Part shown: positions 1 to 64,000 of the stretch, in pieces
How the letters are laid out: each line of letters begins with the position of its first letter
How positions within the stretch are numbered: the first letter of the stretch is position 1
IMG/VR virus record: IMGVR_UViG_3300030099_007533
Coordinates: 39,547 to 103,546 of that record
Source: a virus
DNA length: 64,000 bases
Reading direction: 5' to 3' (one strand)
Notes under the pieces: model-generated
Seen by the model: the letters and a program-made list of their open reading frames with translations, nothing else
Database searches by the model: none
Told to the model about the DNA's origin: nothing
Position numbers and translations under genes: made by a program

Positions 1-872
1 GTGATACTCTCGGGCTTAAATCGATGCTTCGCGATGTCTACAGCCCTTCTCAGCCGTTCTAAGGCTATGTTAGACTTAGACACCAAACGAAGTCTCGCAC
101 CATCTGGACATTTAAAGCCTTTTGGAATTCTACCCGTCTTTGTTAAGTTGATTGTAATAAAAGGTTTTGGGTTTACAAAGTCAAACTTTTCTCTTGTAAA
201 TTCTGTCTTTGACTTAATATCCCAGATAAACATACCCTTATCTTGGGTTTCACCAAAGTTTTGTTGGATAGTTGAACCAGCATAGGCAATTGTGCCTTCT
301 TTGTTTAGAACCTGTGTTTTGTGAATATCGCCAAGCATTGAATAATCGCAATCATCAAAGATTGAAATGTCGTGCTCCCCGTGTTCCATAACAAAACCAA
401 TATCTGTTCGGCTATATTTGATCGCGCCGTGATAAAGTCCAATGTTAATCTTGTCAGGATTGCTTGGCTTGACCCAATTTTCTTCATCAAATACTGATAA
501 GGTGTTAAGACAAAACTCATCATTCAAGTGAGTTTCGCCTGCGTTCTTTAATAGATGTAGGCTTGGATGGTTCAGAGCGTCTACAATCGGTGTAATGGCA
601 TCTTGGCGGTAAGAATTACGCAAATTACCATCGTGATTGCCCAAAATAACGTAAGTTGGGGCAATATCTGCCATATTTTTGAGAAAATCAGAGCATAATT
701 CAACAAATTCTGGTGAAATTTGTGTCTTTGTATGGGCAATATCACCGCAATGGATGATATAATCAACCTTCTGATCCTTCAAAGTTTGGTATAACTGTTG
801 AAAAACAGCCTTATATTCTTTGTGATATTTTAAATTTTTTATGTGTGTATCTGCTATATGGGCAAATTTCAT
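1..872 (-). CDS. SbcD/T4 gp47-like recombination nuclease subunit (3' end cut by window)
   Basis: The frame opens at an ATG at 872 and stays open to the left edge (about 290 codons visible), so it is partial. The N-terminus reads MKFAHIADTHIKNLKYH. It carries calcineurin-like metallophosphoesterase motifs in order: D-x-H near residue 8, GDIAH near 44, GNHD near 80, then YHG and LGDIH further on. This arrangement is that of SbcD/Mre11 and T4 gp47, the nuclease subunit that works with an SMC-like ATPase (SbcC/gp46) on DNA ends in recombination-dependent replication. The start overlaps the primase stop in an ATGA junction, implying translational coupling. The gp46 partner would be expected to the left, outside the window. 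Assignment to the phosphoesterase family is firm; the gp47 role is inferred from context. Confidence 0.88.
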   Translation of the reverse strand, partial: MKFAHIADTHIKNLKYHKEYKAVFQQLYQTLKDQKVDYIIHCGDIAHTKTQISPEFVELCSDFLKNMADIAPTYVILGNHDGNLRNSYRQDAITPIVDALNHPSLHLLKNAGETHLNDEFCLNTLSVFDEENWVKPSNPDKINIGLYHGAIKYSRTDIGFVMEHGEHDISIFDDCDYSMLGDIHKTQVLNKEGTIAYAGSTIQQNFGETQDKGMFIWDIKSKTEFTREKFDFVNPKPFITINLTKTGRIPKGFKCPDGARLRLVSKSNIALERLRRAVDIAKHRFKPESI

Positions 873-1807
873 GCAACCTCTTCTATTAACTGATACAGAA
901 AGTTTAATCCCCCCATATCAGTTGCGTTTTCTATCCTCTCTTCTACAACTTCTCTTGGCATTGTGGCAATGTCCTCATAACCAGAAGTATCAACCTTTTT
1001 AACATCAATGCCATAATTCAAAAATAACTCAATTATTTTTTTCTCTTTTTTATGTGCGTCTTCATCCAACGCAATATAAACTGGTGTCCTATTCTCAACA
1101 ATCCTTTCAAACAATAAATGATCCGACTTAATTGTTGACCCCAAAATTGGAATTGCGTTCTGTCCCACACGCATTGCATCAAAAACACCCTCAACGATTA
1201 TTATAGGACGATTAAAGTTGATTGTCAACTCGTTAAAAATCATTGAAGACTTTGATACTTTTGGGTTCTTATATTTTGGAAAGTCATTAGCGTAAGTTCT
1301 GGCAATAAAATAATTTAAATCGCCTTGTTCATCAAATGAGGGGACAATAACTCTACCTTTATACTCGCCTTTTGTGCAAACGCCAGCTTTCATCCTAAAA
1401 ATCTGATCGTCGTCGTAACCGCGCTTACGCATATATTTTAATGCTCTTTGCCTATGATAAGATCTGCCGGGTGCAAATAAAGGAACAAACCCCTCTGGTA
1501 GAAAGATAGTTTCTTTTTTAACTTCTACTTTTTCTCCATAAAGAATAAACTCAATGTTCTCAAAATTTAATTCACGATCCAAGCCCCAATCTTTAAGGTC
1601 TTCTGTTGTTCCGAACTTCTTTACCAGAAAATCAATGGATCTGCCAGATGAATCACAAACCCAACACTTCCATACGTTTTTGTCAAGGTTGACGGACATT
1701 TTCTTTTTGTGGTGATCACAAAAAGGACAAGAGAACAACATCTCATTGTTGCTCTCATAATAATCGCCCAATATCTTTCTTAAGATTTTTTGTTCTTTTG
1801 TTGCCAT
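869..1807 (-). CDS. DNA primase (zinc ribbon plus TOPRIM)
   Basis: A 312-residue DnaG-type primase. A zinc-binding ribbon near the N-terminus has Cys27-x2-Cys30 and Cys48-x2-Cys51. The TOPRIM domain is marked by IIIVEGVFDA (Glu206) and the metal-binding acidic cluster LDED near residues 247-250. Primases of this size and layout make RNA primers for lagging-strand synthesis in T4-like phages (gp61 role). The gene starts inside the RuvC-like gene (28 nt overlap) and its stop overlaps the nuclease start, so the three form one replication and recombination operon. No helicase-binding or helicase domain is visible, so a separate replicative helicase is expected elsewhere. Confidence 0.87.
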   Translation of the reverse strand: MATKEQKILRKILGDYYESNNEMLFSCPFCDHHKKKMSVNLDKNVWKCWVCDSSGRSIDFLVKKFGTTEDLKDWGLDRELNFENIEFILYGEKVEVKKETIFLPEGFVPLFAPGRSYHRQRALKYMRKRGYDDDQIFRMKAGVCTKGEYKGRVIVPSFDEQGDLNYFIARTYANDFPKYKNPKVSKSSMIFNELTINFNRPIIIVEGVFDAMRVGQNAIPILGSTIKSDHLLFERIVENRTPVYIALDEDAHKKEKKIIELFLNYGIDVKKVDTSGYEDIATMPREVVEERIENATDMGGLNFLYQLIEEVA

Positions 1808-2310
1808 GTATCAAAACCAGCTTTGGCAATCACCCAACTATCTGCCTTATCATAACTGTCTGGGCGTGGATTACCTTTGTTGGTATATTCTACTACAAAC
1901 TGTGGCTCGTTGTCAAGCACAAATTGAAGTACAACTGGCTTGGCTTTAGTACCTCTTGGTACTTTTATCCCACAAATTCGCCTAGCTGAGACCGCAGCAA
2001 GGTACTCTGGTTCTAATTTAAATAAAGTAAAACAAATCCAACTAATCACGCCATTAAAGCGTGAAAGCGTTGAAAGAGTTTGTGCAGATGAAAATCCCGA
2101 TCTAAACGACTGTAAAGACTGTTCTATGTATATCTCTTGAACCGCGTAGGATTGTCTCAGAGAGATTAATTTCTCCTCAACCACCCCTACTTTGGTAAAA
2201 AAGTTTTTGTACTTTCTTGTGTCAATAGAGCCGTATTCTACAAGATTTCCACTGCCATCAAGGACTGTGTATCCTGTGATGCTGGTTGAAATATCTAATC
2301 CTAATATCAT
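1780..2310 (-). CDS. RuvC-like Holliday junction resolvase
   Basis: A 176-residue protein starting MILGLDISTSITGY, the typical first strand of the RuvC/RNase H fold with a catalytic Asp6. A Glu follows in IYIEQSL (about residue 63) and an Asp in KADSW (about residue 157), giving the acidic set expected for metal-dependent cleavage of branched DNA. Phage RuvC relatives resolve replication intermediates before packaging. Its ATG overlaps the stop of the structural gene upstream (ATGA at 2307-2310), and its 3' end overlaps the primase start. The family fold is clear; strict Holliday specificity versus broader debranching cannot be told from sequence. Confidence 0.8.
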   Translation of the reverse strand: MILGLDISTSITGYTVLDGSGNLVEYGSIDTRKYKNFFTKVGVVEEKLISLRQSYAVQEIYIEQSLQSFRSGFSSAQTLSTLSRFNGVISWICFTLFKLEPEYLAAVSARRICGIKVPRGTKAKPVVLQFVLDNEPQFVVEYTNKGNPRPDSYDKADSWVIAKAGFDTWQQKNKKS

Positions 2311-3650
2311 AAATCTATTTTTAACTTAAAGGTGTAATCTGTGCTATTTGTTTTAGTCACAGGTTTTGCTAATTTAGCAGTTCCTATAAGTATATCATTA
2401 TCATCATAAATATTAACCTTTGTTATGAAAGTTTGATCCTGATATGATGCAGAATAGTTTGCAAACGAGCTTGAGATTGTATTTTTAACCTCTATATATT
2501 CTTTTTCACGATAAACCGTAGAACCCGTTTCTGCAACAGCAATTTCTTGATAAGTTGATCCTGTTGCAAAGTTTCTATCCACATATGTTAAATTATTGCT
2601 CCAGTTAAATTCATTTTTATCTGCGTGTGCAAACATTGTAAGAGTTGGAATAGTGTTTGTGCCCTTAAATTTCAATTCATATGATGAAGATACTGGCGCA
2701 TAGCTTTGGGAAAAAACAGAGTCGGTCGGCTGAATGAAAGATTCATATGCTCCAAAATGTGCCCATTTTGGGTTATCTTTCCAAGCGTCTTGAAGTGTCA
2801 CTGCGCCGGGTCCTTTTATCGTTGTGGATGTACCTGTAACCGGACATAAATATCCATCTTGCACTGAACTGTCAAGACTATAATTACCTGTTAATAGTAA
2901 AATGCCCTCTTCGTATAAAACTGTTCCGACCACCCCATTAGTTCTTGGTCCGAGTGTCTCAATTATTTCACCATTTCTTTTGTTATCTTTAGCTGTTCCA
3001 ATAAGTGTCCCAGTAACATAAAAATTAAGTTCTAACGAACCGGGCTTAATTCTTTGAGCTTTAAATATTTCTGGAAATGAAAATAGCGCCATGTATTTTT
3101 GGCGTGGGGATGCCGCCCCCTCTATACTTGCTGCATTTGGAACTATATCTCCCAATATATAAAATTTCTTAAAATCAAATTTGGGACTACGCACCCTACC
3201 ATAGTCCATTACATTTTCAATAGCTATGAATTTGTGTACTGTATTCCTACTCGAAACTCCATCAATAATATCAAATCCGTTATAAGGGGCTGAACCATTT
3301 CCTATCAATCTCTCTCTGGTGACAAAAGACGTGAACGGGTATGCACCTGTAATTTGTGTGCCTGCGGCGAGTTCCAAATACTCATTAGTCTCTATTGTCC
3401 CAGTGACGTTATTGAAAACAAAATCATTTAAATTTTCACCTTTAATAATGAAAGGTTGAATTAAGTCACTCCCTTGAATCCTGTCAACATTAAGCTCGTA
3501 TAAAGAAATCGAACCACTTTGGACTCTATTGCCATCAGTTTGTCTGTTGTTAATATAAGATTGGTTAAAATAATATTTAAGAGTGTTTTGCGGATATGTT
3601 TTTACTGTATTGTAAAATATATCATCTGGTCCAAATTTCTTTTTTGGCAT
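2307..3650 (-). CDS. Virion structural protein, paralogue A (447 aa)
   Basis: A Ser/Thr/Gly-rich, beta-strand-rich protein with the look of a tail or baseplate component; I do not recognise a named family. Its C-terminal third matches the next gene (3662..4738). Both have FNWSNN/FNFSSN, then a conserved Y-I-V run, then TAKLAKPVTKT versus TAKLSEPIKKT, ending KLKIDL versus RVRLDY. Central segments also pair, for example PGSLELNFYVTG with KGTFRLTLGLG and VLYEEGILLL with IYYQAGVAVL. It is the last structural gene before the replication operon. The start has an AGAGATGA purine run just upstream of ATG. Confidence 0.6.
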   Translation of the reverse strand: MPKKKFGPDDIFYNTVKTYPQNTLKYYFNQSYINNRQTDGNRVQSGSISLYELNVDRIQGSDLIQPFIIKGENLNDFVFNNVTGTIETNEYLELAAGTQITGAYPFTSFVTRERLIGNGSAPYNGFDIIDGVSSRNTVHKFIAIENVMDYGRVRSPKFDFKKFYILGDIVPNAASIEGAASPRQKYMALFSFPEIFKAQRIKPGSLELNFYVTGTLIGTAKDNKRNGEIIETLGPRTNGVVGTVLYEEGILLLTGNYSLDSSVQDGYLCPVTGTSTTIKGPGAVTLQDAWKDNPKWAHFGAYESFIQPTDSVFSQSYAPVSSSYELKFKGTNTIPTLTMFAHADKNEFNWSNNLTYVDRNFATGSTYQEIAVAETGSTVYREKEYIEVKNTISSSFANYSASYQDQTFITKVNIYDDNDILIGTAKLAKPVTKTNSTDYTFKLKIDL

Positions 3651-3661
3651 TTTTTCATCTC

Positions 3662-4738
3662 TTAGTAGTCCAATCTTACACGAATTGTCAAATCATTTGA
3701 AGGAGTTTTCTTAATTGGTTCGCTCAACTTAGCTGTTGCGACCAAAGCTCCATCGGCGGCATATAAGCCAACCGCTGTGATATAAGAAATAGGAGAATTC
3801 TCTGGATTGTTCTCTTTAACTCTAATTTGACTTGCTGATAAGTATGTGGGGTTAGAACTAAAATTAAATTCACCCGCGCCCGCCCGACAGAAGTACACTG
3901 TTGAATTCAACTCTGTTGAGTTGTTAAACTCAATATTATTAATTCTTTTTCTTAGAGCATCAGCAAGCTGTTCAATTGTACCTGATTCAATACTGCCGGT
4001 ATAGGTCAAATGTTGGGGTGAAGTTGTTGAGGATTTCACCCACTTAATGTGATCCGCGCCGCCTGTTTGGGGTTTGCCAGCAAGATTTATGGTTGCAGAT
4101 AAGTCAAGAACAGCAACACCAGCTTGATAATAAATTATTCCCAATGCATCGTTGTTCTCAGCCGCCGAGTCTGTTGTAGAAGAACCACTTCTTAAAATAC
4201 CATATTCGCCTGCTGGTGAGTTAGTATCATTAAAAGAAGATGTCGCGCCATAATCACCAATATGAAAAAGGTGGAGGTGCGGATTATAGTAATCGGTGCC
4301 AAGACCAAGCGTAAGTCTAAAAGTTCCTTTTTGGATTTCATCCTTACCAAGAAGTCTTGCAAGATTAATAAAACCGGGAGTTTGAATAACGGTTGCTGTC
4401 TCATCATATGAACCAGACACCTTAAAGGGGGTAACCGAAGCAGTCACGTCATAGCCGTATAATACCTGAGCCATTTCATGATATATATTTGCTTTTTCAA
4501 CGCTCTGGGATGCAACAGTCTGACTATTGATACCATATGTAATATCAAAAATATGGTTTGCAGAAGAACTTAAAAAGGGATAATCGTAGACAGATTGAAA
4601 CATTCCATGGGAATAATTTTTAATGTTGTCATCATTATAAGTTCCTGAGAGCAAACTTCCAGTAACTGGAATTGTCTCATGTAACAAAGTTTTAAGTGTT
4701 GTTATTTCTTCATTTTTAAGTGGTTTTAATGTGCTCAT
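3662..4738 (-). CDS. Virion structural protein, paralogue B (358 aa)
   Basis: Beta-rich structural protein of unknown exact role. It is a diverged relative of the 447-aa protein directly downstream: both have a central conserved block (ARLLGKDEIQKGTFRL here) and the C-terminal signature AKLSEPIKKTPSND followed by RVRLDY. It lacks an equivalent of some N-terminal segments of the longer paralogue. An 11-nt spacer separates the two genes, and they probably arose by tandem duplication. Neighbouring baseplate genes suggest a tail or baseplate location. No enzyme motif, signal peptide or membrane segment is visible. Confidence 0.6.
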   Translation of the reverse strand: MSTLKPLKNEEITTLKTLLHETIPVTGSLLSGTYNDDNIKNYSHGMFQSVYDYPFLSSSANHIFDITYGINSQTVASQSVEKANIYHEMAQVLYGYDVTASVTPFKVSGSYDETATVIQTPGFINLARLLGKDEIQKGTFRLTLGLGTDYYNPHLHLFHIGDYGATSSFNDTNSPAGEYGILRSGSSTTDSAAENNDALGIIYYQAGVAVLDLSATINLAGKPQTGGADHIKWVKSSTTSPQHLTYTGSIESGTIEQLADALRKRINNIEFNNSTELNSTVYFCRAGAGEFNFSSNPTYLSASQIRVKENNPENSPISYITAVGLYAADGALVATAKLSEPIKKTPSNDLTIRVRLDY

Positions 4739-4750
4739 TATTATTTCCTA

Positions 4751-5719
4751 TTAGCTTGTGGCTCTAACAATTCTAACTGGAACATCTATTGTTATTCCGG
4801 TTCTACCACCGGATACTCTTACAACAGTGTCAATTACCTTTGCGCTGGTTGAATCTGGGAAAAAGTCTGCTACAGTTGTTCCAATCTGATCAAACAAAAA
4901 ATCACTTGAAGCGATTGTTGATGGAACCACAAAAGATGTTAGAAGGCTTTTCCCTCTTGGACCCTGTATTGGACTAAACCCAAACTCTGACGACTCGCCT
5001 GAAGCAGCCTGTCGTAATGAAGCCTCTAATGTAACATACGTTGCGATGTTGTCAGTGTCCGTAAATGATTTTGGAAATTGTCGCGCTGTAGTTGGGTCAA
5101 CTGGGACCAATAGTCTGTCGTCAGACTGAATAAAAAATTCTGTTTCACTTAGATCAGGGTCTAAGACATTTTTAAAAGATAGTTGTGTAGTATCAAGCCC
5201 TTGGTCAATAACAATTGCCCTATTAGCAGCGCGTTCAACGTTAACTCCATTAATAAATCCATCTGGTAGAAAATTAAAACCGGTTGTTAAAGCTGATGTT
5301 GATGCTACATATTTATCAACTGCCAACTGGTTAGAGAGGACTACAAAACTATTAGTTGTTTTGGCGTTAGAAAGACTGGCATAGGGAAACCCCGGAAATT
5401 CTGATGAAGAACTCTTCAAGTTTAATCTTGCAACTGGTAAGAACAAAGTTTGATTTCTTCCGCTTAAAGTTAGTAATTTGTACTTCATCGCGGAGGAGCT
5501 ATTTGTGAAAGCCTCAAATACCGGAGTTTTTAAAATGTTTATATCCTTCTCTGCTGTTGACTTTGTTGTATCATAAAGTTTGTAATTAATTTCATCATCC
5601 CCAAAGGCAAAAAAAGAAATTTTGAATGAACCATCGGCTCTTGCTAATCTTTGACGACCAATATCTGTTAGAACCGCGTCTAAAATAATATCGCCACTGT
5701 TATCTAAAAAACTTGACAT
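4751..5719 (-). CDS. Virion structural protein with LTxxGRQ-FxxGDDE N-terminal motif (322 aa)
   Basis: The N-terminus reads LDAVLTDIGRQRLA, then FKISFFAFGDDEINY. The same pattern (LTRLGRQLLSQG, then F..YEFMDDDVVY) starts the 311-aa protein at 10051..10986, so the two are distant homologues inside one structural cluster. The rest is beta-rich with no recognised enzymatic motif. Start chosen at the ATG preceded by AGGAGAG, a strong ribosome-binding site at 5726-5733. Probably a tail or baseplate part; the exact role is unknown. Confidence 0.6.
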   Translation of the reverse strand: MSSFLDNSGDIILDAVLTDIGRQRLARADGSFKISFFAFGDDEINYKLYDTTKSTAEKDINILKTPVFEAFTNSSSAMKYKLLTLSGRNQTLFLPVARLNLKSSSSEFPGFPYASLSNAKTTNSFVVLSNQLAVDKYVASTSALTTGFNFLPDGFINGVNVERAANRAIVIDQGLDTTQLSFKNVLDPDLSETEFFIQSDDRLLVPVDPTTARQFPKSFTDTDNIATYVTLEASLRQAASGESSEFGFSPIQGPRGKSLLTSFVVPSTIASSDFLFDQIGTTVADFFPDSTSAKVIDTVVRVSGGRTGITIDVPVRIVRATS

Positions 5720-5780
5720 GCTTCTCTCCTAAACATAATAAATAGTTTTAAAATGCAAAATAACTTTATTCAGCATTCGT

Positions 5781-8333
5781 TTATTCTTCATCCACCCTAT
5801 AACTAATAAGTACCTTGTCTTTTGTTGTCTGGTCTAAATTAAGAACCCCCGCATTTTCACTTGCTTCTTTAAAGTTCTTTTTATAAATAATATTAAAATC
5901 AACTTTTCTGCCAGTTTTTTTAGAAGTTAATCTAATCTTAAACTGCGGTCGTGTCTCCGTGACAGGCGAAAAAACAGTAGGACTCAAATATCCAATTCCA
6001 TTTTTTTCTGGGTTGGGGGCTTGTTGTAATAACGCTGGTTCAATCCTAAATTTATTTCCAAAATTCAACTCTTTTGTTCTTTTTTCTTTACTTGACAAAT
6101 CATCATAAAGTTGAATTATTGGGAATATTGTGCCGCCGTCGTCAACTATCTCGACCTCGTATACTTGACTAAAATAAGATTCTAACCCTGTATAAGATTC
6201 ACTTTTTGAAGCAAAATAATATTTTGTATCTGGCTCTATGTTAACAACTTTTCCATAACCTTCTGAAAAAACATCTATTTTTTTAAATAATTTTAAATCA
6301 TTTAGATCTTTTGGTGGAGTTTTTGAAAAATATATTTTTATGTTTTTTAATACTTGTTTGAAAAAATACATTTGTTCTTCAATTGGGTTTACAATCCCCT
6401 GTTGTTTTTCATAATATTCTTTTGCTTCTTCATAGCCCTCTGTCCAAAGTTTTTTTGGAACATTTTTTGTCACAACACCACCAGAAACAAGATTCTCAAA
6501 AATAAAAATTAATTTGTTATTCACACCTGTGATTGGAAACACGTTCATAAAAGTCGGTAATGGCGGCAAATCAACAAAAGAAAACTCTGTATCTACCTTA
6601 GATTTACCGACTTTTTTTAAGGAATTTTTTGTGAATCCGCTCTGTTTTGCTTTTAAGCCTATAGATGTGTAGTTCGCAGGCGAATTTGTTACAACAACTT
6701 CAGCGCTATATTTATATTCATATGTTTCTTGTTGGATCAACTCTTGCAATTCATATCCGTATTTTGTTCCATACCTTACTTGTGAATCGTATAAAATGAA
6801 ATTATTTTCCTGTCCCAAATTATCAACTACAAAGTAAGATTGCGAACCATCATTGGAGAAAGTCGCAGCAAGTCTTTTTTTCCGAACAATATTTCCAACA
6901 CTAAGTTGTCCAAAAAACGGAACAAAGTTTCTTGATAGATCAAGCGTTGAAGTTGTGTTGGCGGATTCAATAATGTTGGACATGAGTTTAATAAGACTTC
7001 CATCCAAGAATGTATCTAAATCCTTATCAACAAGGACATCAAAAAAGCTTTTTCCTATGAGCGTCAAATATAAATTTTGTTTGTATAGTTTTACAGTTTT
7101 ATCAGTTGCGCCTATTATTTGAGATAAAGAAATACCATTATCAGCCTGTTTTGGGATCGCAGTATTGTTCTTGATACTTAATTCATTATAATAAGGTAAC
7201 GATAGATTAATTCTAAGAATGTTTGATTTCACGTTTTCAATATCAAATATTTGATTTTGGGCGGCGGTCCAAGATAAAACACTTGTTTGGCACCCCAACC
7301 CACCTTCAGGCACATCTTTATTTAAAATATTGTCATTGCCTTCCTTATAAAAAAGCCTTAAACCGGTTTCAACTTTATCAGCAAGGGCGTTTTTGCACTT
7401 TTTAACCTCTTTTGGTGTGCTAAAAAACTTTTTTTCTGATTCAGGCACATTTTGTAAACTATTATTAAAAAATGGAGAGTTTATATAATTTACCGTGCTA
7501 AACCCTTCTATTGAAGAAGGCGGGTTTATTTGCAAATAATTATTTTTATTTTCATAAGTTCTTTTATTAACTTGGTCTTTTATAAGCCCTAATAAGGCTG
7601 GGAAACCAAAACCCGGATTCTTTAAATAATCTAATAGTGGTTCTTTAGGATTGCCTGTTGCATAATAATCGCACAGGAAAAAAGCAGCTAATGTCAAAGG
7701 TTTTGCTGATTCCGCGTTACCTTTGAAGGTTAAATCGTCTCCAGTCTTTTTTTCAATATTGTAAGAAAAGATCTGTGAACACCAAAGCCAAAAATAATTT
7801 TCTATTAATTTTAATTGTTCATCAGTCTGTTTTGGTCCTGATGTATGGCTTATCGCTGTACCGCCTATTGTTTCAATAAATTTTTGTTTTATTCCCTCTT
7901 CATCAAGGATGACTGGTTCTAAATCTTTTAAAACTTTTTCTATCGCCAAATTAGTGATAAAATTTATATCTGTATCACCCGAGAGCCGATAATCAAATAC
8001 CAAGGTGTTATTGTTTAAATTAAAATTTGGTGCCCAAACATAGTTTTTCATAAAGGCGATTGGGTCCTCAAGATATTTATTTATGTCAAAAAAGTTTCTT
8101 AAATTTGTTATGTTGTAATCTTTATAATTGGTAATTGTAAATTTTGGTGAATAAAATTTTTCCTCTTTAACTTCCGGTGGGGACGCCTCAGAGGCAAATT
8201 TGTCAACCTCTGTTAGATCTATAGTTTCAAAATCTATCTTTAATTCATCTTCTTTTTCGGTTGAAAGGCTTTCATCTGTTGGATTTTCGGAGCCGTAAAG
8301 AACATTTTCAACATTTTCTATTTCTATTGTCAT
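5781..8333 (-). CDS. Large virion structural protein (850 aa), unknown role
   Basis: An 850-residue Asn/Lys-rich protein with an acidic N-terminal stretch (residues about 10-55) followed by mixed alpha/beta sequence. The C-terminal part includes FKIRLTSKKTGRKVDFN and ends with an acidic VDEE. I do not recognise a family. It sits two bases after the 567-aa gene and between two homologous GDDE-motif proteins, so a part in the same tail or baseplate assembly is likely. There is no signal peptide or transmembrane segment. The 61-nt gap that follows it downstream of the 322-aa gene shows no clear hairpin. Confidence 0.55.
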   Translation of the reverse strand: MTIEIENVENVLYGSENPTDESLSTEKEDELKIDFETIDLTEVDKFASEASPPEVKEEKFYSPKFTITNYKDYNITNLRNFFDINKYLEDPIAFMKNYVWAPNFNLNNNTLVFDYRLSGDTDINFITNLAIEKVLKDLEPVILDEEGIKQKFIETIGGTAISHTSGPKQTDEQLKLIENYFWLWCSQIFSYNIEKKTGDDLTFKGNAESAKPLTLAAFFLCDYYATGNPKEPLLDYLKNPGFGFPALLGLIKDQVNKRTYENKNNYLQINPPSSIEGFSTVNYINSPFFNNSLQNVPESEKKFFSTPKEVKKCKNALADKVETGLRLFYKEGNDNILNKDVPEGGLGCQTSVLSWTAAQNQIFDIENVKSNILRINLSLPYYNELSIKNNTAIPKQADNGISLSQIIGATDKTVKLYKQNLYLTLIGKSFFDVLVDKDLDTFLDGSLIKLMSNIIESANTTSTLDLSRNFVPFFGQLSVGNIVRKKRLAATFSNDGSQSYFVVDNLGQENNFILYDSQVRYGTKYGYELQELIQQETYEYKYSAEVVVTNSPANYTSIGLKAKQSGFTKNSLKKVGKSKVDTEFSFVDLPPLPTFMNVFPITGVNNKLIFIFENLVSGGVVTKNVPKKLWTEGYEEAKEYYEKQQGIVNPIEEQMYFFKQVLKNIKIYFSKTPPKDLNDLKLFKKIDVFSEGYGKVVNIEPDTKYYFASKSESYTGLESYFSQVYEVEIVDDGGTIFPIIQLYDDLSSKEKRTKELNFGNKFRIEPALLQQAPNPEKNGIGYLSPTVFSPVTETRPQFKIRLTSKKTGRKVDFNIIYKKNFKEASENAGVLNLDQTTKDKVLISYRVDEE

Positions 8334-8335
8334 TA

Positions 8336-10039
8336 TTAAATACCACTTCCTACAATGTAAAAGTATGAATCGTAAAACTCTTCATAATTATCAAGTCGCG
8401 CCAATATTCTCTGCCCCGGCTCTATAAGATCTAAAACTTCTTGTGTTAATTTTTTAAAATTTAATGCAGAAACTGTTTCTCCAATGTTGTCTAAATAAGA
8501 CACCTCAACGTCTTGTTCCTTCGTTGTTACAAGCTCTAAAATGCTTTGAGGAATTTGAAATCCGATTTTTTCATCCCTTTTTTGATCTGAGTCTCCACAA
8601 TTAACTTTATTAGTTAAACCACCCTGATTAATTTCATCCTCCTTGGTGGATACAACTGAAAAGACTGGTATGGCTTTTAAATTGTTAATTTTTTTAAACG
8701 ATTGTGCAAGAGCGCTTACATACTTTTTATTGCCATCTTCAACATCAGCGGATAAAATACTTTTAAAAAATGTTTGGTTGGTTAAGTTAAAAAACTTGTT
8801 GTTTTTGTCGCTTTTTATTTTTATTTTTTTCTCAAAATTTTGCTCAAAATAATTTGGAAAATAATTTGACGAATAAAAAGAAGGCTTTGTGTATTGTGAG
8901 GATATATGTTGATTTGCCACGACTCTTTCTGTTGCGGAGTCAAGTTTCTCTGAAATTAAAGATGTAATTCCACCAACTAAAAACTCAAAGTCAGCATCAG
9001 AAATTATTTCATAATTGTCAAATAAGCTCTTATATTCACTTGGTATTTGTTCGCCAAAAAATTGTGAAATAATATTAACGACCTCTTGTCTGTTTTTTTC
9101 TTGTTCGGCTCCCAGCATTTGTGTTAGAAGCTTTTCTGCAATGCCAATTGTTATGTCATTAAAATATAATATAATTTTAAGCTCATAATTTGCAAATGGA
9201 TTTAATGTCGGTGTAAAAAAATTGTAAAACTTATATTGATCAGTATTTTGTACTTTAAGTTGTTCAACGCTTTGACTATCAACAATTGCAAGAATATCCT
9301 CAAATTCGTATCCAAAATTTGCTGAATCATAAGTTGAAATTTGCACTTTTGTAGATATTAAAAATTGAGTAAATTGTTGTTCATCTTCTATTTGAATTAA
9401 ATTCGGAAATTTTGTTCTTTCATTAATAAATTTTTGTGCGTCTAAGACATAAAATCCATCAAGATTGTTTTGATTTGAAAACGAGTAAAGAATATCTGAA
9501 GTGTAAGAATTTTCTTTTATAAAATCTGATATAGTCGTTGAATCGCTTTGTTTAAAAACTTGTAGATCTTTTTGCGATACTGATGTGTTTTCTGTTTTAT
9601 CAATTATGTCTTGCCTGTTTACCGAAAACAGAAAAACTTGTCCTGTTTCTATCCCATTGCCAGTTAAAGAAATTAGTATTTTAAAATTTTGACCCGGCGT
9701 TTCTTTCAAATCAACCCTGATGGATCGTATCAACTCTTCAGCCTTAAAAATTATTTCATTTTTATCAAGAGAAAAAAGTTTTTTCCTTGCCGACTTGTTC
9801 AGGATGGACGGAAAGCCAGACTTTTGTAAAGAGATCAAATCATTTTCAGAAAGAGACATAATTTTTACAGTGTCAAAAAACTCATTAATGTTTGTTATGT
9901 TTAAGTCCAAATATAATTTGCCATCTACTTTATAAATATTTGAAGCACTAACGGATGTATCCGCTTCCTCCAATGGAAAAACTTGAATACCAGTTAGATT
10001 ATTTTTTGCTTCAAAATATTTTGTATTATTAACAATCAT
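8336..10039 (-). CDS. Virion structural protein (567 aa), unknown role
   Basis: A 567-residue Asn/Lys/Phe-rich protein without a family I recognise. Charged, helix-prone segments alternate with beta-prone ones, and a segment with several Gln and Glu residues lies near residues 300-335. The C-terminus (GQRILARLDNYEEFYDSYFYIVGSG) looks like a folded beta edge. It follows the 311-aa GDDE-motif protein after 11 nt and precedes the 850-aa gene after 2 nt. The run of structural genes suggests a baseplate or tail part. The long AT-rich sequence is fully open, so it is a real gene. Confidence 0.55.
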   Translation of the reverse strand: MIVNNTKYFEAKNNLTGIQVFPLEEADTSVSASNIYKVDGKLYLDLNITNINEFFDTVKIMSLSENDLISLQKSGFPSILNKSARKKLFSLDKNEIIFKAEELIRSIRVDLKETPGQNFKILISLTGNGIETGQVFLFSVNRQDIIDKTENTSVSQKDLQVFKQSDSTTISDFIKENSYTSDILYSFSNQNNLDGFYVLDAQKFINERTKFPNLIQIEDEQQFTQFLISTKVQISTYDSANFGYEFEDILAIVDSQSVEQLKVQNTDQYKFYNFFTPTLNPFANYELKIILYFNDITIGIAEKLLTQMLGAEQEKNRQEVVNIISQFFGEQIPSEYKSLFDNYEIISDADFEFLVGGITSLISEKLDSATERVVANQHISSQYTKPSFYSSNYFPNYFEQNFEKKIKIKSDKNNKFFNLTNQTFFKSILSADVEDGNKKYVSALAQSFKKINNLKAIPVFSVVSTKEDEINQGGLTNKVNCGDSDQKRDEKIGFQIPQSILELVTTKEQDVEVSYLDNIGETVSALNFKKLTQEVLDLIEPGQRILARLDNYEEFYDSYFYIVGSGI

Positions 10040-10050
10040 ATTCTACTTCC

Positions 10051-10986
10051 CTACACATCAACACATTCATCGTCTACTTTTTCAATTTCCACTTCCTCGT
10101 CTACAAAAGTGAATCCCTCTCTTGCCGCTTCCACTTCCTCATCAGTTGAAATGTTAAAATACCACCCAACAGAAGTTGGATTTAAATTTTCCTCTTCAAA
10201 GTAAAGCTGATCTAAGCTGGCTGTTTGAAAATTGTCTGTGTATCGGTATTTAAACACTTCTAATGTAAAATCCTCTTTACCACTTAAAACATTTTTTTCT
10301 TCGACTGATATTGTAAAATCATTAAACGCTTTATTAAATAAAATAAACGTGTTGTCCCCAGACTTTCTGAAAAGATCTTTAAAATCTATATTTAAATTTT
10401 CTTGAACATCAGAATAGTAAACTGATTCTGTATCATTTTTATCAAACGAAAATTGATTGTAGTCATAACTACAACTTAAAGATAACTGTGGAATTTTTTC
10501 GAAAGATGGTCCAATAGTCCCACCGTGAATGTCGGATGAAGTGAAAGATATTTCTGTTGAGCCTGTGAAAAGAGTTCCGTCGTCAGCAAGTACTTCCCAC
10601 GCAGGTTTATAGTTTGAATATGGAGTAAAAGTCCCCAAACCCTCTATTTGTTTATTTTCTTTTTTAAAGGTGGGAAGGACTGTTATTCCAACCCCTTTTA
10701 AAAACTCATCAAGGAATAATGATAAAGCTTCCTCTTGTAAAACTTGATAGTTTTTTACGCCCTGCTTGGCTGTCGGGGATCTAAGAGTTAATTTATCTTT
10801 TATTCTTGTTTTTATTTCGTTCTGTTCTTCCACAGAGCCAGACCTTATATATTGCAAGTCATAAACAACGTCGTCATCCATAAATTCGTAGTGAGTTGGC
10901 TTAAACCTACCTTGAGATAAAAGCTGACGACCCAATCGTGTTAATTGAACTTCTATTACTTCCTCTTTTTTGTTAAAAAACGTCAT
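10051..10986 (-). CDS. Virion structural protein with LTxxGRQ N-terminal motif (311 aa)
   Basis: Starts MTFFNKKEEVIEVQLTRLGRQLL followed by FKPTHYEFMDDDVVYDL, the same spaced motif found in the 322-aa protein at 4751..5719. The middle contains Ser/Thr-rich beta segments and the C-terminus is strongly acidic (EEVEIEKVDDECVDV). Function is unknown, but the duplicated N-terminal module within one late cluster suggests a shared docking surface in the tail or baseplate. AGAGAAAAATT precedes the ATG as a plausible ribosome-binding site. It lies 26 nt downstream of the giant 2944-aa gene. Confidence 0.58.
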   Translation of the reverse strand: MTFFNKKEEVIEVQLTRLGRQLLSQGRFKPTHYEFMDDDVVYDLQYIRSGSVEEQNEIKTRIKDKLTLRSPTAKQGVKNYQVLQEEALSLFLDEFLKGVGITVLPTFKKENKQIEGLGTFTPYSNYKPAWEVLADDGTLFTGSTEISFTSSDIHGGTIGPSFEKIPQLSLSCSYDYNQFSFDKNDTESVYYSDVQENLNIDFKDLFRKSGDNTFILFNKAFNDFTISVEEKNVLSGKEDFTLEVFKYRYTDNFQTASLDQLYFEEENLNPTSVGWYFNISTDEEVEAAREGFTFVDEEVEIEKVDDECVDV

Positions 10987-11012
10987 AATTTTTCTCTATA
11001 TAATTAGTTGTC

Positions 11013-14000
11013 CTAACATTTCCCTTGAAGTTCCTGCAATCGCCTCAAAGCTTCTGGATCCATAGCATCTCCAACCTCGTTCTGAATTTCTGATAAGATT
11101 TGCAGTTCCGCAAGTTCCTCGTCTGTGCATAACTCTGGGTCACCTGCCTCAACGGATTCGGGGTCTGGACTGTCTGCGTCTATAGCGCCAAAGTCCACTG
11201 CTTCAAAACTGGCAACTGCCGCTGTTGCAAAAGTTGTTGCTGGTGTAGAAACCACTGCCGCAGTTCTTTCTGGCTCAGGAGAAGTAAATTCTGGCTCCCG
11301 CTCTGGCTCTCTTTCTGGCTCAGGCTCTGGTGAGGTAAATGGTATGAAAGTTTCTGGTAGTGGAACAAATTCAAAGCTCTCTGGCTGTTCTGTCACAGGC
11401 TCTGGTCTTGGGCATTTTCTTAATAATTCTTGCAGTCTGTTGGATTCTCTTGGAGTTAGCGTACCCCCAATAGGACCACCCAATGCGCTCTGAGTAGGCT
11501 GGCTTTTATTTATGAGAAGCTGCAACTCTCTTGCGTCCTCGTCAGAACAAACACTTGTTTCTACTTGGCTTGTTGGTTGTAGTTGCGTATTTACTTCTAT
11601 GGGCTGTCCCAAATTAAGTGCTTTAGCCAGTGCGTCTTCTGGTTTGATATATCCTCCACCAGCAATCTGTTTAATTCTATTTGGATTATCGTTCCGCACT
11701 TCAAATTCTACGTCCATCTTTCCAAGCTCAACTAAGCTAAATTGATCGTATGGATAGTTGTAAGAAAAGCGGGATGCACCTGATGTTTTATAGGCGCGGA
11801 CCCCTGTTTTATTTTCAAGCATCTTGTAATAATCGTAGTTTGCCCTCTTTTTGACTTTAAACATTTTCCAGCGTATGTCGTTTGGAATTGAATTTAGACC
11901 ATTATATCTAAAAATTGTTGGTGATAATAATTCTCCATCAACAATCGGGTGTTCTAAGACTACTTTTTGTTTTTGTGCTTTGGTAGCTATTTCTGGCATC
12001 ACTCCTTGCCAGATATTTGCCAAGTCTTGTTTAGTTAAATCACTTGAGAATTCAAAGAAATACATGGCAAAGGGCGGATAAGCTGGTTCAAATGATTGCT
12101 TTGTTCTAAGAATTTGTCTTGCTTCGTCTCTCGTATGAACAAAATCATAGACGGGAGGCAAAACATACTTATCCATTTTCGTGATCATGTTAGAAATTGA
12201 ATCTTCTGTTACTTGGTTATTTCTTACTAAACTATATCTATTTTCAAAAATGTTTATTGGCAATTCAAAAAATTTCTCTTCGCCAGTTTTACAGTCAACA
12301 AAGAAGGGGACCGCACAAACTGCTTCTTCAATCACTTGTCGCGGCTTAATTTTTCCAAACGCTTTAGCCGTTGGTTCAAACCCAACCGCCTGTATTAACG
12401 AACCTGTTAGAGCAGGATTGGTGGTCGTAGTTTCATCCAAACTTATATGAACACGCTTTCTATCAACTGCTGATGCAAGTTCGCCATATTGATGCCACAT
12501 ACCTTGTGTTGCTTCGCCGGGACCAAAAGTTGTAGCGGTGACGTTTACAAAATTTAAAACTGGGCATTCCCATTTAGATCTAATTGTCCATCTATCCTCT
12601 TCTCCTAATTCAAACATGTCAATACTTGCAGTTATTTTCATAAAGTCTGCGCCAGCCACAGCCTCTGATAAATAAGAGGTGTGCTCTATTGTTGAATTGG
12701 CGACAATATCTGCCAAACTAAATGTTGTCTGCCCTCTTCTGTTTGTTGTGGATAGAAGGTTGGTTGGGTCAAACACTAAAGTTGCTTTTGTAAAACCGCC
12801 GCGTGTTACGCCAACGTTTTGTATATTTTTTACAGGACTTGCAGTTGCCTGTGTATAAGAGCCCGGTGGTGCGTGATGATTATATGGGAACGGTCCAAAC
12901 GCTGCTGGGTTACCATATTGTATAAACTCGGATGGGCTTACTATTGTAATATCCATTGCAAATTTTTTGACTTCTGAGCCAACGCTAAGTGGACCTTCAA
13001 ACTGCCATTGTTCTTCAGGTGAAGATTTAAAATTTGTTAAATCATCCAAGAAAAACTCTGGTACCTCAGCAAAAAAGTTGTGTGCCATCAATTCATATAT
13101 GCCGTCACTTCTATTGACAGAACCACTACTATCAATTTGTGTCGATCCGCTGTTAACTATGTGCTCAATCCTACTAACATATTCGCTTGGAGTAATGATC
13201 GCTTCAAATGGGGCAATTGAATTATAGGCTTCTGTCATGCTGGCTGACGGATTTTGTGCTGTAGCGGATTTGTATGGGAACTCGACTGCAAAACCAGCTT
13301 TAATTGAATTTAATCCAATCCCCGGTGCCCAGAACGGCATTAATGTAGTCTCTTGCGAAGCATTGCTCCCCAAAGGAACTGGATCTCCTGAGAAGGCTCC
13401 CGGCAAAGCATATTCTGAATTTGCATGAGAGGATGAAAACTGTTGGGCTAATTGAATAACCCTTTGTTGCGGATAAAATCCTGTCTTTGGAAGTAATTTT
13501 TTAGTTGTATCAAATGTCAGTCTAATTGCAGTTGGTTCGCCATAAAAATCTTTTAATTGTTCAAGGTAAGTTATTTTTTCAGTTTTTCCATAACGCTCAG
13601 AAAAAGAATTGCCAGATAGAGTATCGCTTCCAGTTAAAGAAAAACCATATACCTCTTCTTTAAGAAAGTCACCATCATTTTCACTAATGATCGTGTGAAT
13701 AAAGTCTGAGATGGCAAATTCTGGAATTATTGTCTGATCCTGTCCGATTAGTCTTGTATCTTCTGCAAATTTGTCATAACTTGTGTAAAAAGCTCCAGTC
13801 CCTGCTTGAGCTTGAACTAAATTGTTTGGACGACCCGACCCAGTTGACTCAAACATGTATCTTGCATTTGCCTCTCCATGGCGTTGTGGATCGCCATTTG
13901 AGCCAGTATTTCTCATCAATTCGCCTGATTTCTCTTCTTGAAAAGAACCAGATATACTAACGTCCATGGACCACTGACTGCCATTTATTGTGTAGCCCTG

Positions 14001-17000
14001 TGAGTTAACAAATGTGCTTGCAGTTCGAACCTCTAAATCATCGCTTATCCAGAAAGATACATAGTCTAAACGCTCTCTTGTAGATTCCTTGTAAACATTT
14101 TCATCTTTCGGGTAAACAGTTTCTTTATAATTTATAATATTAAACTTTTGGCTAAACTTATAGAAATCTGTGTTATAGATGTTGACTGCCGGTGTGTCTA
14201 ATTCCAGACTGTAATCTTTAATCTCATTAGACGGGGCTTCATAAACATTGGCATAATAACAAAGATCATTGCCAAGTTCATATTGAATTGTGCCGGTTCC
14301 CTCATCAATAAACTGTTGAACTGGCTTAAATTTAGAAGTGACGGGCGTCTGATTAACAGAGAACTGTGCGCCAAATCTCTCTAATCTCTGTCGGTCATCA
14401 CTTAGCACATCAATTTGATTTCTATATATGTTTTTTCTCTTGTATTCTCTTCCAACTCTATGTTCGCCACCTCTTATTTGTTTAAATGTTGGGTGTTGGT
14501 ATGGACCATTATTGCTCAACAATAGACCGTTTAAAACGTAGGGTGCTGTCGCTGCTGAAAATTCCGGCAAATTATAATAATCACCGGGTCCATCAGAAGT
14601 AGAGGCGGTTGTAAATAAGTTTTTATCCAAAATGACATCGCCAACAATAACGTAATTTGTCCCATTAAATGCAACAGAAACTGGTATATTGCTACCCACA
14701 CCATACTCAATATGACCTTCAGCAATGTATCTTATGTTATCTGAGAAAATATATCCATAGATAGGGGAATAATCACTTGACGAAATATCGGGATTGAAAT
14801 CGCTCGTATTTTGATGGAAAGCTGGGTTTACATTCGTCCCGGTTAACAGACCTGATGTGGAATGCAATGTAGCGTTATTTGGGTATCCTGTTTTTCTTGC
14901 AATCCACGAACTTGCCACCCAACGATATTGCACGTCTGTTCTTGGTATGCCATGACCAACATAAGAATTATCAAAAATAGGCTGAGGTGTATCTAAGGTA
15001 TCTGATAACCTATACACTCCGTTTCTTTGAGTCTTGTAGAAAGCTCCTGATGGCTGTAATAGAACAGAATCATAGCCTCCACTTAAAGTGTGGCGTGTTA
15101 ACAACTCATTGTTGTCTAAGCGAACAATAAGATTCCTATAATTTAGATTGTTGTATGCCGAATATTCTGCTGCCTCCACATCAAGATATGCTAAAGAATT
15201 TACTTCTGGTCCACCGGGGGCGCTAAACCTATTAACAATAACAAACTTATTGCTACCTGTGTGTTCTCTATCTAAGATTCTAAAGTCTTTAAAGAAAAAT
15301 AATCCATCTTCATCATAGCTTAAACTACTTGAAGCATTAACCGAGCCAGTAAAACCATTAGATTTAACGTAGTATCTATTATTTTCTCGACGCCCACTTG
15401 TCTGAATTATTTCATAATCTTTAAAATAATTTGACCCGCTAATATTTTTAATGTTTACAGGTCTTTTAGCTGCTGTTTCTCTTAGCCAAAAACCAAGGGG
15501 TCTATCACTCAAATATTCAGGCTCTGGATTGGATGAAGCGCTGACCATACGAGGGTTGTTAAGATGTATGGTTGTTGGGGTGCTCTCAACTATGTTTAGC
15601 TGGTATCCCTCCTTTCTGATGCGCGGATCAGTTTCTAATAAATTGCCATGGCGATACATATAACCGCCAACATTTTCCTCTGTAAATGGACCTTGAAGAT
15701 TACTGCCCTCGACCCCATTAAAGTCTCTATGTTTTGTCTCAATTTTTATTTCTAAGTTCCTATCAAACAAATATTGTTGATAAGCAGATGTAACTTTAGA
15801 CGCGCTTAAAACATCAAACGGCAAGTATTTTTGTCCAGACAACACTCTTTCGTTTGTTTGGTCTATAATACTTAAAGGAGTTATCCTATTGTCATCATAT
15901 GTTTTATCTGGTGCTTCTTCATAATCATAATATGGTTTCCCATGAACATTTGTGACAGTGGATCTCACATGCATAGAAATTCCATCTTGTCCAACTGTTC
16001 CACTTGACACCCTAAATGAATTTGGAAAATAATTTTTTCTATTTTCACCAGCGAAGCCAACATTCGTTCCAATCGCTCTTGTAGCATCGGCTCTAAAAAC
16101 ATATGGTGTTTGACGGGATCCAGTAACTACTTGGAATTGATTTATTCTTGTTTGTGCTCTATTAACATCAACACTATCAACACCACTCGCTAAAAACTCG
16201 CCGGGACCTCTTTCAACTCTGGTGTTGTACCAAAAAGTTGCATCGCCTTGCCTCATGGTTGAGACTTCATTTGGCGCTCTAATTTCTTGAGTTATATAAG
16301 GTAATTCAGAGGCTTTTGGCTTCGGTCTAAGACTTGTTCTTTCTCGACGGCGTTTTGCCTTTCTAATTTCCTCTGGTAATTTCTTAGAAATGTTTATATT
16401 ATTACCAGCCGGAATGGTTAAATCGAGGTCGGGTGATGCGGGGATTGTTAAACTGGGATCATTACAATTTTCTCCCTTGCAGGGATTGTCCTCTGGGGGC
16501 TTTATAAAGTCTTCTTTTTTATATTCTTTAAGGGAAATATATTTATGAATATATTTGCTTCTTTCCAATATATGGCTTTCAACTATATTTCTAACTTTGT
16601 CAGAAGTTTTTGAAGACGCCGGAATTAAGTTTGATATCACGCTTTCTAAAGCGCCATCAAGCCACTTATATAAATTAACAAATTTATCTAAATCAGGATC
16701 ATTTTTAATATTTTCAAAAAATAATTCTCTTAGTTTTTCCAAGTTTTTGTAATTTGGTCTGTACATGTTGACCGGGTTGCCAATCAAACTATTGAAATCA
16801 CTAATTGACGCAAAGAAGCCCAACATTTCTCTTGAGATTGTATCGTACAAGCTTGTTTCAACTGCAAAATAATATTTGCTTGGGCGGCTCTCTCTTGTAA
16901 ACAAAGAATCATCACCTTCCCTGATTTCAACTAAATCTGAACTGTATAAATTCTCTGGCAACTGTTGTTTTGCAGCATCGACAAATAAGAAGTCTACGAC

Positions 17001-19847
17001 TTTAGTTGAATTAGGGGCAACACCTGCACCTTGACCACTATAGTTCGGACCAACAAATTTAGAGTAATTGCCCGCGCCATATCTATCATCTACTGTTATG
17101 CTTGAACCAGATGTTATATCCTGCACTAAAAATTTACCAGTTGTGCCAGAACCAGTAATATTTTCATAATTCCAGTGCAGACCCAAGGTTTGTATTCTTG
17201 GAATATAGTTTATTTTTTCATCACCTTCAAATATAAAAGAATTGCGCTGAGGTGTTAAACGACCAAAGCCGCTTACATCTCTCGCATGGTTACTTAATTC
17301 ATTGTTTGTCAGGTAATCAAACCACACTCTTGATGAAACAAGCCTTGTGTTCGATTTGTAATTTAATGATCCTGTTATGTTTTCTCTATCAGCGCCAACA
17401 TACATTCTCTTATTAGAGCCTGTTAAAAATTGACCTATCCCGTCACTTATATTCACCTCTGATGAGACAGTAAATTCATTAAGCTTATAACCAGCAACAT
17501 AATTTACACCATAGAACTCTAAATTTAATATATCGGATTGAATAACCTCTTTTGCATACGGATAACCTTTTGGTTTAGTTCTAACTGCAAACGTCCAGTT
17601 TGTGTTATCATACACATCCTCATAGAAAGATGATGTTAAAGAACCAATAGACCCAATGTTAGTTTCTAATACAAATTGAGTTTTGTTAATACTGTTGGTA
17701 TCGGCGTAGACTTTAAAATACACATCTCCGACCGGAATTGTCGTCTGAGTTGTGTCAGCACTTGCGCTGTGGACTCCAAACAAAGAAGCCCTTTCTAACT
17801 TGTCCAAGTAGCCATTTGGAAAATTTACAAATTTTGGAAATTGAAATTGATTTTCAAAGGTTAATGGAATATACGCATTTACTGACGATGACAAGTATCC
17901 GCTATCGCCTGTCTCGGCAGCACTTTTTGATGGATCCGCAAATTGATAGACTACAACTTCTCTATTTTGACCGTCGTTGTAACCAGATAAATCAACCACA
18001 TTTCTTTTAACTAATGATGTTTCGTAGTTTTCCCTAATTTCGTACTCTTGATTATCTGCGTACATGTTCAAGCGAACAAGTTCATCATCAACCCCAAAGC
18101 ATCTAAATAAGTTTCTAAATGATTTTTCAGTTCCTTTTGATTTATTAATGTAATTTAAGTTGTTAAAGATATTTTGAAAAATTAAATTTTTTAAATTAAA
18201 AATCTTATCTTCGTATAAACGTTTTTCATCTTTAAAATATATTTCCTCAATAACGCCGGGGTCAATAAATACATCTGGAATATCAAATCCATAAGAAATT
18301 AAGTTTCTTTTTGAAAATGGATTGGGTTTAGCATTTGAGCCGCTAACATAAGAACCATCTTGTAGTTGTGAAATCGCCGTAATCTGTGCGTGAAGCGTGT
18401 CTAAGTAAGTAGACATAATCTGCACCATCTTACGAATTAAAAGCCCGTTAGCGGCATCGTCGTCCCTTATCCACTGTGGCATCATATTGTACATATTGCC
18501 AAGGTTTTCAGCATCATAATTCGAGCCAGAGGCTTGTTTATCCGCCCTGTATGCTACCACATCTGGGTTCGTGGAATATATAATTGGTGAAGCAACCTCA
18601 GTGGCGACTCCAGATTCCGTAATTGCACTACCCGTTGGACGCGATGTGTGACCGTCTGTATTATATCCAACCCAGACAGCATCAGTTAGCCTCCCTGAAT
18701 AGTCCAGTACGATGCTATCAACTGATGAATCTCCCGTATTACCTTCATTAAATTTATAATATAGAGATAATTCCAGCGGGCTGTCTTCGTTCACCTTCGC
18801 AGTATCAGTATTGCCGCCGCCGCCAACGTCGAAAAAATAATTGATGCCTATCTGTTTAGCATCTCTATTCGTCTTCCAAAGTCTTACCTCGTCAATTTCG
18901 CCAAGTAAGCCGCCTTCGCCCAAATATCCAGATAGGGATGAGGCTGCAACAGTCGCGTCTAACGTACCTGTTAGAAGTAAAACGGGGCTTGCTTTAGTTT
19001 GATATTTCTTTTCTTGAAAATTACCATCAACATAAATTTCTCCAACATACCCTGCCGAGTTGGTTGAAAAAGTTAGTGCATAATGGTGCCATGTATTGTC
19101 TGCTATATTAGATAAGTTAGTTTCAAAATTGTAAGAAAATTCTGTGTTTGTTAACGCCTTGGAAAAGGAAGTTAAAATCTTTGTGGAGGCAGTAACATCC
19201 GTGGTGATTTGAAAAAGGTCATTTTCGGTGTTACTAATCGAGAAAATAACCTCATTTTTGGTGTCAGTGGCATCGGGGAATGTGCCTTTTTTTAACCAAA
19301 ACTCAACTGTTACACCATCCGAGAAGTCCAACTCTACGCTGCCAACTTGATTGGAACCGGTGTTGTAAACTAATTTGTTTGAATAATTATCAGTTAGAAT
19401 ATAGTGACCGTTTCCCTCTGAGCCGCCGAAAGTGAATGTTGTACTACCAACTGTGAACGGCGTCGAAAGAGACCCATCATATATGGAATCTGTAAAATCA
19501 GCATAACCAGTTGTTCTTGGATAATTTTTATCAAATTCGTGTTTTTGGATTGCAGGCAAACCATTACGATATTTCAATCTCTCTGCAAGTGATCCATCAT
19601 ATGGATAAGATTGAACAATACTGTCTACTAAATCAACATAATAATCTTCTGCCAAGCCATATTTTACAAAGTTGGATGGATCTTGAAAATCTAATTCTGG
19701 TATAAAATTTAATTTGTCTTCTGTATATTCTTTAATATAGTTGATAGACTCAACATTTTGCCCAGCGTCATTAATTGTTGATTTTTCTTGACCGCGTATT
19801 TTTGCTTCTTGCGACTTTTGCTTATTGAAAAAACTTTTTGTACCCAT
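11013..19847 (-). CDS. Giant virion protein with LamG domain and Cys-bracketed C-terminal repeats (2944 aa)
   Basis: The largest gene in the window. Residues about 125-345 form a LamG/concanavalin-like lectin jelly roll, with VTVEFWLKKG, then NTWHHYALTF and GEIDEVRLW. Next comes SKGTEKSFRNLFRCFGV (about residue 555), reminiscent of baseplate or tail proteins that carry a G-T-x-x-x-x-R-x-L element. Long beta-rich, aromatic-rich stretches fill the middle. The C-terminus has two Cys-bracketed helical segments (about 2766-2811 and 2907-2944) flanking a Pro/Glu/Arg linker with (PE)n repeats. Given gp25 and gp6 just upstream, it is probably a baseplate-wedge or tail-fibre-network protein that can bind carbohydrate. 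There is no signal peptide. A single uninterrupted frame of 8.8 kb argues for strong selection. Confidence 0.7.
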   Translation of the reverse strand: MGTKSFFNKQKSQEAKIRGQEKSTINDAGQNVESINYIKEYTEDKLNFIPELDFQDPSNFVKYGLAEDYYVDLVDSIVQSYPYDGSLAERLKYRNGLPAIQKHEFDKNYPRTTGYADFTDSIYDGSLSTPFTVGSTTFTFGGSEGNGHYILTDNYSNKLVYNTGSNQVGSVELDFSDGVTVEFWLKKGTFPDATDTKNEVIFSISNTENDLFQITTDVTASTKILTSFSKALTNTEFSYNFETNLSNIADNTWHHYALTFSTNSAGYVGEIYVDGNFQEKKYQTKASPVLLLTGTLDATVAASSLSGYLGEGGLLGEIDEVRLWKTNRDAKQIGINYFFDVGGGGNTDTAKVNEDSPLELSLYYKFNEGNTGDSSVDSIVLDYSGRLTDAVWVGYNTDGHTSRPTGSAITESGVATEVASPIIYSTNPDVVAYRADKQASGSNYDAENLGNMYNMMPQWIRDDDAANGLLIRKMVQIMSTYLDTLHAQITAISQLQDGSYVSGSNAKPNPFSKRNLISYGFDIPDVFIDPGVIEEIYFKDEKRLYEDKIFNLKNLIFQNIFNNLNYINKSKGTEKSFRNLFRCFGVDDELVRLNMYADNQEYEIRENYETSLVKRNVVDLSGYNDGQNREVVVYQFADPSKSAAETGDSGYLSSSVNAYIPLTFENQFQFPKFVNFPNGYLDKLERASLFGVHSASADTTQTTIPVGDVYFKVYADTNSINKTQFVLETNIGSIGSLTSSFYEDVYDNTNWTFAVRTKPKGYPYAKEVIQSDILNLEFYGVNYVAGYKLNEFTVSSEVNISDGIGQFLTGSNKRMYVGADRENITGSLNYKSNTRLVSSRVWFDYLTNNELSNHARDVSGFGRLTPQRNSFIFEGDEKINYIPRIQTLGLHWNYENITGSGTTGKFLVQDITSGSSITVDDRYGAGNYSKFVGPNYSGQGAGVAPNSTKVVDFLFVDAAKQQLPENLYSSDLVEIREGDDSLFTRESRPSKYYFAVETSLYDTISREMLGFFASISDFNSLIGNPVNMYRPNYKNLEKLRELFFENIKNDPDLDKFVNLYKWLDGALESVISNLIPASSKTSDKVRNIVESHILERSKYIHKYISLKEYKKEDFIKPPEDNPCKGENCNDPSLTIPASPDLDLTIPAGNNINISKKLPEEIRKAKRRRERTSLRPKPKASELPYITQEIRAPNEVSTMRQGDATFWYNTRVERGPGEFLASGVDSVDVNRAQTRINQFQVVTGSRQTPYVFRADATRAIGTNVGFAGENRKNYFPNSFRVSSGTVGQDGISMHVRSTVTNVHGKPYYDYEEAPDKTYDDNRITPLSIIDQTNERVLSGQKYLPFDVLSASKVTSAYQQYLFDRNLEIKIETKHRDFNGVEGSNLQGPFTEENVGGYMYRHGNLLETDPRIRKEGYQLNIVESTPTTIHLNNPRMVSASSNPEPEYLSDRPLGFWLRETAAKRPVNIKNISGSNYFKDYEIIQTSGRRENNRYYVKSNGFTGSVNASSSLSYDEDGLFFFKDFRILDREHTGSNKFVIVNRFSAPGGPEVNSLAYLDVEAAEYSAYNNLNYRNLIVRLDNNELLTRHTLSGGYDSVLLQPSGAFYKTQRNGVYRLSDTLDTPQPIFDNSYVGHGIPRTDVQYRWVASSWIARKTGYPNNATLHSTSGLLTGTNVNPAFHQNTSDFNPDISSSDYSPIYGYIFSDNIRYIAEGHIEYGVGSNIPVSVAFNGTNYVIVGDVILDKNLFTTASTSDGPGDYYNLPEFSAATAPYVLNGLLLSNNGPYQHPTFKQIRGGEHRVGREYKRKNIYRNQIDVLSDDRQRLERFGAQFSVNQTPVTSKFKPVQQFIDEGTGTIQYELGNDLCYYANVYEAPSNEIKDYSLELDTPAVNIYNTDFYKFSQKFNIINYKETVYPKDENVYKESTRERLDYVSFWISDDLEVRTASTFVNSQGYTINGSQWSMDVSISGSFQEEKSGELMRNTGSNGDPQRHGEANARYMFESTGSGRPNNLVQAQAGTGAFYTSYDKFAEDTRLIGQDQTIIPEFAISDFIHTIISENDGDFLKEEVYGFSLTGSDTLSGNSFSERYGKTEKITYLEQLKDFYGEPTAIRLTFDTTKKLLPKTGFYPQQRVIQLAQQFSSSHANSEYALPGAFSGDPVPLGSNASQETTLMPFWAPGIGLNSIKAGFAVEFPYKSATAQNPSASMTEAYNSIAPFEAIITPSEYVSRIEHIVNSGSTQIDSSGSVNRSDGIYELMAHNFFAEVPEFFLDDLTNFKSSPEEQWQFEGPLSVGSEVKKFAMDITIVSPSEFIQYGNPAAFGPFPYNHHAPPGSYTQATASPVKNIQNVGVTRGGFTKATLVFDPTNLLSTTNRRGQTTFSLADIVANSTIEHTSYLSEAVAGADFMKITASIDMFELGEEDRWTIRSKWECPVLNFVNVTATTFGPGEATQGMWHQYGELASAVDRKRVHISLDETTTTNPALTGSLIQAVGFEPTAKAFGKIKPRQVIEEAVCAVPFFVDCKTGEEKFFELPINIFENRYSLVRNNQVTEDSISNMITKMDKYVLPPVYDFVHTRDEARQILRTKQSFEPAYPPFAMYFFEFSSDLTKQDLANIWQGVMPEIATKAQKQKVVLEHPIVDGELLSPTIFRYNGLNSIPNDIRWKMFKVKKRANYDYYKMLENKTGVRAYKTSGASRFSYNYPYDQFSLVELGKMDVEFEVRNDNPNRIKQIAGGGYIKPEDALAKALNLGQPIEVNTQLQPTSQVETSVCSDEDARELQLLINKSQPTQSALGGPIGGTLTPRESNRLQELLRKCPRPEPVTEQPESFEFVPLPETFIPFTSPEPEPEREPEREPEFTSPEPERTAAVVSTPATTFATAAVASFEAVDFGAIDADSPDPESVEAGDPELCTDEELAELQILSEIQNEVGDAMDPEALRRLQELQGKC
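11016..11129 (-). repeat. C-terminal Cys-bracketed repeat, copy 2 (protein-level)
   Basis: Residues about 2907-2944 of the giant virion protein run from CTDEELAELQIL to PEALRRLQELQGKC, with one Cys at each end and two helices predicted from the Leu/Glu pattern. It matches the upstream copy at 11415..11552 in order and spacing: C-S/T-D-E, ELQ-L/I-L, a turn with Pro, RLQEL and KC. Confidence 0.6.
11415..11552 (-). repeat. C-terminal Cys-bracketed repeat, copy 1 (protein-level)
   Basis: Residues about 2766-2811 of the giant virion protein run from CSDEDARELQLL to SNRLQELLRKC. The two helices are joined by a longer Gly/Pro loop than in copy 2. The bracketing cysteines could clamp a helical hairpin. 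A Pro/Glu-rich linker of about 95 residues separates the two copies. Confidence 0.6.
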
Positions 19848-19879
19848 ATCTTTATAATTATTTTGCTATTAAATTTTCA

Positions 19880-22174
19880 TTAACCCGGTAGGTCGTTTTC
19901 ATCTATTACTCTAAATTTAAATTTGTCCTTGAGTTCATAGTAATTACCTGCATCATTAATTAAAAAGCATATCTGGTATGAAAAATCTGGTTCAAATATA
20001 CTCATATCTAAATCAAAATAATTGCCAGCAGAGTCGTAAGAAAGCTGAGTATATGACCCCTCTCCTGAACCTGTTCCATAATTAATTACAATCTCTTCAT
20101 CGACACGTCTTTGTACCTTATAATACATTTTCTCAATTATTGTTGGCTCAACCACTGTTGAAGCGACGGTATAAACTGTTGCTTCAAAATTTTTATTTTG
20201 AACAAACACTCTAAAATTAGCGACATCAGTTTTACCATATTCTGCTTGTAAATTTGTTATATTTACCTTATAAGAATTAATTGGATAGGAAGTTTGTGTA
20301 TCAAAAGTGTTTACAGACACGGCAGAGGCAGTTAAATATTCTGTTGAGCCGCTGTGCCAAACGGGGTATAGTTCTGTTACATTAGAGTTGGCATAAGCAA
20401 ACGATGCAGAATAAATACCTGTTGAAACTTTACTACCTGTTGCGTGTGTGTCATTGTTCGCAACAACGCCACCCCCCGCTGGGAGTTGTAGTTTATTGCC
20501 CGCTGGGGCGGCGCTGGAGCCCGAATAAACACTTATAAATATTTTATTCTCTACTCCAAGACCCGGTATGTCTTGCAGTTGTCCTCTAACATAATTGTAC
20601 AGATAGAGAGTGTTTAAATTATCTGCTGCGGGCACTCTTGAAGAGCTTAAATAAAAGTTGGAAGCGTCGTCAGTTCTGTTATCGTTCCAACGAGCCTCAA
20701 TAACCGGTCTCTTTAAAAAGTATTGACTATCTCTCGCAAAGAATTTTTTTGTGTAATATGATCTATTAGCAGCTTCTAAACTGGATGATAGAAATACACC
20801 AAAACCAAAGCTGGCAGTATTGTTGTTAAGCCACTCTTCAACCTGATGTGTCACATCCACTTCTAAGTCTTCTAATCCAGTTGCAAAAGTTTGTGAATAC
20901 ACTGTAGTCTGGCTACCTGTGCTAAAACGCCCACCTTCATCAAGCCAATATAAAGCAGTGTTTACAGCATTTGCGACACCATTGCCAGCAAAATCTGTTG
21001 TAGAAAAATTAGAGGTTGCTAATCCATTGCCTGTTCCATTATGACCATTACCAGATCGGTCTCTTATTGTTGATGCTGTATCAACATCTATAACTTTGTT
21101 GGCATCTGTTTCTATTTGCCACCAAGCGACCAACTTTTTTGTAGCATCTGTCGTATACGCTTTCGTTTTCACTAAATTGTTTGGAACGCCCTCATTATAA
21201 ATTTCAAGGATCTGAGTTGAGCTTAACTCTTTGTTCCAAACAGATATTTCATCTATTTTTCCATCAAAAAAGTTAGAATCTACAGTCATTGCACCAATTT
21301 GCACTGGAGCAGTGGTATTTGCCATTGCAACATAACTTGCATCAGTGCCTAAAGTTAAAGTTTGTGACACTCCATTAATATAGAGTTTCATTCCAGAGGT
21401 AGCTGCTGAACCGCCGCGACCATCGTATGTTGCTGCAACATGATACCACCTCCCTGTTGCAATTGAACTTGCGGGGGATTGTGCGATCATACGAGGGGTG
21501 CTGCCAACAGTCTCATCTTCAAACTCAAGATATAGTTGTCCCGTCGATAACACAAAAAATTGCCATTCGCGCTGACCTGACGCACGCTTAGTAATAATTG
21601 GTCTGTGGTCCGAGAGACTATCAATATTGATCCATGCGCTTAGTGAAAAAGGGTTATCATTCGCGCCATCGCCATAAGAAAATGCATTGTTGTCTGCCAC
21701 TTGAACATATTCATCAGAACCATTCAATTCTAATGAACAATCACTGAAAGATCCTGCTTTGCGAGTTAGCCAAGTTGAGCCTTGACCGCCATTACCAATG
21801 CCGGGGTCACTATAATCTTCCATATCCAGACCATCGCCTTCATCCCAAGATTGAGAGATGGCTGCAATCGAAAGAGTGAAATTTGTTGGTGTTGTTGACG
21901 TATGTTCGGCATTAAACATACGAAGATAGAAATCAACAGAACCGGATTCTGGGATATTTCCATCATTTCTTGATGCGGAAAGGGTATCAAGGTCAAATTC
22001 GATTAAGGCTCTTGATAATTCCCCAGAGGATGTTGTCGCTTGTGCGTATAGACTAAACACTTCTAACACATCTGACTGCCCCATATTTGCAGTTGTACCA
22101 CGAGTAGTTAAGTTCTCCTTAAAAGCATTAGTAATTGTATTGTCTTTTGTTGCTTTAAACCTTCTAATTGCCAT
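19880..22174 (-). CDS. Virion protein with LamG lectin domain nested in a DNRLRE-like jelly roll (764 aa)
   Basis: Residues about 1-140 resemble the first half of a DNRLRE-type carbohydrate-binding jelly roll (RALIEFDLDTL, then SWDEGDGLDMEDY). Residues about 145-330 form a LamG domain (FSLSAWINIDSL, then GRWYHVAATYDG and GKIDEISVWN). The second half of the first domain resumes at about 400-500 (LEVDVTHQVEEWLN, then KRPVIEARW). The C-terminus (YYKVQRRVDEEIVINYGTGS, then FDLDMSIFEPDFSYQI) is a separate beta-rich module. It lies directly downstream of gp6, so it is probably an adsorption or tail-fibre-proximal component. It overlaps gp6 by one base. Confidence 0.68.
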   Translation of the reverse strand: MAIRRFKATKDNTITNAFKENLTTRGTTANMGQSDVLEVFSLYAQATTSSGELSRALIEFDLDTLSASRNDGNIPESGSVDFYLRMFNAEHTSTTPTNFTLSIAAISQSWDEGDGLDMEDYSDPGIGNGGQGSTWLTRKAGSFSDCSLELNGSDEYVQVADNNAFSYGDGANDNPFSLSAWINIDSLSDHRPIITKRASGQREWQFFVLSTGQLYLEFEDETVGSTPRMIAQSPASSIATGRWYHVAATYDGRGGSAATSGMKLYINGVSQTLTLGTDASYVAMANTTAPVQIGAMTVDSNFFDGKIDEISVWNKELSSTQILEIYNEGVPNNLVKTKAYTTDATKKLVAWWQIETDANKVIDVDTASTIRDRSGNGHNGTGNGLATSNFSTTDFAGNGVANAVNTALYWLDEGGRFSTGSQTTVYSQTFATGLEDLEVDVTHQVEEWLNNNTASFGFGVFLSSSLEAANRSYYTKKFFARDSQYFLKRPVIEARWNDNRTDDASNFYLSSSRVPAADNLNTLYLYNYVRGQLQDIPGLGVENKIFISVYSGSSAAPAGNKLQLPAGGGVVANNDTHATGSKVSTGIYSASFAYANSNVTELYPVWHSGSTEYLTASAVSVNTFDTQTSYPINSYKVNITNLQAEYGKTDVANFRVFVQNKNFEATVYTVASTVVEPTIIEKMYYKVQRRVDEEIVINYGTGSGEGSYTQLSYDSAGNYFDLDMSIFEPDFSYQICFLINDAGNYYELKDKFKFRVIDENDLPG

Positions 22175-23970
22175 TAGACTACCACTCCAATAATATTTTC
22201 ATCTGGAAACTTTAATTCCATAACTACGTTTTCTGGGACAATGATGAATCTACCATCATCTGTTGTCGCACCATCAATATCAAAAGAGAATCCGCTATAG
22301 TTTGTGCCAAACTTCTGCTTTATTCTTACATCTTGAGTGTCAATGACAGAATCTAAATCATTTAGAATTCTATATATTTCTGAAATATAAAATGGTGCTC
22401 CAAACAAAGATTGTACTGCATAAAAACTTTTTAATGCGTTGTTACATTGTTCCAAAACTTCAGTTTGATTGTAGTCTAAAGCTCCCAATACTTTATATTC
22501 AATGCTAAAGTTAACAACTTGACCATCTAAAATATCAATTGTGTCGTTAATCATTTTGTATTGACTTAACCAAACTTTTAAATTTTCTTTTGTTGTTGAT
22601 GGTGTTGTTGTTAAGTTGCCATCCAAGCCTTGTGACAAAACAAACAAATTTAAATTTCTTTTAAACGAGTCTTTGTCCTGCACAATGTTGGTTCTTTTAA
22701 CAGAGCCAAATTTTGCTGGCATTCTATACACTAAACTTACATAGTCTTGCTGTGTAACTGCTCTATTCTGTGAAGAATAAGCATTAAGGGCTCGGACTCT
22801 TATTTCATCTGATACCAAACTATTTGTTGAGCCAAGAATTGGTTCCTCGTTTTCAACATCTAAAGAATTTTGAGCAAAAACTAAGTTTTCATTAGATACA
22901 GCGGAACTGTTTGGAAATGACAATATCGCGTCAACAATCGTATTTACTGAATTGACTGGGATGTTGACGGTGCTTTGATCATTTTTTCTATACGTTACCA
23001 CCAAGTCTCCAGAAGGTGGCACAACGCCAAACTTGTCATTTTTTAATAAAACCGATGGGTCAAAACTATCATCAGAATAATAATCACGCGCATATCTTTG
23101 CAACGCTACAGAGGAAGGGTCAGGATATTCATCGCTTTTTAAACTATTTTCCGATCCAAAGCCAAACTGAATTGATACAGTCCCATCCTCTTCAACTTCT
23201 GTAATAAATCTTCTTGAAGCCAACTTTTCCCTTAAAACATATGGTGCGTCATCCTCTCCATCCTTGTTTGGATTTCTTATTGGTTGCAAGGTTACGTTGT
23301 GGGATAAATAAGGGACTTCAAAATACTCATTACCCTCAGAATCAACAATTGAAATTATCTCTGTAATATTTTCATCTGATAAAGAAATTTTTAGAAATTT
23401 CTGGTATTCTCCAACCGTCAGAATTTCTGTGTTTATAAAACCAGATATGACATCGCCATATGCCTTAAAAGCAAAAGATGTTGGATCACCATTTGCATCA
23501 GTCTGTGCAACAACAACCTCTGCATCAGATTTATTAAAATCAACATCAGAGGTTAAGATGAGGGAAGTCCCATTGTTGCTTGATAAAGTTGTACCTTCTT
23601 TTAATATTGGTATTAAATCTGTATTTGGTGTTTTATTTGTATTTGCTGGCACTTGTACATAAAATGCCGCTTTCCCATTAGCAGAAAAAGCCATGGGGTT
23701 TTTGTATCCAAATTGTTTGGCAATTTTTAATAAATTTTTAGTTTCAATCGCACTGTCAACAAATGACTCGTTTGTTTGATAGTCTATGTAAAAAGATAAC
23801 ATGTCACCAACATAAGCAACAGTGTCCAACATTAATGAGCCAAACGATGAGGCATTAAAATCTTTAAAAGTATCAGGGTAGTATGTCTTCGCATAATTTA
23901 CTAAAGAATCTTTAATAGTGTCAAATTCTTTACTGGAATATTTTACTGGTTTTGTTTTCTTATCCGCCAT
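22174..23970 (-). CDS. Baseplate wedge subunit, T4 gp6 family
   Basis: A 598-residue protein whose N-terminus (KYSSKEFDTIKDSLVNYAKT, then SSFGSLMLDTVAYVGDMLSFYIDYQ and FGYKNP) is the hallmark of T4 gp6 and related J-like baseplate wedge proteins. The central region has the RFITEVEEDGTVSIQFG and AVTQQDYVSLVYRMP segments typical of this family, and the C-terminal third carries RILNDLDSVIDTQDVRIK. In T4, gp6 rings the baseplate and rearranges on contraction. The adjacent gp25 gene supports the call. The length fits the family (about 600-660). Confidence 0.92.
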   Translation of the reverse strand: MADKKTKPVKYSSKEFDTIKDSLVNYAKTYYPDTFKDFNASSFGSLMLDTVAYVGDMLSFYIDYQTNESFVDSAIETKNLLKIAKQFGYKNPMAFSANGKAAFYVQVPANTNKTPNTDLIPILKEGTTLSSNNGTSLILTSDVDFNKSDAEVVVAQTDANGDPTSFAFKAYGDVISGFINTEILTVGEYQKFLKISLSDENITEIISIVDSEGNEYFEVPYLSHNVTLQPIRNPNKDGEDDAPYVLREKLASRRFITEVEEDGTVSIQFGFGSENSLKSDEYPDPSSVALQRYARDYYSDDSFDPSVLLKNDKFGVVPPSGDLVVTYRKNDQSTVNIPVNSVNTIVDAILSFPNSSAVSNENLVFAQNSLDVENEEPILGSTNSLVSDEIRVRALNAYSSQNRAVTQQDYVSLVYRMPAKFGSVKRTNIVQDKDSFKRNLNLFVLSQGLDGNLTTTPSTTKENLKVWLSQYKMINDTIDILDGQVVNFSIEYKVLGALDYNQTEVLEQCNNALKSFYAVQSLFGAPFYISEIYRILNDLDSVIDTQDVRIKQKFGTNYSGFSFDIDGATTDDGRFIIVPENVVMELKFPDENIIGVVV

Positions 23971-23971
23971 A

Positions 23972-24349
23972 TTAAATGAACCCCTTTACATCCAAATTTA
24001 ATGTATCACTCACTGATAAAGTAGGTATAATATATTCAACTCTCAAATTTGCCGTATTTTCCTCTATTTTTGTAGTCACATCTAATATTTGCACAAATGG
24101 CAAATATTTGCCCACTTGTGTAAATAGTCTTTCTTTCAAGTCTTCTAAAATATCATCTGTTGCATTTTCAAATAAAAGAGCATAAAACCCAACACCAAAA
24201 TCAGGATCCATGACTCTCTCACCGGGATTAGTAAAAATTAAATTTTTTAAGTTCTGTTTTGTATTCTCTGTTAAATCTTGCGTTAAAAGATATGGACCAT
24301 CACTTTTTGTGTACGCCAAAGGTAATTTTGCGGAAATGCCTGTTGTCAT
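23972..24349 (-). CDS. Baseplate wedge subunit, gp25/GPW family
   Basis: A 125-residue protein with the conserved gp25 core: LKNLIFTNPGERVMDPDFGVGF, where the N-PGER and D-FG residues are diagnostic. A C-terminal beta pair follows (ILDVTTKIEENTANLRVEYI). gp25 nucleates the sheath and joins wedge subunits at the baseplate. It is separated from gp6 by one base and lies immediately after the 585-aa virion gene, giving the usual wedge-gene grouping. Length and motif both fit the family. Confidence 0.93.
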   Translation of the reverse strand: MTTGISAKLPLAYTKSDGPYLLTQDLTENTKQNLKNLIFTNPGERVMDPDFGVGFYALLFENATDDILEDLKERLFTQVGKYLPFVQILDVTTKIEENTANLRVEYIIPTLSVSDTLNLDVKGFI

Positions 24350-26107
24350 TTATGAAACCTCTATAGAATCTACTAAAGTAATTAGATTTTGATCAATAAT
24401 ATCGTCCATTTTGTTAGCCTCGGAAATAAAATTGTCAAGTAGTTCTGTTTTAGAGCCATTTAAAATTGTTCCCTGTGTCGCTGCGTCATAAGAGCTTTGA
24501 TTGTCTACAGTAGCTGTTACGACTCCATTTGTAGAGTTGGTTTTAGAAGCAAAATAATCTTTCACGATTTGACTATTAAACAGACCGTCTAAAACTTGTT
24601 GTGAATATGGGGCAATAATTTCTTGGTCTACAAGATAGTCGTATGCATTTCTCCATGACGAAATATCGACAATTGGACTCTCAAGCTTTGCCAGTATGAC
24701 TGGTACTGTAGAACCTTGAACTTCCTCAGTTGGCAAGCTTATTTCATACTCTGCCAATGGGAAAGTTTCATATTGTTCTACTTTAAAAAATTCGCTCGCA
24801 GCGTGAGTTGCATCTTTATTAGAAAAAAGTGTGGATCCAAATGTTTGTTCTATTAAATTGTATACAAAAGTTTTATTGTTATAAGCACTTTTAATGTTAT
24901 CTTTAGAATATTTTTCTATATCGCTGTTTAGAGCTTCTCTATTTACTCCAGATTTATGAGAGTCTACATCGGAGGCTTCCTGCGTGGCATATGTCTTGTT
25001 TGTATCGCCAAATTTAATTTTATTAGGTGTAAAATTATCTAACGATGGGGCGCGAACAACAAGTCTGGCTCCAAATTTCAAATCAAGATTGTCCAAAATG
25101 TCTGTTTTGCTTAGTGTTTTAATGGAAGATTGTAGAGTATATCCAGTATATATTATTTTTAAAAACAATAACAGTAATGTCGCTTCCCTAAAAGAATAAT
25201 AATTATGATTTTTTAATCCTTTTCTTTCATAATATGTCAACTCAGTTTGGTCAGGGATTGAAAACCCTTCAAATTTTGAAAGTAAATCATAATTAAATTT
25301 AAAATAATATTCAACATAAGCGCCAGAATCAAGAAGCTCGGAGTGATTTGCATTTTTAGTTGTTTCTAAAAGAAATTTTTGTAAATCATTTGTTGATGAG
25401 GTGCCTATAACTCCTTTAACGACACCATCATCAATCAATTTAATTCTTTTTTCTATGGCTTCTTCGTTAAAAATTCTATTTTGAAATAAGATGGTCCTAT
25501 CGTTGTAATATGATGATTTCTGTTCAAGTGGTAGATTGTCGAAGCCGCCAATATAAGATTGATCATTCGTCAAAGTACCAAATCTAAGAAAATCAGTTAT
25601 AGCCGGTGTGATATTATAAGAGATGGCGTCTGGGACAAAAGACTTTGCAATTTGTTTTTTAGTTTCAGCTAATGTGTTTTGTTGCTTATCTGATGGTTTT
25701 GATACAGATAAGATTGATAAATGCTTATAAAGTTCGTTAGCAAAAATTTCTTTAAGAGCAAGGCTTGCATTTTGTTGTTTAGGCAGATCTTTTTTTAGTG
25801 GTTCTATGCCTTTTGGCACTCCAGCCTGTTTTAAATAATAACAGGCAAACCTATAATATTCTTTATTTTTAGAATCTGTTAAAAAACTATTAAACAAAGA
25901 AGTGTATGGTTCTTCTGTTTCTATTAAATTAACAAAATATTTTATTGCTTCAGAATTATTACCGTTATCTGTCAAGCTTGCCAAATAATCAGGATTTAAA
26001 TTAAATTTAAACAAGTTTCTGCGGGCTTGTTTCAAAAAATGGTTCTTAAACCTTTCTTCAAAAAGATTTTGAAAACTCATTATTGTGTATTCTTTAAAAT
26101 TAAGCAT
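24350..26107 (-). CDS. Virion-associated protein (585 aa), unknown role
   Basis: I chose the ATG at 26107, one base after the stop of the upstream gene, over an in-frame TTG at 26119; another ATG at 26080 (MSFQNLFEERF) is also possible. The protein is Asn/Ser/Lys-rich and mostly helical early (FEERFKNHFLKQARRNLFKF), with no family I recognise. The C-terminal region is acidic and helix-prone. It lies between a 671-aa gene and gp25 in the baseplate block, so a hub or wedge accessory role is plausible. It has no membrane segment or enzymatic motif. Confidence 0.55.
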   Translation of the reverse strand: MLNFKEYTIMSFQNLFEERFKNHFLKQARRNLFKFNLNPDYLASLTDNGNNSEAIKYFVNLIETEEPYTSLFNSFLTDSKNKEYYRFACYYLKQAGVPKGIEPLKKDLPKQQNASLALKEIFANELYKHLSILSVSKPSDKQQNTLAETKKQIAKSFVPDAISYNITPAITDFLRFGTLTNDQSYIGGFDNLPLEQKSSYYNDRTILFQNRIFNEEAIEKRIKLIDDGVVKGVIGTSSTNDLQKFLLETTKNANHSELLDSGAYVEYYFKFNYDLLSKFEGFSIPDQTELTYYERKGLKNHNYYSFREATLLLLFLKIIYTGYTLQSSIKTLSKTDILDNLDLKFGARLVVRAPSLDNFTPNKIKFGDTNKTYATQEASDVDSHKSGVNREALNSDIEKYSKDNIKSAYNNKTFVYNLIEQTFGSTLFSNKDATHAASEFFKVEQYETFPLAEYEISLPTEEVQGSTVPVILAKLESPIVDISSWRNAYDYLVDQEIIAPYSQQVLDGLFNSQIVKDYFASKTNSTNGVVTATVDNQSSYDAATQGTILNGSKTELLDNFISEANKMDDIIDQNLITLVDSIEVS

Positions 26108-26108
26108 T

Positions 26109-28124
26109 CTATAACCCAAAGTCCTTTTTTAAATTAGCAAATTTTGCTTCTTCGTTTAACGTTTCTTTGTTGTTAGTATCAATTATACTATCTTTTTGCA
26201 ATTCAATCAACTGGTCTCTCAATATTTGCTTTGTATATTTTAAATATCCGTTAAATTTAACATCCAAATTTAAATCTTTTGGATTGTAAAAATCTTTTTC
26301 AGTGTCTGCAAATTGTTGACCTTCTGCGTTCCACCCATCATAAAAGTTTAAAAAATCAAAATTTTGAGGAATCAACTGGCTCACTAAACTTAGTACTGCA
26401 AATGGATAGCTTGCTTCTAAATACCTTTTAACAAAATCACTTAAATTTTGCGCTTGTGATTCCTTTGTCTGTTTTTGTTGTTCTTTATCGCTAATGTAAT
26501 TAGAGATTAAGAGGCTGTCACCGCCAAATATTAAAGACTCATCTTCTATCCAGTATTTTTGTATTGAATTGTTTATCTTTTTAAAATTGATCGTTTCATC
26601 ACTAAACAATTCTTGCTGTTTTGTTATTTTTGTCAATACCACAGAATTTCCGTCTATCACTTCGCTCTTGTTATATATCGATAAATTTATGCCCTCTTGT
26701 TCAACACCGATGGCAATAAATGAATTTGCTCCGAGATTTAAATTAATTAATTTTGGAATAATTTGTGTTTCTGCATCAACGTATAGTTCGTTAATGTAGC
26801 CTTGATAGGATTTATTTAATGTTGGGATTGTTTTATAAGATTCATATGTATTATCAACTATAAAATCGTTTACACCCGCTGCCTCCATTAAAGAACCCAG
26901 CGGCAGTGGTGGAAGACCCAATTGTGGGTTAAGAAGAGCGCATAGGTCATTAACACTTGAAAGTATTCCATCTAACTGCTCAGGTTTTATATCACATGGG
27001 TCTGGGAGGCATATATCAGCTTTTGAATCATTTAATAATTCAATAAAATTTATAAAACTTCCTAAAGCCTGAAAAAAGGTAAGGATCTCTTGTTCGTTAT
27101 TTAATTTAACTCCTCTCTGCTGCAACGATAAAGTAGTACTTTGATTTAATATTTTATTTATAATATTGCAGTTGCCCTGACCTAAAAACAGAAATATAAA
27201 TTCTTCTTGCTGTATAGATGGGTTTTGCTGTGTTTGTTTAATATAGGTACGGATATCATTATTGCTTACACTTTTTGGTGTCAAGCCAATATTTTTTGTA
27301 TTTTCTATTGCAGCGTTTGTTATGTAGGGGTCAATAGAGATTTTTTTCAAAGGCGGATAGGCATTATAAAAATCCGTATCATCAGGTTCAGCCCATTGGT
27401 TCGCCAAGTCTAAAAGAACAGTTGAGACTGTGTTTATTATGGGGGTTGTTACTAAACAAAGACTAACGCACAGAGCTTCAGATTTGATGTTGTCTATTAT
27501 ATCGCTAAAATCGGGGATATTAATATATGGTAATTCTGGTATCAAAGGAATTTCAAAATTAGGCAAACGATTTTCAAATGTTTCAGACTGTTCAAGCCTT
27601 GTACCGCAGGGCGTATCAACCTCATTTAATAACAAAGATGAATCTGCCACTTGTTTCGCCAATTTATTCAACCCAATTAAAAGATAATATTGCACTGGCA
27701 ATACGGACAAAAACTTTCTATATTGATCCTCCATACAGGTTGGAAATCTTGGCTCCCCTGATAAAGCTTTTGTGAGTTCAAACACCGCGCTAATAATGCT
27801 TGAAGCAACTTCTTGTTTTGATTTACTATCATCCTTGGCTGCATCTATAGCGTTTTTTGCCGATTGCAGGTAGGGGGCGCAGCCCTCTATCCCCGCGAAA
27901 GTCTCCTCAAGTGTTGGAGTCAGGCTTTGCCCTTGTTTAATTTGCTTACATTTACCTGACAACTCCACGTTTGCCAAACGAGCGACTGCATCATCCAAAC
28001 TTTGAATAAGTTCAAGCCCGGTTGTTCCGTATGCCCAAGCAGATGCTAAGACACCACCAGCAGTTACCTGTGAATTGACTTTTGTTTCAGCCGCTTTTTG
28101 TTTTGTATTTGGGTTATCTGCCAT
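26109..28124 (-). CDS. Virion-associated protein (671 aa), unknown role
   Basis: A 671-residue protein with six or more Cys residues spread through the first 400 positions (for example SGKCKQIKQG, EGCAPYL, FPTCMED and CDIKPEQL). That is unusually many for this window. A short hydrophobic stretch around SEALCVSLCLVTTPIINTVSTV (about residues 210-235) could be an amphipathic or fusion-like helix. No known family is recognised. Its context in the baseplate run suggests a hub, spike or tape-associated role, which is inference only. The start has ATG with weak purines and follows the 335-aa gene by one base. Confidence 0.52.
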   Translation of the reverse strand: MADNPNTKQKAAETKVNSQVTAGGVLASAWAYGTTGLELIQSLDDAVARLANVELSGKCKQIKQGQSLTPTLEETFAGIEGCAPYLQSAKNAIDAAKDDSKSKQEVASSIISAVFELTKALSGEPRFPTCMEDQYRKFLSVLPVQYYLLIGLNKLAKQVADSSLLLNEVDTPCGTRLEQSETFENRLPNFEIPLIPELPYINIPDFSDIIDNIKSEALCVSLCLVTTPIINTVSTVLLDLANQWAEPDDTDFYNAYPPLKKISIDPYITNAAIENTKNIGLTPKSVSNNDIRTYIKQTQQNPSIQQEEFIFLFLGQGNCNIINKILNQSTTLSLQQRGVKLNNEQEILTFFQALGSFINFIELLNDSKADICLPDPCDIKPEQLDGILSSVNDLCALLNPQLGLPPLPLGSLMEAAGVNDFIVDNTYESYKTIPTLNKSYQGYINELYVDAETQIIPKLINLNLGANSFIAIGVEQEGINLSIYNKSEVIDGNSVVLTKITKQQELFSDETINFKKINNSIQKYWIEDESLIFGGDSLLISNYISDKEQQKQTKESQAQNLSDFVKRYLEASYPFAVLSLVSQLIPQNFDFLNFYDGWNAEGQQFADTEKDFYNPKDLNLDVKFNGYLKYTKQILRDQLIELQKDSIIDTNNKETLNEEAKFANLKKDFGL

Positions 28125-28125
28125 T

Positions 28126-29133
28126 TTAGTTCGTAAAGTTAAATTTGCTGTTAAATCCGCCTTGTGAGATATCGGATGTGTTAATTCTTAAAGCCACCTG
28201 ATTGTATTTAGCAGTAATATTTCTTAATACATTAAATATGTCCAAAGGAGTTTTTACTGCTCCAATTGCAATCGCCAAGTCGATACTGGGGAGCGTAACA
28301 GGACTTAGTGGCGGAATAATTGGGTGAACATGCAGTGCCAGAGCGCTCTCCAGAACTTTTTGAGCCTTCATAACCTTTAAAAGAACCTTGTTAACATCGG
28401 AGATTCTTGAAGATACCTCTCTCATTCTTTTTTCTAAAGCATATCCTTTTACTATCGGTTGTAGCCCAAAAACGGATTTTTCATCTTTTAATATTTCCTC
28501 ATCTGGGTTACCAAAGATAAGACTAACACCAACATAATCAGTATTTGACCTCTCATTTTTAAATTGAGAACCGTAATTTGGCAAAGTTGGATCATAACCT
28601 GCAACGATGTTAACACCGCCATTTCTTGCCTTTACCTCCACAACATCAGCATTGATCTCAAAAACTGAAACCGCCGATTGAGGAGATTTAGTTGTTGCTT
28701 TTCTATCTGTATTTTTTGGATTAGAAGTATCAACAACTGCGTCTTTCCCCGTATCTGTTCTCTGATAAATTGTCAGCCCAGCGCCATATCTTAAATCTGG
28801 TTTTGATAAGTCAATTTTATCACCATCTTTTTGCCCATCATTTAAAAAACCCACTCCTAAAACAATTTTATTTGCAAAATCGCCGCCTGAACCAGTAGCC
28901 GTTAGCGTTGTTCCATAGCGAGCGTCTTGCCCAAGATATAAAACTGAATCAGCCTCGCCATCGATGATGATCGCGCCTCTTTTTTTGTTGTCAGAAAAGT
29001 CGGGGGTGTGAAGACCTTTAAAGGTCCTATCTCCATCGCCAATATTGTTAGAGGCTTGCTGGGCTGCTTGATTTTTAGGAGTTAAATTGTTTGTCTTTCT
29101 TGATTTTACTGATGATACTGCGTTGCCTGCCAT
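28126..29133 (-). CDS. Virion protein, possible baseplate hub or spike component (335 aa)
   Basis: The N-terminal part contains GAIIIDGEADSVLYLGQDARYGTTL and, later, EINADVVEVKARNGGVNI. The second half has LQPIVKGYALEKRM, a helical stretch, then LALHVHPIIPP. Repeating beta elements followed by an H-x-H segment recall spike or hub proteins of other myoviruses, but I cannot place it in a family. It overlaps the 183-aa gene by one base and precedes the 671-aa gene. Tail-tip role is an inference from this pattern and from the baseplate neighbourhood. Confidence 0.52.
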   Translation of the reverse strand: MAGNAVSSVKSRKTNNLTPKNQAAQQASNNIGDGDRTFKGLHTPDFSDNKKRGAIIIDGEADSVLYLGQDARYGTTLTATGSGGDFANKIVLGVGFLNDGQKDGDKIDLSKPDLRYGAGLTIYQRTDTGKDAVVDTSNPKNTDRKATTKSPQSAVSVFEINADVVEVKARNGGVNIVAGYDPTLPNYGSQFKNERSNTDYVGVSLIFGNPDEEILKDEKSVFGLQPIVKGYALEKRMREVSSRISDVNKVLLKVMKAQKVLESALALHVHPIIPPLSPVTLPSIDLAIAIGAVKTPLDIFNVLRNITAKYNQVALRINTSDISQGGFNSKFNFTN

Positions 29134-29684
29134 TATGCCCCCTGTGGAAAAAACTGTCTTGCAGACTTGTTTTCCTTTTGTACATACTCACTTAATTTAG
29201 GATCCATTTCTGGCTTTAGTGAGGGATAACCAATAAATTTTATTGTTTTAAATTCTTGTGGGTCTTCATAATCAACTATGACGATTTCATTACTTTTAGG
29301 TAACCTATTGTTTGAAGCCGCAGGATTAACATAAACCTTTAAAAGCGAACCATAATATTGTTCTTTTGTGATGACCTTGTTAAAATAGTCCTCAAAATAA
29401 TCTGTCAATCCTTCTATTTCTAAATAAACCATGTAAAATGTATTATCTTCTGAATCTAAAATTAAATTTTGCATTTCACGACCTGAGATTTCAGAAGTAT
29501 CTTGGACCTCTTCCACGAATCTCGCAATGGCGACTAAGGGAAAATTAAAATCATTTTCAGTTGTTTGAACCTCTCTTGATGCTTTATTACCAAGCAATTG
29601 GAGCAGATCGTTTGTTTTAATAGTAGCGCCGGGATCTAAATTATAAGGCAATAAATCTAATTGATTATAACGGTTTACTGACAT
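29133..29684 (-). CDS. Putative baseplate-associated protein (183 aa)
   Basis: A 183-residue acidic protein beginning MSVNRYNQLDLLPYNLDPG. It includes a beta-rich centre (NTFYMVYLEIEGLTDYF) and a C-terminus (EIVIVDYEDPQEFKTIKFIG). No family is recognised. It overlaps neighbouring genes by one base on each side, so it is tightly coupled to the 103-aa and 335-aa genes. Its place at the head of the baseplate block suggests a small wedge or hub component. Confidence 0.5.
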   Translation of the reverse strand: MSVNRYNQLDLLPYNLDPGATIKTNDLLQLLGNKASREVQTTENDFNFPLVAIARFVEEVQDTSEISGREMQNLILDSEDNTFYMVYLEIEGLTDYFEDYFNKVITKEQYYGSLLKVYVNPAASNNRLPKSNEIVIVDYEDPQEFKTIKFIGYPSLKPEMDPKLSEYVQKENKSARQFFPQGA

Positions 29685-29995
29685 TAATCTTCACCCGATG
29701 CCCTTTCGTTCATCTCACCCTGTATTAATTCAAAAAGGTTATCTTTCTCATTGTCTGATAACTCAACGCTCCCGCTTTGCTGTTCAGCTTTTTGAATGAG
29801 ATGAAGAACTTTAACAAGCTGCTCGTTTGAGCGTTGCAAAGTCTCAACATATTTTGCTGCTACTAAACCAGCCCTTACATTTTCAACTTGATTTTGTTGT
29901 ATTTCTTGTTGAAGATCTATCAAGAGACTTTCTGTTGTAGTTCTATCAGTTCTAATATTATCAAGAGCTTCTTCAATTAACTTGTTTTTATCCAT
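29684..29995 (-). CDS. Small coiled-coil-like protein (103 aa)
   Basis: A 103-residue protein that is almost entirely helical by composition (Leu, Glu, Gln, Lys), with heptad-like spacing across LIEEALDNIRTDRTTTESLL and LQRSNEQLVKVLHLIQKAEQQ. The C-terminus is acidic. It could be a tail-assembly chaperone or a small structural protein; no family is recognised. A GGGGTAG purine run precedes the ATG. The 39-nt gap separating it from the sigma-factor gene is the break between the regulatory block and the virion block. Confidence 0.5.
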   Translation of the reverse strand: MDKNKLIEEALDNIRTDRTTTESLLIDLQQEIQQNQVENVRAGLVAAKYVETLQRSNEQLVKVLHLIQKAEQQSGSVELSDNEKDNLFELIQGEMNERASGED

Positions 29996-30034
29996 TAATA
30001 ACTACCCCATAGATAATTAGGCTAACGGTCAAAA

Positions 30035-30724
30035 TTAATTATTCCAGTCTTTAATGAAGTATTTGTATTCAACTTTTATTTTTCTAAGTGTTGGTGCTAA
30101 CTGCTTAGTCGTCATGCCTGTCATTTCTCTCAAATAGAGATAAATTGCTTTTTTGTTAAGAATTTCAAGCTTATTCATATTTTCAAGCATGTATTCTATT
30201 GAAGAAATCACTTTTCTGTCATTGTCATTTTTTATGATCGTACTATCTTTTTCTAAATTTTTAACAAAAGTGAGCAGCGCTTCCCAGAACTCTCTTTTCT
30301 CCCTATCCCGCTCATAGGGGTGGGAGATCATTACAAATTGATTGTGAGGCGATTTTAGAGCATCATCTAAAGCAATCTCGCGGCGTGCAGCCTGAGCATT
30401 CTTTTTTACTTTATGAATAAACCAGTTTTTTGTAATAACACTAAAATAAGAGAATGCTTTTGAACCTCTATTTGGATCATATTTGTTTAGAATAGTTGTA
30501 AGCCAAACTTTGCAATCATCTTTTAAATAATCAATATTTGGTAGATTATTAAATTTATATGTATAAACAATTTTATCGACAAGTTCACTAAACGCCGGTT
30601 GGATCAAAGTTGAATACAATTTTGTCTTTACCGCATTATCATCTGATAACGCATATTGTATTATTGCTTCTTCATGTATTTTTGTAAAATACATGTTTTT
30701 TGTTCTCTTTCTTCTTTTTCTCAT
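30035..30724 (-). CDS. Late transcription sigma factor, T4 gp55-like
   Basis: A 229-residue protein with the sigma region 2 signature NKYDPNRGSKAFSYFSVITKNWF at about residues 85-107, which gp55-type phage sigma factors share. The basic N-terminus (RKRRKRTKN) precedes an alternative start at MYFTK. In T4, gp55 directs host RNA polymerase to TATAAATA late promoters with gp33 and the sliding clamp. I see no convincing late promoters of that sequence just ahead of the virion genes. The start overlaps the preceding stop as ATGA. It sits immediately upstream of the virion genes it would activate. Confidence 0.82.
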   Translation of the reverse strand: MRKRRKRTKNMYFTKIHEEAIIQYALSDDNAVKTKLYSTLIQPAFSELVDKIVYTYKFNNLPNIDYLKDDCKVWLTTILNKYDPNRGSKAFSYFSVITKNWFIHKVKKNAQAARREIALDDALKSPHNQFVMISHPYERDREKREFWEALLTFVKNLEKDSTIIKNDNDRKVISSIEYMLENMNKLEILNKKAIYLYLREMTGMTTKQLAPTLRKIKVEYKYFIKDWNN

Positions 30725-30993
30725 TCTGAATACCTGTTTTGGAAGTCTACTAAATCTTGTTTTAACTCCCTTGAATGGCTTATTAAGTTTGAGAGATTTT
30801 CATCGCCATAAAACATCGGTAATTCATAAATTGCCTCCAAATGCTTATTAAATTCTGCAATTGCTAAGTTGACCTGTTCAAAATTCTCATTGAAATATAA
30901 CAACTTTTTTAAAAGATATAAATTAAACCAAACCGAAAAAATAAGACCAGAAACAAATAGTATTGTCCCCACTATAGCTAAACTTTCAATCAT
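30721..30993 (-). CDS. Small membrane protein (90 aa)
   Basis: A single hydrophobic segment at about residues 4-28 (IVGTILFVSGLIFSVWFNLYLL) should form a membrane anchor. An acidic, helix-prone C-terminal domain of about 60 residues follows. No family is recognised. It overlaps the sigma-factor start (ATGA) and the zinc-ribbon stop, so it belongs to one operon with them. A role at the host inner membrane is inferred only from the anchor. Confidence 0.55.
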   Translation of the reverse strand: MIESLAIVGTILFVSGLIFSVWFNLYLLKKLLYFNENFEQVNLAIAEFNKHLEAIYELPMFYGDENLSNLISHSRELKQDLVDFQNRYSE

Positions 30994-31249
30994 TATTTAT
31001 TACCATCTCCTCAGAAGACTGTTCCTTTATTTTTTTGAGGATTGATTTGTTCTCCTCAATATGTTCTACGACATTTTCTTTTGCTGTTTTGTTTGAACCC
31101 TGCTTTATTTTTACCACAGTAAAGCTTGAAGGTAGTTTTTTAATATTTTTACTAAAACAGTGGGGACACTCTACAGCATCAACGCCCATTGAATTCCACT
31201 GTGACCATTCTCTATCACAGGAAGAGCAACTATAGTTGTATTTAGGCAT
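30986..31249 (-). CDS. FmdB-like zinc-ribbon protein (87 aa)
   Basis: I chose the ATG at 31249 (MPKYNYSC) rather than the earlier in-frame ATG at 31270, because family members begin at this point. A zinc ribbon is formed by C-x2-C (YNYSCSSCDREW) and C-x2-C (VECPHCFSKNI). Such small ribbons resemble the FmdB/CxxC regulatory family, often of unknown target. The C-terminal half is helical and charged. It overlaps both neighbours in the small-gene block before the sigma factor. Late-transcription regulation is possible but not shown. Confidence 0.6.
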   Translation of the reverse strand: MPKYNYSCSSCDREWSQWNSMGVDAVECPHCFSKNIKKLPSSFTVVKIKQGSNKTAKENVVEHIEENKSILKKIKEQSSEEMVINND

Positions 31250-31430
31250 ATCTAATAAACGCCTCTTCAAGTCTCTTCAACATACATCTTGACTCTGTTA
31301 CTTTAAAAAATTTGTCCCAATCTTCCTTTTCCTCATTGTTAATTGATGCCTTTAAAACTTCATCCTTATCTTTTACATAACGACGAAAATGTCGTAATAG
31401 GAAAACAATATCATCTTTATTTAATCTCAT
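31242..31430 (-). CDS. Hypothetical protein (62 aa)
   Basis: A 62-residue, highly charged, probably helical protein (KDEVLKASINNEEKEDWDKF) with one Cys. It overlaps the cupin gene by 14 nt and the zinc-ribbon gene by 8 nt, and GGGAGAATGA upstream is a good ribosome-binding site. No family is recognised. The tight coupling and clean initiation support a real gene. Confidence 0.5.
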   Translation of the reverse strand: MRLNKDDIVFLLRHFRRYVKDKDEVLKASINNEEKEDWDKFFKVTESRCMLKRLEEAFIRYA

Positions 31431-31782
31431 TCATTCTCCCATAATCATCAGAAAGTCTTACAACATCGTCTAATTCTGGAGTTGACACCTCAAACAATTC
31501 AACACACCCAAATTCAGGTGCTGTAAATCTATGAACTGTTTTTGGAGTTATTCGCCAAGATCTGCCCTCTCCAAGCTTAATTATATTACTTTCGCCGGGG
31601 GCGTCCGATAAGTCTAATAGTAAAAGCCCTTTTGATACATATATCGTCTCATCTTTTTTAACATGAAACTGTTTTGAAAGACGGTGACCAGCTTTAATGA
31701 AAAGTTTTTTCATTACATACTTATCAGTCTGAACTATTATTTCTTCATGTCCCCAAGGTTTTTCAACTATCTTCGGCGCCAT
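31417..31782 (-). CDS. Cupin, mannose-6-phosphate isomerase type II-like (121 aa)
   Basis: A single-domain cupin matching the C-terminal isomerase part of type II phosphomannose isomerases: EKPWGHEE near the start, GHRLSKQFHVKKDETIYV (metal-binding His and Glu), PKTVHRF and DDVVRLSDDYGR at the end. It would interconvert fructose-6-phosphate and mannose-6-phosphate, feeding GDP-mannose to the Gmd and Fcl enzymes encoded just upstream. The track-style start is a TTG; I prefer ATG at 31782. No ManC-type guanylyltransferase is present in the window, so the host may supply GDP-mannose. Confidence 0.78.
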   Translation of the reverse strand: MAPKIVEKPWGHEEIIVQTDKYVMKKLFIKAGHRLSKQFHVKKDETIYVSKGLLLLDLSDAPGESNIIKLGEGRSWRITPKTVHRFTAPEFGCVELFEVSTPELDDVVRLSDDYGRMNEIK

Positions 31783-31954
31783 CAAATTCTTCCATTTTAA
31801 ATGTTGGCGGGTTAGTTACCATCAATTCATCCTGCGAGTCTCCTTGAACTACAAGATTGAATTCTTGTAACACGGGAACAATGTCTGTCTCCTCTAACAA
31901 TGATTTTTGAAGAGCCATCATTATAGCCCCTAATGCTTGATCCGATAATCTCAT
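31763..31954 (-). CDS. Small conserved phage protein (63 aa)
   Basis: Starts MRLSDQALGAIMMALQKSLL and continues TDIVPVLQEFNLVVQ, ending acidic (MEEFDGAEDS). I have the impression that closely similar short proteins occur in other marine T4-like phages, but I cannot confirm this here and do not know a function. An amphipathic helix at the N-terminus is followed by a short beta segment. It overlaps the cupin start by 20 nt and lies one base from the Gmd stop. Confidence 0.55.
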   Translation of the reverse strand: MRLSDQALGAIMMALQKSLLEETDIVPVLQEFNLVVQGDSQDELMVTNPPTFKMEEFDGAEDS

Positions 31955-31955
31955 C

Positions 31956-32948
31956 TTATTTCCATCCTTTTTTTGATACTATTTTATTGAAATCATGATT
32001 ATACATATCTCTTGCCAAAGACGTAAAATCATACTTTGGTTTCCACCCCAAAACTCTTTTTGCCTTAGAACAATTTCCCAGCAAATAAGGAACTTCTTGA
32101 GGGCGAAAATACTTTTTATTTATTTTTAAATGTCTTTTTGGGTTACCCAGTTCTGCAACTGACCATACTCTCTCTAAAAACTCTTCTACCGAATGAGTTT
32201 CCCCTGTTGAAATAACATAATCATCGGGAATTTCTTGTTGCAACATTAACCACATTGCTTCTACATAATCTTTTGCGTGACCCCAATCTCTTTTTGCTGA
32301 TAAATTACCCAACTCAATGTTTTTTTGATGACCCAATCTAATATTGGCTGCTGCCAATGTTATTTTTCTTGTTACGAATGTCTCTCCACGTCGCGGAGAC
32401 TCGTGATTGAATAGAATACCGCTCGATGCGTGCAGCCCATATGAGGCGCGATAATTCCGCACTAAATTATGGGCACAAACTTTTGCACAAGCATATGGTG
32501 AAGCAGGCATTAAACGTGAAGACTCATCATATCCCTCTGGTGGGATATCTGGGTTGTCTCCAAACATCTCTGATGAGCTTGCCTGATAAAACCTGCATGA
32601 TGGGTGTACGTTTCTAATCGCCTCTAAAATCTTGTGAGTCCCCAGTGCAATGCCAGATAATGTATCCTCTGGCACCTCAAAAGACACCCTAACGTGAGAT
32701 TGTGCTGCCAAATTATAGAATTCGTCTGGTTTGTATTTTAATAGTAATCTATAAGTGGCTGATGAGTCATTTAGATCCCAATATTCCATCTTAAAATTAT
32801 CATTTTTATAAATATGATCGATTCTTTCAGTACAAATTGTAGAGGTCCTTCTCTTAAGACCTACCACATGATAACCTTTTCTTAATAATAATTCTGCTAA
32901 ATAAGAACCGTCTTGTCCTGTTATGCCACTAACAAATGCTGTTTTCAA
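31956..32948 (-). CDS. gmd: GDP-mannose 4,6-dehydratase
   Basis: A 330-residue extended short-chain dehydrogenase with the Gmd N-terminus FVSGITGQDGSYLAELL (NADP-binding G-x2-G-x2-G), SSSEMFG with the catalytic Ser/Glu (about 124-130) and PYACAKV with Tyr152 and Lys156. It converts GDP-mannose to GDP-4-keto-6-deoxymannose, the substrate of the Fcl enzyme encoded just upstream. The start is an unusual TTG at 32948 that overlaps the Fcl stop (TTGA); GGGG lies upstream, and the Rossmann strand begins at once, so no ATG can replace it. Length fits the family. Confidence 0.93.
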   Translation of the reverse strand: MKTAFVSGITGQDGSYLAELLLRKGYHVVGLKRRTSTICTERIDHIYKNDNFKMEYWDLNDSSATYRLLLKYKPDEFYNLAAQSHVRVSFEVPEDTLSGIALGTHKILEAIRNVHPSCRFYQASSSEMFGDNPDIPPEGYDESSRLMPASPYACAKVCAHNLVRNYRASYGLHASSGILFNHESPRRGETFVTRKITLAAANIRLGHQKNIELGNLSAKRDWGHAKDYVEAMWLMLQQEIPDDYVISTGETHSVEEFLERVWSVAELGNPKRHLKINKKYFRPQEVPYLLGNCSKAKRVLGWKPKYDFTSLARDMYNHDFNKIVSKKGWK

Positions 32949-33847
32949 TTTATTCCCCTAACATTCGGATAATTCATTATAAACCATTTGCAAGTCTTTT
33001 TTAAACCTTCTTTTAATGGTGTGTAGTTTTCTTTGTTCCAACCTAAGTCAAGCAGCCTTTGGTTTGAGCTTGGCTTTCTGTGCTGTCCAGATGGTTGGTC
33101 TGTTTGCCACTCTAGCTCACCATCATATCCCAGAATATCACATATCATCTCCACAACTTCTTTGATGGAATATTCATCTGTGTTGCCGATATTAATTGGC
33201 TCTGGCTCATTGTAGTTCTCCATAAGAAATAGAAGAATGCGTGCGATATCTTCTGAATAAGTGAACTCACGGAGTGGTGAGCCGTCGCCCCAGCAGAATA
33301 CAGAAGGTTCTTTATTTATTTTTGCCTCCCAAACTTTGCGGATAAGAGCGGGAATAACATGACTGTTTTCTAAGTCAAAGTTATCGTTCTCACCATAGAG
33401 GTTGTTTGGGATGGCTGTGATAAAGTTGCAGCCGTATTGTTGTCTGTATGCTCTGGACATAACGTCAACCATTCTCTTGGCGTAAGCATAGCCAAAGTTG
33501 GAGTGATGTGGTGGTCCAAGGTGTAGCTGGTCTTCTGTGAGCGGATAGTTGATATATGGAGCGTCTGGATAAACACAAGTTGATAGGAGAGACAAAACCT
33601 TGTTTGCTCCGCGAAGATGTGCGTCGTGAAGTATTTTTTGGTTTATGTTTGAGTTCTCGTAATAGAACTGCGCCATCTCTTCTGTATTTGCCTTAACACC
33701 ACCAACTTTGGCTGCGAGGTGAATGATACCTTTGCCTCGGGGGTCAAACAGCAGGCTGTGGAACTGTTCTCTATTTGGGTATTCTGCTTCTGGCAAGACT
33801 CGCTTGAACGCAGAACCTACCATACCTGTGCCGCCAGTGATAATCAT
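32945..33847 (-). CDS. fcl: GDP-L-fucose synthase
   Basis: A 300-residue SDR reading MIITGGTGMVGSAF (NADP motif), HLAAKVGGV, STCVYPD and the active-site YAYAKRM, all diagnostic of GDP-fucose synthase (epimerase-reductase). It turns the Gmd product into GDP-L-fucose. Together with Gmd and the cupin it forms a near-complete GDP-fucose branch. The gene is visibly less AT-rich than its neighbours (about half G+C in two sampled lines), consistent with later acquisition. It lies 13 nt downstream of the 278-aa unknown gene. Confidence 0.93.
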   Translation of the reverse strand: MIITGGTGMVGSAFKRVLPEAEYPNREQFHSLLFDPRGKGIIHLAAKVGGVKANTEEMAQFYYENSNINQKILHDAHLRGANKVLSLLSTCVYPDAPYINYPLTEDQLHLGPPHHSNFGYAYAKRMVDVMSRAYRQQYGCNFITAIPNNLYGENDNFDLENSHVIPALIRKVWEAKINKEPSVFCWGDGSPLREFTYSEDIARILLFLMENYNEPEPINIGNTDEYSIKEVVEMICDILGYDGELEWQTDQPSGQHRKPSSNQRLLDLGWNKENYTPLKEGLKKTCKWFIMNYPNVRGIN

Positions 33848-33860
33848 TATTTACTTTTTC

Positions 33861-34697
33861 CTACCTCTCTCTTTCTTTAATCTTATATAATAATTCAATT
33901 ATTTGATTCACAGCATTCGGGTCACGGTTGAGTGGTTTATATGTAATTTCAGAAAATTCTCCCGCCTCAATCTGTGATAGTGAGTAGTTTTTTGGTCGTA
34001 TTCCTAAATGAATCCTCCTATTTTCATACCATTCCCGACCGCCCGTTACATACTCTATTTCATTTTGATTTTCGTATATAGAAATCTTTTCTGATGAATA
34101 ACATTCATCCAGTCCCCATCCATTCATCATTCTTCCGCGAGCAGCATTGTGCGAAGGGATAAAACCATACCTGCTCATAGAATCAAAATAAGCTTTAGCC
34201 TCATCTGCCCACTCTTCTTCTAAGCCATAAAGTTTCTTGAACATCTTTCCTTTGCCAACGTGATGAGATGTTGGAAACATAATGTTTGTTTGAGTATTAT
34301 AATATCCCAAAGTATTCACTGAATAACCTTTGTAAATATCAGATAGACCTACAACATATTTTTTGGTTTTTTCAAGTTTCTCAAGCATGTCAAAAAAAGT
34401 GTAATTTAAAGGTATTTGATCTATTCCGTGGGTTATGCAAACGTCTTCTGGGAATTTTTGTGCTGCCCAAAATGGCAACCATGTAACTTGAGAAAGAGGT
34501 AAATTAAGTTGCGGTTCAGCATTTATTATGTTTTCTTTATAAACAAAATTATATTTTTCTTGAGACTCACGAGAGCCTAAAAAAACAAGAAAAGGTTCTA
34601 TCTCATAAATTTCTTTCCACACCCTTGCAACTGTATTCCAATACCCAGCATACTGCTGATTATCGTCACAGCACAAAATAACTTTATCGATTTTCAT
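33861..34697 (-). CDS. Unknown protein of the glycan locus, paralogue 1 (278 aa)
   Basis: I chose ATG at 34697, preceded by GGTGGAGAA, over an upstream in-frame TTG. The protein shares a backbone with the 274-aa protein at 38621..39445: VTWLPFWAA, PEDVCITHGIDQIPL, KYVVGLSD, GKGKMFKKL and GWGLDE. The pattern of short strands with Asp pairs is compatible with a glycosyltransferase-like fold, but I recognise no family. It sits between a 31-codon ORF and GDP-fucose synthase. Both paralogues flank remnant-bearing gaps, so duplication by cassette exchange is possible. Confidence 0.62.
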   Translation of the reverse strand: MKIDKVILCCDDNQQYAGYWNTVARVWKEIYEIEPFLVFLGSRESQEKYNFVYKENIINAEPQLNLPLSQVTWLPFWAAQKFPEDVCITHGIDQIPLNYTFFDMLEKLEKTKKYVVGLSDIYKGYSVNTLGYYNTQTNIMFPTSHHVGKGKMFKKLYGLEEEWADEAKAYFDSMSRYGFIPSHNAARGRMMNGWGLDECYSSEKISIYENQNEIEYVTGGREWYENRRIHLGIRPKNYSLSQIEAGEFSEITYKPLNRDPNAVNQIIELLYKIKERER

Positions 34698-34745
34698 TTT
34701 TTCTCCACCTTTTGTAAGTTTCAAACTTAGCTAACATCTTTTTTT

Positions 34746-34841
34746 CTAAATTTTCTTTGCTATTGTTTTAGCGATTACTATTTTAGCATAATCACTATAA
34801 AAATTAATATTTTTTGGAAAGCCATTTAAACATCTGCTCAT
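34746..34841 (-). CDS. Small ORF, possible gene remnant (31 aa)
   Basis: Begins at ATG 34841, overlapping the aminotransferase stop as ATGA, with AAGGAGAAC about 6 nt upstream. It reads [17 protein letters not shown] and ends at TAG. The strong initiation signals look like those of a real, translationally coupled gene, yet the product is only 31 residues and resembles nothing I know. I favour the 5' remnant of a gene lost by recombination; a genuine micropeptide is the alternative. Confidence 0.4.
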   Translation of the reverse strand: MSRCLNGFPKNINFYSDYAKIVIAKTIAKKI

Positions 34842-35671
34842 TGTTCGTTCTCCTTAAAAGACATGTTAGATTTCTCTTTAATTTCGTGGGCAGCGCGTTC
34901 CGCCACAGGACAGTTGCCAACAATACCCCTCTCAATATAAGCCGGCTGGTGGTACACAACGCGTGGATAATGCCCTTGCTCTGGACCTCTTAATCCTAGT
35001 TCTGCTTTGATTCCGGTCATATGAATCTTCATTTGTTCCAAAGCCATCAGGCATAATGGTTCAGCAAGTCTAAAATTAAAGCCCACGTATTTGTGATTAT
35101 ATTTACCCACTTGACCTTGATCACATATGGACCTTATTTTTTTGCCATCAAGTCTTGATCCTTTAGGGATACAAATCATTCCCCCCTCAAAGGTGGAGAT
35201 GTTTTTTGTTTTATAAAAAGAAAATGTTCCAGCGTCGGATAACATACCTGCCATTTTTCCAGAGGAATGTTCTGCTCCGAAAGCCTGCGCAGTGTCCTCT
35301 ATAACTATCAAATTGTGCTTTTTTGCTATGGTACTAATTTTTTTCATATCACATATTCTACCATAGAGGTGTACCGGAATTATCGCTTTTGTTTTTGACG
35401 TTATTGCCTGTTCTATTTTGTTGGGGTCTAACAGCAATGTTTTGGGACATATATCCACAAATACTGGTGTGGCGCCGGCAATAATTATTGCGTTAGTCGT
35501 AGCAATAAAGGTAAATGGGGTGGTGATTATCTCATCACCCGGTTTGAGATCCATGGACCACAAAGACGCTATGAGGGCAGACGTTCCATTGTTGACTGCT
35601 ATACACTCTTCCACGTCAAATGTCTTCTTTACATACTGTTCAAAAATGTCTCTTACAATTGCTGGCATCAT
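34838..35671 (-). CDS. DegT/DnrJ/StrS-type sugar aminotransferase, apparently shortened
   Basis: Family features are clear: NNGTSAL (29-33), [10 protein letters not shown] (PLP-binding Asp), and [14 protein letters not shown] with the PLP Lys156. Relatives aminate keto sugars at C3 or C4 using glutamate. This protein is 277 residues against about 370-400 in the family. After [10 protein letters not shown] (about 216) it jumps to [12 protein letters not shown] and [10 protein letters not shown], skipping about 75 residues of the small domain. It then lacks the usual final 25 residues, and the first 20-25 residues are also missing. The active-site core remains. Its ATG overlaps the acetyltransferase stop. 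It may be inactive, or a decaying or compacted enzyme. Confidence 0.72.
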
Positions 35672-36150
35672 TTTTCCCTGTGATATTTGGCAGGATTTCC
35701 AAAAACAACTACGTTAGGTGGCACATCCTTTGTAACCACAGAGCCGGCTCCAACTAAGCAATTTTCCCCAATAACATTGCCACATATTATGGTAGAGCTT
35801 GCTCCAATGCTAGCACCTTTTTTAAACAACGTTTTTCTAAAGCGCTCTTTCCAACTCCCTGTAGCTGTGGGGCTTATGTCATTTGTTGTTACTACATTAG
35901 GTCCGATAAAAACCTCGTCTTCTATTGTTACACCCTCGTATATTATTGAGTTATTTTGTATTTTTACGTTATTTCCAATGACTACATTTTTTCCTATATG
36001 AACGCCCTCACCAATTACACAATTTTTTCCTATTTTCGCACCACTCATAATATGTGAGAAAGCCCATATTTTTGTGTTATCTCCGATTTGGACGTCAGGG
36101 TCAAGTATTGAAGTCTCATGTAAAAAATATTTTTTTTCTGTTGTGGTCAT
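35668..36150 (-). CDS. Hexapeptide-repeat sugar N-acetyltransferase (WlbB/FdtC-like)
   Basis: A 160-residue left-handed beta-helix protein with repeating I-G-x4 hexapeptides ([20 protein letters not shown], then VFIGPNVV and [14 protein letters not shown]). Its start, [20 protein letters not shown], resembles amino-sugar N-acetyltransferases such as FdtC and WlbB, which act after a DegT aminotransferase; that enzyme is encoded next and overlaps it. Acetyl-CoA is the expected donor. A TATAAT box lies 6 nt before the ATG with no evident ribosome-binding site, so leaderless initiation is possible. The first ten codons recur as a remnant near 37178. Confidence 0.82.
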
Positions 36151-36162
36151 TAAACAATTATA
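36121..36162 (-). repeat. 42-nt element, copy A (TATAAT plus first codons of acetyltransferase)
   Basis: Counting by eye, 36 of 42 bases match the element at 37149..37190. The copy starts with TATAAT, has a 6-base spacer and runs into the ATG and ten codons of the acetyltransferase gene ([10 protein letters not shown]). Confidence 0.75.
36157..36162 (-). promoter_or_regulatory. Candidate -10 box TATAAT before the acetyltransferase gene
   Basis: A consensus TATAAT lies 6 nt before the ATG, which would place the transcript start at or near the ATG (leaderless mRNA). The -35 region is AT-rich with no good TTGACA. The identical placement in the second copy strengthens it, but no transcript evidence exists. 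Confidence 0.35.
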
Positions 36163-36274
36163 ATATTGGCTGTCTTAAATTTTAAATTTGTATTCCCTGT
36201 TGCGATCTTCAATGTTAAAAATCGTAAACAAAGACTCCTATTTCATTTATAGAAATTTCTTCGATAAATAAAAA
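36163..36274 (-). other. Intergenic stretch with short decayed open frames
   Basis: The 112 bases between the two sugar genes hold fragments rather than a regulatory signal I recognise. In the frame of the upstream gene, the TAG stop is followed by about 18 further codons ending VFVYDF. An overlapping frame ends NIEDRNREYKFKI just before the TATAAT. They look like coding debris, not a terminator hairpin. Confidence is low because short AT-rich frames arise by chance. Confidence 0.3.
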
Positions 36275-37126
36275 CTATTTTTTATCATGTGAATTAGATA
36301 ACATAAGAATTGCGTCGTTAAGACACGTTGATTTAATCTCCTCTGAAGAAGACTTAAAAAGTTCTTTTAAGCGATCTCCGGTTCTTGGTTTCATGAAAGA
36401 CTTTTCACGCTGTGGATAAAACACGTTGGCAATGTCAGACATTGAACGGCTATTTGGCGAATTAACAATATATCTACCGGGCTTGTTGTTCATGGTATAG
36501 ATTATTAGACCAACTGATTCTTCCAATGAAATAAAATGTCTTTCGCATTCTTCAGCAACTTTTAAAGGCTCGCTGATTGGTGTTTTTTGCCATATTTCAA
36601 AAACATTACCAACTGTTTCAACCACATTAAAAAATCTTGCAACACTTCCACCAGAACTTAAAGTCATCTTTTCAGCAATTAATTTTGAAGCACCATACAC
36701 AACCTCTGGATTATTCCCCTTGCATGTTGATGTTAAGATAAGTTTACAACCCGATGGAGATGCATCAATGAGATTCATAGTTCCTATAGTGTTGATCGAC
36801 AATGTTTTCCATATTTCTCGTTCGCCCAAAGGGGCGTGTTTTGCACCAGCTATATTTACTATAATAGTTGGTTTAAATTTATTTATTACTGAGAAAGTAT
36901 TCTGAAAATCAGTTACATCTAGATAAGTGTGGTCACCCACTATATCTGTTGTCATGACAGTTATGTTTTCATAACTATCCAACCTATTAGTTAAAGCCCT
37001 TCCAATACTTCCATCAGCGCCTGTAATTAGAATTCTTGCGCCTGCTTCTATATGCAGATTTTCCTTTTTTAGCAAACTATCATAAATTTTTCTGTTTAAA
37101 ATTTTTTCAACTTTTTCTTTTTTCAC
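36275..37126 (-). CDS. NAD(P)-dependent sugar epimerase/dehydratase, CapD-like (283 aa)
   Basis: An SDR with NAD-binding motif ILITGADGSIGRAL (about residues 31-44), VNIAGAKHAPLGE where CapD/FlaA1-type enzymes have a His-rich element, and VYGASKLIAEKM with the active-site Tyr and Lys. Likely substrate is a UDP- or dTDP-sugar. The start is GTG at 37126 with GGGAAGAG upstream; the nearby ATG at 37130 is in another frame. The GTG lies inside the 23-codon acetyltransferase-like remnant. The length of 283 residues is close to a single-domain SDR. Confidence 0.72.
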   Translation of the reverse strand: MKKEKVEKILNRKIYDSLLKKENLHIEAGARILITGADGSIGRALTNRLDSYENITVMTTDIVGDHTYLDVTDFQNTFSVINKFKPTIIVNIAGAKHAPLGEREIWKTLSINTIGTMNLIDASPSGCKLILTSTCKGNNPEVVYGASKLIAEKMTLSSGGSVARFFNVVETVGNVFEIWQKTPISEPLKVAEECERHFISLEESVGLIIYTMNNKPGRYIVNSPNSRSMSDIANVFYPQREKSFMKPRTGDRLKELFKSSSEEIKSTCLNDAILMLSNSHDKK

Positions 37127-37178
37127 TCATCTCTTCCCGTTGCTTAAATAAAAAATAATTTTTTTCTTTTGTAGTCAT
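37107..37178 (-). pseudogene. 23-codon remnant of an acetyltransferase gene start
   Basis: Reads MTTKEKNYFLFKQREEMSEK, then RKS and a stop. The first ten residues match eight of ten in the intact acetyltransferase start ([10 protein letters not shown] at 36150), and the upstream TATAAT is shared. After about ten codons identity stops and the frame merges into the start of the CapD-like gene. This is a 5' fragment left after replacement of the original gene body. Translation of a 23-residue peptide remains possible. Confidence 0.62.
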
Positions 37179-37190
37179 TAGCTAATTATA
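37149..37190 (-). repeat. 42-nt element, copy B (TATAAT plus acetyltransferase-like codons)
   Basis: Second copy of the element at 36121..36162, with six mismatches over 42 bases. Three of them fall in the spacer between TATAAT and ATG, and the rest are scattered through the codons. It extends from TATAAT through ATG to the TTTTTTA run. Confidence 0.75.
37185..37190 (-). promoter_or_regulatory. Candidate -10 box TATAAT, copy B
   Basis: TATAAT with a 6-base spacer to the remnant ATG at 37178, the same geometry as copy A. It could drive the CapD-like gene that begins about 60 bases downstream. No clear -35 hexamer is seen, so this is a weak call. Confidence 0.33.
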
Positions 37191-37227
37191 ACATTAATAA
37201 TTTTAAAATTTAAATCTCTTAAACTTT

Positions 37228-38508
37228 TTAACCAACCAACTTATTAACCAGAGATGGTGAGTTGGTTATATCTTTTATTTTTATAGACTCGGGAAAATAT
37301 TTTCCTATATTATTCATATAATCAAGCCTTGTTTGTTTAACAAAATTATTAAAATTTTTATAGTTAGCTTGAAAACGACCATTAACCATGAGGGTCCCAA
37401 AACCCCATGAATTTTTCATAACATTTAGTAAAGATTCTGATGACATTAACAAATCACATTCTTTTTGCGTTGTCTTTGCCTCCTTTAATTCACCTAATAT
37501 ATTAAAGCTAAAAGATTTGTTCAAGTCAGTTAAAAATATTATTGATGGTTTAAAATCATTAACTTTTAATGAAAACAAAGACATGTTATTATTTTTATAT
37601 ATTCTCTGTTTCATTACTTGAAATGACTTTTTAAGTTCCGTGACGCCAACAGTCTTTGTTTTAGTTAAAGACTTTTTATTGATATTGTCAAAACGGCTTC
37701 TCCAAAAACTAATGTTTCTATCATTGTGTTCCCACGGATCAGATATTTCCCATTGATCTTCTGGTTTCATTACAATTATTTTTTCTTTTGAAAAATAGTT
37801 AATAAAATCGTCAATCTTAATTGAATTATCGTTCAAATAAAAATTCTCTTCATGTGAAAAATATACAAAAGAGGCGAAGGGAATTATATACTTTGGCTTA
37901 ATTATATTAAATATTCTTTCTAAGTTATTAAAAATAATTTTTTTAGCTCGTTGGGGGGTTTTGTTGTCGCCTCTATTACCCGTCCAATTGGCAAAAGAAA
38001 ATTGAGCCAGTAATACATCAATATCACCTACTTTATTTTTTATTTCTTGTATTTCAGAGTCTGTTTTAAAACTTATACAATCGTTTAAATTTAATATTGT
38101 TTTGTTGCCAGATTTAAAACACACCCATGAATCAAAATCATAATTTAGGTCTCCACACAATTTAAAATTATTATCCATGTATAGATAACCATCATCGGGA
38201 ATTTCTAAAACATCGTATCCTCTATTTTCAAACCAATTATGTAGTTTTTTATCTTTTGGTCTACTTTGCAAAATTATTTTTTTTTGATTTGAAATTTTAT
38301 TATCACAAAACAAGCCCGGTCGAAAATGGTCTGGGTGTTCATGAGATATCCAAACATGATCATAATCGTAGTCACATTCCGATAATCGATCCTCTAATAA
38401 TGACCAACCATTATCAAATATACTTCCCTTAAACCACGGGTCACACATAACTTTTTTACTGTTATTTTCTACAATGAAGCAGGCATGATTAATAAATTTA
38501 ATTTTCAT
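37228..38508 (-). CDS. Metallo-beta-lactamase-fold hydrolase of the glycan locus (426 aa)
   Basis: The N-terminal MBL domain has INHACFIVE, CDPWFKG and the metal motif SHEHPDH (His56, His58, Asp60, His61), and later LNLNDC. This order resembles the MBL part of CMP-N-acetylneuraminate hydroxylase and UlaG-like enzymes, but no Rieske Cys/His motif is present. About 150 extra residues form the C-terminus. The substrate may be a nucleotide sugar or a sugar lactone, which is inference from position. The ATG overlaps the 20-codon remnant stop (ATGA). Confidence 0.68.
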   Translation of the reverse strand: MKIKFINHACFIVENNSKKVMCDPWFKGSIFDNGWSLLEDRLSECDYDYDHVWISHEHPDHFRPGLFCDNKISNQKKIILQSRPKDKKLHNWFENRGYDVLEIPDDGYLYMDNNFKLCGDLNYDFDSWVCFKSGNKTILNLNDCISFKTDSEIQEIKNKVGDIDVLLAQFSFANWTGNRGDNKTPQRAKKIIFNNLERIFNIIKPKYIIPFASFVYFSHEENFYLNDNSIKIDDFINYFSKEKIIVMKPEDQWEISDPWEHNDRNISFWRSRFDNINKKSLTKTKTVGVTELKKSFQVMKQRIYKNNNMSLFSLKVNDFKPSIIFLTDLNKSFSFNILGELKEAKTTQKECDLLMSSESLLNVMKNSWGFGTLMVNGRFQANYKNFNNFVKQTRLDYMNNIGKYFPESIKIKDITNSPSLVNKLVG

Positions 38509-38567
38509 TTATAATAACTTATCCCCGCCGCGCCGCAGCCAATAATCCCAACACGGTATTTTAACAT
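38505..38567 (-). pseudogene. 20-codon remnant of a Rossmann (Gfo/Idh/MocA-like) oxidoreductase start
   Basis: Opens at ATG 38567 with GAGG about nine bases upstream and reads MLKYRVGIIGCGAAGISYYK before a TGA that overlaps the next ATG. VGIIGCGAAG is a textbook dinucleotide-binding G-x-G-x2-G strand-turn-helix, and this N-terminal form is typical of Gfo/Idh/MocA sugar oxidoreductases. Those enzymes often accompany WlbB-like acetyltransferases in amino-sugar pathways. The remainder of the gene is absent, so I call it a 5' remnant. Confidence 0.58.
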
Positions 38568-38620
38568 TTTATAGATCCTCTATTCGTATTCCCTTTATTA
38601 ACGTTCTAAAACTTATAAAA

Positions 38621-39445
38621 TTAATTGCTGTTATCAAAATATTTTAACGTTAACCCCATATCTTTTATCAAGTCTTGAACTATTTTATAATTTTGCGGGT
38701 TTGTAATCGGTCTTACTATATGTGCGTGCCAATAGTCCTTACTTTTTAACCTATCTAAATCATATCTACAACGAAACATTCGATCAATTTTTTTTGATGA
38801 AAGATTGTTTAAAACCCACTCGGCATCAATAAAAACAACATCTTTATTTTCATAAACTTTGCTTGATATATATGCCTCGTCCAAACCCCACCACTTTTGA
38901 TTTTTTAAATTCCAATTAAACCCTTCTCTTGCTTGCAAGTCCATTCTTAAATTCCAGATTTTAATTAACTCTTTTTCAAAGTCATCCTCTATCTCTAAAA
39001 CTCTTTTGAATGTTTTTCCTTTAGCAATGTTTCTGCCAGATGCAACATGCCCAATATTTCCATAAGGCTTTGCGCCTCGACCAACAACATATTTATCATC
39101 TTTAATTTCATCAATTTTTTTCCACAAAATGTCAGAGATTGGTATTACATCAATTCCTGAAGTGCAGCAAACATCATCAGGAAAAAGATTAGACGCTGCC
39201 CAAAAAGGTGCCCATGTGACTGACCAATCCATGTTGGGGTCCTGTACTACATTTGGATATTTATTCAAACGATAAACTTCACCAAAGCCTGATTTGACCT
39301 CCATGTCTAATTCTTCTTTAGTCCCACAGAATATTAATGTTGGTATAATATCAGTTGTTTTTTCATAAATTTCTGCTACCATATCCCACATGCCAGAATA
39401 TAGTTTAGAGTTGTTTAAAGACATTATCATTCTTTTTATTTTCAT
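38621..39445 (-). CDS. Unknown protein of the glycan locus, paralogue 2 (274 aa)
   Basis: Related to the 278-aa protein at 33861..34697 along its length: VTWAPFWAA, PDDVCCTSGIDVIPI, KYVVGRG, AKGKTFKRV and WWGLDEAY. The C-terminus differs. A glycosyltransferase-like or nucleotide-sugar-binding role fits the neighbours but is not shown by a motif I can name. It is followed after a 53-nt gap by the oxidoreductase remnant and preceded by the formyltransferase gene after 51 nt. ATG 39445 is preceded by TATAAATA, which I do not trust as a promoter. Confidence 0.6.
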   Translation of the reverse strand: MKIKRMIMSLNNSKLYSGMWDMVAEIYEKTTDIIPTLIFCGTKEELDMEVKSGFGEVYRLNKYPNVVQDPNMDWSVTWAPFWAASNLFPDDVCCTSGIDVIPISDILWKKIDEIKDDKYVVGRGAKPYGNIGHVASGRNIAKGKTFKRVLEIEDDFEKELIKIWNLRMDLQAREGFNWNLKNQKWWGLDEAYISSKVYENKDVVFIDAEWVLNNLSSKKIDRMFRCRYDLDRLKSKDYWHAHIVRPITNPQNYKIVQDLIKDMGLTLKYFDNSN

Positions 39446-39496
39446 TATTTATACCTATCTTGTTTTAAATCAATAATATACGTTATAATGGTTGCT

Positions 39497-40405
39497 TTAA
39501 ATTTTTTCTCCCACACTTATAACAGTTTTGCAATCATACTCCGTAACCAATAGAGTGCCATCAGCCGTTTTAACCAAAAACGTTTTATCTTCAAAAATTT
39601 CTACCACTTCTCCAACATTATATTGTCCATACTCAATTTTTGTATCAAAAGGAACCGCTTTCCATATCATGATTTTTCTAACTGGGCTAAACGCGCCGGG
39701 ATAAGGATGGGTTACCGCCCTCACAAGGTTATATATCTCTACTGTAGAACTGGACCAATTTATTTTGCCATCTTCTGGAGTTCTTTTTGGATAATATGTC
39801 GCGTCGTGTTCATTTTGCTTAGTTGTTGCAGCAGTGCCATTTTCAATTAATGGCATGTTTTTTAACAACATTTTTCGCAAACAAATTTGAACTTTCTTAT
39901 AAATTGTTTGACAAGTGTCCCAGTTATTTATATCAAACTCATAAAAATCGATAATATCTCCAGAATCAACACCTGCATCTATGTAAAACAAGTGAAGTAT
40001 AAACCGGTCTTTTCCCTCAATCAGAGACCAGTTTATTGGAGAGCGACCTCGACCCTTTGGAAGTGGCTCAGAACTGCCATGAGCGCCGAGACAACCACAG
40101 TTAACACTTTTAATAATATCATCTGGTATTAATCTTTGCCACCCAAAAACCATTAGGATGTCAAACTTGTTTTGTTCAAAAAATAGTTTATCTTGTTTGC
40201 TTTTTAAATTAAATTTTTCTGGATAATAAATTGGAATATTATATTTCTGCGCGATTGTTGAGAAATCTTTATAACCTGAAACTTTATGTTTGATTGCCTG
40301 CTCTGAATCTAAAGTTATGATATAATCAATTTTTAAACCATTTTCTAATAAATGTGCCAACAGGCTGTGCCCCGACTCAATACAATTAACATACCCAATT
40401 TTCAT
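39497..40405 (-). CDS. Sugar N-formyltransferase-like (302 aa)
   Basis: Formyltransferase fold: YGDFS-type N-terminus, DILMVFGWQRLIP, then GAHGSSEPLPKGRGRSPINW with catalytic His109, and IDAGVDSGDI. These enzymes move a formyl group from N10-formyl-THF to an amino sugar nucleotide (as in VioF and FdtF) or to Met-tRNA. Here the sugar context favours the former. The Asn of the usual N-x-H is Gly107, as in one GRG-type subfamily. A C-terminal OB-like domain (VGEVVEIFEDKTFLV) resembles Met-tRNA formyltransferase. Acceptor is probably an amino sugar made by the DegT enzyme. Confidence 0.78.
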   Translation of the reverse strand: MKIGYVNCIESGHSLLAHLLENGLKIDYIITLDSEQAIKHKVSGYKDFSTIAQKYNIPIYYPEKFNLKSKQDKLFFEQNKFDILMVFGWQRLIPDDIIKSVNCGCLGAHGSSEPLPKGRGRSPINWSLIEGKDRFILHLFYIDAGVDSGDIIDFYEFDINNWDTCQTIYKKVQICLRKMLLKNMPLIENGTAATTKQNEHDATYYPKRTPEDGKINWSSSTVEIYNLVRAVTHPYPGAFSPVRKIMIWKAVPFDTKIEYGQYNVGEVVEIFEDKTFLVKTADGTLLVTEYDCKTVISVGEKI

Positions 40406-40407
40406 TA

Positions 40408-41058
40408 TTAGTAATTCTCCAATGGTGTTGTTTCATACCACCAAACTGGGTGTGTGAGAACGTAAAGTTTATCTTCCCCCTTATTTATCCAGTTAAGCAT
40501 ATCTCCCTCTCTCCAACGACACCCAGAATCAGATATATATTTAGCGTTATCCGTAAGAGATGGACAATAAGCCTCATAACTTAAATTAAAATAATTTAAG
40601 TTATCATTAGTAATTTGAAATCCGGTTCTGGCTGGTTCATGTGTTGAAACGCCACATATTTCTATATCAAACAAGTTCATGAAACATTGTATTTGATTTT
40701 TTACATATTCATTTCTAGAATTTTCAAAAAATATCATTGAAAAATCAGGTTCTTGATGGAACCCAATTTCATGTCCAAGAGATGCTATTTTTTTTATAAT
40801 TTTATAATTCTTATAATCTAATGGGTTGTAGTGTGTAGAATGCATCCTTATAAAATAAGATGCGCTTATACCTAAATCACTTTCTATTGTTGCCATTTTT
40901 AGAGCATTGTCGAGCGAATAATCTACATCGTGACGTAGAATTATTATTTTTTCGTGCTTTTGTATTAATTCATGTTCTTTGCACATTAAAAATTTATATT
41001 TCTTCTCTAATGCCGCCTGTAACGTTCTTTTATAATAGTCATAAGTAAACATGCTCAT
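40408..41058 (-). CDS. Polysaccharide deacetylase-like protein (216 aa)
   Basis: NodB-type motifs: IILRHDVDYSLDNAL (metal-binding Asp pair), a helix, then SLGHEIGFHQEPDF. This is the shortened form with H-D-x-D and G-H-E-x-G-F-H elements seen in polysaccharide deacetylase relatives of surface-glycan loci. It could remove N-acetyl groups from sugars or be a non-enzymatic relative. The start has GGAG 12 nt upstream of ATG, with an in-frame ATG two codons in. It lies between the formyltransferase and a GT2 gene. Confidence 0.72.
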   Translation of the reverse strand: MSMFTYDYYKRTLQAALEKKYKFLMCKEHELIQKHEKIIILRHDVDYSLDNALKMATIESDLGISASYFIRMHSTHYNPLDYKNYKIIKKIASLGHEIGFHQEPDFSMIFFENSRNEYVKNQIQCFMNLFDIEICGVSTHEPARTGFQITNDNLNYFNLSYEAYCPSLTDNAKYISDSGCRWREGDMLNWINKGEDKLYVLTHPVWWYETTPLENY

Positions 41059-41060
41059 TC

Positions 41061-41822
41061 CTATTTTATCTCCTTTTTCTCACACTTGCAAAGTTCTTTC
41101 ATCCAACCAGCATTGCTATATTCAATTAGCGGCACATCTATCAAAATAGATTTGTTAAAAGTATAAAGGGTCTCCATACAAAATTCATAATCTTCAGCAG
41201 GTGCCCACAGATCTTGCCAATCTTTCCAAACAATCTCTTTGAGAACTTCTTTTTTAATAGCAAAACTTCCTGTAAGCGTGCATTTCATAATGTCGCTGCC
41301 GTAAGACTTAGATATATCAACACACCCCTTTAAACCGTTTTTTGAGAAATAGCGAGTGTGTAATTCATTTGAACTAAAATACTTAATATCTTTTAAGATA
41401 AAGTTTTTACTTTTTTCAATATCGCCCACCCAACGATGATTTAAATGAACAATGTCATAATTTTTAAAAAAATATTTAATTATTTCTACTCTTTGTGGAT
41501 GTGCCAAGTCATCGGCGTCTCCATAAATAATAACATCTCCTGTAGATTCCATAGAACCTGCTTGTCTATTGGGTCCATGTGTCTTTTTCTCTTTGTGGCT
41601 GATTATTTTAAATTTTTTAAACACTTTCCCCTTAGAACACAAAGAAAAATACTTTAAGTATTCTGGGTCTATTTTATAGTTTTTTAATAATGGAGATTGG
41701 CTTAGAGAGATAATCACCTCGTCTGGCTCAACTGTGCCGTTCTCGTAAGATTTTAAAACTGAAAATAAATTATTTGCAAAGTGGTTAGGTGTGCAGGGTA
41801 TAACTAAACTTGTTTTCATCAT
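41061..41822 (-). CDS. Family 2 glycosyltransferase (253 aa)
   Basis: GT-A fold: SLVIPCTPNHF at the start, then IYGDADDLAHPQRVE, where the D-x-D binds metal and nucleotide sugar, and an acceptor-side EDYEFCMETLY motif near the C-terminus. Length is that of a single-domain GT2. The sugar and acceptor cannot be read. It is flanked by the deacetylase-like gene and a methyltransferase gene, spaced by 2 and 5 nt, within the glycan operon. Confidence 0.8.
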   Translation of the reverse strand: MMKTSLVIPCTPNHFANNLFSVLKSYENGTVEPDEVIISLSQSPLLKNYKIDPEYLKYFSLCSKGKVFKKFKIISHKEKKTHGPNRQAGSMESTGDVIIYGDADDLAHPQRVEIIKYFFKNYDIVHLNHRWVGDIEKSKNFILKDIKYFSSNELHTRYFSKNGLKGCVDISKSYGSDIMKCTLTGSFAIKKEVLKEIVWKDWQDLWAPAEDYEFCMETLYTFNKSILIDVPLIEYSNAGWMKELCKCEKKEIK

Positions 41823-41827
41823 TATTC

Positions 41828-42451
41828 TTAGAGCACTACATGGCTATAAAGACCAGTCAACTTATTTTTAATTACTAATTTAAGATCTGGGTATCTTTCT
41901 ACAAAATTTTTAGGAGTTAAATCTGGTTGAAGGTGTTCTTCCCACTGGTTTCCGCCCTCGGGTCCTTGGACGTAATTATATGGCACCGCTACGAGTAAAC
42001 AATCACATTTTTTTAAAAGCTTCTTTATTAATTTTTGAGCCTGTTTTACCTCTATATGTTCTAATATATCTCCCATTATTATTAAATCATAATGGTCAAA
42101 TTCAAAATCTAATATGTTACAATTAAAAACATTTGAATAATACTTTTCATACTGATAGTATTCGATGTGTGGTGTATAAACTTCTACACAATCAATATTT
42201 TTTATGTTTAAAAATCTATCTAAAAGTGCTTGATATCCACCCGCGCCGGGTCCAACATCTAAAACTTTTATGTTTGCGACTTTATCTTCTCCATATTTGT
42301 GAGTAAAAACACCCTTTATATGAACCAATGATTCATATTTAAAATACTCATAGCTGCAACCTCCTTTGTTTAGGATTCTTCCAAGACTGGGTGCATTAAA
42401 CTTAAATTTGTGAAAATAATCTTGCACTTCTTGTTTATTAAATTCTTTCAT
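41828..42451 (-). CDS. Class I SAM-dependent methyltransferase (207 aa)
   Basis: Motif I VLDVGPGAGGYQALLDRF binds S-adenosylmethionine, and motif II-like LIIMGDILEHIE follows. The small size and the position among sugar genes suggest a methyl transfer to a hydroxyl or amino group of a glycan. The acceptor is unknown. An AGAGAAAA purine run precedes the ATG. A 21-nt gap separates it from the next gene. Confidence 0.75.
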   Translation of the reverse strand: MKEFNKQEVQDYFHKFKFNAPSLGRILNKGGCSYEYFKYESLVHIKGVFTHKYGEDKVANIKVLDVGPGAGGYQALLDRFLNIKNIDCVEVYTPHIEYYQYEKYYSNVFNCNILDFEFDHYDLIIMGDILEHIEVKQAQKLIKKLLKKCDCLLVAVPYNYVQGPEGGNQWEEHLQPDLTPKNFVERYPDLKLVIKNKLTGLYSHVVL

Positions 42452-42472
42452 GTTTTTTCTCTATACAGGCGT

Positions 42473-43168
42473 TTACAAAAGATCTCTATGGTGCTCTGGT
42501 TTGTTATTTTCATTAAAGATTTCTCCGATAAACCCTTCCTTCTTGTTCTTTCTTATTATAGGATAATTTTTTGATTTTGTTAAATATTTATTTCCATTAT
42601 TATCTACCGAAGACCGTGTATAACTATCATGACTCACGCTGCTATTGTAAAAGTTTTCATACAAACTTTTCAGAAAAATCATATCATCCATCTTTTTAAA
42701 TGAATAGTTTGGACTAATAAACCTTTTGTAGTCCTTTATAAAATTATAATTGCCGTTGACTTTATTAAATCCAAACATCCCACCCATAACAACATAATTG
42801 TGGTGTGGGTGGTCTCTCATGGTGTGCAAAGATTTTGAAGAAGCCAGCCATTCATCAACAGCGGCTTTCTCTCTTATTGACGGTCGTGAATCAGCGTCTC
42901 TAACACAAAAAATATCCACAGTAGTGTCTGTGAACGGCATAAACCTCCAAAACATTCCCGGCATGTTTATATTTGTCATATCTACAACTTCAATCCCTTC
43001 AAGTTTTTTAAAGTAACTTAAGCTTTCTTGATCTACAGTATTATCAACATAAATTCTTACAACCCAATCATCGCCGTAAATTTTTGGAACCATATCAATA
43101 TTTTGTTTCATCCCTTCGATGTATTTTGGATCCGAACCATAAAGAGAAAATGAGATAATTTTTTTCAT
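42473..43168 (-). CDS. Glycosyltransferase-like protein with RDADSR motif (231 aa)
   Basis: Starts KKIISFSLYGSDPKYIEGM. It has a central DIFCVRDADSRP that looks like a GT-A metal-binding D-x-D, followed by MRDHPHHNYVVMGGMFGF. I recognise the general fold pattern but not a named family, and I would guess a short glycosyltransferase. Its neighbours are a PIG-L deacetylase (2 nt) and a methyltransferase gene, all co-oriented. Confidence 0.58.
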   Translation of the reverse strand: MKKIISFSLYGSDPKYIEGMKQNIDMVPKIYGDDWVVRIYVDNTVDQESLSYFKKLEGIEVVDMTNINMPGMFWRFMPFTDTTVDIFCVRDADSRPSIREKAAVDEWLASSKSLHTMRDHPHHNYVVMGGMFGFNKVNGNYNFIKDYKRFISPNYSFKKMDDMIFLKSLYENFYNSSVSHDSYTRSSVDNNGNKYLTKSKNYPIIRKNKKEGFIGEIFNENNKPEHHRDLL

Positions 43169-43170
43169 TT

Positions 43171-43815
43171 TTATATTATATCATACAATTCTACTGTTTT
43201 AAGTTGTTCAACACGATTAAAGCCCTTTTTCGCCAACTGATAATTAATATGAAAGGCATCAATTGCGGCTTTAGAAAAATAACTTTTTTGTAATTGAGAT
43301 TTAAAACAATTTAAACATTTAATTTTTGTGTCGTATTGTTCTTCTATGTCAACATATAGGTTTGGCACCCAAGAGGTAAGAGTGCTCGGCGTCTTATATT
43401 CAATTATCGAAATTGCAGTATGTCTGGCTAACGGTGCTGCTAAATTATTAACAAAGCGATGCTCAAACATAGAGTCATCTTTTGTCGGTACAAACAAACA
43501 ATCAAACTTTTGGTTTTTAAGAACATTTTTTTCCATATAATTGACCCATTCAGAGTCACGATCTTTTTCCTCAAAATATTCACAATCAGTAAAAATTAGT
43601 TTTGAGTTTTTAATATTAGCAGTTTTCCATGCATTTCTAACTTCGTCCCATCTTGTTCGATCAACAGAGTTCATAAATTTTATACCACCCATTGTCATGC
43701 AAAATATATGAAAATTTGTTTCATGGTATTTTATTATAGTACCAATCAACCCATATTCAACATCATCTGGATGGGGGGACACACACAACACATTATCGTA
43801 ACCTAAAAATTTCAT
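43171..43815 (-). CDS. PIG-L/LmbE family deacetylase (214 aa)
   Basis: Zinc-binding signature CVSPHPDDVEYG near residues 11-22 (His15, Asp17, Asp18, Glu20) and a second His in the EHRFVNNL segment. PIG-L enzymes remove N-acetyl groups from GlcNAc-type sugars of glycolipids or nucleotide sugars. Here it may generate a free amine for formylation or acetylation by other enzymes of the locus. Length is typical. It is separated from the next gene by 8 nt. Confidence 0.82.
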   Translation of the reverse strand: MKFLGYDNVLCVSPHPDDVEYGLIGTIIKYHETNFHIFCMTMGGIKFMNSVDRTRWDEVRNAWKTANIKNSKLIFTDCEYFEEKDRDSEWVNYMEKNVLKNQKFDCLFVPTKDDSMFEHRFVNNLAAPLARHTAISIIEYKTPSTLTSWVPNLYVDIEEQYDTKIKCLNCFKSQLQKSYFSKAAIDAFHINYQLAKKGFNRVEQLKTVELYDII

Positions 43816-43823
43816 TATACTTT

Positions 43824-44579
43824 TTATTCCACATCCTTAAAAAATATTTTTCCTTCTCCAAGAAAGGGTATTGTTGGTGGTAGTTTTTTATTTTTATAAA
43901 GTTCAATATTGCTTTTATATTTTTGTTCATCGCCATTATAGTGAATGGCTTTTTTAGGAATGTCGTAGGAGAAAACTTTTGTATCATATAAACTTTTATG
44001 TTTATATCCGAAGAGCCATGCTCGTTCTGCCATATCGCCATCTGTATAATAATATTTAAACTTCATGTCGTACATGCCAATTTCTTTAAATATTTTTTTG
44101 TGGTACAGTCCAAAATTTAAAACTAACTCGCCTTCTATATTGTGTTCGCTTTTTGTATCGTGCAAAAACCACCTTTCTTTTTTTCCATTACCACGAAGCC
44201 ATTCTTCATCGAGTATGTCTAATTTGCTTCTGCCATATTTCCAATTAAATGGATAAAATTCAGCGTCACCAGCAGCAATCTCGTTTATAACTTCCTGCCA
44301 ATTTGTGATTAATAGAACATCATCATTCCATTGGCATATCCAATCGTGAGTTGCATGTAATATTCCCAAATTCATAAAATGAGGATAATGGCTTCTCTTA
44401 CCAAAGTTTATAAACTTAACTCTTGGATGGTTTAATTCATTAAAAAAATCTACAGTGCCATCAGTTGAGCCGCCATCAACAACTACAAGTTCTACTTCAT
44501 CATTTGACAATACTGTATTCTCTAATAAGTCTTGAATATATTGTTTTCTGTTTAATGTACCAGTAACGATGCTAATCAT
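43824..44579 (-). CDS. Family 2 glycosyltransferase (251 aa)
   Basis: GT2 motifs: SIVTGTLNRKQYI, VVVDGGSTDGTVDFF, then QWNDDVLLI, where the metal-binding D-D is placed as in GT-A enzymes. A short C-terminal region has DMAERAWLFGYKH. It overlaps the FkbM methyltransferase stop by 8 nt. Donor and acceptor are unknown. Confidence 0.82.
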   Translation of the reverse strand: MISIVTGTLNRKQYIQDLLENTVLSNDEVELVVVDGGSTDGTVDFFNELNHPRVKFINFGKRSHYPHFMNLGILHATHDWICQWNDDVLLITNWQEVINEIAAGDAEFYPFNWKYGRSKLDILDEEWLRGNGKKERWFLHDTKSEHNIEGELVLNFGLYHKKIFKEIGMYDMKFKYYYTDGDMAERAWLFGYKHKSLYDTKVFSYDIPKKAIHYNGDEQKYKSNIELYKNKKLPPTIPFLGEGKIFFKDVE

Positions 44580-45204
44580 TTATTTCTTCCTTAATATAAA
44601 CTGCATCTCCCCATGTTTGTCCGACCCAGTTAGTTTCTACTCTTTTAAAATTAAATCTTTCTAAAAATTTATCAAGATCGTTAACATATGCATTACCTTT
44701 ATATAATTCAGCGCGATTTACTTCTGATATAATCAGATCAATGTTCTTTAAACTTTTTTCTGCACCTTTAAAAACTTCTAATTCATATCCTTGAACATCG
44801 ATGCACATCACATTATGTTTCTGTTCAACATTGGTAAAAAAATCATCTAAAGTTGTTATTTTTACTTTTTCTTTTTTATTAAATTTAATATGTGGATATT
44901 GATATTTATGCCCTCTCGGCTTCAATATGGAGCTTGACTGGCTTTTATTTGCAGTTTCAACAAACATCTCTACTTCTCCAACAAAATTTCCTAAAGCGCT
45001 ATTGATTAATAAAATATCATCGCTCTTTGGAACATTACTGGACAAGACCGAAAAAATCTCTTTTAATGGTTCAAAAAAAATTAAATTTTCAATACCGCTC
45101 TTTTTATATATTTTGTATTCTTGCCCATAATGAGCACCAATCTGGACCACACCAGTCGGCGTTATATTATATTCTTTTAAAACTTTTTCAAACTCTATAA
45201 ACAT
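44572..45204 (-). CDS. FkbM-family methyltransferase (210 aa)
   Basis: FkbM pattern: VVQIGAHYGQEYKIY, FFEPLKEIF, then KSQSSSILKP and VKITTLDDFF, followed by VMCIDVQGYELEVFKGA. These are SAM-dependent O-methyltransferases common in surface polysaccharide and phage loci. The start is 4 nt from the RmlB-like gene. A methylated sugar in the product is likely. Confidence 0.82.
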   Translation of the reverse strand: MFIEFEKVLKEYNITPTGVVQIGAHYGQEYKIYKKSGIENLIFFEPLKEIFSVLSSNVPKSDDILLINSALGNFVGEVEMFVETANKSQSSSILKPRGHKYQYPHIKFNKKEKVKITTLDDFFTNVEQKHNVMCIDVQGYELEVFKGAEKSLKNIDLIISEVNRAELYKGNAYVNDLDKFLERFNFKRVETNWVGQTWGDAVYIKEEIND

Positions 45205-45207
45205 TTT

Positions 45208-46158
45208 TCACCATATAAAATTGTTTTTGTAAAATTTAACAATTTCTCCTATTTCATCATCAAACCGTCTTTTTGGCTCCCAGCCAATAGATCTCAAACG
45301 TTCATCATCCAAAGCATATCTAATATCTTGACCAGTTCTACTATAAGAAAAATCAACATAATCTTCAATATCAATTTTGTTTTTAAAAAAACTTTTTAAT
45401 ATTTGTGAGACAGTTGTCAGATTATTTTGCTCAAAACCGCCAGATACATTAAAAATTTTGTTAGTTTGTCTTGATTCAATAATTTTTATAACTGCTCTGG
45501 CTGTGTCATCTGCGTGTAACCAAGTCCTAATTGGTTTTCCACCATCATGCAATCTAATCTTTTTACCACGAACTAAATTTTTAACTGCTAAAGGAATAAG
45601 CTTTTCTGGATATTGTCCTATTCCATAATTGTTGGTAGGTCGCAAAATAATATATTTTACATGATAAGTTCTTGCCCAAGCATAAACCAGCATGTCCGCT
45701 GCTGCTTTAGCTGCTGAATAAGGATTGCTTGGCTTTAAAAGGTCGTCCTCTTTATGGAAGCCATCATCAATATCACCATAAACTTCATCAGTACTAAAGT
45801 GAAAAAATATTGGTCTCTCATTGCAATTCTCCTGCTTGTGCCTTATTAATTCTAATAGATTCTGAACACCGGTAACATTACTATCTAAAAATTTCTTGCT
45901 ATCAACTATACTATTCCCAACATGTGATTCCGCAGCAAGGTTAATAACATAATCGCAATCATATAGATGGTTCAAATCCTTGATATCAATCTCTTCAAAA
46001 GTAAAATTATTATACCTATTGAATTCGTCCAGAATGCCCCTATTTGCTGCGTATGTGCATTTATCGATTCCATATACCATCCAGCCTTTTTCAAGGCATC
46101 TGCGGGTCACATAGGACCCTATAAAGCCCAAACAGCCTGTGATATATACCACCTTCAT
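45208..46158 (-). CDS. NDP-glucose 4,6-dehydratase, RmlB-like (316 aa)
   Basis: An extended SDR: VYITGCLGFIGSYVTRRCL, NLAAESHVGNSI, HFSTDEVYGDI, PSNPYSAAKAAADM (Tyr and Lys of the active site), RPTNNYG, and IRTWLHADDTARAV. This order is that of dTDP-glucose 4,6-dehydratase and close relatives. It would give a 4-keto-6-deoxy sugar, possibly feeding the RfbH-like dehydrase encoded just upstream. The base (dTDP or CDP) is not visible. ATG overlaps the RfbH stop (ATGA). Confidence 0.85.
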   Translation of the reverse strand: MKVVYITGCLGFIGSYVTRRCLEKGWMVYGIDKCTYAANRGILDEFNRYNNFTFEEIDIKDLNHLYDCDYVINLAAESHVGNSIVDSKKFLDSNVTGVQNLLELIRHKQENCNERPIFFHFSTDEVYGDIDDGFHKEDDLLKPSNPYSAAKAAADMLVYAWARTYHVKYIILRPTNNYGIGQYPEKLIPLAVKNLVRGKKIRLHDGGKPIRTWLHADDTARAVIKIIESRQTNKIFNVSGGFEQNNLTTVSQILKSFFKNKIDIEDYVDFSYSRTGQDIRYALDDERLRSIGWEPKRRFDDEIGEIVKFYKNNFIW

Positions 46159-47510
46159 AATTTCCGCTCCTTGAAAAATGAATCAACAACTTTTTGTATA
46201 TATTCAATCTTCTCATCTGTTATGCCTATGTAAGTTCCAAGAAAAAAAGTATTGCCTGTAACATAAGATGCAACTGGGAATGATTTTGTTATATCGTCAT
46301 AATCCGCTGACAGCTTCTCATAAGCTGGATGTGCTAATGCGTTCCCCGTAAAATAAGATCTCGTTTGAATTTTATTTTTTTCAAGGTGATTTACAAATTC
46401 CTGTTTATCAAAAACACAATCTTTTTTTAAAGTTAAAAGGAATCCAAACCAACAAGGATCAGAGTTTTTAGTAGCATACGGCAAATGAAAATATTTTTCA
46501 TATTTTAAGAAGATATTTTTCAATTTAGTAAAGTTTTCTCTCCTCGCAGAATCCATGGCAGGGAGTTTTTTTAACTGTTCAAGTCCCATCGCTCCTTGCA
46601 GATCTAAAGGTTTTAAATTATATCCGATCTCATCAAAAACATATCTATGATCGTAGATAGCCTCTGGCATTTTATCAAACCAAGCTTTAAACCTATTACC
46701 GCAGGCTGTGCCATCGATCACACAGCCGGGTTTGATATCGTTGCAATAGCAAGCTCTCCCCCAGTCGCGAAAACTTGCTAAAGACTTTCGTATTTTTCCG
46801 CTATTAGTGGCGACAAAACCGCCCTCAGCCATGGACATGTGGTGCGCAGGAAAAAACGAACAAGTGGATATGTGCCCATATGAACCAAGCTTTTTATTAT
46901 TATATGTAGATCCAAGAGCATCACAAGCATCTTCTATAAAAATTAGATCATGCTTTTCTACAAGATTCATTAATCGCTCCATATCTGGAGGGTTCCCCAA
47001 AACATGTGCAAACATTATACCCCTAATATCAGGATCTTCCTTTAATTTTTGTTCAACCTGATCTAAATTTAAATTTAGGTTTGGCAGTTCGACATCAACA
47101 AAAACTGGCTTGAACCCATTTTGAATAATGGGGTTTATTGTTGTTGGGAAACAAACTACCGGGGTTATAAACTTGTCACCCTCTTTTAAAGAAAATGTAT
47201 TTTTTGATTTAAGACATGAAACGGCTAACAAGTTTGCAGAACTGCCAGAATTAGTTAATATGCCTCTCTTTTTTCCAAGATATTTTGGGAACTGTATCTC
47301 AAACAACTTATTATTTTTACCAAAAATTACCCAATCGTTTGAAAAGTCATCAAGTATCACTTTTACGGCTGCTAATATTTCATCTTTATCGTAATTGAGA
47401 CCAGAATAAGAAACCCAATCTGTACCGGGGTTCCAAGTATCCTTGCTTCTTTTTTCCTCATAATACTCAGAAACAAGTTCTAATATCTGTTTTCTTTTTT
47501 GATCAAACAT
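46155..47510 (-). CDS. PLP-dependent 3-dehydrase, RfbH/DdhC-like E1 (451 aa)
   Basis: DegT-type fold but with PAHHMSMAEGG (His223-His224) in place of the catalytic Lys, the hallmark of CDP-4-keto-6-deoxyglucose-3-dehydrase (E1). Cys254, Cys256, Cys263 and Cys270 (ACYC, PGC, TACG) match the [2Fe-2S] cluster set. The enzyme removes the C3 hydroxyl to make 3,6-dideoxy sugars and usually needs a reductase partner (E3), none of which is seen nearby. Length is as in the family. It lies directly downstream of the SDR gene and couples to the RmlB-like gene. Confidence 0.88.
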   Translation of the reverse strand: MFDQKRKQILELVSEYYEEKRSKDTWNPGTDWVSYSGLNYDKDEILAAVKVILDDFSNDWVIFGKNNKLFEIQFPKYLGKKRGILTNSGSSANLLAVSCLKSKNTFSLKEGDKFITPVVCFPTTINPIIQNGFKPVFVDVELPNLNLNLDQVEQKLKEDPDIRGIMFAHVLGNPPDMERLMNLVEKHDLIFIEDACDALGSTYNNKKLGSYGHISTCSFFPAHHMSMAEGGFVATNSGKIRKSLASFRDWGRACYCNDIKPGCVIDGTACGNRFKAWFDKMPEAIYDHRYVFDEIGYNLKPLDLQGAMGLEQLKKLPAMDSARRENFTKLKNIFLKYEKYFHLPYATKNSDPCWFGFLLTLKKDCVFDKQEFVNHLEKNKIQTRSYFTGNALAHPAYEKLSADYDDITKSFPVASYVTGNTFFLGTYIGITDEKIEYIQKVVDSFFKERKL

Positions 47511-48347
47511 TTAAATAAATTTTCCAATAATGTTTTTTAGTTCTCTTTCTAAGCCAGAAAGTTCTATGTTCATAGTATCTAACTTATTCGATTTTCCAGT
47601 GTATGAGTTTGCCATCTCTCTTTGTTGAACTAATATTTTGCTTTTACTTTTTAAGTTAGATTTTATCATTTTTGCCATCTGTTTTAAAGTATATTTCTTT
47701 TTATATACAGCGTTTAGGTCTTTTGGTAACGATTCTTTCTCATTATCAAAATAAAATTTCAATATTTTACAAAGATCATCTGATGATATGAAATCCATAA
47801 ATTTATCTTGATGTATTATGAGAGGTTCACCTTTCAAAGCATTCTTTATGTTTGTCTTCAAAAACCTACTTTCTTTTTCATATATGCCAAAGCAACCAAA
47901 TATTCTTATGTTGAAAAGCTTATCATACTTGTATATTTCTTTGGTTATGATGTTTTTTGACAATCCATAATAATCTTTTGGGTTTTTCTCGTAGATTTCG
48001 TTCTCTGAACAATCGCTTATTTCTGATGCTCTGTCAAACTCTGCTCCAGAACCAAAGTTTATCAGTTTGCCAAAAGCATCTCTATTGTCTACAAGATTCT
48101 TAAACATTTGTATGTTATTTAAAAAATCTTGTAGAGTGTCTTCTCTGCCTCTAACACCGCCGTTTATTGCACAATTGATGACGACATCGTAATACCGAAT
48201 ATTAAAAAATTTACGAGTTTGTTCGGCAGATGTTAAATCAAAATCCTTTCTTGTAGAAAAACATAAGTCATACTCGCTGTTAAAAAAGTAGTCTTTAATC
48301 TGCTTTGCCAAAAAGCTATTTTCAGCAATTACTAATATCTTTTTCAT
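47511..48347 (-). CDS. SDR reductase/epimerase of the sugar locus (278 aa)
   Basis: NAD-binding start ILVIAENSFLAKQIKDYF, although the usual G-x2-G is replaced by a variant, then VVINCAINGG, LINFGSGAEF and DYYGLSKNIITKEIYKYD with active-site Tyr and Lys. It resembles dTDP-4-dehydrorhamnose reductase-like SDRs and may reduce a 4-keto sugar made by the dehydratase. The weak nucleotide motif is an oddity. Its ATG overlaps the transketolase stop, so it is part of the transketolase, SDR, RfbH, RmlB set. Confidence 0.7.
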   Translation of the reverse strand: MKKILVIAENSFLAKQIKDYFFNSEYDLCFSTRKDFDLTSAEQTRKFFNIRYYDVVINCAINGGVRGREDTLQDFLNNIQMFKNLVDNRDAFGKLINFGSGAEFDRASEISDCSENEIYEKNPKDYYGLSKNIITKEIYKYDKLFNIRIFGCFGIYEKESRFLKTNIKNALKGEPLIIHQDKFMDFISSDDLCKILKFYFDNEKESLPKDLNAVYKKKYTLKQMAKMIKSNLKSKSKILVQQREMANSYTGKSNKLDTMNIELSGLERELKNIIGKFI

Positions 48348-48820
48348 CTCTTTAAATTAATGTAGTATGGAGAATTGTCGTTAATGCTGCTCATCAATGC
48401 AGCTTTTACTTGTTTAGTGTCTTGTGGGTGAATCATTTTTATGTTTTCAAAGCACGACATAACTTTTTTATCTTCTTCAGCCCAGTGCGAAAATCCAAGA
48501 TAACCGTAATCTCTATCTCTACCGCCGCCGATAAGTTTTACTGGAACTTGTTCGTGATCAATATAATTTCTAATAACTTCAAACGGACGATATATCAGGA
48601 AAGGTGTTATGGAATATACAAATGGTATTTTTCCCTCCATTGCCATACCTACAGCAGCACCTAACAATAGTTGTTCTGAAGAACCAACGTTCCAAAACCT
48701 GTTGGGGTAGTCGATCCTAATCCTATCCCACAGTCCGTAACCTAAATCTCCTGTTAATAGGATAATATTTTCATTTTTGCCCATTTCTCTATGAAGAAGT
48801 TTACTAAACTCTTTTCTCAT
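48344..48820 (-). CDS. Transketolase subunit, pyrimidine-binding (C-terminal) domain (158 aa)
   Basis: A short protein matching the Pyr domain of split transketolases: MRKEFSKLLHREM, LLTGDLGYG, FWNVGSSEQLLLGAAVGMAM (TPP-activating Glu), FSHWAEEDKKVM and IHPQDTKQV. The third transketolase domain is absent, as in some split forms. It overlaps the TPP-domain subunit by 17 nt. Two-subunit transketolases in sugar loci may transfer a two-carbon unit to make a branched or chain-altered sugar; here that is inference. Confidence 0.8.
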   Translation of the reverse strand: MRKEFSKLLHREMGKNENIILLTGDLGYGLWDRIRIDYPNRFWNVGSSEQLLLGAAVGMAMEGKIPFVYSITPFLIYRPFEVIRNYIDHEQVPVKLIGGGRDRDYGYLGFSHWAEEDKKVMSCFENIKMIHPQDTKQVKAALMSSINDNSPYYINLKR

Positions 48821-49439
48821 TTATTTCCCTTTTTGCCAGTTGGTAGTCTTCTTCTGACATTATATGATAATGTGCATTTAACCCGCTTAAAAATTCAAAT
48901 TGGTTTACACTTGTGTAAACCAAATTTATTTCAGGTAAAAATGTTTTTAACCTTTTTGATAAATAATCAGTATCCACGGCATCATAAGCAGCATACCCAT
49001 TAATGTTTACATATACTTTAATGTTTTTAAGATTATTCTCGTAAATAAATTTTAAACCTTCCCAAATAGACCCCTCAGCACACTCTCCATCGCTTATTAA
49101 ACAATATACCTCTCTACTTGGATCTGCCATTGCCCTGCCAATAGCAACAAGAAGACCCATACCAAGACTCCCAGTTGAGCAGAAAAGGTGATTTTCTTCA
49201 TCTCTGTGGGGGTGACCACCATGCTTTAGAAACAAGTCATTCGCATCAATCCCCTTATACTTTTCAATTACTGCGTACAGAGCGACGGCGCAATGACCAG
49301 ACGATAAAATAAAAATATCATCACTTTTCATTTCTGAATAAATTTTATCTATTATTCCCACACTTGAAAAATAAGAACCAAGGTGTGATAGTTTATTTTT
49401 GTAACATATATCGAGTATTCTTTCTTTTAGTCTTTCCAT
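48804..49439 (-). CDS. Transketolase subunit, TPP-binding (N-terminal) domain (211 aa)
   Basis: TPP-domain features: GSYFSSVGIIDKIY, LSSGHCAVALYAVIE, HGGHPHRDEENH, STGSLGMGLLVAIG and SDGECAEGSIWEG then VNIN, the thiamine-diphosphate and Mg binding run. I chose ATG at 49439 (MERLKERI); the track start lies further upstream in the GT2 gene. It overlaps that gene by 13 nt and the Pyr subunit by 17 nt. Together the two subunits form one enzyme. Confidence 0.82.
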   Translation of the reverse strand: MERLKERILDICYKNKLSHLGSYFSSVGIIDKIYSEMKSDDIFILSSGHCAVALYAVIEKYKGIDANDLFLKHGGHPHRDEENHLFCSTGSLGMGLLVAIGRAMADPSREVYCLISDGECAEGSIWEGLKFIYENNLKNIKVYVNINGYAAYDAVDTDYLSKRLKTFLPEINLVYTSVNQFEFLSGLNAHYHIMSEEDYQLAKREINEKRV

Positions 49440-50155
49440 CTTTTTTGCCACTCCTCTCTTATTATCATATCGTATTTTGTCTCTTCGCGATGCATACCCC
49501 ATGTACTCTGTTGTTCATTCCACCTATAATAATATCCCAGCCACCGTGGAAACGGATAAATAAAGATGTTTTGTTCTGCCATGGAAAAATAAAGATCATA
49601 ATCTGACGCACCTAAAAACATTTCAGAACGCCAGTTAATTTTTCCGTCGTCATATAGTGTTTTTTTTAAGACTATTGACGGAGTTGTAACTGGACATCCA
49701 CGGAACAACTTTTCTTTAAATTCTTTTAAATTTTTATATTGATGTCTGACAATATTTACAACCTGCGTGTCGGATTCTCTAACACAGTGTAAGGGGCTTT
49801 GCATAACAGAAATTTTGTCTGTCTTTGATAAGATATCAACAACATTTTGAACATAATTTTTGTCAATATAATCATCTGATCCAAGTATGGTAAAATAATC
49901 CCCTGATGCTATCCTAAGCCCCTCTTCTACAGGTTCTTGATACGAATGCCGGTAAATATTTTTCGCTTTGGACATTATTAACCGTGGAAATTTAACTTTA
50001 ATTTTTTCCACTATTTTTACTGAGCTATCAACGCTTTCGTTGTCAACAAAGATAACTTCTAAATTTTTATAAGTTTGTTCAAGCGCTGATAGGACGCACT
50101 GTTCAATCCATTTTTCACTATTATAGCACGGGATTATTATGGTAAACTTAATCAT
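49427..50155 (-). CDS. Family 2 glycosyltransferase (242 aa)
   Basis: Strong GT2 motifs: TIIIPCYNSEKWIEQCVLSA, VIFVDNESVDSS, and ILGSDDYIDKNYV with D-D for metal binding. The C-terminus contains LGASDYDLYFSMAEQ, an ED-like acceptor motif. Its 3' end overlaps the transketolase start. Acceptor and donor are unknown. Confidence 0.85.
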   Translation of the reverse strand: MIKFTIIIPCYNSEKWIEQCVLSALEQTYKNLEVIFVDNESVDSSVKIVEKIKVKFPRLIMSKAKNIYRHSYQEPVEEGLRIASGDYFTILGSDDYIDKNYVQNVVDILSKTDKISVMQSPLHCVRESDTQVVNIVRHQYKNLKEFKEKLFRGCPVTTPSIVLKKTLYDDGKINWRSEMFLGASDYDLYFSMAEQNIFIYPFPRWLGYYYRWNEQQSTWGMHREETKYDMIIREEWQKRWKD

Positions 50156-50156
50156 T

Positions 50157-51059
50157 TTATAAACTTAATAATTGTTTAACACGATTCACATATGTGTGAT
50201 TATTATAAACAAATTTTATATTTTTCTGTTTTAACAGATCTCTTTCTACTGGGTCCATTTTAACATATTTCTGTACCTCATTTAACATTTCTACCGGTGT
50301 TTTCACCAGCGGTACATTTGAAAAATATTTTTTTATCTGATGTATGTCATCAACTACCAGCAGACCATTTAAGCCAAGACTTTTAAAAGTCCTCTCGTTA
50401 GTATCTAACCCCAACTCTTGTTGGTATGCGTCATGAAGATTGATAGCAACTTTGCTGTTAGAGATTAATAAAGATTCAAACTCATGCGACACGCCTCTGT
50501 TTACAAAAAAGCCACACTTTAATTTTGAATTAATGAAAGGTTTCATCCACGAAGTTATTATTCTTCTTTTTTCATCAAAGCCATTGTTAGCCCAGCCGCC
50601 AACAAAACAGACATCATATTCAAATTTCTTATTTGTTTGTTTTTTATAATTAATATTATCGAAGGCAAGAGGGACAGTTTCAACAACACCCCATTCAGAA
50701 AAATATTCTGTTTGATCTGTCTCACAAAAAGTCCATTTTACAACATTTTGCAAAACTGATAATTCACTAATTAATTTTTTTGGCTTATCAAAAACAAAAT
50801 TTGGGTGACGACCCCAGTGACGTGCAAAATGGGTTGGTCTAACAAATAAAAATGTTTTTCTTGACCTCTTAAAAATTTCTATTGCTTGAGAATCTAAATC
50901 TGGATCTATTGCCATCAAGTAGAAATCTTCACCTTCTATCTCTGATAGATTTGTATAATACTGAGTATCATAACCCAAGCTTTGCCAAGCTGAGTTAAAC
51001 CCCTCGTATATCCACTTGCCCGCGTACAAAGGATGATATTTAACATAAACTTTTTTCAT
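50157..51059 (-). CDS. CgeB-like glycosyltransferase (300 aa)
   Basis: The C-terminal half has VAINLHDAYQQELGLDTNERTFKSLGLNGLLVVD, the E-R-x-F-x2-L-G-x2-G-x3-V pattern of the GT-B Glyco_trans_1_2/CgeB group. The N-terminal half carries Rossmann-like strands with DPDLDSQAIEIF. It overlaps the next CgeB-like gene by 20 nt, so the two adjacent genes may have arisen by duplication. Acceptor unknown. Confidence 0.75.
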   Translation of the reverse strand: MKKVYVKYHPLYAGKWIYEGFNSAWQSLGYDTQYYTNLSEIEGEDFYLMAIDPDLDSQAIEIFKRSRKTFLFVRPTHFARHWGRHPNFVFDKPKKLISELSVLQNVVKWTFCETDQTEYFSEWGVVETVPLAFDNINYKKQTNKKFEYDVCFVGGWANNGFDEKRRIITSWMKPFINSKLKCGFFVNRGVSHEFESLLISNSKVAINLHDAYQQELGLDTNERTFKSLGLNGLLVVDDIHQIKKYFSNVPLVKTPVEMLNEVQKYVKMDPVERDLLKQKNIKFVYNNHTYVNRVKQLLSL

Positions 51060-51969
51060 TTACAAAATCCAAAATCTGCTTCAAACGAACTCTTGTGTCA
51101 TGATCTTTTAAAAATCTTTTATAACCATTATCAGCTATTTTATTCATAACATTTTCATTTTTCAATAAAAATGTTATTTTTTTAAATGCCTCATCAGGGC
51201 TTTTAAAACAAATAATCTCGTTATCAATTTTAAAATGCCTCTCCAAACCCGGTGCGTACTCAGTGACTAAGAGAGTTTTTCCAGCAATAACCTCCGCCAT
51301 CCTCCCTTTAACTTGAAGAACTGGTGGTCTTGCATTAAAATTTTTACTAAAGTTTATCCCTATTTTTGATCTTAAAATTACATTTTTCATTTCATCAGTT
51401 GTTATCCCTGAGAAATGTTGAACATTGATTCCTTGATTTCTTAAATAAGAAATAATCTTATGCCTGTCTGAATGCAGTTGACCACAAAAGCTCACATCAA
51501 TATCCTTTTCAACATTCTGTTCAAATAACTCAGAGTCTGCGTGCCAAAAACCAGATATTACGTTTTTATACCCTATCTTTTTGTATTTTTCAACACAGTA
51601 TTCCTCTGGTGTTGAACAAAAATGAAAAAACCAACAAACTTTACTTGAAAAGTTATTGAATCTCCAAGCATCATCGCAAAACCAGTTGAATGTCTTTGTT
51701 AAATTATTTTTTGTTATATATTTAATATCATCCCAAGGCTCATAAGGGGTTAGTCTTGGGTCTCCTGTCATACAACAAAACAAAAGATCGGGTTTTTCCT
51801 CTTTAACCAAATCAATTAACGCTTGGCTTTGTTTTTCAACGGTGTCATAAAAAATAGTTTCATGCCCCAATTTAATAAAATTTTTATAAACATAATCATA
51901 AGAAATTGGATCAATAAAACGACCGTTTTTTGATGGTAAAGTTTTATTTGCTACAATTACAATCTTCAT
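51040..51969 (-). CDS. CgeB-like glycosyltransferase (309 aa)
   Basis: GT-B pattern: KIVIVANKTLPSKNGRFIDP, LLFCCMTGDPR, then VSFCGQLHSDRHKII and IGINFSKNF, followed by QVKGRMAEVIAGKTLLVTE with a nucleotide-binding Glu-rich segment. The closest family I can name is CgeB/Glyco_trans_1_2. It overlaps both neighbours, and is coupled to the GT4-like gene by ATGA. Confidence 0.78.
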   Translation of the reverse strand: MKIVIVANKTLPSKNGRFIDPISYDYVYKNFIKLGHETIFYDTVEKQSQALIDLVKEEKPDLLFCCMTGDPRLTPYEPWDDIKYITKNNLTKTFNWFCDDAWRFNNFSSKVCWFFHFCSTPEEYCVEKYKKIGYKNVISGFWHADSELFEQNVEKDIDVSFCGQLHSDRHKIISYLRNQGINVQHFSGITTDEMKNVILRSKIGINFSKNFNARPPVLQVKGRMAEVIAGKTLLVTEYAPGLERHFKIDNEIICFKSPDEAFKKITFLLKNENVMNKIADNGYKRFLKDHDTRVRLKQILDFVNEKSLC

Positions 51970-52823
51970 TCACTTTTTTCACTCATTACTGCAATAATTT
52001 CATCAACAACTTTTTTTCTCACAGATCTCATTTCTGATATTATTTCATCACCAGATTTTTTAAACCAATCCTCATATTTTGCGCCAACAAGCTGATTTGT
52101 TATGACTGTACAACCCATCATTTTTGCCTCTACGCATATCCTACTCAAAGTTTCAGGACTCCGAGGCAAGAACACCAGCCCTTTGTTTTTTGAAATTTTT
52201 TCTAAAAAATTGTAATAATTTTCGTCTTCTATTAGTTCGTAATTGTAATCATTCTTTTCACAAAATTTTATGGTTCCGTTTGTATTTTTACTATCCATCA
52301 CACAATTTAATATTGAATATGATTTTGTTTTTTTGTTTTTTGAAAGCTCTTTAATTTTTTCTAAATCTTCATCTGACCATAAATTTCCAGAAACATTAAA
52401 TGTGTTATTTAATTCAAGGTTGCTTTTAATAATTTTCTCTTGAAAACTACTTTGACAAATAACTCTCAAAGCATTTGTATAAAGTTTTTTATTTATAATT
52501 TTTCTTTTTGGCGCTTGGAAATTTGTATGAAAAGCTGGGTTCCTGCTTGCAAGATATTTGTGATCATGCTCATAAAGAATGTAATCGCCCTCATCTGCGA
52601 TTTGTTCAAGTAAACTTTTTCTAAGAAAGAGAAAATTTGATATAATCTTTAAATCAAAATAATTTTTTTTTAAAAAATCTGCACTTACTGACCGACAGTT
52701 AATAAAGCTTACATCATATCCAGCTTTTTTAAGCGAGTCTATTATTTCCTTGTCGTTATATTCTGCACCACCAAATTTAAGCTCACTTAAATGAAAATCG
52801 GAAATATAAAGTATTTTTTTCAT
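51966..52823 (-). CDS. Family 4-like glycosyltransferase (285 aa)
   Basis: GT-B architecture: ILYISDFHLSELKFGGAEYND at the start (the GGAE acceptor-side loop), then SYSILNCVMDSKNTNGTIKF and LVFLPRSPETLSRICVEAKMMGC near the C-terminus, the E-x7-E motif of GT4. It is shorter than usual GT4 enzymes (about 350-400). It overlaps neighbours by 4 nt on each side. Sugar specificity is unknown. Confidence 0.78.
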   Translation of the reverse strand: MKKILYISDFHLSELKFGGAEYNDKEIIDSLKKAGYDVSFINCRSVSADFLKKNYFDLKIISNFLFLRKSLLEQIADEGDYILYEHDHKYLASRNPAFHTNFQAPKRKIINKKLYTNALRVICQSSFQEKIIKSNLELNNTFNVSGNLWSDEDLEKIKELSKNKKTKSYSILNCVMDSKNTNGTIKFCEKNDYNYELIEDENYYNFLEKISKNKGLVFLPRSPETLSRICVEAKMMGCTVITNQLVGAKYEDWFKKSGDEIISEMRSVRKKVVDEIIAVMSEKSE

Positions 52824-54106
52824 TCAATTTCTTCAATAACGCTTAAAGATTTAAGCCACTCATCAACATTATATTCATCGTCATCATAAAAAGCCTCTAT
52901 AAAAGATTTGTAAATTTTTTCCTCTGTAAAAGTTTCTAAGACATGCTTTTTCAACTTCTTAGATTGACCTAAATAAAGTCCATAATTTTCGTAACACTGT
53001 CTTAAAGCAATTTGGCATGATCCCCAATTTGGAAATGCCCATTGGCTTTCAGGCTGTAAGACACTATCCCATACCGCCTCTCTTTGAATTGGCTTTAAAT
53101 CATAAGACACCTTTGTAAAATGTGGTCTTAATTTTTCTTTTCCTTTCTTATCCTTCTTTGGTGCGTAGAGAAAATCTTTTTGTCCACCCCAGTCATGTGT
53201 TATAACAGGCAGACCAACAGCGGCAGCTTCAAACAATGGAAGCCCATACCCCTCGCCGTGACCAAAGTTTATCATTGCCTTAATTTTTGGATGGGTATAA
53301 AGCGAGCTTAATTCTTCTTTGGTCATATAACCATGCAACAAATGAATTGAGCAAGTTCTATCTGGATAATGATTCAAAATTTGATTAATTCTTTTTTTAG
53401 TTTGTGCAAAATCAATTGTAGAACCGTCTTTAATAGATACCTTTAAAACCAGACCTACTTCTTCATCCTTAAATTCATCAATAAAATATTTTATAGTCCC
53501 CTCAATATTTTTTCTTGGTCCCCATTGTGCCACACAAAGAAAGTTAAAATCATTCTTTAATTTAAGAGTATCATGTACGCAATCTGATGGTTTAAGAAAT
53601 TCTTTCTCAACCGGATAATTAACTACGTCAACCGGCTTCTCCAAGCTTAATTTTACGTCTGCACCACTTGGATCCTTTGCGTCCCAAAGAGCGTTAACAA
53701 AACTTTGTTTTGAGAATTCAGATGGCACGATTATTTTATCAACAAAAAGATTTGCAGCCTCCAGCCAGTGAGGAGAGACCCTATCTGATTCAATCCCTGC
53801 ACAAACGCCAATATTTTCTGGGGCTGCTCGGTACTGTTTCCACTCAGATGGAATTGTAACCATTATTGTTGTATCAAAAGGCAAACGTTGTTTCATATGA
53901 GAATACGTTTTATTTATCAAATTATCTAATTCTTCTCTTTCACTGGTTTCCTCTGCTATCCAGCTTGTTGAACCCCAATTAACCGGATTAATAAAAATAT
54001 CAAATAAGTCTTCTCTACTTTTTAAAGCACGATACACCATTCTGGCGTGCTCACCATAACCAGATTGAGTTAGGATTGGTCCCACTAATAATACTTTCTT
54101 TTTCAT
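52820..54106 (-). CDS. Family 4 glycosyltransferase (428 aa)
   Basis: Typical GT4: VLLVGPILTQSGYGEHARMVY, then LCVAQWGPRKNIEGTIKYF (sugar-nucleotide loop), MINFGHGEGYGLPLFEAAAVGLPVITHDWGG (E-x7-E with glycine-rich loop). Full-length enzyme. Retaining transfer to a growing glycan is the usual reaction. It overlaps its two neighbours by 4 nt each. AT content is similar to the genes around it. Confidence 0.86.
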   Translation of the reverse strand: MKKKVLLVGPILTQSGYGEHARMVYRALKSREDLFDIFINPVNWGSTSWIAEETSEREELDNLINKTYSHMKQRLPFDTTIMVTIPSEWKQYRAAPENIGVCAGIESDRVSPHWLEAANLFVDKIIVPSEFSKQSFVNALWDAKDPSGADVKLSLEKPVDVVNYPVEKEFLKPSDCVHDTLKLKNDFNFLCVAQWGPRKNIEGTIKYFIDEFKDEEVGLVLKVSIKDGSTIDFAQTKKRINQILNHYPDRTCSIHLLHGYMTKEELSSLYTHPKIKAMINFGHGEGYGLPLFEAAAVGLPVITHDWGGQKDFLYAPKKDKKGKEKLRPHFTKVSYDLKPIQREAVWDSVLQPESQWAFPNWGSCQIALRQCYENYGLYLGQSKKLKKHVLETFTEEKIYKSFIEAFYDDDEYNVDEWLKSLSVIEEIE

Positions 54107-55374
54107 AGTTCTTCACTTCTCCAGTTTTTGTAGCTCTTTCTTTGATCCCACGAGCCGTGTTTTTCAACAACGTTAGTCATCAATTCTACCCACGACTTAT
54201 TGAATTCTTCAAAACTAAAATTATTAATAGCGTGTTGTCTTGCCAATAAGCCTAATTTAGAGCGCTCTTCTTTTTCCATGTCATACATTTTTTGCAATGC
54301 CTTCAAAAAATCTTCTTTATTGATTCTGTCTTCCATAACATATGGAACTAACTGTGAGCCTACCACTTGTTGTGAGCAGGGTTCAATCACAACACCAAAT
54401 TCATTTACACCGTCAGTTATCTGATCTTGGAGTCCACCTGTTCTTACAGCCACAGCGGGCGTCTCACAAGCAAGAGATTCTAAACAAGATAAGCCAAATC
54501 CTTCCGCATCTGATATGTTGACTGTAATATCCGCCATGTTATAAAGTGTTGCCATCTTTTGTGCATCAATTTTATCTCTTGAAAACAAAACTTGCCCCTT
54601 ATTCAAGCCCAGATCCTCTGTTATCTGCATTAAATCAGGACCATTTGGATCAGTCGGTTCTGTGTGCATAAGTAATACTGCCTTATCATCTCCGTTCCTT
54701 TCAAGAAATTCTTTAAACCAAAATATAAGAGTACCGCTGTGTTTGCGACGAGCATTTCTGCTATTAAAAAGAATAACAAAACGATCAGCAAGATTTCTAC
54801 CATCAGGACCTTTGTTCTCTTTCCTTAGTTCTTCTATTACTTCGTCTTCAAGCTTTTTAAAAACCTCAGTATTGACTGCATGTGGAATGTAATGGGACTC
54901 AACATTGGGTGCAACCGTTTTTACAATATCATCTGTAAGCTTTGAAATTGTTGCAATCACATCATTACTCTCATAAAACTTTTTATTAAACTTTGGGTAT
55001 GGATAATTGTCCCAAACATGATAGTAAACCATGGGGATATTTCTTCTGATTTCATTATCCATTTCCCACAACCAGCCCCAAAATCGCGGGTCTGTCATAA
55101 ACCAAAGTATATCAGGCTTTTCTTTCCATATAATAGAACGAAGTAATTCTTTTGTGCCAAATTGATCCACTGGTAAAATTTTCCATCTTTCGCCCCACTC
55201 TTCGGTGTGAATAAGGTTATGATGAGGGTGTTTTACTGCTCCGCCAAGCGAAAAAACATCAAACTTGTCACTTTTAAGAAGTGCTTCAATTACATATTTT
55301 GTTTGATTAGCAACTCCAGATGTGCTCAACGGCATGTCACCTAAAGTGAGCACTTTAATTCTTTTTTGTTCCAT
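54103..55374 (-). CDS. Family 4 glycosyltransferase (423 aa)
   Basis: GT4 features: LTLGDMPLSTSGVANQTKYVI, VILFNSRNARRKHSG and ITVNISDAEGFGLSCLESLACETPAVAVRTGGL, with the C-terminal E-x7-E motif. It is the first glycan gene in the direction of transcription, 5 nt downstream of the nuclease gene. The TTCAT-type start and upstream AAAAAAGAAT are unremarkable. The acceptor is unknown. Confidence 0.86.
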   Translation of the reverse strand: MEQKRIKVLTLGDMPLSTSGVANQTKYVIEALLKSDKFDVFSLGGAVKHPHHNLIHTEEWGERWKILPVDQFGTKELLRSIIWKEKPDILWFMTDPRFWGWLWEMDNEIRRNIPMVYYHVWDNYPYPKFNKKFYESNDVIATISKLTDDIVKTVAPNVESHYIPHAVNTEVFKKLEDEVIEELRKENKGPDGRNLADRFVILFNSRNARRKHSGTLIFWFKEFLERNGDDKAVLLMHTEPTDPNGPDLMQITEDLGLNKGQVLFSRDKIDAQKMATLYNMADITVNISDAEGFGLSCLESLACETPAVAVRTGGLQDQITDGVNEFGVVIEPCSQQVVGSQLVPYVMEDRINKEDFLKALQKMYDMEKEERSKLGLLARQHAINNFSFEEFNKSWVELMTNVVEKHGSWDQRKSYKNWRSEEL

Positions 55375-55379
55375 TTATT

Positions 55380-56156
55380 TTACCTGCAATGTTCGGTTTT
55401 ATAAAATGAACAGTACCTACAAGACAACCTGTTCTTAAAATATAAACCTTTTTCAACATTATAGACAAAATTATTTAAGGATTTAAGTGCATTTTCAGTT
55501 TTTTTATTGCCGCTTGTAACCCGAAAGATTTCAACGTTATTTTTCTTTGGTGTTCTCTTCAATAGACCGAAGTAGGTTTCTACATTATTTGGATTAATAT
55601 TGTGTTTTTGACAAAAATATTTTTTATACAACGTCAACTGATATGTCATTAACTTGCTCGATTTCTTTTGAGCGTTCCAACCCCAAGAACAAGTCTTCCA
55701 ATCTAAAATATGGTATTTCCCATCAGCGGTCTTTAACACCATATCAATGTAGCCCTTAAAATCAAGATCATCGCTTATTGGTTCTAATAACTCTTCTTCA
55801 GTTGCGACCACTTCATAGTCGCCAAATAGGTTCTGAACTGCTCCTTGGACCTGTGGCAGTATTGTTTTGCCTTGTGCCAGCATCTGTTCTGCCAATTCAT
55901 CATTGGGCTTTTCAACCTCTTTACGGCTTTCTGCAAATTGTTCAACAAAATAATTCTCTGGTTCTGCTTGTTTATTACCAAATAAGACGTTTTCACAAGT
56001 GGCGTGAATAGCTGTACCAAAAGCGGTAAACTCGTTGCTGGAATAAAATGGTACTTTATCTTTGTAGACGAGACGATATCTCCAGCCACATTCGCTAAAC
56101 ATTTTATAGCGTGAATAACTAATGTAGTCTTTTGTGTTCTGCGATGAGTTCTTCAA
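55380..56156 (-). CDS. PD-(D/E)XK nuclease with Cas4/AddB-type iron-sulphur cysteines (258 aa)
   Basis: Motifs: ISYSRYKMFSECGWRYRL (first Cys), GTAIHATCENVL (His), FKGYIDMVL (Asp), YHILDWKTC (D-x-K) and QLTLYKKYF (Q-x3-Y). The C-terminus has CRYCSFYKTEHC, giving the three terminal cysteines of an AddB/Cas4-like [4Fe-4S] cluster. This is a RecB-family nuclease; exact polarity and partners are unknown. It starts with TTG at 56156, with AGAGAAT upstream, and overlaps the 84-aa gene by 38 nt. It lies at the border between the DNA genes and the glycan locus. Confidence 0.8.
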   Translation of the reverse strand: MKNSSQNTKDYISYSRYKMFSECGWRYRLVYKDKVPFYSSNEFTAFGTAIHATCENVLFGNKQAEPENYFVEQFAESRKEVEKPNDELAEQMLAQGKTILPQVQGAVQNLFGDYEVVATEEELLEPISDDLDFKGYIDMVLKTADGKYHILDWKTCSWGWNAQKKSSKLMTYQLTLYKKYFCQKHNINPNNVETYFGLLKRTPKKNNVEIFRVTSGNKKTENALKSLNNFVYNVEKGLYFKNRLSCRYCSFYKTEHCR

Positions 56157-56373
56157 TTAAATTCTCTTTTGATTTACGCCAAGTTTTTATATCTAATTTT
56201 TTTGCTTCTTGGCGTAGTTCATTATAACTCATCTCAAAGAATTTTTCAAATCCTTTTTTCTTGTTGTCTTGTTTAAGTTTTTTCTTTTCTTCAGTTTTTG
56301 TTTTAACTTTTTCTTGCAGGCGTTGCATTTTTTCAACTAATACCTGTTCAAAAAGAATTCTTGGTTTTCTCAT
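56119..56373 (-). CDS. Small basic protein with SAP-like C-terminus (84 aa)
   Basis: The N-terminal half is a Lys/Glu-rich probable coiled coil (KMQRLQEKVKTKTEEKKKLK). The C-terminal YNELRQEAKKLDIKTWRKSK and following LIEELIAEH fit a SAP-like two-helix DNA-binding motif. Role inferred as DNA-binding accessory. It overlaps the nuclease gene by 38 nt and the metallopeptidase gene by 4 nt. Confidence 0.55.
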   Translation of the reverse strand: MRKPRILFEQVLVEKMQRLQEKVKTKTEEKKKLKQDNKKKGFEKFFEMSYNELRQEAKKLDIKTWRKSKENLIEELIAEHKRLH

Positions 56374-57017
56374 AGTATCACCTTTTCCTTTAATACTGGA
56401 CAGTCCTCAAGCATTTTGCCTTTACCGGTGAACAATAATTCTAATCCAACTGAAAAGTATTCGTCCATAGAACTAACACTATAACAAGTTGGAAATATTC
56501 CGACTATAAGCTGACTTAAAAGATCATAACCAACTTTCCTATTTAAATACCCATCAAACTTTCTATCAAAATTTGGGTTTTCAAAATATTGATGTGGTGG
56601 TAAGTCTATACCACTGGATCTCATCTTATGATACAGTTTATTTCTCTTTGACAAAAATTCTTTTTTAAGTTCACCGTCACCAAACACTTGATTATAGTTT
56701 TTTGTAATGTAAGCGTGTGCAAGTTCGTGTACAAGAGTAGAGAATAAATCGTCTTCATCTTCTTTGTTGGTTAGATAAATAACATCATTTGCTGCCTTTC
56801 CAACATATTCTGGACTTAGATAAAAGTCTCCAAATATAATTTTATTGACAGAATTAACTAAGTTATTAGGCAGCTTATTAAATTTATTTTTTAAAAATTT
56901 TTCAACATCAAAATTAGGTTCTTCACCAATCTGAACTTTGACGCCATTAACAGTGAAGCCGTTATTTATTTTTGCGCTTTTTGCTTTTTTTCTTATGTAC
57001 TGTGCTTTGTTGTCCAT
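56370..57017 (-). CDS. SprT-like zinc metallopeptidase (215 aa)
   Basis: Contains TLVHELAHAYITK, an H-E-x2-H zinc-binding motif, followed by a helical region with Lys. I took ATG 57017 (MDNKAQ) rather than the upstream GTG. SprT-like proteins process DNA-protein crosslinks in hosts; a phage role in DNA metabolism or lysis is possible. There is no signal peptide. It overlaps the 82-aa gene by 56 nt and the SAP-like gene by 4 nt. Confidence 0.68.
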   Translation of the reverse strand: MDNKAQYIRKKAKSAKINNGFTVNGVKVQIGEEPNFDVEKFLKNKFNKLPNNLVNSVNKIIFGDFYLSPEYVGKAANDVIYLTNKEDEDDLFSTLVHELAHAYITKNYNQVFGDGELKKEFLSKRNKLYHKMRSSGIDLPPHQYFENPNFDRKFDGYLNRKVGYDLLSQLIVGIFPTCYSVSSMDEYFSVGLELLFTGKGKMLEDCPVLKEKVIL

Positions 57018-57210
57018 ATTTCTTTTTAACACTGTTTACATCATCAAGTGCTTGCTCATAGCCTCTGATGTAGTTCTCCTCTGCTACCATAAGTAGAAAC
57101 TCAGGAAACTCTTCTGCTAAAGTTTCTACAACCATATCAACGGTTACATCATCAGTATCTGGATTATGTTTATTTCCAACATAATCAATCATATATTCTT
57201 TTAAATTCAT
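56962..57210 (-). CDS. Hypothetical protein (82 aa)
   Basis: An acidic N-terminal half (DTDDVTVDMVVETLAEEFPE) and a strongly basic C-terminus (HKKKSKKRKNK). No family recognised. The start overlaps the PhoH stop by one base, and the 3' end overlaps the metallopeptidase gene. The lysine-rich tail could contact nucleic acid. Confidence 0.48.
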   Translation of the reverse strand: MNLKEYMIDYVGNKHNPDTDDVTVDMVVETLAEEFPEFLLMVAEENYIRGYEQALDDVNSVKKKYGQQSTVHKKKSKKRKNK

Positions 57211-58526
57211 TATAAAACCTTTGCTGCTAATGTCGCGACCTTTGATCTTTCACCCTTTTGCAGTGAAATATGTCCTGCGAGGTCGTGCTCCTTAAATTTT
57301 TCTACAGCATAAGACAACCCATTGCTTGTTGCGTCCAAATATACTGTATCAATTTGTTCAATGTCGCCGGTTAGAACAATCTTTGTGCCTTCTCCAACAC
57401 GAGTAATAATAGTTTTTAATTCGTGAACTGATAAATTCTGAGCCTCATCAATAATAATAAAAGCCTTTGCAATAGATCGTCCACGAATATATGTCAAAGC
57501 CTCAATCTCGATTATCCCTCTTTCAGCATACATCTCTAATGCTACTTTATCATTTCCCATTAAAAATTGTAAGTTGTCTTGCACTGGAGCCAACCATGGA
57601 GCCATCTTTTCCTCTAATGTACCCGGTAGAAAACCAATATCTCTGCCCATCGGCATCACTGGTCTTGAAACTACAAGCTTATTGTAGATTGGTTCTTTAC
57701 CACTTTCATCTAAGACCTGTTCCAATCCAGCAGCAACAGCCAGTAAAGTTTTACCGCAACCAGCGGCACCAATGAGGGATACGATTGGCACGTTTGGATC
57801 AAGTAGCAAATCAATTGCAAATGATTGTTCTTTGTTCCTTGCGGTAATTCCCCAGACTCCATGTTTATGAATTCCTGCTTTAATAAGCGGTTTGTTGTAT
57901 GCTAAGAATCTTGCTAATGCAGTTTTCTTTTCATTAGAATTAGAGATCAGCATAACAAATTGGTTGGGTAATAATAACTTTTCTTCTTTTTCAATAAAAA
58001 TTTTCTCACCGGAGTAGAAATGGTCGATAATCTGATCATCTACCAAATGCTTTTCTAAGCCCGTATAAAGCTTGCTACGGTCGCTTACGACTTGGTTTAT
58101 GTCATACCCCTCACAAGGTATACCAAGGGCGTCACAACGCACTCTGAGGTTAATATCGCGGGAAACAACAACAACTCTTTTTCCATCATTTACTTCGTTC
58201 AGCGCACAAGCTAAAATAATATTATCTGGGTCTCTTTTATTGGATTCCGCTGGCAACGAAGAAACATCTGAGATTCTTGCTCTGAGTAGCCCTTTGCCTT
58301 TTTCAATGCGGACGCCCTTTTCAATAGAACCTTTGCCACGATATTCATCTAAAAGACGAATGGTGTGGCGAGCATTAGCCCCCACACCATCTTGCCTCTT
58401 TTTGTGTTTATCAATCTCTTCTAAAACTTTTAATGGAATAACAATATCATTTCTTCCAAAGTTCTTAAAAGCTGTTGGGTCTGAAAGGTAAACATTTGTA
58501 TCTAAGATATAAGTCTTTTTAGCCAT
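57210..58526 (-). CDS. phoH: PIN-PhoH ATPase (438 aa)
   Basis: Two domains. The N-terminal PIN domain begins TYILDTNVYLSD and has the acidic residues of a PIN nuclease (residues 1-140). The PhoH-type ATPase follows, with Walker A GAAGCGKT (253-260), Walker B FIIIDEAQN and sensor LTGDIEQID. This PhoH2-type fusion is a likely RNA helicase-ribonuclease. PhoH genes are common in marine phages, where function is unsettled. It overlaps the ClpP gene by 8 nt. Confidence 0.87.
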   Translation of the reverse strand: MAKKTYILDTNVYLSDPTAFKNFGRNDIVIPLKVLEEIDKHKKRQDGVGANARHTIRLLDEYRGKGSIEKGVRIEKGKGLLRARISDVSSLPAESNKRDPDNIILACALNEVNDGKRVVVVSRDINLRVRCDALGIPCEGYDINQVVSDRSKLYTGLEKHLVDDQIIDHFYSGEKIFIEKEEKLLLPNQFVMLISNSNEKKTALARFLAYNKPLIKAGIHKHGVWGITARNKEQSFAIDLLLDPNVPIVSLIGAAGCGKTLLAVAAGLEQVLDESGKEPIYNKLVVSRPVMPMGRDIGFLPGTLEEKMAPWLAPVQDNLQFLMGNDKVALEMYAERGIIEIEALTYIRGRSIAKAFIIIDEAQNLSVHELKTIITRVGEGTKIVLTGDIEQIDTVYLDATSNGLSYAVEKFKEHDLAGHISLQKGERSKVATLAAKVL

Positions 58527-59184
58527 TCTCTACGATCTCGTCAACGAGTCCGATCTCAACACACTTTTCAGCATCAAACCACTTATCTCTTTTAAGAATT
58601 TCTGTGATTTGTCTCATTGATAAATTAGTTCTTTCCTTGTAAATTTTCTTGATTTTTGTCATGATCAAGTCAAGGTTTTCCATCTCATCTTTGAAATCTT
58701 CAAACTTACCCCACATAGCAGAGGAAAGCTGATGAATAAGCATGTGTGAGTGCTCGTAAATAAATCTTTTGTCTCCAACGACGCTAATTAAGGTTGCCGC
58801 TGAAGCAGCAGAGCCGTCGATGTATGTGTGAACTGGTGTCTTACAGTTTAAAATTACATCAACTGTTGAAAACCCCGCAAAAACAGAGCCCCCGTATGAA
58901 TTAATATGTAATTTGATTGGTGGTGGGTTTGTATCATATTTTACTTTGAATACTTGTAGATCTTTATCAACTGCTCTGAGTGCTTTATTGAGAAGTTTTG
59001 CATTTTTTTCACTAACCTCTCCATAAAACATAATCACGTTGTCTACTACGTCTACGCACTCTAAAGCAGGTGGTGGTCCATTTTCGCCGCCCATAAGAAT
59101 AATTGGTGTTACTCCACCCTCTTCTTGAGACTCTTCTTCAATTTTCTCTTTGGTTTTATCGTCGCACCAATAATATCTTGTCAT
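58519..59184 (-). CDS. clpP: ClpP-family serine protease (221 aa)
   Basis: S14 peptidase pattern: INSYGGSVFAGFSTVD, then DGSAASAATL with catalytic Ser128, MLIHQLSS with His151, and RDKWFDAEKC with an Asp near 200-204. The usual G-x-A-A-S motif here is G-S-A-A-S. Phage ClpP may work with the host ClpX/ClpA ATPases, or act as a virion-maturation protease. The first 40 residues are charged and low in structure. It lies 17 nt downstream of the 74-aa gene. Confidence 0.84.
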   Translation of the reverse strand: MTRYYWCDDKTKEKIEEESQEEGGVTPIILMGGENGPPPALECVDVVDNVIMFYGEVSEKNAKLLNKALRAVDKDLQVFKVKYDTNPPPIKLHINSYGGSVFAGFSTVDVILNCKTPVHTYIDGSAASAATLISVVGDKRFIYEHSHMLIHQLSSAMWGKFEDFKDEMENLDLIMTKIKKIYKERTNLSMRQITEILKRDKWFDAEKCVEIGLVDEIVENG

Positions 59185-59201
59185 GTTGTTTCCTTTTATA
59201 A

Positions 59202-59426
59202 TTAGTTGAGTTCACTTGGAACTGAATTATCATGTGTATATAAAATTTCATAAACACCTATAATCCTATATTGACCCGAATCTGAGTCGGGTTCACCATT
59301 AAGTTTGTCAAGATAATCGTAAGCAAAATTCATTGCTTCAGTAAAATTATCTAAATTTTTATGGCAACTTGTGCCTCGCTTAGTTTTATCATTCTTAAAA
59401 TGAAATTTAAAAAATTTATTATTCAT
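59202..59426 (-). CDS. Hypothetical protein (74 aa)
   Basis: Start taken at ATG 59426 (MNNKFFKFHFKNDKTKRGT), since the longer frame lies inside the PurA gene. A small mixed protein with two His and one Cys, ending GVYEILYTHDNSVPSELN. No family recognised. The tight spacing (10 nt) to PurA suggests co-expression. Confidence 0.5.
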   Translation of the reverse strand: MNNKFFKFHFKNDKTKRGTSCHKNLDNFTEAMNFAYDYLDKLNGEPDSDSGQYRIIGVYEILYTHDNSVPSELN

Positions 59427-59436
59427 TTTATTCTCC

Positions 59437-60447
59437 CTAAATTTTGTGTGGGCTGTCTGAAAAGAAAATATCCATATCCTTCCCAGTGCCAGCCAAGAAT
59501 TCTTCAATTCTGTTAGTAAAGTCTTCTTCTGTTGAAAAATATTCAAAGAAGTCTGATTTACCATCGTTGTTTCTAAGACTCCAGTTACTAACCTGCCGCA
59601 TAATATCCATCTTGTTAATCACAACACGGTTCACAGCGTTCAGTTGAACTGACTTCTTAAGAAATGGAAGACTAAGCCAGTTACACTGCCTAACTCTTCC
59701 AGTTGTAGCGCCAAATTCCTGTCCTGCTTCTTGTATATGAGCAAAAACTTTATTATGTGGTGGTTGGAACTGCTTTGTACCAACATAAGTCTCATAAGCT
59801 TTGGCAACTCCCCAGACATCACGGATGGCATAATGAGGAATGGCATTTAAAAGCACCGAGGATGTCAGACAATGGCTTGAAGTAACGTAAGGGTAGTCTC
59901 CCCAGTCAATATCCAATCCAAAGCCTTGAGCGCCTTCACAGAGGATTTTAACATCAGACTGATTCCAGAACTCATCATGTAGATCAATCAAGTACGGCTT
60001 AAGCTCTGGAACATCTTTAGCCATGATACCTGTTCTGGCATATTTATCTCTGTAAGCAGGACCATTGCCTCGCTTGGTAGTACCAATCTTTTTATCTTTA
60101 CCATCTTCTTCTTTGTGGTCATCTGTAATTACATGACAGTTTTTAGCGACATAAATAAGTCCCGTGGTGTCAATCCCACCTGACTTAAGTTCATCTAACT
60201 CTTTAAAAAACTGTACAGGATCAAGTACACAGCCATTGCCAATGATACTTTTGATCCCAAAAAAGACCCCTGCTGGGATGTGATGCGTAACAAACTTACG
60301 ACCCTCATGGAAAATAGTATGACCAGCATTGCAGCCACCATTGTAGCGTAGGACATGAGTATACCCTCCTGTCTTACATAGGTGGTGAGTTACTTTTCCT
60401 TTACCCTCATCACCATATTGAAGTCCAACAACGACATCAGCGATCAT
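59437..60447 (-). CDS. Adenylosuccinate synthetase-like enzyme, short PurA/PurZ0 type (336 aa)
   Basis: PurA family: Asp13 in YGDEGKGK, NAGHT with His43, GTTKRGNGPAYRDKYARTG, EGAQGFGLDID, GVAKAYETYVG, EFGATTGRVRQC and guanine-contact NKMD (278-281). The reaction is IMP (or, for PurZ/PurZ0, dGMP) plus aspartate with a nucleotide triphosphate. At 336 residues it matches archaeal PurA and phage PurZ (about 340), not bacterial PurA (about 430). PurZ of 2-aminoadenine (Z) phages replaces Asp13 by Ser; here Asp is kept, so PurA or the GTP-using intermediate PurZ0 are the candidates. No Z-pathway partner (MazZ, DatZ) is seen in this window. Upstream AAGGAGAAGATG gives a good start signal. Confidence 0.82.
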   Translation of the reverse strand: MIADVVVGLQYGDEGKGKVTHHLCKTGGYTHVLRYNGGCNAGHTIFHEGRKFVTHHIPAGVFFGIKSIIGNGCVLDPVQFFKELDELKSGGIDTTGLIYVAKNCHVITDDHKEEDGKDKKIGTTKRGNGPAYRDKYARTGIMAKDVPELKPYLIDLHDEFWNQSDVKILCEGAQGFGLDIDWGDYPYVTSSHCLTSSVLLNAIPHYAIRDVWGVAKAYETYVGTKQFQPPHNKVFAHIQEAGQEFGATTGRVRQCNWLSLPFLKKSVQLNAVNRVVINKMDIMRQVSNWSLRNNDGKSDFFEYFSTEEDFTNRIEEFLAGTGKDMDIFFSDSPHKI

Positions 60448-60664
60448 TCATCTTCTCCTTGCGTTGCTTCTTGCGACTAAGCCGCTTTGGTTCTTCAGTG
60501 TTAGTTGATCTGGTTTTTACCACATAACCCTTCAACTGCTTTTTAACTTTAACTTGTAAATTTTTTTCTGAGGAAAGCTGCTTTCTTTTTCTATCCGCAC
60601 CCTCAAAAGTTTCAAAACGACCTGCAATCTTCCACGGTCGTCCAAATAATGGATTTGCCTCCAT
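60437..60664 (-). CDS. Small basic protein (75 aa)
   Basis: A strongly basic protein (KKQRKEKMNDR; SRKKQR) with Trp and a short beta-prone NPLFGRPWKIAGRF at the start. No family recognised. It overlaps PurA by 11 nt. Possible nucleic-acid binding from charge only. Confidence 0.45.
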   Translation of the reverse strand: MEANPLFGRPWKIAGRFETFEGADRKRKQLSSEKNLQVKVKKQLKGYVVKTRSTNTEEPKRLSRKKQRKEKMNDR

Positions 60665-60673
60665 AGTAACCTC

Positions 60674-60985
60674 CTATTTCTTTGGCTTAATAAAATATGT
60701 CTGAATATAATAACCAGCTACTTTAAATTTTTCACCAGTCTTTACACACAACATAATGTGTGGTTTATAAGTATAAACTTCTTTTCTCTTACTGTCAACC
60801 TTTTTAACTACCTTCTCTGTTTCCTGACCAGCATAAATGAAAAGAGATTGTTTATAATCTAAATTTTCTTGAAACACAGGAGAAAAACCTCCTAATGTTA
60901 ATCTATCTTTTTTTACTATTACTTGTTTCTTAGTAGTAGGTTTGATAATGTAGAATTCTCCAACTACTAACTCTGAAATCTTCAT
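60674..60985 (-). CDS. Hypothetical protein (103 aa)
   Basis: A small basic, beta-rich protein (LVVGEFYIIKPTTKKQVIV, SLFIYAGQE, MLCVKTGEKFKVAGYYIQTYF). It looks like a single SH3- or OB-like barrel, but no family is recognised. ATG with modest spacing; 2 nt separate it from the 122-aa gene and 9 nt from the 75-aa gene. Confidence 0.5.
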   Translation of the reverse strand: MKISELVVGEFYIIKPTTKKQVIVKKDRLTLGGFSPVFQENLDYKQSLFIYAGQETEKVVKKVDSKRKEVYTYKPHIMLCVKTGEKFKVAGYYIQTYFIKPKK

Positions 60986-60987
60986 AA

Positions 60988-61356
60988 TCAGATTGTATCA
61001 TCATAAGGTTTATCTGTTAAGTGTGTTGTGTCAAAGTAGTCCTCCAATTCATAACCTTTCTGAATATATTTAAGTTGTTTGTACGATATACCTAAAATAT
61101 AAGAAGCTTTGATCTTAGAGTTTGTAGCTGCTATGGCAAACTTAACAACTGCATTTCTTGCAATGTCTTGAATATATTTATACAACTGAAGTCCATAGAA
61201 TTTACCTTTGAAAGTTTTGCTTGACAACTCTAATTTAAGGGCTATAATATCTTCTAAGGTAAGATTACTTAATCTAACTTCAAAATCTTCATCTATCTTA
61301 TTTTCTAATTTTAACTTCTTACTTATAGAATAATTCTTCTTAGGATCTTTCTTCAT
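60988..61356 (-). CDS. Putative Fis-type HTH protein (122 aa)
   Basis: The C-terminal half has KASYILGISYKQLKYIQKGYELEDYF, resembling a Fis-family helix-turn-helix (A-A-x2-L-G-I-S-x4-L). The N-terminal half is charged and helical. A regulator or DNA-bending protein is possible but not shown. It overlaps the large upstream gene by 4 nt. Confidence 0.55.
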   Translation of the reverse strand: MKKDPKKNYSISKKLKLENKIDEDFEVRLSNLTLEDIIALKLELSSKTFKGKFYGLQLYKYIQDIARNAVVKFAIAATNSKIKASYILGISYKQLKYIQKGYELEDYFDTTHLTDKPYDDTI

Positions 61357-64000
61357 TGAAATAGACTATTTTTTAAAGTCTCTTTTACTGCTTTCTTTAT
61401 TTCTTCAGATACTGTCTCTTCACCTTTAGCAGTAAACTGAGCTTTATCTGCTGTTTGTTTTTCATACTCAGGTGTAGTAACAGGTTCTAATTCAGGGGCA
61501 ATATCATTTTCAAATTTATCAAAGTATAGTAAAAGATTTGTTACAAGATACTCTTTAAATTCTTTTCTATCGCTTTCGTTATGTAGAGTTCTGTAGTTTC
61601 TTGTTACTGCATCAACAGTCTTTTTGTAGACATCTACTGATTCATCTCTACCAGTCTCATCTAAACCGGGAATTTGTGGGATTGGAATATCAGTTTTCTT
61701 ACCTTCAATATCTTTGAGTGTAACACCAGCATCTTTTGTGATTTGAGCATCGTCACCAAGCTCCTCATCTTCAATTTCAGCACTGAGATCAGCTTCTGGT
61801 GTTTCCTCATCAGTTACAGTTACTTCAATTTGATCCTGTTCTTCAAGGGCAGAGCCACCAAGCATACCAACAGATTCACCACCAGACGCCGCTCTGATTG
61901 CATCCTGTGGAGAAAGAGTGTCAATAATAGCTTTGAGATAATGTTGCTTGAAAGAGTCTCTCTGTTCTTTATCAGTGGTTAAAGATTTATATCCACTTTC
62001 TACTGTTGGTAGAATAATTTTCAACGCTTGAATTAATTTATTTAATCCAGTTGATTTTGTTGGCGTATCCTGTTCCTTAATGATTTGTCGGATAAGTTCT
62101 CTTAATTGTTTTTCTTCATTTAGCATATTGTTTCTCTCTTTATTAACAAGATGTCTTATTACTTGACGTAATTGTTCCTTATAAATAGTTTGTTCGCACC
62201 TCTTTTTACCCGAAGTAAAAGGGAGTGGGTAGCCCGCAACATTTGCAGCGACGGATGCTTCACCCATAACGCCCCCAAGCATTTCAAATATTTCTTTTGT
62301 TTCATCATCAGAAAGTTTTTCTGGCATAAAAGCCTTAAATGTATCAAAGTCGCCTTCGCTAATCGCCTTTCTCATTTGAGTAGCAGAAAATTTAACACCG
62401 GGTTCAACTTCAATTTTTTCTGCTTTTAATGGTTCAAAAGTGAAATTCTTTGGATTTTTTTTCTTATTATTTAAATAAGTTGCTGCATTCTTTACAAAAT
62501 TAATATGCTCATCTTCTGAAGAGACAGCAACAATCTTTGAATTTGGGTTAATGTTTTCAATATCATTTTCCATTCTAAGACCAATTCTTAAGAATGGACT
62601 TGATGAAGTTATTACAGAACCATCTTCTTTCTTTCTATTCGTCTTAAAACGATCAAAATAATCAAGTTTTACTTCATTATTAATGCCATATTTTTCAATG
62701 TATTTTTCCCAAACTTGCTTTGCTTGTTCAGCACTAATTTCTAAATCACCTGCTGCACGCTTTGTTGGACCACTTGTAATATGAACAATCGCATCAGGGT
62801 ACTTCTGAATTGCTTGAAGAAGTAGTGAAAGATGTCCCTTATGAGGAGGTTTAAAGCCGCCGGGAATAAAGACGTGTGTTTCAACGTCTTCAATGTCAGC
62901 AATTTGAGCTTCTAAATCATCTTCATAATCAGGATCAAGTTCATTTTGCTCTCTTACGGCGGCACGATTTGCTCTTGTAAATTTGGATCTATCAACCAAT
63001 TTGATTAATTTGCCATCGTCAGATAGAACATAACCCTCACCAACTTCTTCACCGCCGAGGGATTGACTAAACGGCAAGCCTCCTTGAGTGTCAATGCTTC
63101 TAATAATGTCGTCTTTAATCTGCATTATTCTGGTGACAACATCCCAAACCAAGGTGTATGTTTCCAGATTTTCAGAAATGTAATTCTTTACGTTTAGTTT
63201 TTTGCCATCTGAGACACTGCCTTTGCTGACAAGCCAATCATTAAAGTCTTCACCCAAACTTTCTAAGCCTGTGTCAACTTTGCTGTTTAAGTATCCATAG
63301 AATAAGTTTGGTAAATCTGAAATGCCGAGCTTCTTTAGGCGCCCAGCATTAAAAAACTCATCTAATTTTGACATATTTTGTTCAACTAAATTAATAATTG
63401 CTTCAATCTCGTCATCATTAACGGCGACGGGCTTCTCAATAAAAGTTTTACCAAAAAACAAAATGTCTGGATCTGGTGACATACCGTCAAAATTTAGTGG
63501 CTGATTTTCAAGAGTTTCAACATCTTTCTTCAAGTGAAGCACAATGCCTACATCTGATTTTTCAATCTTTTTACCCATTTCTGAGTTTTTGTCAACCTTA
63601 TACTTTACCATATTTGGCTTGAATACAAACTTATCATCTTCAATCTCTGGCTTATCAAAGTATAGAACTTCACCAAAGAAATAACCTCTATGATCAGGGT
63701 CAACCGATTTTTCTGCAAGCCTAAATGCTTTTTGCATTAAAGGTGAAATCTTGGAATATCTTTTCTCAAAAACTTCATCTGGGGTCATGCCCATCTTTTT
63801 GGCAGCACGAGCAGCACGGGAACGGTACATTTGTTCCATTTCTTCTTCAGAACCAACCTTTCCTTTATAAGATTTTACACCAAAGCCGCTTTTATCAGTG
63901 AAAATAAAGTTTCCATCTACATCACGACCAAAAATAACAGCCGGGGAACCATCCCATTTGACTGATGTCTCAGGGCGACCCTCTGGATCGTTCATCTTCT
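61353..64000 (-). CDS. KWDG ligase-like / HxGH nucleotidyltransferase fusion (5' end cut by window)
   Basis: The frame stays open to the right edge, so the true start may lie outside; the first internal ATG is at 63995. N-terminal residues 12-23 read VKWDGSPAVIFG, a K-x-D-G element like motif I of covalent nucleotidyltransferases (RNA/DNA ligases), with YFFGEVLYF and MVKYKVD further on. A second domain starts at about 375: GGFKPPHKGH (HxGH), SATQMR (S-x-T-x2-R), typical of cytidylyl/NMN-adenylyltransferases. Residues 608-641 hold two copies of QLRxxIR. I recall marine T4-like proteins with KWDGAPA that are annotated as unknown. Function inferred; DNA or RNA end repair or NAD metabolism are both possible. 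Confidence 0.72.
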   Translation of the reverse strand, partial: KMNDPEGRPETSVKWDGSPAVIFGRDVDGNFIFTDKSGFGVKSYKGKVGSEEEMEQMYRSRAARAAKKMGMTPDEVFEKRYSKISPLMQKAFRLAEKSVDPDHRGYFFGEVLYFDKPEIEDDKFVFKPNMVKYKVDKNSEMGKKIEKSDVGIVLHLKKDVETLENQPLNFDGMSPDPDILFFGKTFIEKPVAVNDDEIEAIINLVEQNMSKLDEFFNAGRLKKLGISDLPNLFYGYLNSKVDTGLESLGEDFNDWLVSKGSVSDGKKLNVKNYISENLETYTLVWDVVTRIMQIKDDIIRSIDTQGGLPFSQSLGGEEVGEGYVLSDDGKLIKLVDRSKFTRANRAAVREQNELDPDYEDDLEAQIADIEDVETHVFIPGGFKPPHKGHLSLLLQAIQKYPDAIVHITSGPTKRAAGDLEISAEQAKQVWEKYIEKYGINNEVKLDYFDRFKTNRKKEDGSVITSSSPFLRIGLRMENDIENINPNSKIVAVSSEDEHINFVKNAATYLNNKKKNPKNFTFEPLKAEKIEVEPGVKFSATQMRKAISEGDFDTFKAFMPEKLSDDETKEIFEMLGGVMGEASVAANVAGYPLPFTSGKKRCEQTIYKEQLRQVIRHLVNKERNNMLNEEKQLRELIRQIIKEQDTPTKSTGLNKLIQALKIILPTVESGYKSLTTDKEQRDSFKQHYLKAIIDTLSPQDAIRAASGGESVGMLGGSALEEQDQIEVTVTDEETPEADLSAEIEDEELGDDAQITKDAGVTLKDIEGKKTDIPIPQIPGLDETGRDESVDVYKKTVDAVTRNYRTLHNESDRKEFKEYLVTNLLLYFDKFENDIAPELEPVTTPEYEKQTADKAQFTAKGEETVSEEIKKAVKETLKNSLFQ
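62073..62174 (-). repeat. Tandem QLRxxIR helical motif (protein-level)
   Basis: Two short helices, QLRQVIRHLVNKE (62136..62174) and QLRELIRQIIKE (62073..62108), recur nine residues apart in the large KWDG protein. Short helices of this kind occur near the ends of marine-phage virion proteins and could be a capsid-targeting or binding signal; that reading is inference. Confidence 0.5.

Follow-up and report, generated by a model that had tools for sequence, protein, structure and literature searches.

Gene content and setting of the locus

The window analysed here, a 64,000-nt stretch of the IMG/VR virus record IMGVR_UViG_3300030099_007533 (positions 39,547 to 103,546), holds at 31417-55374 a run of 28 minus-strand ORFs that occupy 97.6 % of the span, 21 of the 27 junctions being overlaps or gaps of ≤25 bp (Table 1). 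Nearly all 28 genes are for glycan synthesis, which bears out the 24-kb co-oriented glycan-building locus described in an earlier note on this DNA. The count of at least seven glycosyltransferases also holds, since Pfam returned two GT4, two Glyco_trans_1_2 and three GT2 proteins; a GT-A-like fold is predicted, with modest confidence, for three further ORFs of the locus labelled 'unknown'. Other parts of that inventory stood in part. Among the methyltransferases and deacetylases, FkbM and PIG-L are clear; the second methyltransferase is weak, and 40408-41058 has no Pfam match and was read as NodB-like by eye alone. The near-complete GDP-fucose branch comprises a gmd above its equivalog cut-off, an fcl-like gene below it and a PMI-type cupin, and neither a mannose-1-P guanylyltransferase nor a phosphomannomutase was found among the locus genes using Pfam/NCBIfam. 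The amino-sugar branch is represented by a PseB-like dehydratase, a compact DegT, a hexapeptide transferase and a formyltransferase, all scoring below equivalog cut-offs. The RmlB/RfbH/transketolase branch was recovered as a five-gene cassette with RfbH above its equivalog cut-off. What the earlier note overlooked is the main structure of the locus, a fixed anchor pair of glycosyltransferases followed by an exchangeable island.

Table 1. Features of the locus and its flanks (window coordinates)
Feature	Position	Strand	Basis
Right boundary: two small fast-evolving genes and gp55-like late sigma factor	30035..31270	-	PHROG 234, weak
GDP-L-fucose end: GDP-fucose synthase-like, GDP-mannose 4,6-dehydratase, PMI-type cupin	31417..33847	-	NCBIfam/Pfam
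Variable middle	33861..45204	-	Pfam/NCBIfam and folds
Variable middle, glycosyltransferases and GT-A folds: GT2b, GT2a, unkC, unkA2, unkA	within 33861..45204	-	
Variable middle, modifiers: FkbM, PIG-L, methyltransferase, NodB-like (?), formyltransferase, MBL-fold protein	within 33861..45204	-	
Variable middle, amino-sugar genes: PseB-like dehydratase, NeuD/PglD-like acetyltransferase, compact DegT aminotransferase	within 33861..45204	-	
RmlB-type NDP-glucose 4,6-dehydratase	45208..46158	-	NCBIfam TIGR01181, 291 bits, below cut-off 365
RfbH, NDP-4-keto-6-deoxyglucose 3-dehydrase	46155..47510	-	NCBIfam NF011936, 465 bits, cut-off 423
RmlD-like sugar reductase	47511..48347	-	Pfam
TkC, pyrimidine-binding half of split transketolase	48344..48820	-	Pfam Transket_pyr
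TkN, ThDP-binding half of split transketolase-like enzyme	48804..49502	-	Pfam
GT2c glycosyltransferase	49427-50155	-	Pfam
GT1_2a glycosyltransferase	50157-51059	-	Pfam
GT1_2b glycosyltransferase	51040-51969	-	Pfam
unkD, frequent third gene, probable glycosyltransferase	51966..52823	-	no Pfam match
GT4a, anchor glycosyltransferase 2	52820..54106	-	Pfam
GT4b, anchor glycosyltransferase 1, opening gene of locus	54103..55374	-	Pfam Glycos_transf_1
Left boundary: PD-(D/E)XK nuclease, conserved chassis	55380..56156	-	Pfam
PhoH-like ATPase, conserved chassis left of island	57210..58526	-	identified by eye

The record derives from a Far-T4-like myovirus. What the earlier note called a 'myovirus genome' is a linear fragment of 103,546 bp, so absences within the record alone prove little and the test comes from relatives, part of a widespread group of uncultured sea phages. 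In a gp23 tree of 14 sequences, the window phage is sister to RM378, immuto, Mel-JY01 and LR756508 (support 100/98), grouping with RM378/Far-T4 and not with T-even or cyanophage T4-like phages. Its T4-type core includes gp23 and terminase (tblastn), gp55 (a weak PHROG match) and, read from ORFs only, tail sheath, UvsX and gp41 helicase. No near-identical DNA was found among phage records and no tRNA genes were found. A reading of the adenylosuccinate synthetase as PurZ (Z-genome) found no support, the protein scoring 274 bits with PurA models and 124 with PurZ (PurZ cut-off 300).

The position of the locus is fixed. With the PD-(D/E)XK gene as query, GT4b followed directly in 13/13 loci; the PhoH-like gene is kept beside the nuclease gene in relatives, and gene order at the gp55-like boundary is conserved. 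Among 40 relatives selected by gp55, 35 carry the locus between PhoH/PD-(D/E)XK and gp55, with the pair 2.2–25.2 kb upstream of gp55; the contigs of relatives are fragments, and those of the other five stop 11–20 kb upstream, too early to tell. The variable island measures 0.4–23 kb. Its median of ~15 kb in this lineage contradicts the earlier suggestion that so many pathway genes are out of the ordinary for a phage, as do the large LPS clusters long known in cyanophages P-SSM2 and S-SSM7 (PMC3037559, PMC2984593).

Anchor pair, exchanged island and shared cassette

GT4b, found in 45 of 50 relatives, keeps its EX7E motif (E291/E299), residues that are invariant across 19 aligned sequences, those of RM378 and immuto among them. 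Its gene overlaps that of GT4a by 4 bp, and across 50,697 phage records GT4a matched immuto, Mel-JY01 and RM378 only, cultured phages in which the adjacent GT4b-GT4a pair is also present. Their hosts belong to Flavobacterium, Microcystis and Rhodothermus, which makes the LPS of one host an unlikely acceptor. The pair is retained even where the island is almost nil (G005/L010, L083, L174 and RM378). The frequent third gene, unkD, returned 85 matches in viral loci.

Beyond the pair, islands are swapped whole. Relatives G042 and G052 share 97.2 % nucleotide identity up to the 3′ end of GT4a; their islands (15.0 and 7.7 kb, respectively) then show no similarity, and similarity returns beyond them at 98 % and then 91–92 %. 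Each island version was found in two assemblies. Recombination in the conserved flanking genes would exchange the island among phages, so that close relatives would carry different glycans, much as bacterial serotypes do. Most variable-middle genes have ≤12 homologues in viral loci, DegT being the exception, and GDP-L-fucose genes are frequent just upstream of gp55 in relatives. The short DegT is not a decayed gene, as locus L117 carries the same compact form with 76 % conserved, and no convincing relative of the MBL-fold protein was found among solved structures. Gene remnants in two gaps (38509-38620 and 37127-37227) reflect turnover. For most measurable island genes, dN/dS is 0.04–0.12, indicative of purifying selection; this covers part of the island, since many comparisons have saturated dS and close homologues are lacking for most middle genes.

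The five-gene cassette (RmlB, RfbH, reductase and split transketolase) is 97–100 % identical at the nucleotide level to the copy in another phage, the flanking sequence reaching just 60–84 %; the reductase is 99 % identical in amino acids to a copy on contig 3300010151_007864. Aligned to the solved E1 dehydrase (PDB 3bcx), RfbH retains the active-site His and the Fe-S Cys cluster, and is thus a 3-dehydrase of the kind in yersiniose-type pathways, with the catalytic His replacing Lys. TkN, whose true start is probably Met22, belongs to a virus-type family, with 260 viral stretches against a handful of genome contigs, and TkC adjoins it in 76 of 80 viral loci, with no Transketolase_C domain detected in TkC. 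At ≥57 % identity, the split transketolase comes almost only from uncultured viruses. A recent host origin of TkN is unsupported: its three nearest genome matches have their genes in the phage order and probably represent viral contigs that were mis-binned. No YerE-type ThDP flavoprotein is present in the cassette; rather, TkN and TkC match transketolase families, and sugar branching by a split-gene transketolase has been proposed for miharamycin (PMC12247030). The cassette would probably yield a yersiniose-like 3,6-dideoxyhexose that bears a two-carbon branch at C4. Further sugars of the window phage are probably L-fucose and an N-acetylated or N-formylated 4-amino-4,6-dideoxyhexose.

The proposed acceptor of the glycan

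We propose, with about even confidence, that the pair and island form a glycan locus coating an acceptor of the phage's own and extended by exchangeable sugar genes. The conserved cytoplasmic GT4b and GT4a would start the glycan on this acceptor, most likely a virion protein, and the island would supply nucleotide sugars and more glycosyltransferases to extend or decorate it. The phage might benefit, for instance, by evading recognition by the host or by not adsorbing to debris. Cytosolic, virus-encoded capsid glycosylation has a precedent in chloroviruses and mimivirus, with virus-encoded GMD/GMER and aminotransferase (PMC4691112). Counting against our proposal, some locus enzymes score below equivalog cut-offs, and the island lacks the late-promoter-like motif described below. 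A more detailed version, which we hold tentatively, envisages Far-T4 serotypes: GT4b/GT4a would lay a universal stub on a virion protein, whole-island replacement would switch the outer glycan between phages that are nearly identical elsewhere, and the circulating split-transketolase cassette would make a perhaps largely viral branched dideoxy sugar.

The cytoplasmic glycosyltransferases could just as well contribute to lipid-linked glycans of the host, which the host then flips. Phage sugars would then be built on host lipid-linked intermediates or LPS and finished by the host flippase and ligase, the altered surface blocking superinfecting phages or grazers. We consider this host-directed reading less likely than our own. 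In its favour, it was suggested for the P-SSM2 LPS clusters (PMC2984593), the gene types match O-antigen clusters, and receptor-directed exclusion would likewise select for swapping. Timing is also compatible, as the island gaps contain TATAAT-like and not late-promoter-like sites, which fits early expression. The late-promoter-like motif ACTATTTA precedes structural genes and is absent from the island, which is therefore not obviously a late operon; the T4 late-promoter consensus TATAAATA was not above chance, and Sigma-70-like sites exceeded shuffles by ~2 sd only, so we draw no timing evidence from them. Against a host-surface role, the 50 relatives and 1,023 island ORFs yielded no membrane enzyme for initiation, flipping, polymerisation or ligation among the families searched: Wzx, Wzy_C and WbaP-type domains (PF01943, PF04932, PF02397) were found in 0/50 relatives, and 0/1,023 island ORFs had ≥3 TM segments by simple hydropathy, which gave 6 segments for the Wzy of E. 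coli and 9 for Wzx. The absence of Wzx and Wzy noted earlier therefore extends to the relatives, and the proposed look-up in the rest of the genome found no Wzx (PF01943) in the whole 103.5-kb record. Moreover, a single anchor pair spans phages of different host phyla, whose LPS differs, and phages with an empty island still hold it.

Glycosylation of phage DNA, guarding against restriction while island swapping tracks glycan-specific nucleases, strikes us as improbable. In T4, glycosyltransferase genes belong to the early or middle class; the present island comes after PhoH, ClpP, PurA and the PDDEXK nuclease and not after structural genes, and the cultured relative immuto modifies DNA by annotation (DpdA, QueF). 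However, no member of the thymidylate-synthase/dCMP-hydroxymethylase family (PF00303) was found in the 50 relatives or the phage's own record, which leaves no hydroxymethyl handle of the usual kind; other base chemistries may serve, and no control was matched in the TET/JBP family search. Islands are also large and varied (sialic-acid type, sulfotransferase, pyruvyl transferase), which is more typical of surface glycans. The earlier preference for a short glycan on a phage macromolecule over a polymer thus stands, with DNA weakened as acceptor: the missing membrane steps and the absent PF00303 family make a phage protein glycosylated in the cytoplasm more likely than an O-antigen or than DNA glycosylated at hydroxymethyl-pyrimidines. 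Finally, non-functional 'stuffer DNA' filling the head, once raised as a possibility for cyanophage LPS clusters (PMC3037559) and favoured here by the gene remnants in the two gaps, is very hard to reconcile with 28 open frames with coupled junctions, retained catalytic residues, the low dN/dS values and a locus held at one position across the lineage.

Since 2010 it has been a question whether such clusters of marine T4-like phages have a function or are stuffer, and whether they are host- or phage-directed (PMC3037559, PMC2984593). The anchor pair, empty-island phages, purifying selection, missing membrane steps and swaps together argue for function and favour a phage-own acceptor, and two cultured phages, immuto and RM378, would permit a direct test. 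Far-T4 phages have been reported to be common in aquatic environments (PMC7198788) and to form a high-turnover group in seawater (PMC13037479); a serotype-like locus would add a layer of diversity invisible to core-gene comparisons.

Comparison with known systems

With its 28-gene block, the locus resembles the LPS clusters of T4-like cyanophages (P-SSM2, S-SSM7 and S-SM2), likewise large sugar-nucleotide/glycosyltransferase blocks in marine T4-like phages. One LPS cluster of P-SSM2 lies near phoH (PMC3037559), as the present locus lies near a PhoH-like gene, and S-SSM7 also lacks Wzx. The cyanophages are, however, a separate lineage in the gp23 tree, GT4a had no match in the P-SSM2/S-SSM7 family, and the locus described here is fixed between PDDEXK and gp55 across essentially its whole lineage and swapped as a unit. 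Closer to it, immuto and Mel-JY01 possess a homologous GT4b-GT4a pair followed by glycan genes near the PDDEXK gene (with guaB between this gene and the pair in Mel-JY01), whereas RM378 has the bare pair; islands of cultured Far-T4 phages are shorter or absent, with cargo other than that of the window phage.

Chloroviruses and mimivirus also encode GMD/GMER, dehydratase, aminotransferase, acetyltransferase and glycosyltransferases (PMC4691112), but these are eukaryotic viruses in which the virion glycan is proven, whereas here it is predicted from genes. Bacterial O-antigen (rfb) serotype loci likewise recombine between conserved flanks to replace a variable glycan cassette; the present locus differs in its viral genome, its two fixed GT4 edge genes and the absence of Wzx/Wzy or an initiating transferase among the genes searched. 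The cassette is reminiscent, by analogy of working only, of the yersiniose pathway (RfbG/RfbH, YerE, YerF), which likewise combines an RfbH-type 3-dehydrase, a ThDP enzyme and a reductase. Here, the ThDP enzyme is of split transketolase type, whereas YerE is of decarboxylase type, and the dehydratase is RmlB-like; the product is predicted from sequence to be yersiniose-like.

Gene content and position of the glycan locus

The source record is a linear virus sequence of 103,546 bp, of which the window spans positions 39547–103546. An earlier note had described a long run of glycan-building genes in this window, and our analysis bears this out: 28 ORFs, all on the minus strand, fill 97.6 % of the locus, and 21 of the 27 ORF junctions are overlaps or gaps of at most 25 bp. 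Family searches returned seven glycosyltransferases, sugar-nucleotide dehydratases and reductases, two DegT-fold enzymes, a formyltransferase, a hexapeptide acyltransferase, a PIG-L deacetylase, an FkbM methyltransferase and a split transketolase. Three further ORFs without a family (a–c in the table) look like GT-A-like glycosyltransferases; the best structural matches of modelled ORFs a and c are GT-A enzymes (mean pLDDT only 59 and 70, respectively), while b is so assigned because it is a homologue of a. The remainder of the record carries T4-type replication and structural genes. Two intergenic stretches hold short gene-start remnants, MLKYRVGIIGCGAAGISYY (oxidoreductase-like by eye) and MTTKEKNYFLFKQREEM (resembling the start of the hexapeptide transferase), which we read as probable traces of gene turnover within the island.

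Features of the window phage and compared records (window positions unless marked)
Feature	Position	Remark
Candidate late-promoter sites	5746; L002/L003 record positions 2347, 19208, 22011, 22349, 25449, 27080	ACTATTTA
Laminin_G_3 protein	11013–19847	2,944 aa
Neighbouring Laminin_G_3 protein	19880–22174	
Two small genes	30721–31270	between island and gp55
Glycan locus	31417–55374	
GT-A-like ORF a	33861–34724	
Compact DegT aminotransferase	34838–35671	277 aa
Its counterpart in a second phage	L117:14993–15811	
Remnant	37127–37227	MTTKEKNYFLFKQREEM
Remnant	38509–38620	MLKYRVGIIGCGAAGISYY
GT-A-like ORF b	38621–39445	
GT-A-like ORF c	42473–43168	
Cassette	~45.2–49.3 kb	RmlB, RfbH, RmlD-like reductase, TkC, TkN
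GT4a	52820–54106	anchor glycosyltransferase
GT4b	54103–55374	anchor glycosyltransferase
Adenylosuccinate synthetase	59437–60447	336 aa
DpdA and QueF annotations	L175, 1–3000	phage immuto

A search with the gp55-like late sigma factor gene returned 80 relatives, and in nearly all of those with enough sequence, glycan genes lie upstream of gp55. The shared order is PhoH, two to three small genes, a PDDEXK nuclease, GT4b, GT4a and, commonly, the probable glycosyltransferase unkD, then variable genes (often gmd/fcl/cupin), two small genes and gp55. With the PDDEXK gene as query, GT4b was the next gene in 13/13 loci; its profile matches 45 of 50 relative records, and it lies 2.2–25.2 kb upstream of gp55 in 35 of 40 gp55-chosen records. 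The other five contigs break off 11–20 kb upstream of gp55, and GT4b may lie beyond their ends. In those 35 records the island, the exchangeable block behind the anchor pair, measures ~0.4–23 kb (median 15); at 21.5 kb, that of the window phage is near the top of the range and not exceptional. The two small genes next to gp55 evolve much faster than gp55 in close relatives (41–62 % vs 81–89 % amino acid identity).

In a gp23 tree, the window phage falls beside RM378, Flavobacterium phage immuto, Microcystis phage Mel-JY01 and one metagenomic phage, apart from T-even and cyanophage T4-likes, and is therefore Far-T4-like; marine Far-T4 phages have been tied to Flavobacteriales or other Bacteroidetes (PMC7198788, PMC13037479). 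GT4b and GT4a are also adjacent in immuto, Mel-JY01 and RM378, the last of which has the pair without any island, and GT4a matches among 50,697 phage records were confined to these three kinds of phage. The immuto annotations near its DNA polymerase gene suggest that its DNA probably carries a 7-deazaguanine modification.

The motif ACTATTTA occurs ten times on the gene strand and not once on the opposite strand; seven copies are intergenic, six lie 25–34 bp before a start codon, and the genes that follow belong mostly to the structural region, those of the gp23 region and the tail sheath among them. It is a candidate late promoter by sequence. It was not found in the island, though present before several structural-region genes; the island may be expressed early or late. 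Elsewhere in the window, the Laminin_G_3 lectin-like domains mark likely tail-fibre or adhesin proteins, and the short adenylosuccinate synthetase scores as PurA-like rather than PurZ.

Exchange of the island and its cassette

Between relatives G042 and G052, nucleotide identity is 96–97 % over a stretch that begins upstream of PhoH and runs to locus position 12451, within the 3′ end of GT4a. The two islands, 15.0 and 7.7 kb long, have no detectable similarity; past them, identity is 98 % over 197 bp, then 91–92 % through gp55 and gp5. Each arrangement was seen in two assemblies (G042/G043, identical; G051/G052, 99.6 %), so a single assembly error does not account for the swap. Several further record pairs with 79–84 % core identity have few or no island genes in common. 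Islands are thus swapped between phages.

The cassette is mostly 97–100 % identical in nucleotide sequence to contig 3300010151_007864, with a single dip (82–88 %) within RmlB, and both flanks are mostly 60–84 % identical; dS is 0.01–0.3 inside vs mostly saturated or >0.8 outside. For most measurable island genes dN/dS is 0.04–0.12, many comparisons being saturated; it is ~0.2 for TkN and GT1_2a and 0.75 for TkC, on a dS of only 0.011.

Predicted sugar chemistry

In RfbH, the catalytic His known from the E1 dehydrase (3bcx) is conserved, as is the cysteine cluster. The second DegT enzyme retains the region around the aminotransferase Lys and is missing ~70 residues of the C-terminal domain; another phage has this compact form too, with 76 % conservation. 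C4-branched 3,6-dideoxy sugars such as yersiniose are made by RfbH, a ThDP enzyme and a reductase (PMC12247030, PMC4753412); the window phage shares this logic, but its ThDP enzyme is a transketolase split into two short subunits (TkN and TkC). The products of these enzymes are predictions. Up to 260 viral stretches carry the virus-type split transketolase, the best 80 at 59–94 % identity. Among 80 viral loci, TkC is adjacent to TkN in 76, and nearby lie the reductase in 76, RmlB in 71 and RfbH in 67. The family is absent above ~33 % from sequenced phage records and, at ≥57 %, turned up in no more than five contigs when 84,980 species genomes were searched; three of these five show the phage gene order and are probably viral contigs binned wrongly. 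Contigs L192, L193 and L194, which were assigned to MAGs labelled 'Thaumarchaeota' and 'Maricaulis', have their glycan genes in the Far-T4 order and are probably of viral origin, mis-binned into species-representative genomes.

The glycan acceptor

Searches for Wzx (PF01943), Wzy_C (PF04932), WbaP-type (PF02397) and thymidylate-synthase/dCMP-hydroxymethylase (PF00303) families gave zero matches in 50 relatives, several of them 180–195 kb, with positive bacterial controls. PF00303 and PF01943 were likewise not found in the window phage's own record, nor PF01943 in immuto, Mel-JY01, RM378 and S-SSM7. The number of hydrophobic segments stayed below three in all 1,023 distinct island ORFs from 143 loci and in a further 542 ORFs from the surroundings of TkN loci, whereas the same count gave six in E. 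coli K-12 Wzy and nine in Wzx.

The anchor pair is kept even with an empty island and is common to phages of Bacteroidota and Cyanobacteria, which points to an acceptor of the phage's own. The conserved cytosolic pair would act on this acceptor, and the island would lengthen and vary the glycan begun there. The main rival, that the locus remodels the host surface (PMC2984593), seems to us less likely; it retains some weight because intermediates built by the phage could be taken up by flippases of the host.

For the fixed anchor pair, the exchangeable island and the virus-type split-transketolase cassette, we found no description in the open-access journal papers that we searched. Large glycan clusters are already known from marine T4-like phages (PMC3037559), and virion glycosylation from mycobacteriophages (Freeman et al. 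2023, as cited in PMC12619734). With a phage-own acceptor, the window phage would resemble, in logic and not by membership, the chloroviruses and mimivirus, which glycosylate their capsids autonomously in the cytosol (PMC4691112).

What the first reader, a model, noticed from the sequence alone, without database searches (positions are those of the whole stretch)
59437..60447. Short PurA with Asp13 and NKMD: PurA or PurZ0?
Phages with 2-aminoadenine (Z) DNA encode PurZ, an archaeal-PurA-like enzyme in which Asp13 becomes Ser and ATP is used. PurZ0 keeps a GTP pocket. This enzyme has the short length, the Asp, and the NKMD guanine contact. If used on dGMP it would mark a Z-genome phage of an intermediate type; otherwise it is an IMP-using PurA boosting adenine nucleotides.
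Basis: partly seen in the sequence, partly recalled or inferred. Interest (0 to 1): 0.65.

Follow-up and report, generated by a model that had tools for sequence, protein, structure and literature searches.

The report
Short PurA of marine T4-like phages
The gene is a real, shortened adenylosuccinate synthetase that most likely makes ordinary adenine nucleotides from IMP for a marine phage; it is not the enzyme that builds 2-aminoadenine (Z) DNA, and its nearest cellular relatives are in tiny Patescibacteria.

Summary
The minus-strand ORF 59437-60447 (336 aa) is an intact adenylosuccinate synthetase with Asp13, NKMD (278-281) and a short architecture.

The Z-DNA reading does not hold. Asp13, Thr128, Arg303, Lys331 and Asp333 (E. 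coli numbering) are kept in 80/80 sampled phage and 37/37 Patescibacteria homologues. Five PurZ/PurZ0 references have Ser13 and Lys/Leu303, and published work reports Ser13 in all 147 phage PurZ/PurZ0. A maximum-likelihood tree puts the gene in a clade (100/100) with short PurA of Patescibacteria, on the bacterial PurA side; joining it to PurZ is rejected (AU p = 0.0015). DatZ and DpoZ relatives were not found; MazZ could not be tested properly.

Thirteen Patescibacteria genomes with this form have no other PurA, and four of four tested carry PurB. It is best read as an IMP + aspartate + GTP enzyme feeding host PurB.

A lead beyond the question: all six sampled related contigs of 140 kb or more also carry a CBS-less IMPDH-family gene. 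Its truncated flap lacks the Arg-Tyr dyad, as in GMP reductase, and no phage contig tested has GuaA. This suggests GMP to IMP to AMP conversion. The window's own contig (103-kb fragment) lacks that gene.

The parts
59437..60447 (-). short bacterial-type adenylosuccinate synthetase (PurA), 336 aa, stop codon included
   Evidence: AlphaFold model pLDDT 89.6, pTM 0.90
60455..60460 (-). AAGGAG ribosome-binding site, 7 nt before the ATG
   Evidence: read from sequence
60409..60411 (-). codon of catalytic Asp13 (Ser in PurZ and PurZ0)
59605..59616 (-). NKMD, residues 278-281: Lys331/Asp333 guanine contacts in E. coli numbering
   Evidence: K279 and D281 invariant in 74 sequences
59695..59697 (-). 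codon of Arg251 (E. coli Arg303, which contacts the IMP 2'-OH and aspartate; Lys or Leu in the PurZ/PurZ0 references)
   Evidence: role of Arg303 from PMC8342488
60437..60664 (-). 75-aa upstream ORF whose end overlaps the purA start by 11 bases, suggesting co-transcription

Best explanation
It is a genuine PurA, used as an auxiliary metabolic gene by an uncultured marine T4-like phage. Shown: the gene is intact; it belongs to a deep clade of short, Asp13-bearing, bacterial-type PurA shared by marine phages and Patescibacteria; its IMP, aspartate and GTP contacts are those of PurA. Inferred: during infection it condenses IMP with aspartate, using GTP, to adenylosuccinate; host PurB then makes AMP, enlarging the adenine nucleotide pool for phage DNA and RNA. 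Also inferred, for the clade rather than shown for this contig: a CBS-less GMP-reductase-like enzyme in the same phages may supply IMP from GMP, so that guanine nucleotides are turned into adenine nucleotides.
For: Families: PRK01117 PurA 274 bits, archaeal short PurA 190, PurZ only 124 (all under the curated cut-offs). Tree: clade with Patescibacteria short PurA 100/100, inside the bacterial side; grouping with PurZ rejected, AU p 0.0015. Residues: D13, T128, T300, R303, R305, K331 and D333 as in PurA. Structure: best PDB matches are PurA (E 1e-27), PurZ/PurZ0 only 1e-17. Close relatives are the only PurA of 13 Patescibacteria genomes, four of four tested have PurB, and two flanks read are chromosomal. 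No DatZ in 15 phage contigs while the phiVC8 control rang; no DpoZ/DatZ hits; no PurB in 15 phage contigs. Companion gene: present in 6/6 contigs of 140 kb or more, flap without Arg-Tyr in 27/27, no GuaA in 15/15.
Against: No biochemistry. The clade has odd fixed residues (Tyr272, Gln306, Ser416) whose effect is unknown. The genome is a 103-kb fragment with no companion gene of the purine route on it. GC of related phage loci ranges 33-49%, so 'AT-rich phages need A' is weak as a general reason.
Confidence: 0.85

Rival explanations
1. It is a PurZ0/PurZ-type enzyme acting on dGMP, and the phage has Z (2-aminoadenine) DNA.
For: Short architecture shared with PurZ; PHROG 1211, the family hit, is labelled 2-aminooxy adenylosuccinate synthetase; a family-A-like polymerase ORF exists in 11/15 related contigs.
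Against: Asp13 in all homologues against Ser in PurZ/PurZ0; tree and AU test; Arg303 and Thr128 kept; no DatZ; no DpoZ match.
Confidence: 0.02
2. A short PurA that works on another 6-oxopurine nucleotide, such as dIMP or a modified or 7-deaza base, for DNA modification.
For: Clade-specific Tyr272, Gln306 and Ser416; PurA homologues do sit in deazapurine-type clusters on Rhizobium plasmids.
Against: The same clade form is the only PurA of 13 Patescibacteria genomes; Arg303, which reads the IMP 2'-OH, is invariant; the Rhizobium copies are archaeal-type, not of this clade.
Confidence: 0.06
3. The companion IMPDH-family gene is a true IMPDH, so these phages push IMP to both GMP and AMP rather than G to A.
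For: Slightly higher identity to E. coli GuaB (39-41%) than GuaC (31-35%); IMPDH model 271 against GMP reductase 226 bits.
Against: Truncated flap without the Arg-Tyr dyad in 27/27, the stated difference of GMP reductase (PMC2525682); no GuaA in 15 contigs.
Confidence: 0.3

Closest known systems
Short PurA of Patescibacteria (Kaiserbacteria, Parcubacteria and others)
   Same: same clade, 51-72% identical, same length, Asp13, same clade-specific Tyr272/Gln306/Ser416
   Different: sits in bacterial chromosomes as the only PurA, in genomes that (where tested) have PurB; in the phages it is extra to a host enzyme
Canonical bacterial PurA (E. coli type)
   Same: catalytic and substrate residues, sequence class, best structural match
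   Different: about 100 aa longer (E. coli residues 155-197 and about 345-392 missing here); Arg272, Arg306 and Gly416 there
Archaeal short PurA (Pyrococcus horikoshii, 5K7X)
   Same: the same two deletions, Asp13
   Different: on the other side of a long, fully supported branch; lacks the Leu-Asp-Ile-Asp motif (LSLY there); Lys331 not kept
PurZ (phiVC8, S-2L) and PurZ0 (Archimedes, Milani)
   Same: fold, short architecture, phage-borne
   Different: Ser13, Lys/Leu303, Ser128, changed base pocket at 331/333 (Phe/Asn or Gln in PurZ; Met/Asp in PurZ0); separate lineages; accompanied by DatZ/MazZ/DpoZ or DutZ/DmtZ
Viral purA as auxiliary metabolic gene (PMC13288924)
   Same: purA reported in estuarine viruses and read as purine metabolism
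   Different: no sequence class, origin or companion gene given in the passages read

Membership tests
PurA (adenylosuccinate synthetase) | Asp13 and the IMP/aspartate/GTP residues of E. coli PurA | tested here: met
   D13, K16, N38, H41, T128, T129, R143, Q224, T239, T300, T301, R303, R305, K331, D333 present
PurA (adenylosuccinate synthetase) | clusters with cellular PurA in a tree | tested here: met
   bacterial PurA side, branch 100/100
PurA (adenylosuccinate synthetase) | curated NCBIfam PurA cut-off | tested here: not met
   274 bits against 402 (PRK01117); these models cover full-length PurA of about 425-430 positions, and the Pfam cut-off is passed (280 against 27)
PurA (adenylosuccinate synthetase) | uses IMP and GTP in vitro | not testable with these tools
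   needs enzyme assay
PurZ0 / PurZ | Ser at position 13 (100% of 147 phage sequences, PMC12884076) | tested here: not met
   Asp in every homologue checked
PurZ0 / PurZ | falls in the PurZ/PurZ0 clade | tested here: not met
   grouping rejected, p-AU 0.0015; PurZ model 124 against cut-off 300
PurZ0 / PurZ | Z-cluster partners: DatZ, DpoZ | tested here: not met
   DatZ: 0 of 15, phiVC8 control positive; DpoZ, DatZ: none in own contig and two large related contigs
PurZ0 / PurZ | Z-cluster partner MazZ / DUF550 / DUF5664 | tested here: inconclusive
   the PF18909 search rang nowhere, including in the two Z-phages given as controls
GMP reductase (companion gene, not in this window) | truncated flap without Arg-Tyr dyad; Cys, Thr and Glu kept | tested here: met
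   (27/27); criterion from PMC2525682
GMP reductase (companion gene, not in this window) | curated GMP reductase score | tested here: not met
   226 bits against 397; IMPDH 271 against 481.5

The most novel reading that the evidence does not exclude
A large group of uncultured marine T4-like phages carries a two-gene purine conversion route, a CBS-less GMP reductase plus a short PurA exchanged with Patescibacteria, that turns guanine nucleotides into adenine nucleotides for the phage.
Probability: 0.4. Interest if true: 0.6.

Novelty: new variant of a known kind. Interest (0 to 1): 0.4.

Why it matters
It removes a false lead: shortness plus phage origin does not mean PurZ, and the PHROG label for this family (2-aminooxy adenylosuccinate synthetase) would mislead annotators. 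It also defines a deep PurA clade that links marine phages and Patescibacteria, and it points to a testable guanine-to-adenine route in phages. The paired E. coli purA guaC mutant described in PMC2525682 gives a simple test.

Tried and rejected
PurZ/PurZ0 membership (residues, tree, AU test, partner genes). Shortness as proof of archaeal or PurZ descent: rejected as evidence; whether the short form is convergent or ancestral stays open, because 'all short forms together' is not rejected (AU p 0.24). Family-B polymerase as an argument against Z-DNA: fails, since no DNA_pol_B was found in 15 contigs; the lineage has a roughly 395-aa family-A-like ORF instead, and a pol III alpha in about 20 loci. 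PF18909 search for MazZ: rang nowhere, uninformative. Direction of transfer (phage to Patescibacteria or back): not resolved. Patescibacteria copies as mis-binned phage DNA: rejected, with housekeeping-type neighbours in a complete chromosome and in an 831-kb contig.

Full report
Observation. The ORF is real and exactly where stated, on the minus strand: 59437-60447, 336 aa, ATG start with AAGGAG 7 nt upstream. Pfam gives Adenylsucc_synt at 4.4e-83. Asp13 in YGDEGKGK, NKMD at residues 278-281 and the short length are all present. Against enteric PurA it lacks residues 155-197 and most of about 345-392, the same two places as in P. horikoshii PurA and PurZ.

The record. The window is bases 39547-103546 of a 103,546-base virus contig. 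It is T4-like, with terminase, major head protein, UvsX-like recombinase and baseplate-type genes. The nearest terminases in isolates are only about 40% identical, in Flavobacterium phage immuto and Microcystis phage Mel-JY01. No PurA match above 60% identity is present among 50,697 phage records; the best is 38.5% in a 735-kb megaphage. IMG/VR in contrast holds hundreds of relatives; the 80 best of the first scan are all short, 327-365 aa.

Is it PurZ or PurZ0? The published survey (PMC12884076) finds Ser in place of Asp13 in all 147 phage PurZ and PurZ0 sequences, and Asp in 99% of the PurA group. Here Asp13 is kept in 80 of 80 sampled phage homologues and 37 of 37 Patescibacteria homologues, and in all 106 phage loci after a second scan (where the one sequence missed by the pattern also reads GDE). 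Other positions agree: Thr128 (Ser in PurZ and PurZ0), Thr300 (Val), Arg303 (Lys or Leu), Lys331 and Asp333. Arg303 is the residue that meets the 2'-OH of IMP in PurA and is displaced in PurZ (PMC8342488). The tree of 61 sequences puts the gene in a clade with short Patescibacteria PurA (100/100), and this clade on the bacterial PurA side of a long branch (100/100); PurZ, PurZ0 and archaeal-type PurA lie across it. Forcing the clade together with PurZ/PurZ0 costs 83 log units, AU p 0.0015. The predicted fold (pLDDT 89.6) matches PurA structures at about 1e-27 and PurZ/PurZ0 at about 1e-17.

Partner genes. DatZ (PF12917) was found in none of 15 related phage contigs, while phiVC8, the positive control, rang. 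PhiVC8, Archimedes and Milani proteins of the Z regions, including three DpoZ, found nothing beyond the PurA itself and a general dUTPase in the own contig and in two large related contigs of 185-190 kb. MazZ is not settled: the PF18909 search rang nowhere. The own contig is a fragment, so absence there alone would be weak.

What it most likely does. Thirteen Patescibacteria genomes that carry this short form have no other PurA, and four of four tested have PurB. Two flanks read are chromosomal: RsmA-, UvrD- and Mg-chelatase-like genes around the copy in a complete chromosome, and Fur- and transporter-like genes in an 831-kb contig (my reading of the ORFs). So the form very probably does the ordinary PurA reaction in those cells. 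In the phages, PurB is missing from all 15 contigs; the product would be finished by the host. That the enzyme uses IMP and GTP is inference from residues, not shown.

A companion gene. In 28 of 106 short-PurA loci a CBS-less IMPDH-family gene lies within 10 kb, always on the same strand. In larger contigs it is present in 6 of 6 of at least 140 kb; the contigs without it are 103 kb or shorter, the window's own among them. The 27 aligned proteins lack the flap segment with the Arg-Tyr dyad and keep Cys, Thr and Glu; the literature names the missing dyad and truncated flap as the mark of GMP reductase (PMC2525682). Overall identity is slightly nearer to E. coli GuaB than GuaC, so this is a lead, not a proof. 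GuaA, needed to make GMP from XMP, is absent from all 15 contigs. The reverse association is weaker: 3 of 6 contigs of 138 kb or more found through the companion gene have a short PurA, one of them with an in-frame stop. Shared ancestry of the phages may explain part of the association.

Known or new. purA in viruses is known as an auxiliary metabolic gene (PMC13288924), and GMP-reductase-like genes are known in a few phages. What I did not find described is this Asp13 short clade, its link with Patescibacteria and its pairing with the companion gene; my paper searches cover open-access text only.

Limits. The P. horikoshii and S-2L rows were taken from printed PDB alignments and are incomplete at the ends. 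Only five PurZ/PurZ0 and three archaeal-type sequences were in the tree. Whether shortness is ancestral or convergent is open (AU p 0.24), as is the direction of transfer.

Noticed in passing
L063:7456-8469; G001:C1:135248-136231 and 8 other related contigs: CBS-less IMPDH-family gene with truncated flap (GMP-reductase-like) in phages that carry the short PurA; always on the same strand when within 10 kb.
   Followed up: partly
L087 (LR756501.1, 735-kb megaphage), match at 6001-6921: PurA of 399 aa with a partial first deletion (E. coli 177-197), placed next to the short clade in the tree (99/89).
   Followed up: partly
G145:C1:151425-152315 (minus): A 45% identical short PurA with one in-frame TAA in a 211-kb virus contig; decayed copy, error or something else.
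   Followed up: no
L058:6415-9852 and about 20 phage loci: DNA polymerase III alpha (family C) lies at or near the gene before the short PurA; no family-B polymerase found in 15 related contigs.
   Followed up: partly
L082:6052-7239 (own contig, minus): 395-aa family-A-like DNA polymerase ORF without an obvious exonuclease part; 11 of 15 related contigs match DNA_pol_A, mostly in ORFs of about 395-400 aa.
   Followed up: no
window 31417-55374: Some 24 kb of sugar and glycan genes on one strand: GDP-mannose dehydratase-like, DegT aminotransferases, many glycosyltransferases, PIG-L deacetylase, formyltransferase-like.
   Followed up: no
window 48344-49502: Transketolase apparently split over two neighbouring ORFs (one part with Transket_pyr; the other by eye).
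   Followed up: no
L222:7375-15721 (Rhizobium leguminosarum plasmid): Archaeal-type short PurA between folE and purB, near QueE, QueC, nitrile hydratase and an IMPDH-like gene: a deazapurine-type cluster.
   Followed up: no
PHROG 1211 (hit of window 59437-60447): The PHROG label '2-aminooxy adenylosuccinate synthetase' is applied to true Asp13 PurA of phages and can mislead annotation.
   Followed up: yes
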